From Myxococcota bacterium (GTDB taxonomy: Bacteria; Myxococcota_A; Polyangia; Polyangiales; JANWZI01): a DNA stretch of 36,853 bases. Made by a program: the position numbers and the translations under genes. Positions 1 to 36,853 of the stretch are shown one piece after another. Position 1 is the first letter of the stretch, and each line of letters opens with the position of its first letter. The notes below the pieces were generated by a model that ran no database searches, was not told the origin of the DNA, and was given only the letters and a program-made list of their open reading frames with translations. The DNA is taken from NCBI GenBank assembly GCA_025054695.1, contig JANWZI010000034.1, forward strand, positions 1-36,853, read 5' to 3'.

Positions 1-3000
1 GAGCCCGCGCGTCCGCTCGCCGTGCGGCTCGCGGTCGCCGCGGGCACCCTCGAGGTCGCCACCGCACGTGCGGTGCTCGGCGCGGACGTTGCGTCCCGCG
101 CCGCGCTCGTGCTCGAGCGCACGGGTCTGGGCGTCCTCGGCCCTGGCGGAACCTGCGCGTTGCGACAGTCGGCCGTCCGCACCGTGCTCGACGCGACGCC
201 CGCCGAGCGTCGCAGGGAGCTCGCCGAAGCTCTGGTGGCCGTCACGCCACCGCCACCAGCCCGCGCGATGGCGCTCCTCTGGCTCGGTCGGATCGACGAA
301 GCGACGGAGCTTGCCGCGACGTGGATGCAACGGCGGCAGGACGAGGGAGACCCCGAAGCCGCCATTGCCTTCGGCACGCTGCTTCACGACCTTCTGGGCG
401 CCGCGACACCGTCGCCGATCCGCGTTCGTCTCGCCGACGCGTTGCGCGCCGTGGGGCACTACGAGCGGGCACTGTCCGTCGTGCCGGAGCAGGCGCGCTC
501 GCTCGCGGCTGAGATCGAGCGCCTTCGCGGACGACCGGAGGCCGCACGCACCCGGCTCGGCGATCCGGCCGACGCGGCGTCGCGGGTCGTCCTCGCGCGC
601 ATCGCGCTTGATGCCGGCCGCCCCCGCGAGGCGCTCGACGTGCTGGCCTCGCTCGGCGCACGCGATGACGTCGAGCCCGCGACGCAGCTACGCGCGCACG
701 AGACAGAAGCGCTCGCCCTGCTCGCCTGCGGCGAGCTCGCCGAGGCCGAACGCATCGCCGCGGACGCCGCGCAGCGAGCCGAGGCTTCGGGGAGCGTCGT
801 CGCGCGCGCGCGACTCGACGCGGTGCTCGGATCCATCGCGCACGCACGCGCCGACCGCCCCCGCGCGGCATCGTGCTGGGCGAACGCGTCCCGGACCGCC
901 CAGCAGGCCGGCGAGCAGCACCTGAGCGCGACGCTCCTGGTCAACCTGGGCGTCGCCCGACTCGAAGCAGGACTGCTCGGCCCGGCGCTCGATGCATTGC
1001 GCGAGGCGGCGCGGCGGCTCGCATGGCTCGGGCGTGATGCCGATCTCGGGCGCGCCGCGTACGACCTTGCGGTCGCGCAGGCCCTCGGCGGGCAGCTCGA
1101 TCTCGCCGATGCGGCGGTGGGGACCGCGCTGCGCGCGGCGCGTACCGCGACGGACCGTGTGCTCGAGGCCTACGCGACGGTGTTGCGCGCGGAGATCGCG
1201 GCGAGCCGGGCACGGGACGACGTTGCGCGCCGGGCTGCCCTCGAAGCGAGCATCCTCCTCGACCCGTTGCCGGACGAGCCGCGTCGGGTCGTCTCGGCGC
1301 GCCTGGCCTGCCTCTACGCCGAGCTGGGCGACGGCGAGGCTGCACGGGCGTGGCTCGCCCGGCTCGAGGCGGAGGCTGCCTTTCCGTCGAGCGAGCTCGC
1401 GACAGCCGAGATCGCGTGCGCGCGTCTCGCCGTCGCGCGGCTTCATCCCACCCGCGAGGAGGCGACGACGCTCGCGCGGACGGCCATCGCGGCCGCGGAG
1501 CGTACCGGGCGCTTCGAGCCGGTGTTGCGCGCGTCCCTGCTGGGTGCGCGGCTGCTGCAGGCCGCGGGCGAGCCCGAGCAGGCTCGCGCGCTGCTCGGGC
1601 ACGCGCGCACCCGACTCGACGTCGCGGCCGCTTCCCTGCCGCCGGAGGACCGAGCGTCGCTGCGCGCCTTCCCGGCATATCGCGAAGCGCTCGCGAGCGC
1701 GCCAGAGACCACGTCGCGTGCCCCCGTCGCTGACGAACGGTGGCGGCGCCTGGTCGAAGTCGCGCGCGAGCTGGCGGCGGAGCGTCGGCCCGCGCGTCTG
1801 CACGAGATCGCGGTCGGGGCAGCGCTCGAGCTGACCGGAGCCGAGCGCGCCCTGCTGGTCGAACGCGACGCGCGAGACGGGGACCTCGTCGTGCTGGCAC
1901 GCCGCTCGGTGGAACCGACGGACGAGGCCCCACGCCCCTCGCGCTCGGTGCTGGCCACGGTCTGGGAAACGGGCAGCGCGGTGTGCACGCTCGACGCGGC
2001 GACCGACCTCCGTCTGTCGGGGGCCATGAGCTTGCACGCCCTCGCCGTCCGCTCGGTGCTCGCGGCCCCCGTTCCGTCGGCAGGTGCGAGCCTCGCGCTG
2101 TACGCCGACGATCGGCTGCGTCCGGGGGCGTTCGGTGACGAGGATCGCGCGCTGCTCGCCGAGCTCGGCCGGTTGCTCGGCGTGGCGCTTCAGACGACCC
2201 GCGCGTTTCGCGAGACACGTCGGGAGGTTCGGCGGCTGCAAGGAGAAGAACGACGGTTGCGGCGCGAGCTGGACGCGCGCATCGCGGAGCTTGCGGCCTT
2301 GCGTCGCGTCGCCGCACCGGCTACGGCGCGCGGCGCTCGACTGGTCGCTGCGAGCGCCGCGATGCAGCGGGTGCTGGAGCTGGTCGAGCGCGTCGCCCCC
2401 GCCGACGTGCCGGTGCTCGTCACCGGCGAAAGCGGGACCGGCAAGGAGCTCGTGGCGCGCGCGATCCACGAACGATCACCGCGTCGTGACCGCCCGTTCG
2501 TCACCGAGAACTGCGGCGCCATCCCCGATCCGCTCCTCGAGAGCGCGCTCTTCGGCCACGTGCGCGGTGCGTTCACGGGCGCCGAGCGATCGCGCGCGGG
2601 GCTGTTCGAGGCGGCCCACGGCGGCACGCTCCTGCTCGACGAAGTCGCCGAGATGAGTCCGGCGATGCAGACCAAGCTGCTGCGCGCCGTCCAGAGTGGC
2701 GAGATCCGACCCGTCGGCTCCGACAGGGCGCGCCGCGTCGACGTCCGTATCGTTTCGGCCACGCACCGCGATCTGCGCGCGCGTGTGGCCCAGGGGACGT
2801 TCCGCGAGGACCTCTTCTACCGGCTCGCCGTCGTCACCGTCTGGCTCCCGCCCCTGCGCGAGCGGCCCGAAGACATTCCCCCTCTCGTCGCGGCATTGCT
2901 TGAGCGCCATGCGCCGGGGCGTCGGATCCGCGTCAGCGCGGAAGCGATGCGCTGTCTGCAATCGCACCCCTGGCCGGGCAACGTGCGCGAGCTCGAAAAC

Positions 3001-3282
3001 GAGCTGCGGCGCGCGCTTCTGATGGCCACGGACGTCATCGACGTCGAGCACCTTTCGGAATCCCTGCGGCTCGATCCCGCCGGCAGGGCGCTTCCCCCTC
3101 CCGCGGCGAGCTCGCTCCGTGCCCAGATCGACGCGCTTGAGCGGCGTCTAGTGCGCGACGCACTCGCCGCGACGGGGGGCAACCAGAGCCAGGCCGCGCG
3201 GCGTCTCGGGATTTCGCGGTATGGACTGCTGAAGATGATGCGACGGCTGGGGATCCGGCCCACCGGGCGACATTCGGAGTGA
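1..3282 (+). CDS. Sigma-54-dependent activator with TPR and GAF sensor regions (5' end outside window)
   Basis: The reading frame is open from base 1, so the true start lies upstream; a GTG at 22 is only an internal candidate. The first ~560 codons are Ala/Leu/Arg-rich helical repeats of TPR type. A GAF-like domain follows at about 1738-2215, then a short charged coiled-coil linker (2215-2300). The sigma-54 AAA+ domain has Walker A GESGTGKE at 2425-2448, the GAFTGA sigma-54 contact loop at 2566-2583, Walker B LLLDE near 2629-2643, and the PWPGNVREL signature near 2970. A Fis-type helix-turn-helix ends the protein (about 3181-3255). By family it should bind enhancer DNA, hydrolyse ATP and remodel RNA polymerase-sigma-54. 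In myxobacteria such proteins often carry an N-terminal Ser/Thr kinase domain, but that part cannot be seen here. The ligand of the GAF/TPR part is unknown. Confidence 0.93.
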   Translation, partial: EPARPLAVRLAVAAGTLEVATARAVLGADVASRAALVLERTGLGVLGPGGTCALRQSAVRTVLDATPAERRRELAEALVAVTPPPPARAMALLWLGRIDEATELAATWMQRRQDEGDPEAAIAFGTLLHDLLGAATPSPIRVRLADALRAVGHYERALSVVPEQARSLAAEIERLRGRPEAARTRLGDPADAASRVVLARIALDAGRPREALDVLASLGARDDVEPATQLRAHETEALALLACGELAEAERIAADAAQRAEASGSVVARARLDAVLGSIAHARADRPRAASCWANASRTAQQAGEQHLSATLLVNLGVARLEAGLLGPALDALREAARRLAWLGRDADLGRAAYDLAVAQALGGQLDLADAAVGTALRAARTATDRVLEAYATVLRAEIAASRARDDVARRAALEASILLDPLPDEPRRVVSARLACLYAELGDGEAARAWLARLEAEAAFPSSELATAEIACARLAVARLHPTREEATTLARTAIAAAERTGRFEPVLRASLLGARLLQAAGEPEQARALLGHARTRLDVAAASLPPEDRASLRAFPAYREALASAPETTSRAPVADERWRRLVEVARELAAERRPARLHEIAVGAALELTGAERALLVERDARDGDLVVLARRSVEPTDEAPRPSRSVLATVWETGSAVCTLDAATDLRLSGAMSLHALAVRSVLAAPVPSAGASLALYADDRLRPGAFGDEDRALLAELGRLLGVALQTTRAFRETRREVRRLQGEERRLRRELDARIAELAALRRVAAPATARGARLVAASAAMQRVLELVERVAPADVPVLVTGESGTGKELVARAIHERSPRRDRPFVTENCGAIPDPLLESALFGHVRGAFTGAERSRAGLFEAAHGGTLLLDEVAEMSPAMQTKLLRAVQSGEIRPVGSDRARRVDVRIVSATHRDLRARVAQGTFREDLFYRLAVVTVWLPPLRERPEDIPPLVAALLERHAPGRRIRVSAEAMRCLQSHPWPGNVRELENELRRALLMATDVIDVEHLSESLRLDPAGRALPPPAASSLRAQIDALERRLVRDALAATGGNQSQAARRLGISRYGLLKMMRRLGIRPTGRHSE

Positions 3283-3300
3283 CGCCGCGATCGAGCCCGG

Positions 3301-3369
3301 CGAGCGCGGCTCGAGGCCGCTCGAGACCGAGCCCGAGTCGGAGCTCGATGCCGATGCCGCGGCCGCGTT
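3301..3369. repeat. Hexamer array R1 (CGAGNC units, degenerate)
   Basis: This array lies between the two convergent regulator genes. It reads in the CGAGNC direction on the plus strand. From 3322 the units are cgagac, cgagcc, cgagtc, ggagct, cgatgc, cgatgc and then decay. A 4-nt phase break separates an earlier unit, cgaggc (3312-3317). It is the most degenerate of the eleven arrays in the window. Confidence 0.5.
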
Positions 3370-3388
3370 CCATGGGATGGGACCATGG
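3370..3388. terminator. Possible hairpin just after the FHA regulator
   Basis: CCATGG, a 7-nt loop and CCATGG form a 6-bp stem immediately downstream of the minus-strand stop codon at 3389-3391. There is no U-tract, so a terminator role is only a guess. The stem could also be a chance palindrome. Confidence 0.2.
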
Positions 3389-4639
3389 TCAGTCGACGAG
3401 GCCGTGCTTGCGGGCCAGACGCGCGAGGTAGTTGCGATCGAGCCCCGCTTCGGCGGCCGCTCGCGAGAAATTGCCCCGGTGGCGTTCGAGCAATCTCCTC
3501 ACGTAGTCCGCCTCGAACGCGTCGACGAGCCTTTCCTTGGCGTCCTTGAACGGGAGCGCGCTCAGCTCGTCGGTCACGCCGCCGAAGGCCGGCGAGCCCC
3601 CCGAGCCCGTGGTCGTGGTGGCTCCGGGGCGGCTCGCCACCAACGTGCGCTCGACCAGTCGAACCAGCTCGCGCACGTTGCCGGGGAAATCGTGCACGCG
3701 CAGCAGCGCCAGATCCTCCGGTCCCAAGGGCAGCCCCTCGTAGCCGAGCCCCGCGACCACTTCGCGGACGAGCGGGAGCAGATCCTCGCGTCGCTCGCGC
3801 AGCGGCGGGAGCACGATGCGCACCGCGGCCAGGTGGAAGTAGAGCGCGCGCGGCATGGCGCCGCGCTCGACGCGCTGGCGGAGGTCCGAGCGGCTCGTGG
3901 CGATCGTGCGGACGTCCAGCTCGCCGCGCTCGCGCCGGTCCAGCAGCGACAGCAGGGTCGAGGCGGTCGTGGCGCTCGCTTCGTCGACGCGGTCGACGAT
4001 CAGCGTGCCCGACTGGGCGGCCTCGAACGCGGCGTGCACGCCGCGCGGTTCGAGGGGGGCGCCTACGTCGAGCACCCAGCACGGGCGGCCGGCTCGCGGG
4101 GAGGCGTCGTGGATGGCGCGCGCGGCCTCGCTCTTGCCGGTTCCCTGTTCGCCCTCGAGCAGGACGGGGGTGTCGGTCGGGGCGACGCGCTCGAGCAGAG
4201 CGAAGACGCGACGCATGGCCGGGCTCGTGCCGACGAGGCGACCGAAGCGCGTCGCCTCGCTCGGCGCCAGGGGCGCGGGCGCGTCGGCGGCGACGAGCTG
4301 TAGTCGCGCTCGTCCGAGGCGAATCTCGGTTCCCACGGGAACGACGATCGACTCGACCCGGGTCGCGCCCACGAACGTTCCGTTGGTGCTCTGCAGATCG
4401 CGGACTCGCACCCCCGTCGAGACGAGGCCGAGCTCGGCGTGATACCGGGAGACCGTCGGGTCGCGCACTTGCAAGTCGACGTCGGGGTGGCTGCCGACGA
4501 CGAGCGTGCCGCCCTCGAGCAACGCCTCGCGACCCGAGTCCGGTCCCGACACCACGCGCACGCGAACGCGTCGCACGACGAGGTCTCCGCCGCCGTCGGT
4601 GGCGAGCACGCCCGTCGCCTCGGTCCGCGAGGGATTCAT
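3389..4639 (-). CDS. FHA-domain AAA+ regulator of the sigma-54 activator family, GAFTGA loop missing
   Basis: 416 aa. An FHA domain (about residues 28-115, with VGSHPDVD, SRYHAEL and STNGTFVG) should bind phosphothreonine, so a Ser/Thr kinase input is likely. The AAA+ domain has Walker A GEQGTGKS at 163-170, a weak Walker B LIVDRVDE at 213-220, and FPGNVREL later. A Fis-like helix-turn-helix closes the protein (GNFSRAAAEAGLDRNYLARL). The segment between the two Walker motifs is about 18 residues shorter than in the neighbouring activator (Walker A Lys to Walker B Asp 47 versus 65 residues), and the missing part includes GAFTGA. It therefore probably cannot activate sigma-54 polymerase in the normal way and may repress, or act with sigma-70. 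The ATG at 4639 has a TAGATT -10-like hexamer 13 nt upstream. The gene is convergent with the intact activator. Confidence 0.9.
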   Translation of the reverse strand: MNPSRTEATGVLATDGGGDLVVRRVRVRVVSGPDSGREALLEGGTLVVGSHPDVDLQVRDPTVSRYHAELGLVSTGVRVRDLQSTNGTFVGATRVESIVVPVGTEIRLGRARLQLVAADAPAPLAPSEATRFGRLVGTSPAMRRVFALLERVAPTDTPVLLEGEQGTGKSEAARAIHDASPRAGRPCWVLDVGAPLEPRGVHAAFEAAQSGTLIVDRVDEASATTASTLLSLLDRRERGELDVRTIATSRSDLRQRVERGAMPRALYFHLAAVRIVLPPLRERREDLLPLVREVVAGLGYEGLPLGPEDLALLRVHDFPGNVRELVRLVERTLVASRPGATTTTGSGGSPAFGGVTDELSALPFKDAKERLVDAFEADYVRRLLERHRGNFSRAAAEAGLDRNYLARLARKHGLVD

Positions 4640-4652
4640 CGGAGCGTCACGG

Positions 4653-4658
4653 AATCTA
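4653..4658 (-). promoter_or_regulatory. -10-like element upstream of the FHA regulator
   Basis: On the minus strand TAGATT lies 13 nt before the ATG at 4639, predicting a leader of only a few nucleotides. No good -35 is visible at 16-18 nt, so this is weak evidence on its own. Confidence 0.3.
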
Positions 4659-4780
4659 GCGCACGTCGGCCGGTACCCGCGGCTCGGCGGGGGTTCACCC
4701 TGTCGGCGCGGGGCGCATTTCGCTCTCGGCGGCCTGCATGCAGTCGCGCGCGTACGGCAGCCACGAGCTCTCTCGCTCCG

Positions 4781-4869
4781 GCCTCGGACGCGGTCTCGGG
4801 TCGGGCTCGGGCGCGGACTCAGACTCGGTATCGGTCTCGGATTTGGTCTCGGACTCGGACTCGGACTCG
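4781..4869. repeat. Hexamer array R2 (GNCTCG units) with shared downstream flank
   Basis: On the plus strand there are 14 units: three, a 5-nt unit (4799-4803, the only length change), then eleven more. Typical units are gcctcg, gtctcg, ggctcg and gactcg, and the array ends with three perfect gactcg. The next 40 nt (4870-4909, beginning CAACACC) match the flank of R5 at 31 of 40 positions without gaps. Further units (gactcg, gaatcg, gtctcc) follow at 4914-4931. Confidence 0.85.
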
Positions 4870-5004
4870 CAACACCCCACGGCCACGTCGAGCAACGTGA
4901 TCGCCGCCGCTGCGACTCGGAATCGGTCTCCGGCGCCGCGTCGATCGCGCGCGGGGTGGCGACCTTCGACGCTCATTGTCCGCCGAATCGCAGCCGCCGG
5001 CGAT

Positions 5005-6144
5005 TCACGCCGATGCGGACCCCTCGACGACGACACGGTCGCCGCCGTCGCGCTTGGCCTCGTAGGCCAGAGCGTCGGCGCGTTGCAGCAACGCACGCGC
5101 CTCTTCACCGGCGCGGGCGAGCGCGACGCCCACGCTCGCCGTCACGGGTGCCTGTGGATCGAGCGAGCCACCGACCTGCCGGATTGCCGTCCGGAACCGC
5201 TCGGCGGCGCGGCGCGCGGCCGCGAGATCCGTGCGCGGCATCACGACCACGATCTCGTCGCCCCCGTAGCGCCCGACGACGTCCGATTCGCGACTCGTCG
5301 CCCCAAGTGCTCTGCCGATCTCGACGAGCATGCGGTCGCCTTCGAGGTGACCCCACAGATCGTTGACCCGCTTGAACCCGTCCAGGTCGATCATCGCGAC
5401 GGAAAGCGGCTGATCGGCGAGCCGCGCGCGTAGCTCCTCCTCCAGTCGGCTCATCAGATGCCGCCGGTTGTAGAGCTGCGTGAGCGGGTCGCGTCGCGAC
5501 AGCTCCTCGAGGCGATGGTTCGCCGCGACGAGCGCACGCTCACGGCGCCGGTCGTCCTCGACGACCTTGCCCGCGATGGCCGTCGAACCGACGAGCAGCA
5601 GCGGAAGGAGCATCGCGGCCACGATGGAGGCCGCCTCGTCGGGCACCACGCGATCCGCCCAGGGGGGCGCGTCGGGACCGTACGGCAACAGCCCCGCGCG
5701 CTCGCAGAGCACGATTCCCGCATAGGACAGCGACCCGACGACGGCGAGCGTCAGGCCGGTCGCGCGACCGACGAGAAGCGTGTTGAACAACCCCTGAAAA
5801 AAGTAGAGCCAGACCCACATCGTCGTCAGGCTTCCCGTTCGGTGCACGACGAACGTGAGCAGCGCGCTGTCCACGAGACCGGTGAGCAGGGGACGGATGC
5901 GCGGCGCGACGTCCTTCCAGACGAGCCACACCGTCACGCAGGCCCAGATCACGTATCCTGCCCACAGGCCTCTGTAGCTCGCCGTACGTGGGTAGAGCGC
6001 CGGAAGCAGTGTCAGCAGCACGACGCCGATGACTACCCGCACCGAGGCGCCCGCCGCCCTTGCGCGCCGCTCGTCCACCGAACGTGCAAGGTAGCCGTTC
6101 GTGCGCTCTCGCGCCCACTCCATGCTGCACGGCGTGGAGGTCAC
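5005..6144 (-). CDS. Membrane-anchored diguanylate cyclase (GGDEF domain)
   Basis: 379 aa. The N-terminal ~195 residues hold about six hydrophobic segments (roughly 34-50, 58-76, 88-150 as several, 172-192), followed by a short coiled-coil linker and a GGDEF domain. The catalytic signature is GGDEI at 294-298. Nine residues earlier RESD (285-288) matches the RxxD inhibitory site that binds cyclic di-GMP. Both are intact, so it should make c-di-GMP from GTP with product feedback. No EAL domain is present. A second Met (residue 8, 6123) is an equally good start. The stop codon of rlmB lies 32 nt upstream, so it is probably the last gene of a four-gene operon. The sensor region matches no named family that I recognise. 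Confidence 0.92.
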   Translation of the reverse strand: MTSTPCSMEWARERTNGYLARSVDERRARAAGASVRVVIGVVLLTLLPALYPRTASYRGLWAGYVIWACVTVWLVWKDVAPRIRPLLTGLVDSALLTFVVHRTGSLTTMWVWLYFFQGLFNTLLVGRATGLTLAVVGSLSYAGIVLCERAGLLPYGPDAPPWADRVVPDEAASIVAAMLLPLLLVGSTAIAGKVVEDDRRRERALVAANHRLEELSRRDPLTQLYNRRHLMSRLEEELRARLADQPLSVAMIDLDGFKRVNDLWGHLEGDRMLVEIGRALGATSRESDVVGRYGGDEIVVVMPRTDLAAARRAAERFRTAIRQVGGSLDPQAPVTASVGVALARAGEEARALLQRADALAYEAKRDGGDRVVVEGSASA

Positions 6145-6175
6145 CGGGGGGGTCGGCGCCCACGGGCCGGGACTT

Positions 6176-6919
6176 TCACGGGGCGACGCGCGACCCCGCC
6201 CGCAGTCCGGCCACGATGTAAAGGGCGATTCCAGCGGCCACCGCGGCGTTCAGCGACGCGGGCACGCCGCGCGTCGGGATGCGCACGAGACGATGGCAGC
6301 GCTCGCGCACCAGTCGCCGCAATCCGCGTCCCTCCGAGCCGATCACGAGCACCCGTCCACCGGGCGCCGGTCCGAGCGCGTCGACCGGTTGCGCCCCGTC
6401 CGGATCGAGCCCCACCACTTCGAGACCCCGCTCGGCCATCGCGCCCAACGTTCTGGCCAGATTGGTGACCCGCGCGATGCGCGCATGCTCGGTCGCTCCG
6501 GCCGATGCGCGCACCACGACGCCCGTCACCGGCGCCGACCGATGCCGCGGCACCACGACGCCGTCGGCTCCGAATGCGACGGCGCTTCGCACGATCGCGC
6601 CGAAGTTGCGCGGATCGGTCAGCTCGTCGAGCGCGACGACGAGCGGCTCGGGCGCGCCGACTTCGAGAATGCGTTCCAGACTCTCGTAGGGATAGTCGCC
6701 GGCAATCGCCACGACGCCCTGGTGCCGCAACCCTCCGGCGAGCGCCTCGAGCCGTTTCGAATCCGCCGGCTGCACCTCGAGCCCGATGCGCGCCGCGGCC
6801 TGCGCGAGGCGCCCATGCGCAGTCATCTCCGGCGCCGCGTAGATCGCCTGCACGCCGCGGGCGTGCGGCCCGGCCAAGGCTTCGAGCACCGCGCGTGGTC
6901 CCAGCAGTCGGCGCTTCAC
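6176..6919 (-). CDS. rlmB: 23S rRNA 2'-O-methyltransferase (RlmB/TrmH family)
   Basis: 247 aa. A SPOUT-class methyltransferase with an N-terminal substrate-binding domain (LLGPRAVLEAL, residues 5-15). The three TrmH motifs are present: DPRNFGAIVRSA (102-113, with Asn105 and Arg111), VIGSEGRGL (192-200) and PASLNAAVA (220-228). Family members methylate the ribose of G2251 in 23S rRNA using S-adenosylmethionine. The GTG start at 6919 overlaps the pyrF stop as GTGA, which implies translational coupling. The frame is open further upstream, but that part lies in pyrF and is arginine-rich noise. Assignment to RlmB rather than another TrmH-family enzyme rests on the N-terminal domain and overall length. 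Confidence 0.9.
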   Translation of the reverse strand: MKRRLLGPRAVLEALAGPHARGVQAIYAAPEMTAHGRLAQAAARIGLEVQPADSKRLEALAGGLRHQGVVAIAGDYPYESLERILEVGAPEPLVVALDELTDPRNFGAIVRSAVAFGADGVVVPRHRSAPVTGVVVRASAGATEHARIARVTNLARTLGAMAERGLEVVGLDPDGAQPVDALGPAPGGRVLVIGSEGRGLRRLVRERCHRLVRIPTRGVPASLNAAVAAGIALYIVAGLRAGSRVAP

Positions 6920-7623
6920 GGCTGCTCGACCGCCAGCTCCTCGAGGATCCGCCGTGCCGCGGCGCGTGGATCGGGAGCGTCGCGGATGGGCCGCCCCACG
7001 ACCACGATGTCGGCTCCCGCCGCGATTGCCTCGGCGGGCGTCGCGACGCGCCGCTGGTCGTCGGTCGAACTGCCGGCGGGACGGATGCCGGGAACAACGA
7101 GCAACGGCCGCGTCCCGAACGCGGCGCGCAGCGCGCGGCACTCGTGTACCGAGCAAACGAGCCCGCCGAGACCCGCACCGACCGCGAGCTTCGCGAAACG
7201 CATCGCCGCATGCTCCGATGCCCCCTCGAGACCGATCTCGCGCAGATCCTCGTTCCCGAGGCTCGTCAGGACCGTCACGCCGAGCAGCACGAGGCTCGAA
7301 TCACGCGCCGCGCGCACGGCCGCCTCAAGCGCCGAACGCCCCGCCGCCGCGTGAATCGTCAGGAAGCGGGCGCCGTGTCGCGCCGCCGATGCGACCGCAC
7401 CAGCCACGGTCGCGGGGATGTCGTGCAGCTTTAGATCGAGGAAGCATTCGGCTCCCGCCAACCGAACCAGCCGTACCGCCTCCGGCCCGATCGCCGCGAA
7501 CAGCTCGAGTCCGACCTTGAAGACACCGACGTCGCTCACGAGCGCATCCACCCACCGGCGCGCCGTGTCCGCATCGCCGACGTCGAGCGCAAAGCACAGG
7601 CGCTCTCGCGCCGTGCGTGACAC
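6916..7623 (-). CDS. pyrF: Orotidine 5'-phosphate decarboxylase
   Basis: 235 aa, normal for the bacterial family. It converts OMP to UMP, the last step of de novo pyrimidine nucleotide synthesis, in the cytoplasm. The signature FLDLKLHDIPATV (61-73) carries the catalytic Asp63, Lys65 and Asp68. The N-terminal LCFALDV (Asp14) and FKVGLE (Lys36) fit the substrate pocket, and VVVGRPI lies near the C-terminus. The gene starts 6 nt after the stop of the upstream coiled-coil gene and overlaps rlmB by 4 nt. Other pyrimidine genes (pyrC, carA) lie about 17 kb away in this window, so the pathway is split. Confidence 0.97.
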   Translation of the reverse strand: MSRTARERLCFALDVGDADTARRWVDALVSDVGVFKVGLELFAAIGPEAVRLVRLAGAECFLDLKLHDIPATVAGAVASAARHGARFLTIHAAAGRSALEAAVRAARDSSLVLLGVTVLTSLGNEDLREIGLEGASEHAAMRFAKLAVGAGLGGLVCSVHECRALRAAFGTRPLLVVPGIRPAGSSTDDQRRVATPAEAIAAGADIVVVGRPIRDAPDPRAAARRILEELAVEQP

Positions 7624-7629
7624 CGAGCG

Positions 7630-8397
7630 TTACTCGTCGATTCCGGCGAGCGGGTCGAGCGGGTCGCTGCTCGAGCCCATTCGCGTGCCGGCCGACGTAG
7701 CCATGGCCGACGCCCCCGGCCGACGGCGCATCCCCGTGGGGCTCGCGGCGGCCTCCCCGGCGAGCGCGGACGACGCCCGGCTCTGTTCGGCCGCGAGGCG
7801 CGCCGCCTCGAGCTGGCGGGCCCGCTCGGCGGCCTCTGCGGCAGCTCGCTGCGCCGCCGCGGCACGCGCCTCCGCCTCCTGCTGCTGGCGGGCAATCTCG
7901 GCCGCCCGCGCACGCGCCGCGGCTGCCTCGGCCTCTCGACGCTCGATGGCCGGCTTGACGACGCCGAACCACACGCCCGCGCCGATCGCGAGCACGCCCG
8001 CGACGATGCCGCCGATGACCCCCGGATGCAGGCCCTTCTTCTCGCGCGCCCGCAGTGCGGCCATCTCCCGCTCGTGCGCGAGCAGCCTCTCCTGCTCTGC
8101 TGCCCGCGCGCGGGCCTCTGCCTCGAGTCGCACGCGCAATTCGGCCTCTTCGCGCTCGCGCCGACGCCGCTCTTCTTCCTCTCGCTTCTGCCGCTCGATC
8201 GCGGCGAGACGTTCCTCCTCTTCACGGCGGCGGCGCTCTTCTTCCTCGCGTCGGCGGCGCTCTTCTTCCTCGCGGCGCCGCCGTGCCTCTTCCTCGCGCC
8301 GGCGCTTGTCCTCCTCTTCGGCCCGGATCCGCTCCTCCTCGAGGTTCATCAACTCGCGGAGGTTGAAGAGAACCGACGATTCCTTCTGTTCGGCCAT
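7630..8397 (-). CDS. Single-pass membrane protein with charged coiled coils
   Basis: 255 aa. Residues 18-120 are an almost pure Glu/Arg coiled coil, built partly from an 8-residue repeat of the EEEERRRR type. One transmembrane helix follows (about 126-147, PGVIGGIVAGVLAIGAGVWF), then a second Ala/Glu/Arg helix (150-215) and a Ser/Gly/Pro-rich tail ending DPLAGIDE. The composition recalls TolA-like periplasmic spanners, but no TolA domain is recognisable, and topology suggests a cytoplasmic N-terminal helix. It is the first gene of the run into pyrF, with a 6-nt gap. I do not recognise the family. A partner or scaffold role is possible but not shown. Confidence 0.8.
   Translation of the reverse strand: MAEQKESSVLFNLRELMNLEEERIRAEEEDKRRREEEARRRREEEERRRREEEERRRREEEERLAAIERQKREEEERRRREREEAELRVRLEAEARARAAEQERLLAHEREMAALRAREKKGLHPGVIGGIVAGVLAIGAGVWFGVVKPAIERREAEAAAARARAAEIARQQQEAEARAAAAQRAAAEAAERARQLEAARLAAEQSRASSALAGEAAASPTGMRRRPGASAMATSAGTRMGSSSDPLDPLAGIDE
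8228..8323. repeat. 24-bp tandem repeat inside the coiled-coil gene
   Basis: Four consecutive 24-nt units (8228-8251, 8252-8275, 8276-8299, 8300-8323) encode the 8-residue Glu/Arg repeat. The first two differ only at the last base and the later two are diverged. This is in-frame internal duplication of a coiled coil. Confidence 0.8.
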
Positions 8398-17213: not shown

Positions 17214-17243
17214 TTGACCGCGGGTACCGGCCGCCCCGACGAT
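17214..17243 (+). promoter_or_regulatory. Weak promoter candidate for the TPR pair
   Basis: TTGACC (17214-17219), an 18-nt spacer and GACGAT (17238-17243), 12 nt before the ATG at 17256. The geometry matches the better promoter at 28943, but the -10 is poor. Confidence 0.3.
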
Positions 17244-17255
17244 GGCGGGACCCCG

Positions 17256-18407
17256 ATGGAAGCCAACGACGGACGACGCATCCTGCGACTGGACGGAGTC
17301 CGCGCGGACGGCTGGTTCGAGCAGTTCGCCACCGGACTGCCGAGCTTCCGAGAGCTCGCCGACGTGCTCGGCGAACGGTTCGTCGCGTTCTCGGTGATCG
17401 CCGGCGTGCAGGTGACCGGGATCACCGTCGACCGGCGGAGCCCCGACGCCTCGCTCGTCGACTTCCGTGTCGGCGACGAGGCCGAGCAACGACTCTCGCT
17501 GGGCGAGTTCCGGCGTCGGCTGGTCGCAGCTCTGCTGGCCGACGAGCCGCCGGACGTCTCGGGGCTCGAGCAGGAGGCTCCATCGCCGGAACGCATCCAA
17601 GAAATCATCGGCATCCGGTACGTTCTGCTCGCTCCGCTGTTCGGCATCGGTCTGCGCGAGCTGCGGCTCGGAGCGGGACGTCCGCCGGGCATCGTCGTCG
17701 ATCTCGGTGGCACCGCGGACGAGCTCGCCATCGAGGAATTCCGCGAGCTCGTCCGGGAACGGGTGCGCGGAGAGCTGGCGCGATCCAGGCCGTCGAGTCC
17801 GTTCGCGATCGACCTGGGCGCCGTGCCCCAGGCCGAGCGCGCCCTCGCCGCACGCGAGCCGCGGCGCGTCGTCGAACTGCTCGGTGCGTGGCCAGGGCCG
17901 CTGTCGCTGTTGTTGCGTACGCCCGAGGGGCAGCAGCTCTCCGTCGAGGTCAAGGCCACGCTGGGACGAGCTCTGGGGCTTCTCGGCGCCGCCTACGTGG
18001 CGCTCGAGCGTCACGACTGGGCCGAAGAGGTGACACGGCTCGGCATCCAGTGGGCCCAGGAGACCCCCGCAGCGGCGGAGTTGTACCGTCGCCTGGGCGA
18101 GGCGTTCGTCGCCCGCGGCCGTTTGGGCGAGGCGCTGGGTCTGTTGCGTCGCGCCCAGACGCTCGGCGCCGATCCACGCGACACCCTCCCGTTGCTCGCC
18201 CGGTGCTTCGCGGAGCGCGGCAAGTGGGTCGCCGCCGCCGCGTGCGTGGATCGGGCCCTCGAGGCGGGCGTCGCCCCGGAACGGCTCTCCGAGCTGCGCG
18301 CGCGCATCGAGGCGACGCTCGGCGATCGCTGGAGACGCTTCCGGGCCGCCGTTCCCCTCGCTCCGCGGGCGCTCGCAGCACCCGCGTCCACGCCGCCTTC
18401 GCGTTGA
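17256..18407 (+). CDS. TPR protein of unknown function (first of coupled pair)
   Basis: 383 aa. The N-terminal ~200 residues form an alpha/beta region I do not recognise (FATGLPSFRELADVLGERFVAFSVIAGVQVTGI; IIGIRYVLLAPLFGI). The C-terminal half has three to four TPR-like helix pairs (ALGLLGAAYVALERHDWAEE; LYRRLGEAFVARGRLGEALG; LARCFAERGKWVAAAACV). No signal peptide, so probably cytoplasmic. Its stop overlaps the next ATG by one base (TGATG). Both products are repeat proteins, which suggests one assembly or scaffold, but nothing in the neighbourhood names its client. Confidence 0.8.
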   Translation: MEANDGRRILRLDGVRADGWFEQFATGLPSFRELADVLGERFVAFSVIAGVQVTGITVDRRSPDASLVDFRVGDEAEQRLSLGEFRRRLVAALLADEPPDVSGLEQEAPSPERIQEIIGIRYVLLAPLFGIGLRELRLGAGRPPGIVVDLGGTADELAIEEFRELVRERVRGELARSRPSSPFAIDLGAVPQAERALAAREPRRVVELLGAWPGPLSLLLRTPEGQQLSVEVKATLGRALGLLGAAYVALERHDWAEEVTRLGIQWAQETPAAAELYRRLGEAFVARGRLGEALGLLRRAQTLGADPRDTLPLLARCFAERGKWVAAAACVDRALEAGVAPERLSELRARIEATLGDRWRRFRAAVPLAPRALAAPASTPPSR

Positions 18408-20488
18408 TGTCCGACGCGCCCCGCCAGCGGGCGACGGGCCCGACGCTGCGATGCGACGTGCGCTTCGAGGATCGTCGCCTCGTGGTGCGGATCTCCGATG
18501 CGCGTGGCAGCGGCGGTGTGCGTCTGGAACTACTCGAAGCCGTCTCCGGACCCCTTCCGAGACCGTATGAGCTGAGCGGGGGGCTCGAACGCTGCAGGCA
18601 TCGGGCGACGACGGCCAGCCTGCTGCGCGCCGAGGTGCGGCTGCGTGCCCTCGAGCAGTACGCCGCCGATGCGGGTGTCAGGCTCGCCGTGCGCGACGTG
18701 CCGGGCGTTGCGGCCGAGGTTCTTCTCGACGACGGGACGGGGGCGGTCGTCGCGCCGGTCCTCGCGACGTTCGAGGGCGGGGATCTCGTGCTCGCGCCAC
18801 TGGGCGCGCGCGCGGCGGTCGACGGCCCCGCGCCGGCGCTGCGACGCTGGCTCGATGGCTGTCGCCGTCTCGGCGCGAACGTCGTCGGCGCCACCGCGCG
18901 CTGGACTCGGCTGCTGCGGGCGCTCATGGCCGATGCGTTGCTCCCTGCCGGCCATCGCGTTCCCGACGATACCGCCCTGGTGCTTTCCGGGTGCGCGATC
19001 CGCGATGGAGGCATTGTGTTCGAGGCGGGGCTCGAGGGCATCGAGCCGTGGTGCGAGACCCGCGAGGCGTGGGTCCGCCTGCGCGACGCGCTCGTGGCAC
19101 TGGCGCAAGGGGAGGCCGTCCGCGCGCGCGATCGACTCGAGTGCCTTGTGCCTCGTTCCGCGCTTCGAATCCCGCAGCCCACGCCGGTGGACGGCTTGGT
19201 GACTCGGGCATGGGTCGAGGCACTCCTCGAAGAAGGCGCGGAATCCGACGACGGGCACATCGATGGGGAGGCGAGCGAGAGCCACGATCCGCACCTCGTG
19301 TGCGCGCGCTTTCGGCTCGCGATGCGATCCGGGCAGCCCGACCGCGTGCTCGGTGCGCTGCACATGGTGCTCGCCCATGAGCCGTTCGCGACCGTGCGTG
19401 CCCAGGCCGTAAGTGCCGCGCTCGATCGTCTCGAGCCGGTCGACGCCCCGCGGGCACTGGAAGCGTTGCGCGTCGCGCTCGGACGCTTCCCCCTCGACGA
19501 GGCGTTCGTGCGTCGCGCTCTTCCGATCGCCGCGCGACTGCAGGCGGCGGACGTGCTGCACGAGCTGGGGCGCCGCGTCCTCGGGGCGCCCCTTCCCGCT
19601 GCCGTGCGGGGGCGACTGGGAGCTGGTGCTGCGCTCGCGCTGGAGAGCATCGGAAGGCCCGGCCCGGCGCTCGACTTCGCGCGGCAGGCGGTGCATGCGG
19701 ACCCGGATGTCGCCGATGCGCATCTCGCCTTCGGGCGGGCGCTTGCTCGAATCGGTCGGCCGGACGCGGCCCTGGTGCGGCTCGAGCGCGCCGCGACCCT
19801 GTACGAACGAGAGGGTGAGGGCGAACGTGCGGCCGACGCGCTGGAAGCGGCCGCGAACGCGGCGATCCGCATCGGAAGGTACGCGACCGCCGAGGCGTTG
19901 CTGCAACGCGCGCTCGCCCTCGATCCTTCGAATGCGCGCACGGTCGATGCGCTGGCCGGGGTCCAGACGCGCCTCGGCGCGCTCGATGCGGCCGCCGGGA
20001 CGTACGAACGGCTACTGGCCGACGGGCTGTCCGGACGCGACGCGGCCCTGCACGACGCGCTTGAGCACGCGATCGCCTTTCATCTCGAGGTGCGGCTCGA
20101 TGGAGCCGGCGCGCGCCCCTTCGTGGAGGCGCTGCAGCGGGCCGGTGCGGACACCGACCGCGTCGATGCATGGCGCCGGCGCATCGACGGCCCGGCGCCG
20201 GGCCCGCACACGGCCGCCGGGACGCTGCGCGCGGTGGGCGATCACGCCGGAGCGGCGCGCCTCCTTGCGCGGGAGGCGGCCACGAGTCGCGACGCGGCGA
20301 GTCTGCGCGCGGCGATCGAGGCCGCGGAAGCCAGTGGCCAGCGCCGCCTCCTCGAGGAGGTCCTGCGCACCGCCCTCTCGTGGCTCGATGAAGGGCCGAC
20401 GCGGCGCGCCGTCGAGGCTCGCCTCGCCCTCGTCGCGGGACGCCCCGACGATCCGTCGCGGAACGAACCGTCTGCCGAGGCCGATTGA
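18407..20488 (+). CDS. Large TPR protein of unknown function (second of coupled pair)
   Basis: 693 aa. The first ~290 residues are beta-rich and alpha/beta with no recognised domain (TLRCDVRFEDRRLVVRISD; a GIVFEAGLEGIEPW segment). From about 300 to 690 the protein is a helical TPR-like solenoid; clear repeats include AHLAFGRALARIGRPDAAL, AANAAIRIGRYATAEALLQR and ALAGVQTRLGALDAAAGTYE. No signal peptide or membrane segment. The ATG lies within TGATG, overlapping the stop of the first TPR gene, so expression is coupled. The family is not recognised. Confidence 0.8.
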   Translation: MSDAPRQRATGPTLRCDVRFEDRRLVVRISDARGSGGVRLELLEAVSGPLPRPYELSGGLERCRHRATTASLLRAEVRLRALEQYAADAGVRLAVRDVPGVAAEVLLDDGTGAVVAPVLATFEGGDLVLAPLGARAAVDGPAPALRRWLDGCRRLGANVVGATARWTRLLRALMADALLPAGHRVPDDTALVLSGCAIRDGGIVFEAGLEGIEPWCETREAWVRLRDALVALAQGEAVRARDRLECLVPRSALRIPQPTPVDGLVTRAWVEALLEEGAESDDGHIDGEASESHDPHLVCARFRLAMRSGQPDRVLGALHMVLAHEPFATVRAQAVSAALDRLEPVDAPRALEALRVALGRFPLDEAFVRRALPIAARLQAADVLHELGRRVLGAPLPAAVRGRLGAGAALALESIGRPGPALDFARQAVHADPDVADAHLAFGRALARIGRPDAALVRLERAATLYEREGEGERAADALEAAANAAIRIGRYATAEALLQRALALDPSNARTVDALAGVQTRLGALDAAAGTYERLLADGLSGRDAALHDALEHAIAFHLEVRLDGAGARPFVEALQRAGADTDRVDAWRRRIDGPAPGPHTAAGTLRAVGDHAGAARLLAREAATSRDAASLRAAIEAAEASGQRRLLEEVLRTALSWLDEGPTRRAVEARLALVAGRPDDPSRNEPSAEAD

Positions 20489-20560
20489 CGACGGCGATCG
20501 CGGTGTCCGATGGGGCACCGAAGCCGTTTTCGAAATCGCGCCCCGCTCCTAGGCCAACTC

Positions 20561-20704
20561 GGAGACGGAACCGCACTTCGAGCCCGAGTCGGCGTTCGAG
20601 TCCGAGTCGGAGACCGAGGCCGAGTCCGAGCCCGAGTCCGAGTCGGAGACCGAGTCGGAGACCGAGGCCGAGTCCGAGCCCGAGTCCGAGCCCGAGCTCG
20701 AAGC
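20561..20704. repeat. Hexamer array R6 (CGAGNC units), longest in the window
   Basis: Twenty-four hexamers without a phase break; 15 are exact CGAGNC and four more are ggagac. An eight-unit (48-bp) segment is duplicated inside the array: about 39 nt starting near 20604 recur at 20652. It sits in the 262-nt gap between the convergent TPR and cytochrome genes. Confidence 0.9.
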
Positions 20705-20750
20705 GCCGAGACCAAGCGTCTCGTCGCGAGCGGCGGCGAGCACGACGGCC

Positions 20751-21842
20751 TCAGGGCACCAGCGTCGCGATCCAGGCCGAGACGAGGGCCACGCCGTCCG
20801 TGTCGACGATTTCGGTCGCCAGCGGCGGCATCGCGGCTCCATCACCACGGCGCCGCATGCGGACGAGCAATACGGATGCCTCCGGTCGTGCCGGCTCCAC
20901 GCGACGATCCGCGCCCGGCGCTGTCCACAGACTCGGGACCCCGACGGCCGTTCGGTACGCGGCGGTTTGCTCGGGGCTCGTCAGGCCGACGTCGACCCAC
21001 AGGTCGAGACTCGCCTGCGGCAGCTCCCCTCCGTGACAGCTCCCGCAGTTGGCGTGCAGATATCCGAGCGCGTCGCGAACCACCGGCGGGCCGGGAATTC
21101 GGGCCGCTTCGGGGTCGATCGGATGCGTCAGCCGCTCTTCGTCGAGCAGCCGCCGCAGCGTGATCCCCGCGCCGTCGTGCGCGAGCTGGATCGCGCTCAC
21201 CCCCAGCAGCACGTCGCGCGCCGCTCCGTCGTGACACCGCACGCATGCCGCGACCGGCGGCACGTCGTGGCTCGTCCCCAGCGCGTTCTCGACACCGTCG
21301 TGCACTTCGTGAACGGCGTCCTGCGTCGCGTTCCAGGCGAAGACGCGCATCACCCAGGCGTCGGGCCCGACGCCCGTGCCGACTTTGTGCAGTTCCCGCG
21401 TCTCGATGCGCAGTCCGTCGCGCACGAACGTCTTCCAGACGCGGGTGCCGACCGGGAAGACCCACGCGTCGGGATCGCTCGTGTCGACCCGGGCACCCGC
21501 CGGCAGCCACAGATGCCGTTCCTTGTCGGCGCCGTCGCTCCACAGCGCGTGACGCGGCGCGAAGCGCTCGACACCCGCCGCAAGCCGCTCGCACGAGCCC
21601 GGTGCGTACAGGCCCGGCGGTCCGCTGCACGTGCGCGTCGCGCCATCCTCGCCGATCGCGTCGCCATTCCCGCCGACCGAGCCATCGACCGGTGCTTCGG
21701 CGTCCGATGCGCCGTCATGGCCCGCCCCATCGCTCGGGCTGCGCGCCATCTTCGTGCCACAGGCGGCCGCCGCGAGCGCGACGGGGACCAGCGTCGCGAA
21801 CCGAAACCCTGGACGAAGCGCGAGCGGACGCGCGGGAGTCAC
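20751..21842 (-). CDS. Diheme c-type cytochrome lipoprotein (SO2930-like family)
   Basis: 363 aa from a GTG at 21842. The signal sequence ends in ALAAAACG with lipobox Cys28, followed by an Asp/Gly-rich linker. Two covalent heme sites are visible: CVRCH (200-204) and CGSCH (266-270). The segments FAPRHALWSDGADKERHLWLP and SDPDAWVFPVGTRVWK are characteristic of the SO2930-type diheme cytochrome family. It probably carries electrons at the outer membrane or in the periplasm, but partner proteins are not encoded nearby. A TAGACT hexamer lies 9 nt upstream of the GTG. It is divergent from pilB and convergent with the TPR gene. Confidence 0.87.
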   Translation of the reverse strand: MTPARPLALRPGFRFATLVPVALAAAACGTKMARSPSDGAGHDGASDAEAPVDGSVGGNGDAIGEDGATRTCSGPPGLYAPGSCERLAAGVERFAPRHALWSDGADKERHLWLPAGARVDTSDPDAWVFPVGTRVWKTFVRDGLRIETRELHKVGTGVGPDAWVMRVFAWNATQDAVHEVHDGVENALGTSHDVPPVAACVRCHDGAARDVLLGVSAIQLAHDGAGITLRRLLDEERLTHPIDPEAARIPGPPVVRDALGYLHANCGSCHGGELPQASLDLWVDVGLTSPEQTAAYRTAVGVPSLWTAPGADRRVEPARPEASVLLVRMRRRGDGAAMPPLATEIVDTDGVALVSAWIATLVP

Positions 21843-21851
21843 GATGGCTGG

Positions 21852-21857
21852 AGTCTA
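21852..21857 (-). promoter_or_regulatory. -10-like element upstream of the cytochrome gene
   Basis: TAGACT on the minus strand, 9 nt from the GTG start, again predicting almost no leader. No -35 match is visible. Confidence 0.3.
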
Positions 21858-21976
21858 GGACGCGCGGGACCGGCGCGCAGCCGGCCGCGATTCCAGCAGA
21901 CCGGTCTCGGCAACGCGATCGCCGTGCGGGCGCCTTGCGGGGCGCCCGAGGGCACCGCATCGCGCGTGCGGGCTGA

Positions 21977-21982
21977 TATGCT
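21977..21982 (+). promoter_or_regulatory. -10-like element upstream of pilB
   Basis: TATGCT lies 9 nt before the pilB ATG. No convincing -35 lies 16-18 nt upstream. If used, transcription would begin within a few bases of the start codon. Confidence 0.3.
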
Positions 21983-21991
21983 TCGCGCGTC

Positions 21992-23701
<1,710 letters not shown>

Positions 23702-23776
23702 CCGCTCGCTTCGCGCCGTCGACCCGGCGTCGTCTCAAGCCAGGTGGCCGCCTTCGACTCGGGGCTGGTCGATCGC

Positions 23777-23896
23777 GGCTCGGACTCGGGCTCAGGCTCG
23801 GATTCGGACTCGGACGCGGGCTCGGTCTCGGACTGGCCCTCGAACTTCGACTCGGTCTCGGACTCGATCTCGAACGCGCCCTCGGTCTCGGGCTCG
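23777..23896. repeat. Hexamer array R7 (GNCTCG units)
   Basis: Twenty consecutive hexamers on the plus strand without insertion or deletion. Eleven are exact GNCTCG (gactcg, gtctcg, ggctcg); others have one or two substitutions, such as gattcg, gacgcg, atctcg and ccctcg. Confidence 0.9.
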
Positions 23897-23980
23897 CAGG
23901 AATCGCGGTGAGCTCAATGAGATCCGCGTGGCCTCGCGGAGTCGGTTCGAAGATTCGTTAAGGAGTATGTGTGGGGAGGA

Positions 23981-24022
23981 GTGACAACACATGACCATAC
24001 ATCGCTCGCCTGTCGTTGTCAC
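23981..24022. repeat. Perfect 8-bp inverted repeat in the leader of the small gene
   Basis: GTGACAAC (23981-23988) and GTTGTCAC (24015-24022) are separated by 26 nt. The right arm overlaps the -35-like TTGTCA. It could be an operator or an RNA hairpin enclosing the micro-ORF start. Confidence 0.5.
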
Positions 24023-24041
24023 GTACATGCGGTGGTGCTAA
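23991..24041 (+). CDS. Candidate 16-codon micro-ORF (leader peptide)
   Basis: ATG to TAA encodes MTIHRSPVVVTYMRWC. It is preceded by GGGGAGGAG (23973-23981) with 9 nt to the ATG, one of the best Shine-Dalgarno matches in the window, and it ends 10 nt before the ATG of the 78-aa gene. No homolog is known to me. It may be a regulatory leader peptide or chance. It conflicts with the promoter-like element at 24016-24044, which would lie inside it. Confidence 0.35.
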   Translation: MTIHRSPVVVTYMRWC

Positions 24042-24044
24042 CTT
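24016..24044 (+). promoter_or_regulatory. Sigma-70-like promoter for the 78-aa gene
   Basis: TTGTCA, a 17-nt spacer and TAACTT, with TG one base upstream (TGCTAACTT, extended -10). The predicted start site falls at about 24051, at the ATG at 24052, implying a leaderless or nearly leaderless transcript. Confidence 0.45.
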
Positions 24045-24051
24045 CGCCCCC

Positions 24052-24288
24052 ATGAGGATCAGCAACAGTTTCTCGGAAGGCGAAATCCAGGTTCTGGAGT
24101 TCGTCCTGCAGACGACCCTGCGCGGCGGCTCTCCCGTGATGGCCACCCGTCACAAGGACTTCGCGTCGCTGTACCGCAAGGTGCTCGCGATGCGGCAGCG
24201 GTCGACGCGACAGCCGCCGCCGAAGTCCTCGACGGGGTCGGTCGCCGCGGAGCAGCCCGCGGCCGGGACGCGAAAGGCGGCGGGCTGA
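24052..24288 (+). CDS. Small protein of unknown function
   Basis: 78 aa. The N-terminal half is compact and helical (MRISNSFSEGEIQVLEFVLQ), followed by GSPVMATRHKDFASLYRKVL and a basic, Pro/Ser/Ala-rich disordered tail. No signal peptide, membrane helix or cysteine. The frame is open a little further upstream, but the ATG at 24052 is the natural start. It lies alone between array R7 and pyrC, with 59 nt before pyrC. I do not recognise the family. The strong promoter signal and the ordered N-terminus suggest it is real. Confidence 0.65.
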   Translation: MRISNSFSEGEIQVLEFVLQTTLRGGSPVMATRHKDFASLYRKVLAMRQRSTRQPPPKSSTGSVAAEQPAAGTRKAAG

Positions 24289-24347
24289 GCCCGAGCGTCG
24301 GACGCGGCGGCCGCCGCATTGCTTGATCGGGACGAGCCCGTCGCGCT

Positions 24348-25652
24348 ATGCGCGAGCTCGTGCTCGTCCTGCGCGGCGCGCGCGTGATTGACCCGTCTCG
24401 CGGGCTCGACGAGACCGCCGACGTGGTCGTCGAAGGCACGCGAATCGGTCGGATCGGCCGCGACGCCGCCATGGGGATTGCGCCAAGCGAAGCGGTCCGC
24501 GTCGTCGACGCGAGAGGCTGCTGGATCGCGCCGGGATTCGTCGATCTGCACGCGCACCTGCGCGAGCCCGGCGACGAAGAGGAGGAGGACGTGGCGTCGG
24601 GTCTGGCCGCAGCGGCGGCGGGCGGCTTCACGACCGTGTGCACGATGCCCAACACGCGGCCCGTGATCGACGACGCGCATCGGGTCCGAAGTCTGCGCGA
24701 GAGGGCCGCGGCCGTCGGGGGACCGCGGCTGCGACCGATGGCCGCCGTGACGCAGGGCAGCGAGGGGCGCGCGCTCACCGACGCGCGCGCACTGCGCGAG
24801 GCGGGCGCGGTGGGTCTGTCGGACGACGGGCGATGCGTGGCTGACGCCGCGTTGATGCGCGAGGCGTTGCGCCAGGCCCGCGAGCACGACCTGCTGATCT
24901 CGCAGCACTGCGAGGACCCCTCGATGACCCGCGGCGCGCCGATCCACGACGGCGAGGTGAGCCGCAGGCTCGGCGTGCGTGGCTGGCCGCGCGAGGCCGA
25001 GGACGTCATCGTCGCGCGCGATCTGGTGCTCGCGGAGGCGACTGGCGCGCGCTACCACGTCGCGCACGTTTCGTCGCTCGGCGCCGTGCGGCTACTTCGC
25101 GAGGCCAAGGCCCGCGGGCTGCGTGTCAGCGCCGAGGTGACGCCGCACCATCTGCTGCTCACGGACGAGGCGGTGCTGCTTTACGGCGCGCAGTGCAAGG
25201 TCAACCCTCCGCTGCGTTCCGAGGCCGACCGCGCCGCGCTGCGCGAGGCGCTGGCCGACGGCACCCTCGACTGCATCGCGACCGACCATGCCCCGCACCG
25301 GCCGTCCGAGAAGGCGTGCCCGCTCGAGCAGGCCGCGTTCGGGATCACGGGCCTGGAGACGGCGCTCGCGGTGCTGCTCGATCTGGTCCGCGACGGTACG
25401 CTCACGCCGATGCGGCTTCTCGAGGCGCTGAGCACCGCTCCCGCGCGCATCTTGGGCGATGCCGACGCCGGCACGCTGCGCGAAGGGGCGCGCGCCGATC
25501 TCGTGGTCATCGACCCGGCTCGAACCTGGACAGTCACGCCCGAACGACTGCGCGGCAAGTCGCACAATGGGCCCTGGCTCGGCCGGACGCTGACGGGCCG
25601 GGTCGTGATGACGATCGTCGAGGGCCGCATCGTCCACGAGGTGCCCGCATGA
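24348..25652 (+). CDS. pyrC: Dihydroorotase
   Basis: 434 aa, typical of type I bacterial dihydroorotases. Amidohydrolase fold with the metal-binding HxH in [10 protein letters not shown] (His68, His70), the conserved [17 protein letters not shown] and YHVAHVSS histidines, KVNPPLR, and the catalytic Asp in ATDHAPH. It cyclises carbamoyl-aspartate to dihydroorotate in pyrimidine synthesis. Its stop overlaps the carA start as ATGA. pyrB is often upstream of pyrC in other genomes but is not in this window. Confidence 0.95.
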
Positions 25653-26773
25653 CCGACGTCGCCTACCTCGCGCTCGCCGACGGAACCGTATTCCGCGGAC
25701 GCCCCGCCGGCGCCCGAGGAGTCGCCGTCGGCGAGGTGGTGTTCACGACGGGAATGACTGGTTATCAGGAAGTGCTCTCCGACCCGAGCTATTGCGGTCA
25801 GATCGTGACGATGACCGCGCCGGAGCAGGGCAACACGGGCGTCAACGCGGAGGACGACGAATCGCGACGTCCGTTCGTCGCCGGGTTCGTGGTGCACGAG
25901 CTGTCGGCGGTGGCCAGCAACTGGCGCGCCACGACGACGCTGCAGGCCCATCTCGAACGACACGGCATCGTCGCCATCGCGGGCGTCGACACGCGCGCCT
26001 TGACGCACCACATCCGGGACGCCGGGGCGCAAATGGCGGCGATCGGGACCGAGGATCCGGACACGCTGGTCGACCGCGCCCGCGCCGCGCCCCCGATGGC
26101 GGGCCGCGATCTGACCGGCGAGGTCTCCTGCCGCGAGCCCTACGCGTGGACCGAGGGTTCCGGACCGTGGCGCACGCTCGAGCCCGTCCCGGGCGCCGAT
26201 CGCCCGCACGTCGTCGCCATCGATTATGGAATCAAGCGGGGCATTTTGCGGTGTCTCGTCGACGCGGGCTGCAGGGTCACGGTGGTTCCGTCGACGAGCC
26301 GCGCCGAGGACGTGCTCGCACTTGCGCCGGACGGGGTGTTCCTCTCCAACGGTCCGGGCGATCCGGCGGCGGTCACCCACGCGATCGCCACGGTCCGCGA
26401 TCTTCTCGGCAAGCGACCGCTGTTCGGCATCTGCCTCGGCCATCAGCTTCTCGCGCTCGCGCTCGGTGGGCGCACCTACAAGCTCAAATTCGGCCACCGC
26501 GGGCTCAATCAGCCGGTCAAGGACTTGACGACGGGCCGCATCGAGGTGACGGCGCAGAATCACGGCTTCGCGGTCGATCTCGACTCGCTGCGCGGCCGCT
26601 GCCGGCTGACGCACGTACACCTGAACGACGGCACGTGCGAGGGCATCGAGCACGAGGAGACCCGAGCGTTCTCAGTGCAATACCACCCCGAGGCGTCGGC
26701 CGGGCCGCACGACGCGCGCCATCTGTTCGCGCGATTCGTCGAGCGGATCCGCGCGGATCGCGCGCGCGCTTGA
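25649..26773 (+). CDS. carA: Carbamoyl-phosphate synthase small (glutaminase) subunit
   Basis: 374 aa. An N-terminal CPSase small-chain domain ([32 protein letters not shown]) is followed by a class I glutamine amidotransferase domain with nucleophile Cys262 in FGICLGHQ and the catalytic His-Glu in YHPEA. It hydrolyses glutamine and passes ammonia to the large subunit CarB to make carbamoyl phosphate. carB does not follow; the next gene, after 33 nt, is a CoA transferase. The start is fixed by the 4-nt overlap with pyrC. Confidence 0.96.
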
Positions 26774-26790
26774 TGCCGCCGCGCACGCGG

Positions 26791-26799
26791 TGCTATCAG
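26791..26799 (+). promoter_or_regulatory. Possible extended -10 before the CoA-transferase operon
   Basis: TGCTATCAG ends 7 nt before the ATG at 26807. It resembles TGCTAACTT before the 78-aa gene. There is no good -35, and read-through from carA over the 33-nt gap is equally possible. Confidence 0.25.
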
Positions 26800-26806
26800 C
26801 GCGCGC

Positions 26807-27511
26807 ATGAACAAGGTCGTCGCGAGCGCCTTGGAGGCGGTCGCCGACATCCCGGATGGCGCGACGCTCGCGGTCGGCGGCTTCGGCCTGTGCGGCATCC
26901 CGGAGCTGTGCATCGCCGCGCTGCGCGAGCGCGGCGTGCGCGACCTCGTGGTCGTCTCCAACAACTGCGGCGTCGACGACTTCGGGCTCGGCCTGCTTCT
27001 GCAGCGGCGGCAGATCCGCAAGATGATCAGCAGCTACGTCGGCGAGAACCGCGAATTCGAGCGCCAGTTCCTGAGCGGGGAGCTCGAAGTCGAGCTCGTT
27101 CCGCAAGGCACGCTGGCCGAGCGGCTGCGCGCCGGCGGCGCCGGCATCCCCGCCTTCTACACGCCGGCGGGTGTTGGGACGAGCGTCGCGGAAGGCAAGG
27201 AGACGCGCGAGTTCGACGGGCGCAACTACGTGCTCGAGCGGGGCATCGTCGCCGACTTCGCCCTCGTCAAGGCGTGGAAGGCGGACCGCCTCGGCAATCT
27301 CGTCTACCGCCGCGCCGCGCGCAACTTCAATCCGCTCGCGGCCATGGCGGGGCGCATCACGATCGCCGAAGTCGAGCAGCTGGTCGAGGTCGGCGAGCTC
27401 GATCCGGACCACGTGCACACCCCGGGCATCTTCGTGCAGCGCGTGGTGGTGGGTCGCCACGAGAAGCGGATCGAGCGGCGCACCGTACGCCGGAGGCCAT
27501 CGCCATGCTGA
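26807..27511 (+). CDS. scoA: 3-oxoacid/acyl-CoA transferase subunit A
   Basis: 234 aa. Family I CoA transferase alpha subunit, with [10 protein letters not shown] and [15 protein letters not shown] near the N-terminus, [27 protein letters not shown] in the middle and [17 protein letters not shown] near the end. With subunit B it moves CoA between succinyl-CoA and a 3-oxoacid such as acetoacetate, linking ketone-body or amino-acid breakdown to central metabolism. The 3' end overlaps subunit B by 7 nt. The symbol is by similarity to succinyl-CoA:3-oxoacid transferases; the exact acid substrate is not fixed by the sequence (atoD-type is the alternative). Confidence 0.92.
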
Positions 27512-28164
27512 CGCGCGAACAGATCGCGATGCGCGCCGCGCTCGAGCTCCGAGACGGCGACTACGTCAACCTCGGCATCGGCATGCCGACGCTCGTCGCC
27601 AACTACATTCCGGCGGGCGTCGAGGTGATGCTGCACAGCGAGAACGGCCTGCTCGGTGTCGGGCCCTATCCATTCGAAGGGGAGGAGGACCCCGACGTCA
27701 TCAACGCCGGCAAGGAGACGGTGACGCTGCTGCCGGGTGCCGCCACCTTCGACAGCGCCACCTCGTTCGCGATGATCCGGGGCGGACACGTCGACGTGGC
27801 AATCCTCGGAGCGATGGAGGTCTCCGAGCGGGGCGACCTCGCCAACTGGATGATCCCCGGCAAGATGGTCAAGGGCATGGGCGGCGCGATGGATCTGGTG
27901 CACGGCGCACGCCGTGTCGTCGTCATCATGGAGCACGTGAACAAGAACGGCGCCCCGAAGATCCTGCGCCGTTGCAGTCTGCCGCTGACGGGCGAGCGCG
28001 TCGTGCACCGCATCATCACGGACATGGCCGTCATCGACGTGACGCCCGAAGGACTCGTTCTGCGCGAGCTCGCGCCGGGCCTGAGCGCGCGCGACGTGCA
28101 GGAACGCACCGAGCCCACGCTGCGCGCCGGACCCGACCTGGCGACGATGCGTCTACCCGCGTAG
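27505..28164 (+). CDS. scoB: 3-oxoacid/acyl-CoA transferase subunit B
   Basis: 219 aa. Family I CoA transferase beta subunit. The catalytic glutamate is Glu46 in [10 protein letters not shown], which forms the glutamyl-CoA thioester. Also conserved are [13 protein letters not shown] and [29 protein letters not shown]. The ATG at 27505 lies inside the end of subunit A (7-nt overlap), so the two are coupled. It is followed by array R8 and then a convergent gene. Confidence 0.93.
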
Positions 28165-28186
28165 CGCCGACCGAGGCTCCCCGAGA

Positions 28187-28300
28187 GGCTCGGGCTCGGG
28201 CGCGGACTCGGTCTCGGTCTCGGTCTCGGACTCGGTCTCGGTCCCGGTCTCGGTCTCGGGCTCGGGCTCGGACTCCGTCTCGGCCCCGGTCTCGCGCTCC
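28187..28300. repeat. Hexamer array R8 (GNCTCG units)
   Basis: Nineteen consecutive hexamers on the plus strand; 14 are exact GNCTCG, with second base T eight times, G four times and A twice. No phase break. It almost fills the 146-nt gap between two convergent genes, starting 22 nt after one stop and ending 10 nt before the other. Confidence 0.9.
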
Positions 28301-28310
28301 TGTGCGCGCG

Positions 28311-28898
28311 TCAGCCCCCTGCGGGCATCGCGGCGGGCTGGCGTTCGCCGCGCGTCGTATCGGGGAGCCAACGCCCGGCGGGAAACTCCACATAGACGTA
28401 GTGCAGCCCGTCCGGGCCGGTCGAGGCGCTGACGGTGGGCGTGGCCTCTGCGCGCATCTGCATGACGACGGCCACGTCGCGGCCCCTGCGTTCCAGGTGG
28501 ACGCGGAGCACGGGCGTTTCGAAGTACTGCGTCTCGAGCGGGCGACGATGGTTACGCAGCCCGACGCTGCAGTCGCGCAACAGCAGCACGTGGGCGGAGC
28601 CCTGCCGCACGATCTCGGTGCGCACGGGCGCGCTGGTCTGCACGAAGACGCGCGAGGCACCGTCGGGCCGGGACTGAAACCCCGGCCACGTCACCACGGC
28701 GGGGCGTGGATTCGCGGGCCGCATCGGCGGTGGGTTGGTCATTCCCGGCACGACGCCGGTGTAGGCGCCGACGGGGCGCGGCTCCGAAGGAGCCGGGGCC
28801 TGGGCCCCGACGCCTGTCGAGAAGAAACCGGCGGGAACCGACCAGATCCCCACGAGCAGGGCGGCGGATCGTGGCAGCGTCCGGCGCACGCACCCCAT
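28311..28898 (-). CDS. Exported AMIN-domain-like protein
   Basis: 195 aa. A basic N-terminus and hydrophobic stretch (8-30, ending GVGAQA) form a signal peptide. After a Pro-rich linker, a beta-rich domain (about 70-170) with SRVFVQTSAPVRTEIV, HVLLLRDCSV, a TQYFETPV segment and VAVVMQMRAEA resembles the AMIN domain, which in other proteins binds peptidoglycan or anchors envelope machines such as PilQ or AmiC. Here the domain stands alone. Probably periplasmic. The assignment rests on the strand pattern only. The gene is divergent from the TPR-AIM24 gene. Confidence 0.65.
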   Translation of the reverse strand: MGCVRRTLPRSAALLVGIWSVPAGFFSTGVGAQAPAPSEPRPVGAYTGVVPGMTNPPPMRPANPRPAVVTWPGFQSRPDGASRVFVQTSAPVRTEIVRQGSAHVLLLRDCSVGLRNHRRPLETQYFETPVLRVHLERRGRDVAVVMQMRAEATPTVSASTGPDGLHYVYVEFPAGRWLPDTTRGERQPAAMPAGG

Positions 28899-28942
28899 CG
28901 TACGGCGGCGCACGCGGTCGATGCAAAAGATCGCCGCCTGGT

Positions 28943-28972
28943 TTGACCGGCCGCACGCGGCGGTCCTACGCT
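28943..28972 (+). promoter_or_regulatory. Sigma-70-like promoter for the TPR-AIM24/pgsA operon
   Basis: TTGACC (28943-28948), an 18-nt spacer and TACGCT (28967-28972), 12 nt before the ATG at 28985. This is the best -35/-10 pair I found in the window. It predicts a leader of about five bases. Confidence 0.5.
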
Positions 28973-28984
28973 CCCCCGCCCTCC

Positions 28985-30328
28985 ATGACGTCCCCGACGC
29001 AGGGATCCCGCGGCGCGGGGCCACCGGACGACCCGACCGACCCGGACGATTTCCTTTTCCAGCTCTATCGCGGTTCGGCGTTGCTGCTCGAGGATCGCGT
29101 CGTCGAGGCGCGCGACGCTCTGGAGCGTGCGCTCGCGTTGCGGCCACGCGACGCGCGGGGCCAGGATCTGCTCGCCGGCGTCTACTTCCGCCTGGGCGTC
29201 TATCCCCGTGCGATCGAGCTGTGGCGTTCGCTCGTCGGCGCCTATCCGAACGAGGTCAGCCTCCGCATCAATCTCGCGCTCGCGTTGCTCAAGACGGGCC
29301 AGCCGGACGAGGCCTGCGAGCACCTGCTCGCGGCCGTCGCGCTCGCCCCGGCGCACGAGCGTGCGTGGAGCTACCTAGGGCTCGCGCACTGGCGTCGCGG
29401 GCGACTGGAGGAAGCCCGCGAGGCGTTCCTGCGGGGGGGGCAGTTCGCGATGGCTCGCCGGATGGAGGAGCTGCTCGCCGGCCCCGACTCCGGCGCTGCG
29501 GCGCCCGCGGCCGAGCAGGAGGACGAAGCCGCGATGCGAGAGGCGGCGCGGCAGGCGCTCGAGCGAGTGGAGCACGCCGCGCTCGCGCTCGAGGTCGAGG
29601 TGCCGGCGCAACAGACGGCGGCCGGCGCGTGGAGTCCCGTCGAGCTGGGGCGAGAACCGGTCGGACGCATGACGCCACGCCGCTCGGTCCCGCCCGCCGG
29701 GTCCGTGCCGAGCCTCGAGTCCTGGCTCGAGCGCGCGCACGTCGCGCGTCCCGCCGACGGCGATCTGATCGTCGACGCGGACGGACGGCTCGTTCTGCAC
29801 GCCGCCCACGAGGTCTGTGCGCGTCTAGAGGGACTGCGCGCCGTTCATGGAGTCATGCGCGTGCGTCCCGTGCTCCGACGTCAGCGGGGCGTCGATTCCG
29901 ACGAGCCGCTCGGCGGCGCCTTGCCCGTGTATCGGTGGAAGGGACCCGTGACGGCCGTTCTCGCTCCGGCGCCGGCTCGTCGTTTCGTGGCGGTGCGACT
30001 CGCCGAGGAGCTGCTGTTCCTGCGCGAGGAACTCCTCTTCGCCTTCGAGGCCCGGTTGCGCCACGAATCGGCGCGCCTCATCGTCGGTGGCGAGACGCTC
30101 GAGGTCGTCCAGCTCCAGGGCCCCGGCATCGTCGTCGTGCGGCTCGAGCAGACGCCGGTGACGATCGCGCTCGACGAGGGCGAGGAGACGCACGTGCACC
30201 CGAACGCGCTCGTGGGTTGGACCGGCCGCCTGGTTCCCGTCGGACACGATCGCGGATCGACGCAACCGTATGCCGTGCATGCGCCTCCCGTCGCGTTGCG
30301 CGGGCGAGGAACGGTGATCGTCCAGTGA
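28985..30328 (+). CDS. TPR protein with AIM24-like C-terminal domain
   Basis: 447 aa. Residues 25-165 hold three to four TPRs (LFQLYRGSALLLEDRVVEARDALERAL; LLAGVYFRLGVYPRAIELW; AWSYLGLAHWRRGRLEEAREAF). A helical linker rich in Ala/Glu follows, then a beta-rich domain (about 300-440; RFVAVRLAEELLFLREELLFAFEARL; VVQLQGPGIVVVRLEQTPVTI; HVHPNALVGWTGRL) resembling the AIM24 family, which has a tubby-like fold. There is no signal peptide. Function of the bacterial family is unclear. Its stop overlaps the pgsA start as GTGA, so it is coupled to phospholipid synthesis. Confidence 0.78.
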   Translation: MTSPTQGSRGAGPPDDPTDPDDFLFQLYRGSALLLEDRVVEARDALERALALRPRDARGQDLLAGVYFRLGVYPRAIELWRSLVGAYPNEVSLRINLALALLKTGQPDEACEHLLAAVALAPAHERAWSYLGLAHWRRGRLEEAREAFLRGGQFAMARRMEELLAGPDSGAAAPAAEQEDEAAMREAARQALERVEHAALALEVEVPAQQTAAGAWSPVELGREPVGRMTPRRSVPPAGSVPSLESWLERAHVARPADGDLIVDADGRLVLHAAHEVCARLEGLRAVHGVMRVRPVLRRQRGVDSDEPLGGALPVYRWKGPVTAVLAPAPARRFVAVRLAEELLFLREELLFAFEARLRHESARLIVGGETLEVVQLQGPGIVVVRLEQTPVTIALDEGEETHVHPNALVGWTGRLVPVGHDRGSTQPYAVHAPPVALRGRGTVIVQ

Positions 30329-31014
30329 CGCGGTCGGAGCGCCCCGGCGATCTGCGGCGGGACATCGTCAACCTGCCCAACCTGTTGACGCTGGCGCGTG
30401 TCGCCCTGGTTCCCGTGGTCCTCGTGCTGCTCGATCAGGGCAGTCGGCAGAGCAATCTGTGGGCGGCCGTCGTCTACGTCCTGTGCACCGTGACCGACGC
30501 CCTCGACGGCTGGCTCGCGCGGCGACGGGGGCTCGTCAGCGTGCTCGGCAAGTTCCTCGACCCGCTGGCCGACAAGCTGCTCGTCACCAGCGTGCTCGTC
30601 TGGCTCGTCCACATGGAGCGCATCGACGGCATCGCCGTGGTCGCGGTGATCGTCATCCTCGCCCGCGAGCTGTCCATGACCGCGCTGCGTACCATCGCGA
30701 TGAGCGAGGGCGTCGTGATCGCGGCCGGCGAGGGGGGCAAGGCGAAAACGGCGCTCCAGATGGTCGCGATCCTGTTGCTCATCTTGCATCACGACTACGA
30801 GCTCGACTGGATCGTCGCCCGACTGCGAACCGATCTGCACGAGGCGGGGCTTGCGTTGCTCTGGCTCAGCGTCGTGCTCGCGCTCACCAGTGCCGGTGAG
30901 TACGTGCGCCTTTTCGCGCAGGCCGTGGCGGCCAAGGAACGCCGCCTGGCACGCGAGCGATCCGGCGCGTCCGAACCGCCGCCTTCGGAACCGGCCGGGC
31001 CTCGGGCTCCTTAG
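30325..31014 (+). CDS. pgsA: CDP-diacylglycerol--glycerol-3-phosphate 3-phosphatidyltransferase
   Basis: 229 aa. The CDP-alcohol phosphotransferase signature is complete: Asp58, Asp61-Gly62, Ala65-Arg66, Gly75, Asp79 and Asp83. NLPNLLTLARV at the N-terminus is typical of PgsA rather than phosphatidylserine synthase. About five to six membrane helices. It makes phosphatidylglycerol phosphate, the precursor of phosphatidylglycerol and cardiolipin, in the inner membrane. The GTG start is fixed by the 4-nt overlap with the upstream gene. The C-terminal tail of ~35 residues is charged and Pro/Ser-rich. Confidence 0.93.
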   Translation: MTRSERPGDLRRDIVNLPNLLTLARVALVPVVLVLLDQGSRQSNLWAAVVYVLCTVTDALDGWLARRRGLVSVLGKFLDPLADKLLVTSVLVWLVHMERIDGIAVVAVIVILARELSMTALRTIAMSEGVVIAAGEGGKAKTALQMVAILLLILHHDYELDWIVARLRTDLHEAGLALLWLSVVLALTSAGEYVRLFAQAVAAKERRLARERSGASEPPPSEPAGPRAP

Positions 31015-31073
31015 ATCGTTCGTCCCGGCGGCCAGTGGCGGCGAGCTCCTCGGTGGCGACTCCGGGCCGGCCA

Positions 31074-31127
31074 CGAGCTCGAGGCCGAGGCCGAGTCGGA
31101 GTCCGAGTCCGAGTCCGCGTCAGAGCC
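31074..31127. repeat. Hexamer array R9 (CGAGNC units)
   Basis: Nine hexamers in one phase on the plus strand: cgagct, two cgaggc, cgagtc, ggagtc, two cgagtc, cgcgtc, agagcc. It lies in the 147-nt gap between the convergent pgsA and CHAD-CYTH genes. Confidence 0.8.
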
Positions 31128-31161
31128 TGGCGATGCGGAGCGAGTCAGCCGACCGCCGCCA

Positions 31162-32607
31162 TCAACGCGCCAGTCGCACGTTGAGATACTCCGGATCGTC
31201 GGTCACGTCGCGAAGCACGAACGGCTCGAGCCACGCGGGCAAGGCGACCTCCTCGTCGGAGCGCGTCAGCTCGACCTCCGCCAGAACGAGCGAGCGGTCG
31301 AGGAATTCGTCGATTTCCCACGTGCGTGCTCCGTCGACGACGCGGTGACGACGCTTGTGGATGCGGCGCCCGGACGTGAGCGGCCAGAGCGCCTCGAACA
31401 GCTCGGCGCCGACGGGCTCCTCGATCTCGACGCGCCGGACGCCGCCACCGAGCTTGACCGTTCGCAGCAGACGAACGCCGCGCGGCGCCCGCTCGCGACG
31501 CAGCCGCTCGACGATGCGATCCCCCGGAAGGTAGCCCTGCTCGATCTCGACGACGTCGGCGTGGGGCATCTCGGGAAGGCGCGAGAGCAGATACTTGCGT
31601 TCGATCTCCTCGTCCCTGGACGCGCGTCCGTGCGCCACGGCCTCGAGCGCCTCGGCGAGCGCGAATGCCTCCTCGCGCCAGCGACGTCCCCCTTCGTCGA
31701 ACAGCTCCTGCCGGCACCGCTCCCAGCTCGCGCGAAGCAACGCATGCGCGCGCTGACCGAGCTCGAGCAGCCCTCCGCGCGGATCGGGGCTCTCGTCGGG
31801 CTCGCCCGTGGTCACGGCGTGCAGCGCGCTACGCGCCCGATCGGCGGCGGCATCCCCGAGCGCATGTTCGACGCGTGCGAGCAACACGTGGGCGTCGTGC
31901 ATGCGTCCCAGGGCGTCCTGCGCCGCGCGGCAGCGATCGACGAGCGCACGCGCCGCCGGCAGCGCGTCGCGGACCGGCTCGACGAGATAACGAAGGCGCT
32001 TGATGGCGATTCGCGCCGCGTGCGCGGCGTCCTGGTCCTCGAGCCCGCCCACGGCGTCGATCGCTTCGGCCACCTCGCGCCCCGCGCGCCGCAGCCCTCC
32101 CGCCAGGGCTGCGGCGAACGACGGCGGCTCCCGATCGGGGGCGTCGACGGAGCGGAGCACGACGCTCAAGCCGTCCCGGAGTCGCGGCGCGAGGCGCTCC
32201 CATCGTGGCAACACGTCGCGACGAATCCCCTGCCGGACGACCGCGAGGCGGCGGTCGAGCTCGGCGCGCAGCATGGCGGCTCCGCGCTGTTGCGCGTCGT
32301 TCATCGCACCGCCGAGCTCGTCGAGCAGCGCGAGGACGACTTCGAGATCACGCGCCTCGCCCGTCGCGCGCGTCACCTTGCGCAGCCGCCGCACGTGTCG
32401 TTGCCGCAGCGTGCCACGCCACAGGTCGGGCCACGCGCGCAGCGTGCTCCGAAGGCGGCGCAGCGCGACCCGCAGATCGTGCAGCGCCTCGACGTCTGGG
32501 TCGGGCCGGTCCACGCGTCGCGCCGCCGCGCTCGCATCGTCGAGGAACCCGAGCGCGATGCGTCGTACGGCGACGTCACAGGGCAACGTCAGCATCTCGC
32601 GGTCCAT
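31162..32607 (-). CDS. CHAD-CYTH domain protein (domains in inverted order)
   Basis: 481 aa. The N-terminal ~290 residues form a helical CHAD domain rich in His/Arg (LHDLRVALRRLRSTLRAW at about 45-62; AARIAIKRLRYLVEPVRDAL), which binds polyphosphate. Residues ~330-480 are a CYTH/triphosphate-tunnel domain with the ExExK signature EIERK (334-338) and basic tunnel strands (RIVERLRRER; VRLLRTVKL). Tunnel metalloenzymes hydrolyse triphosphates or short polyphosphate. In the usual bacterial fusion CYTH comes first; here CHAD does. The start is the ATG at 32607, with Met5 as an alternative. It stands alone, divergent from surE and convergent with pgsA. Confidence 0.9.
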   Translation of the reverse strand: MDREMLTLPCDVAVRRIALGFLDDASAAARRVDRPDPDVEALHDLRVALRRLRSTLRAWPDLWRGTLRQRHVRRLRKVTRATGEARDLEVVLALLDELGGAMNDAQQRGAAMLRAELDRRLAVVRQGIRRDVLPRWERLAPRLRDGLSVVLRSVDAPDREPPSFAAALAGGLRRAGREVAEAIDAVGGLEDQDAAHAARIAIKRLRYLVEPVRDALPAARALVDRCRAAQDALGRMHDAHVLLARVEHALGDAAADRARSALHAVTTGEPDESPDPRGGLLELGQRAHALLRASWERCRQELFDEGGRRWREEAFALAEALEAVAHGRASRDEEIERKYLLSRLPEMPHADVVEIEQGYLPGDRIVERLRRERAPRGVRLLRTVKLGGGVRRVEIEEPVGAELFEALWPLTSGRRIHKRRHRVVDGARTWEIDEFLDRSLVLAEVELTRSDEEVALPAWLEPFVLRDVTDDPEYLNVRLAR

Positions 32608-32917
32608 CGCGCCGACTCGTAACAGGGAAGTCGCACGCGCGCACGACCGGGCACGATTCGTGGCAGAACGGTGACGCGAAGGTGGCGATGTCTTCGGTGC
32701 GAGCTCCCCGATTGTGGGTGACTCGGATTCGGCCTCGGACCCGCCCTCCGACTCGGTCTCGGAGTCCGGCTCGGCCTTGGACTCTGTCTCGGGCTCGGGC
32801 TCCGACTCGGACTCGGACTCGGTCTCGAGTTCGGGCCCAGATGCGGGCTCCGAGCGCGGAACCGTCGCGCCGGCTGCGTGCGACGCGGCGGTCGTGCTAA
32901 GCCGGCCCTCGTCCACG
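32608..32917. other. 310-nt divergent intergenic region holding array R10
   Basis: Between the starts of the CHAD-CYTH gene (minus) and surE (plus). Array R10 occupies 32720-32851. The remainder must carry both promoters, but I could not assign a clear -35/-10 pair. A frame open from a GTG at 32714 through the array joins surE in frame. Its Ser/Asp-rich product looks like repeat translation, not a SurE domain. Confidence 0.5.
32720..32851. repeat. Hexamer array R10 (GNCTCG units)
   Basis: Twenty-two hexamers on the plus strand with no insertion or deletion. Eleven are exact GNCTCG; the others are mostly one or two substitutions away (gattcg, gacccg, gactct, ggctcc, gatgcg). It lies in a divergent gap, between two promoters. 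Confidence 0.9.
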
Positions 32918-33676
32918 ATGCGCCGGCCCCTCATCCTCGTCTCGAACGACGACGGTGTGCTCGCGCCCGGAAACGTCGCGCTGCGCGAGGCGCTCGAGCG
33001 CATCGGGGACGTGTACACGGTGGCGCCGACCACCGAGCAGAGCGCCAACAGTCACTCGCTCACGCTGCACCGGCCTCTGCGATTCGAGCGGCTCGCCGAA
33101 CGCGTCTGGGCCGTCGACGGCACGCCCGCGGACTGCGTCTACGTCGCGCTCGTGATGCAGGGGGTGCTGCCGCGCAGACCCGATCTCGTTGCCAGCGGCA
33201 TCAACCACGGCCCGAACCTCGGCGCGGACGTGCACTATTCGGGCACGGTCGCGGCGGCTCGCGAGGCGGCGCTGCGAGGCATTGCCGCAATCGCGTTTTC
33301 GCTCGTCGAGCCGGGCCCGCTCGAGCCCGTCGCCGCCCTCGCCGCGACTCTGTGCGAGCGCATGCTCCAGGCCGGGCTGCCCGGTGGGCCGGTGCCCCTG
33401 CTCAACGTCAACGTGCCACCCCGCTGGCAGGGCATCCGCGCGACGCGTTTGGGCCTGCGACGCTACGAGGACGCGGTGACCGTGCGCACCGACCCGCGCG
33501 GCCGGGGCTATCTGTGGCTCGGCGGAGCGGAGGCCACGCACGAGCCCGTGGACGGCAGCGACACCGAGGCCGTCGACGCCGGCTGGGTGTCCGTCACGCC
33601 GCTCGCCATCGAGGTCACCTACGGTCCCCACATGCCGCTGGCGCGCCACGTCGCCGGCGTGGAGGCTGCCCCGTGA
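32918..33676 (+). CDS. surE: 5'-nucleotidase/exopolyphosphatase SurE
   Basis: 252 aa, the normal SurE size. The metal site NDDG (10-13, in LVSNDDGVLAPG), a serine-rich loop EQSANSHSLT and SGINHGPNLGADVHYSGTV are all conserved. It dephosphorylates nucleoside 5'-monophosphates, and some members also act on polyphosphate. The ATG at 32918 was chosen because the SurE domain begins immediately after it; the longer in-frame GTG at 32714 would add a low-complexity repeat segment. Its stop overlaps apt as GTGA, which pairs a nucleotidase with purine salvage. Confidence 0.93.
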   Translation: MRRPLILVSNDDGVLAPGNVALREALERIGDVYTVAPTTEQSANSHSLTLHRPLRFERLAERVWAVDGTPADCVYVALVMQGVLPRRPDLVASGINHGPNLGADVHYSGTVAAAREAALRGIAAIAFSLVEPGPLEPVAALAATLCERMLQAGLPGGPVPLLNVNVPPRWQGIRATRLGLRRYEDAVTVRTDPRGRGYLWLGGAEATHEPVDGSDTEAVDAGWVSVTPLAIEVTYGPHMPLARHVAGVEAAP

Positions 33677-34203
33677 GCTCCGAGCGCCTCGAACGGCTGC
33701 GAGCACTGGTGCGCGACGTGCCCGACTTCCCCCGGCCGGGCATCAACTTCAAGGATTTGACCCCGCTGCTCGCCGACCGTCATGCGTTGACCATCTGCAT
33801 CGACTTGTTCGCCGAACGATGGGTCGGCGAGCACCTCGACGCGGTCGTCGGGATCGAGTCGCGCGGGTTCATCTTCGCGGCCCCGCTCGCGGTCCGTCTC
33901 GGCGCTGCGTTCGTGCCGGTGCGAAAGCCGGGCAAGCTGCCCCGCGCGACCGATCGCGTCACCTACGCGCTCGAGTACGGCACCGACGCCCTCGAAATGC
34001 ACCTCGATGCGCTTCGTCCCGGCATGCGCGTGCTCGTCGCCGACGACGTGCTCGCGACGGGTGGCACGGCTGCCGCGGCCTGCGAGCTCGCCCGCCGCCA
34101 GCAGGCGCTCGTCGTGGGTGCCGCGTTCGTGGTCGCCTTGCGCGCGCTGCGCGGCGTCGAGCGACTCGCCGGCATTCCGGTTCAGGTCTTGCTCGAGCTC
34201 TGA
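33673..34203 (+). CDS. apt: Adenine phosphoribosyltransferase
   Basis: 176 aa, family-typical. It makes AMP from adenine and PRPP. The PRPP-binding loop VLVADDVLATGGTA (120-133) is intact, and the N-terminal segment VPDFPRPGINFKDLTPLL plus IESRGFIFAAPLA are characteristic of Apt. The GTG start overlaps the surE stop. The last 22 nt overlap the end of the convergent AI-2E permease, so the two transcripts have complementary 3' ends. Confidence 0.96.
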   Translation: MSSERLERLRALVRDVPDFPRPGINFKDLTPLLADRHALTICIDLFAERWVGEHLDAVVGIESRGFIFAAPLAVRLGAAFVPVRKPGKLPRATDRVTYALEYGTDALEMHLDALRPGMRVLVADDVLATGGTAAAACELARRQQALVVGAAFVVALRALRGVERLAGIPVQVLLEL

Positions 34204-35558
34204 TCGGCGTCGGCGTCGCCCGATCGGGAATCGGACGCCTCGGGCTCCGCATGGCGGTCGTCCGACGGCGCGATTTCCGACGTATCCGGCTGTTCGGCTG
34301 CCGCGTCCTGTCGTTGCGGCGCGGTCGATGCGCTCGGCTCGGTGCGGACCGCCGTTTCGGACGGTGGTGTCGACTTGACATCTGCGGCTCGTGTTTCCTC
34401 CGCGGCGTCTGGTGGTGGTGGCGGCGGGCTGGCCGCGGCCGGCGTGCCTTCGGAGCCGACGGGGATTGCGTCGCGCGAGTCTCCGAGAAAAAGGGCCGTG
34501 CGGCGGTACCGCGCGATCGCACGCTGCCCGAGGATCTTGACGATGGCGGCAGCCGGAACGGCGAGCAGGACGCCCAGCAACCCGAGCAGCTCGCCGCCGA
34601 TCATCATCGCCACGAGCACGGCGACCGCGGGCAGCCCCACGCGCTCGCCGACGACGCGCGGCGTGATGAAGAGCCCGTCGGCCGCTTGGATGGCGCCGTA
34701 GGCGAGTACGACGCCCACGTACGTCCACAGCGGCGCTCCGTCGAGCGCGCACATGAGCAACGCGAGCAGCAGGCAGACCGCGCCGCCCACGTACGGCACG
34801 ATGGCGAGTAGCCCCCCGAGCAGTCCCACGACGGCGCCGAGCCGCACGCCGAGCAACGAGAACGCGATGGCGTAGAGGATGCCGAGCACGAGCATCACCG
34901 TTGTCTGCCCGCGTACCCACGCCGCGACCATCGCGTCGATCTCGCGCGCCAGCTCGACGAGGCCGGGGCGCATCGGCACGGGCAACAGGTCGCGCACCGC
35001 CGCCGTGATCCGGTCGAAGTCGTGCAGCAGGTAGAAGGCGAGCACGGGGACGATGAGCAGGGCGGCGACCGTCGCGATCGCGGAAGCCGTACCCCCGACG
35101 AGCCATCCGAGGAACCGGCCGGCCGGAGCAAGCGCGTCGCGGGCCATCGACGCGTCCACGGGCACCAGCGCCGTCAGCTCGTTCCACGAGTGGGGCAGGC
35201 GGACGCCCATCTGCGCGAGCCACGGCTCGACCCGGCCTTGCAGCGCGGACAAGCGTGCGGGCAGCTCCTGCGCGAACGCGGCCACGTCCCGCACGATGAG
35301 GGGAACGACGACGAGGACCGCAACCGCGATCGCACCGAGCGCCGCGACGAGCAGCGCGACGATCGCGACGGATCGCGGCAGGCGCAGCCGCTCGAGGCGG
35401 TCGACGAGCGGATCGAGCAGGTAGGCGAGCAGCCAGGCGAAGAACAGGGGCGTGAGCACTTCCCGCAGCGCCCACAGCGCCCAGCCGACGGCGAACAGGC
35501 CGGCGCTCCACAGCACCCACCGCGGCGGGAGCGCGTCCGAGCGCGAGCCTTGCGCCAT
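34182..35558 (-). CDS. AI-2E family transporter (PerM-like permease), second copy
   Basis: 458 aa. Core of about eight helices: residues 14-60, 63-90, a helix near 150-175, and a C-terminal block (205-345) with LGILYAIAFSLLGVRLGAVVGLLGGLLAIVPY and LFITPRVVGERVGLPAVAV. The loop between helices 3 and 4 (about 92-140) is amphipathic, as in the family. A tail of ~85 residues (370-458) is rich in Pro, Ala, Ser and acidic residues and looks disordered. Substrate unknown. It overlaps apt at the 3' end. It shares the family with the gene at 13337-14461, but the two differ clearly in length and tail, so they are not a recent duplication. Confidence 0.9.
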   Translation of the reverse strand: MAQGSRSDALPPRWVLWSAGLFAVGWALWALREVLTPLFFAWLLAYLLDPLVDRLERLRLPRSVAIVALLVAALGAIAVAVLVVVPLIVRDVAAFAQELPARLSALQGRVEPWLAQMGVRLPHSWNELTALVPVDASMARDALAPAGRFLGWLVGGTASAIATVAALLIVPVLAFYLLHDFDRITAAVRDLLPVPMRPGLVELAREIDAMVAAWVRGQTTVMLVLGILYAIAFSLLGVRLGAVVGLLGGLLAIVPYVGGAVCLLLALLMCALDGAPLWTYVGVVLAYGAIQAADGLFITPRVVGERVGLPAVAVLVAMMIGGELLGLLGVLLAVPAAAIVKILGQRAIARYRRTALFLGDSRDAIPVGSEGTPAAASPPPPPPDAAEETRAADVKSTPPSETAVRTEPSASTAPQRQDAAAEQPDTSEIAPSDDRHAEPEASDSRSGDADADQSSSKT

Positions 35559-35610
35559 GGACCGCTACATACACCACGCGCGCCCACGTCGTGTTTCGGC
35601 GTCGATTTCA

Positions 35611-35658
35611 GACTCCAACTCGGCCTCGGACTCAACCTCGGTCTCGGACTCGGACTCG
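35611..35658. repeat. Hexamer array R11 (GNCTCG units)
   Basis: Eight hexamers in one phase on the plus strand: gactcc, aactcg, gcctcg, gactca, acctcg, gtctcg, gactcg, gactcg. It lies in the 192-nt gap between the permease start and the stop of the last gene. Confidence 0.8.
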
Positions 35659-35750
35659 CACGGCGGCCTTCATCCAACGCGACCGGCGCCGTCGGACTCG
35701 ACGGCAACGCCTTGCCCCCTACCTGCAATCGCGTTCAGCGCACGCCCGGC

Positions 35751-36853
35751 TCACCGCCGCTCCCGGCGCCGTCGACCACCCAGCACCATCAACCCCACCA
35801 ACATCGATGCGAGCGCGTAGCCCGCGGCCGACGTCCGTTTGGGGACACGACAGCCGCAGCCCTTGGCCATCATCCCCGAACGCGAGCTACCCGCGTCCCC
35901 GCGCATCGCGTCGGCACCATCCCCGTCACGGGGAACGGGCGAGCCGCCGTCCTCCATCGCCGCATCCGCGTGCCCGCCGTCTTCAGTCATCATCATGCCC
36001 CCGTCACTCGCGATCTGGCATCGGCGAGCGACGCACTCGAACCCGCTGACGCAGTCCGCCGACGTCGCACAATCGCTCCGACACGCGCTCGGTCCGCAGA
36101 TGTAGGGAGCGCACTCCATTCGCGCGCCCTCCGGACAGCTGACCTCCAAACCCGAACAACGCCCTTCGCTCGTCGCAACTCCATCCGCGCACGTCGCAGC
36201 CCGACACATCGTTCCCGCGGCTGCAAACCGATCTTCAGGACATTCGCTCGACGCTGCCGTGCACGTCTCAGCCGCGTCGCACGGCCCGGCTGCCCGCCTG
36301 CACGTCACCATGGGCGCCACCGCCGCCACCAGCGCCGTGCACCTACCGTTGCGGCTTCCCCCGCTGTCGGTCGAGCAGGCCTGGCAGTCGTCGCTCGCAC
36401 CCCCTCCGCACGCGCTCTCGCAACAAACCCCGTCGACGCAAAAGCCGCTCAGGCATTGGCTTGCGGACGTGCACGGCTCGCCGTCGGTCAGCCCCGAGAC
36501 GAATACATACGCGGAACCCTGATCGGGGTTCGTGCCGACGTCGTCCCCGGGTACCCCGACGAGCGCGCGGCTTCCATCCGACGTCAGTGCCACGCTCGAG
36601 CCAAAAAAGTCGGTGTGTGCCTCGTCGCTCGCGGTCAGCTTCCCCTCCTCGGTCCACGTTGTGCCTGAACGCACGAACACGTACGCAGAGCCTTGATCCG
36701 CTCTCGAGCCGATGTCGTCCCCCGGTGCCCCGACGAGCGCGCGGCTCCCGTCCGACGTCAGCGCGACACTCTGGCCGAAGCTGTCGTACATCGCTCCGTC
36801 GCGCGCGTTAAGCCTCCCCTCCTCGGTCCACGTTGTGCCTGAACGCACGAACA
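35751..36853 (-). CDS. Surface protein with FG-GAP repeats and MYXO-CTERM-like tail (5' end outside window)
   Basis: At least 367 aa are visible and the frame continues past the right edge. The visible N-terminal part holds two near-identical FG-GAP-type blades (FGQSVALTSDGSRALVGAPGDD) followed by a Cys-rich region (CTSASQCLSGFCVDGVCC and similar) of the kind common in myxobacterial exported proteins. The C-terminus has GCGCRVP, one transmembrane helix (about AAGYALASMLVGLMVLGG) and RRRRERR. This Cys-helix-Arg layout is that of MYXO-CTERM sorting signals, which direct proteins to the cell surface after processing. An acidic Asp/Gly linker precedes it. Function unknown; a surface adhesin is an inference. 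Confidence 0.88.
   Translation of the reverse strand, partial: FVRSGTTWTEEGRLNARDGAMYDSFGQSVALTSDGSRALVGAPGDDIGSRADQGSAYVFVRSGTTWTEEGKLTASDEAHTDFFGSSVALTSDGSRALVGVPGDDVGTNPDQGSAYVFVSGLTDGEPCTSASQCLSGFCVDGVCCESACGGGASDDCQACSTDSGGSRNGRCTALVAAVAPMVTCRRAAGPCDAAETCTAASSECPEDRFAAAGTMCRAATCADGVATSEGRCSGLEVSCPEGARMECAPYICGPSACRSDCATSADCVSGFECVARRCQIASDGGMMMTEDGGHADAAMEDGGSPVPRDGDGADAMRGDAGSSRSGMMAKGCGCRVPKRTSAAGYALASMLVGLMVLGGRRRRERR
36641..36853. repeat. 174-bp tandem repeat in the FG-GAP gene
   Basis: A 174-nt (58-codon) unit recurs: the ~34 nt beginning at 36641 reappear at 36815 almost unchanged, and the array runs off the window. Each unit encodes one propeller blade. A diverged partial copy lies just left of 36641. 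High DNA identity suggests recent amplification or gene conversion. Confidence 0.75.

Follow-up and report, generated by a model that had tools for sequence, protein, structure and literature searches.

Degenerate GNCTCG hexamer arrays at the 3' ends of transcription units in a Myxococcota genome, some of them dispersed by a MITE-like element

The stretch of DNA analysed here (the window) comprises 36,853 nt of contig JANWZI010000034.1 from a Myxococcota bacterium (genome GCA_025054695.1). Arrays of a degenerate hexamer, GNCTCG or its complement CGAGNC, lie between its genes, and some are accompanied by an arm of an inverted repeat of ~30 bp. Arrays were detected with a period-6 score for GNCTCG/CGAGNC, gene boundaries are our own gene calls, made without a trained gene finder, and arms were scored in bits (99th percentile of the null, ~9.9 bits). 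The features are as follows.

3322..3365, minus strand: GNCTCG array without recognisable arms, in the convergent gap 3283-3388
4779..4869, plus strand: GNCTCG array, in the tandem gap 4640-5004
4868..4912, plus strand: 3' arm (GCAACACC...CAACGTGATCGCCGCCG), 30.5 bits
8607..8698, minus strand: GNCTCG array, in the tandem gap 8398-8731, near the 3' end of the gene at 8732
11211..11300, minus strand: GNCTCG array, in the divergent gap 10912-11455
13049..13156, plus strand: complete small element of 108 bp (TGA, 5' arm, array, 3' arm, TGA), arms 24.0 and 26.5 bits
13049..13051, plus strand: left copy of the target duplication, the stop codon TGA of gene 11456-13051
13087..13110, plus strand: GNCTCG array of 4 units, within the complete element
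13154..13156, plus strand: right copy of the target duplication, TGA
20486..20510, plus strand: eroded arm, 13.7 bits; it begins on a stop codon, 20486-20488, that of a gene which ends at 20488
20548..20701, minus strand: GNCTCG array, in the convergent gap 20489-20750
23777..23896, plus strand: GNCTCG array, in the tandem gap 23702-24051, with a stop codon 75 nt before the array
28187..28299, plus strand: GNCTCG array, in the convergent gap 28165-28310
31074..31127, minus strand: GNCTCG array, in the convergent gap 31015-31161
31140..31164, minus strand: weak eroded arm (TGATGGCGGCGGTCGG), a marginal 8.0 bits, beginning on the stop codon of gene 31162-32607
32720..32850, plus strand: GNCTCG array, in the divergent gap 32608-32917
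35596..35658, plus strand: GNCTCG array, in the gap after 35558
35670..35694, plus strand: 3' arm of the array at 35596 (CAACGCGACCGGCGCCGTCGG), 23.8 bits

An earlier note on this DNA had counted 11 arrays; the period-6 score finds exactly 11, each in a separate gap and all at the places that the note had given. They fill the three gaps of 106-147 nt that the note had named, and are missing, as it had said, from the gaps 17150-17255 and 21843-21991 and from gaps internal to operons. Its statement that each of the eight gaps reaching 150 nt is occupied is true in the window, but as a rule it argues partly in a circle, since an array adds its own length to the gap; with array length subtracted, enrichment persists in convergent and tandem gaps.

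How far above chance is this family? Genome statistics are based on 1.26 Mb (29%) of the source genome, a MAG of 92.6% completeness. There are 293 arrays in the 1.26 Mb, ~233 per Mb and 2.8% of the DNA, against none in Markov-simulated sequence, and extrapolation gives ~1,000 for the whole genome. Markov simulation took the place of a reversed-sequence control, which is unusable here because a reversed array still fits the unit. In 63 kb of intergenic DNA, 102-110 arrays were observed against 0-2 under Markov-1 simulation. Called genes make up 85% of the 1.26 Mb, yet contain only 20 of the 293 arrays; many of these 20 gene calls are tiny or doubtful. The gaps hold 244 period-6 tracts, 205 of them of the GNCTCG type, and 0-2 tracts for each of the periods 4, 5 and 7-11. 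The picture of dispersed, non-coding degenerate hexamer arrays that sit at the borders of transcription units, mostly one per gap and far more often than by chance, is borne out. The findings that would have overturned it, arrays as frequent in genes as between them or no more frequent than chance allows, did not appear in the 1.26 Mb.

With respect to neighbouring genes, the arrays are 3'-end elements, depleted in divergent gaps and found also behind some tRNA genes. A comparison limited to gaps of more than 100 bp (occupied: convergent 89/110, tandem 111/217, divergent 40/135) is biased, because arrays lengthen gaps; the final test takes all gaps and compares them at equal empty length, i.e. 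with the array subtracted. At an empty length of 40-120 bp, arrays occupy 50 of 65 convergent, 22 of 124 tandem and 0 of 22 divergent gaps, and the earlier statement that the three kinds are occupied alike does not hold. In tandem gaps the upstream stop codon is the nearer end for 98 of 121 arrays, at a median of 43 nt from stop codon to array start, and orientation is random (67:54). Multiple arrays occur in 4 convergent gaps, where ~21 are expected, and 91 convergent gaps are occupied instead of 57-70; armed and arm-less arrays share a convergent gap in 2 cases against 15.1 expected, an exclusion that tandem gaps do not show (7 against 8.0). Of eight tRNA units, four are followed by an array within 190 nt and none is closely preceded by one. 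Part of the 3' bias could reflect any insertion that avoids promoters.

The arms tell of a mobile past. About 40% of arrays keep at least one arm, and arms lie within 75 bp of the array in 36-41% of cases against ~1% in the null; in the remaining arrays they are undetectable. The terminal inverted repeats expected of a MITE are thus present in 36-41% of arrays, and a target site duplication is present as well. Outside the arms stands TGA or TCA as a direct repeat, a 3-bp target duplication (TSA), with C before and G after the triplet. The triplets are the same on both sides in 13 of 33 elements against 6.8 after shuffling (P 0.002), as they are in the complete element 13049..13156 (TGA/TGA), and for TGA/TCA the Fisher P is 0.011. 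Where an element end lies near a stop, the duplicated TGA doubles as the stop codon of that gene in 26 of 36 cases, and element lengths are frequently multiples of 6. Since the arms are inverted and, in the best-preserved copies, bounded by a 3-bp TSA repeat that is often a stop codon, at least the armed copies, ~40% of arrays, were dispersed by a MITE-like element.

Which element moved them? Elements of the IS5 family (IS1031 group) make a 3-bp TNA target duplication, with which the TSA seen here is compatible; however, the two transposase families searched for, PF01609 (DDE_Tnp_1) and PF13359 (DDE_Tnp_4), have no member in this genome, and membership is putative. The arm motif has no match in viral contigs or plasmids, and other genomes of the order have at most 1-2 matches each, a chance level. 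Around the arm-less arrays, a search for a second arm family gave no left-right inverted similarity. Viral contigs do carry 33 array stretches, scattered, patternless and nearly all single-array. Array purity is independent of arm preservation (rho.03), arm-less arrays being as pure as armed ones.

Within the unit, five core positions are 83-94% conserved and the sixth, N, is free (A.41, G.29, T.21, C.09). N is identical between adjacent units at.347 against.323 after shuffling, a slight excess at lag 1, and ~3.5% of adjacent pairs resemble recent duplicates. Copies whose arms are at least 80% identical share N at.40 and core positions at.87, and N is random between copies even where arms are up to 93% identical. 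Simple slippage would homogenise all positions, whereas here N is random at nearly all lags and the core is conserved; slippage alone is therefore insufficient. Dispersed intergenic short tandem repeats are found in distant lineages, e.g. the STRR heptamer arrays of cyanobacteria. The TAACTGA repeats of Beggiatoaceae, for which a protein-binding role has been proposed, are another case, 2-6 exact copies that in most instances lie immediately before start codons (PMC4679880); the GNCTCG arrays follow stop codons instead, are longer and have a fixed degenerate position.

In the textbook view, bacterial transcription ends by hairpins or Rho. Intrinsic terminators, a G+C-rich hairpin followed by a T run, are not discernible in this genome, as hairpin-plus-T signals do not exceed the reversed or shuffled control (5/908 against 8; 10/434 against 16-21). 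Rho, which Rho-dependent termination needs, has no match in the 92.6% complete MAG, either to PF07497 or to TIGR00767 at 1e-60. Loss of Rho is frequent in the class, with 81 of 318 genomes over the cut-off. GNCTCG arrays are few or absent in most relatives without Rho, so the arrays are no general substitute for Rho.

A genome of another order, G249, has GNCTCG arrays too, in 13 of 23 convergent, 15 of 64 tandem and 2 of 53 divergent gaps, with the stop codon as the nearer end in 15 of 16. Its 3'-end arrays are arm-less, their commonest N is T, and the genome also carries a divergent Rho. Arrays in G002 and several relatives are unlike these, lying inside long open reading frames with mostly coding-like third positions, and G053 was rejected as a carrier despite many 5-unit matches, which are sparse, mixed hexamers.

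The reading that we favour, tentatively and somewhat short of calling it probable, is that the GNCTCG array may close transcription units as an element that acts at the DNA level in either orientation, a boundary or roadblock terminator, a function that we infer from sequence patterns. A putative sequence-specific protein would bind the hexamer array, and the bound array would form a roadblock ending transcription from either side, or an insulator; arrays would in this way replace Rho and hairpin terminators. Selection would have kept one array per boundary and left the mobile ends to decay, and arrays do persist where inverted arms have been lost. Counting against a closing element are the longer divergent gaps that hold an array and the missing exclusion between armed and arm-less arrays in tandem gaps. 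The full form of the idea, in which hundreds to ~1,000 hexamer-array roadblocks would be this genome's terminators, at least partly dispersed by a transposable element onto stop codons, replacing Rho and hairpins and arising in parallel in a second order, we consider unlikely.

Could the arrays be functionless? They might be selfish DNA that found a safe harbour: a minisatellite MITE, now extinct, would have inserted at TSA sites, and the surviving insertions would be those that left the stop codon intact and promoters unharmed. The inverted arms, the TSA duplications, the stop codon exactly within the duplication and the lengths in multiples of 6 all fit, and promoter avoidance would account for divergent depletion. 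MITEs with minisatellites are known: BrickBuilt of Porphyromonas gingivalis has spacer-free tandem repeats flanked by short sequences that carry terminal inverted repeats, is always intergenic, has no internal transposase and lacks one or both ends in many copies; its arms have been compared with IS elements, one of the IS5 family (PMC4596501). The likeness, a tandem array between inverted-repeat flanks, intergenic and often missing its ends, is close. However, BrickBuilt has 19 copies of a 23-nt repeat, 49-591 nt from genes, with promoters shown inside (PMC4596501), whereas the GNCTCG elements number ~1,000 by extrapolation, have a 6-nt unit with a free letter, end on stop codons and stand mostly one to a boundary. 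Arrays pure despite lost arms, a single array per convergent gap far in excess of random placement, a random N beside five conserved positions and arm-less 3'-end arrays in G249 speak against selfish DNA, which we regard as a real but lesser possibility.

Less probable again is a supercoil or nucleoid anchor, in which the arrays would serve as binding sites for gyrase or for a nucleoid protein, in places behind transcription units where positive supercoils would accumulate, on the model of BIME/REP in E. coli. REP/BIME of enterobacteria occur in hundreds of copies at transcription-unit 3' ends, orientation-free and rare in promoters, and the GNCTCG arrays resemble them in 3'-end placement, rarity in promoters, indifference to orientation, many copies per genome and convergent gaps that are the fullest. 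REP units, however, are palindromic hairpins of ~35 nt tied to RAYT proteins, whereas the GNCTCG unit is not palindromic and folds inconsistently.

Site-specific hypermutation or template-copied synthesis might vary N, e.g. from a GACTCG founder with a mutable A, which is the commonest N and the sole A of that hexamer; the randomness of N from unit to unit, and among copies whose arms are nearly the same, would agree. But arm adenines are no more variable than other arm bases, T is the commonest N in G249, and a neutral site beside a selected core looks identical, so that we find the process very improbable. Plain microsatellite expansion of unconstrained DNA, already disfavoured, is slighter still: tandem hexamers of varying copy number and the small lag-1 excess suit it, but few adjacent pairs look like recent duplicates, no further motif or period has expanded in those gaps, and each holds one array. 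Least credible is an RNA element (a rut-like Rho site, a hairpin terminator or an encoded peptide tail), one of the roles that the earlier note had offered: the arrays lie just past stop codons and are probably transcribed, but random orientation and inconsistent RNA folding (patternless z-scores from -2.9 to +1.35, no T tract), no Rfam match and a genome in which Rho was not found speak against it. A coding origin was rejected, as the silent third position of CTC (Leu-Gly frame) is conserved like non-synonymous sites and there is therefore no coding constraint.

What, then, would a closing element mean? In a genome without detected Rho or hairpin terminators, the majority of convergent gene pairs have a single copy of one constrained element immediately beyond the stop codon, as does a sizeable fraction of tandem gaps. 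The pattern of conserved core and free N would be a bait sequence for a reader protein. As arrays occur in a second order and Rho loss is patchy in the class, the question is testable by comparison. If the arrays end or insulate transcription, they would constitute a DNA-level terminator that works in both directions, and would exemplify the domestication of a mobile element at ~1,000 sites.

The eleven hexamer arrays that the earlier note had counted in the window are exactly those recovered with a period-6 score for GNCTCG/CGAGNC, and gene calls by a codon-model ORF picker place each in a gap of its own, as had been claimed. The source is a draft genome of 4.27 Mb in 261 contigs, the window being its contig C189; nearest named protein matches alone assign the lineage to the Polyangia/Myxococcota. 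Together with 70 further stretches of this genome, the window forms a sample of 1.256 Mb and 968 called genes. This sample contains 293 arrays: at least one is present in 69 of the 71 stretches (median of 4 per 20-kb stretch), and 102-110 are found in 63 kb of intergenic DNA versus 0-2 in Markov simulation. Twenty of the 293 lie inside called genes, several of these calls being tiny or doubtful. Among period-6 tracts in gaps, 205 of 244 are of the GNCTCG type, and periods 4, 5 and 7-11 give 0-2 tracts each; thus the arrays represent one motif and no general microsatellite tendency. A different repeat, 174 bp long and in two tandem copies, is found at 36530-36853 of the window, where it reaches the contig end and overlaps an opposite-strand open reading frame (35751-36848); it probably belongs to a repeat protein, at which the assembly broke.

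Where are the arrays positioned relative to genes? They are almost never present in gaps of 100 bp or less. Among longer gaps of the sample, they occupy 89 of 110 convergent, 111 of 217 tandem and 40 of 135 divergent ones. Because an array itself lengthens its gap, occupancy was recounted with array length subtracted; for a remaining length of 40-120 bp, the occupied gaps are 50/65, 22/124 and 0/22, respectively. In tandem gaps, the median distance is 43 nt from the upstream stop to the array and 146 nt from the array to the next start; the stop is the nearer of the two for 98 of 121 arrays. In divergent gaps, the median distance to the nearest start is 91 nt. Of eight tRNA units, four are followed by an array within 190 nt, and none has one close upstream.

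Most occupied gaps hold a single array. When the same number is placed randomly over all convergent gaps, 57-70 gaps are expected to be occupied and about 21 to hold more than one array, but 91 and 4 are observed. Multiple arrays are likewise fewer than expected in tandem (8 versus 14-22) and divergent gaps (0 versus 4-6). An armed array (one with inverted-repeat flanks of ~30 bp) and an arm-less one share a convergent gap in two cases, where 15 are expected; tandem gaps show no such exclusion (7 versus 8.0). Orientation is near random, both with respect to transcription (67:54) and between adjacent arrays (the same in 49%). That orientation is random and that convergent gaps mostly hold a single copy both point to an element acting at the DNA level and serving both sides.

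The flanks of many arrays have sequence in common. Profile searches gave two arms, CTGACGGCGGCGGTCAGGTTGGTTGATCGCG on the left and GCAACACCCCTCGGCCACGTCAACCAACGTGACCGCCGCCGTCA on the right, whose outer parts are inverted copies of one another; at least one arm is present at 36-41% of arrays versus about 1% of random places. Outside the arms, TGA or TCA is directly repeated. The outer triplets are identical in 13 of 33 two-armed elements (7 TGA, 6 TCA; expected 6.8, P 0.002), and in 25 of 33 each C stands before the triplet and G after it, so that the target looks like C-TSA-G (TSA being TGA or TCA) with a 3-bp duplication. For 36 arm ends a stop codon lies no more than 25 bp away, and in 26 of these the duplicated triplet is exactly the TGA of the gene. 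Insertion on a TGA gives the stop codon back, as in this complete copy:

13049-13156 of the window: complete 108-bp element; the gene at 11456-13051 has the left TGA as its stop codon

Whole-element length is a multiple of six in 19 of 33. The inverted arms and a duplication that often falls on the stop codon show that at least the armed copies were dispersed by insertion. Transposases of the DDE_Tnp_1 and DDE_Tnp_4 families were not found in the source genome; 183 other genomes from the order gave no more matches to the arm motif than chance would, and the motif was not found in viral contigs or plasmids.

Did the arrays grow by slippage? Slippage copies all six letters and does not yield a free N with a kept core. 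Core positions are conserved at 83-94% over all arrays, and N (A.41, G.29, T.21, C.09) is unlike intergenic DNA (72% G+C). Adjacent units have the same N at.347 versus.323 in within-array shuffles; by our arithmetic, about 3.5% of neighbouring units, and no more, resemble recent duplicates. Between copies with right arms 80-93% identical, agreement is only.40 at N but.87 in the core, and array purity is independent of arm preservation (rho.03). Thus the mobile ends decay, N varies freely and the core of five letters is retained. Absolute purity is overstated, as detection favours pure arrays; this bias does not account for the core-N contrast or for the flat relation of purity to arm decay. 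Selection on recognition of GNCTCG yields a free N and a kept core; site-specific mutation at N would be an alternative cause of the free position.

How does transcription end in this organism? Hairpin-plus-T signals after stops in the source genome are not above control (5/908 versus 8; 10/434 versus 16-21), and Rho was not found there with PF07497 or TIGR00767, at an estimated completeness of 92.6%. Of 318 genomes in the class, only 81 have a Rho above the family cut-off, and Rho is missing also from the one-contig genome G011, which makes its loss believable; with Rho below cut-off in most of the class, the arrays are not a universal replacement. Divergent Rho is present in G249, a genome of another order, and in genus g111 of family f22. 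Folding of array strands as RNA gave no consistent sign, and a literature search on Rho loss in Myxococcota found nothing.

Runs of five units are few or absent in most of the 318 genomes. GNCTCG arrays without arms lie at 3' ends in one other, independent genome, G249 (loci L193-L202 and L243-L262), which has 6,527 five-unit runs versus 0 for the control pattern. Over 579 kb of G249, arrays occupy 13/23 of the convergent, 15/64 of the tandem and 2/53 of the divergent gaps above 100 bp; they lie closer to the stop in 15 of 16, with orientation 9:7, lack the arms of the source genome and often fill the space between two stop codons. N duplication at lag 1 (.586 versus.486) is as expected of younger arrays. 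The congener G250 has no five-unit runs, and the two genomes form a natural pair for the study of array gain. Two arrays of G249 (L193 119-330 and L194 14223-14317) have a near-identical left flank (ACGCGCGTAAGTCCACGG..GTTAACTGAC) in common, so some arrays also lie within a larger dispersed repeat. Arrays of G002 and others are internal to open reading frames and were rejected as a different thing. Several relatives (G023, G275, G285, G219/G220) are rich in GCTCNG repeats, the control pattern read backward, and so may carry other hexamer arrays.

The arrays resemble REP/BIME in placement and, as dispersed short tandem units, cyanobacterial STRR. The BrickBuilt MITE (PMC4596501) has a similar build, and the Beggiatoaceae TAACTGA repeats (PMC4679880) are also dispersed short tandem units. 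No paper describing the GNCTCG motif was found in the literature searched. The main rival reading, selfish DNA that survives only at harmless sites, seems to us somewhat less likely; the arrays occur one per gap in excess of random placement and the core is kept while N is free and the arms decay, which argues against this rival but not decisively. Our tentative preference, drawn from sequence patterns, is that a putative protein recognises the hexamer array and, once bound, would form a boundary, probably as a roadblock that ends transcription.
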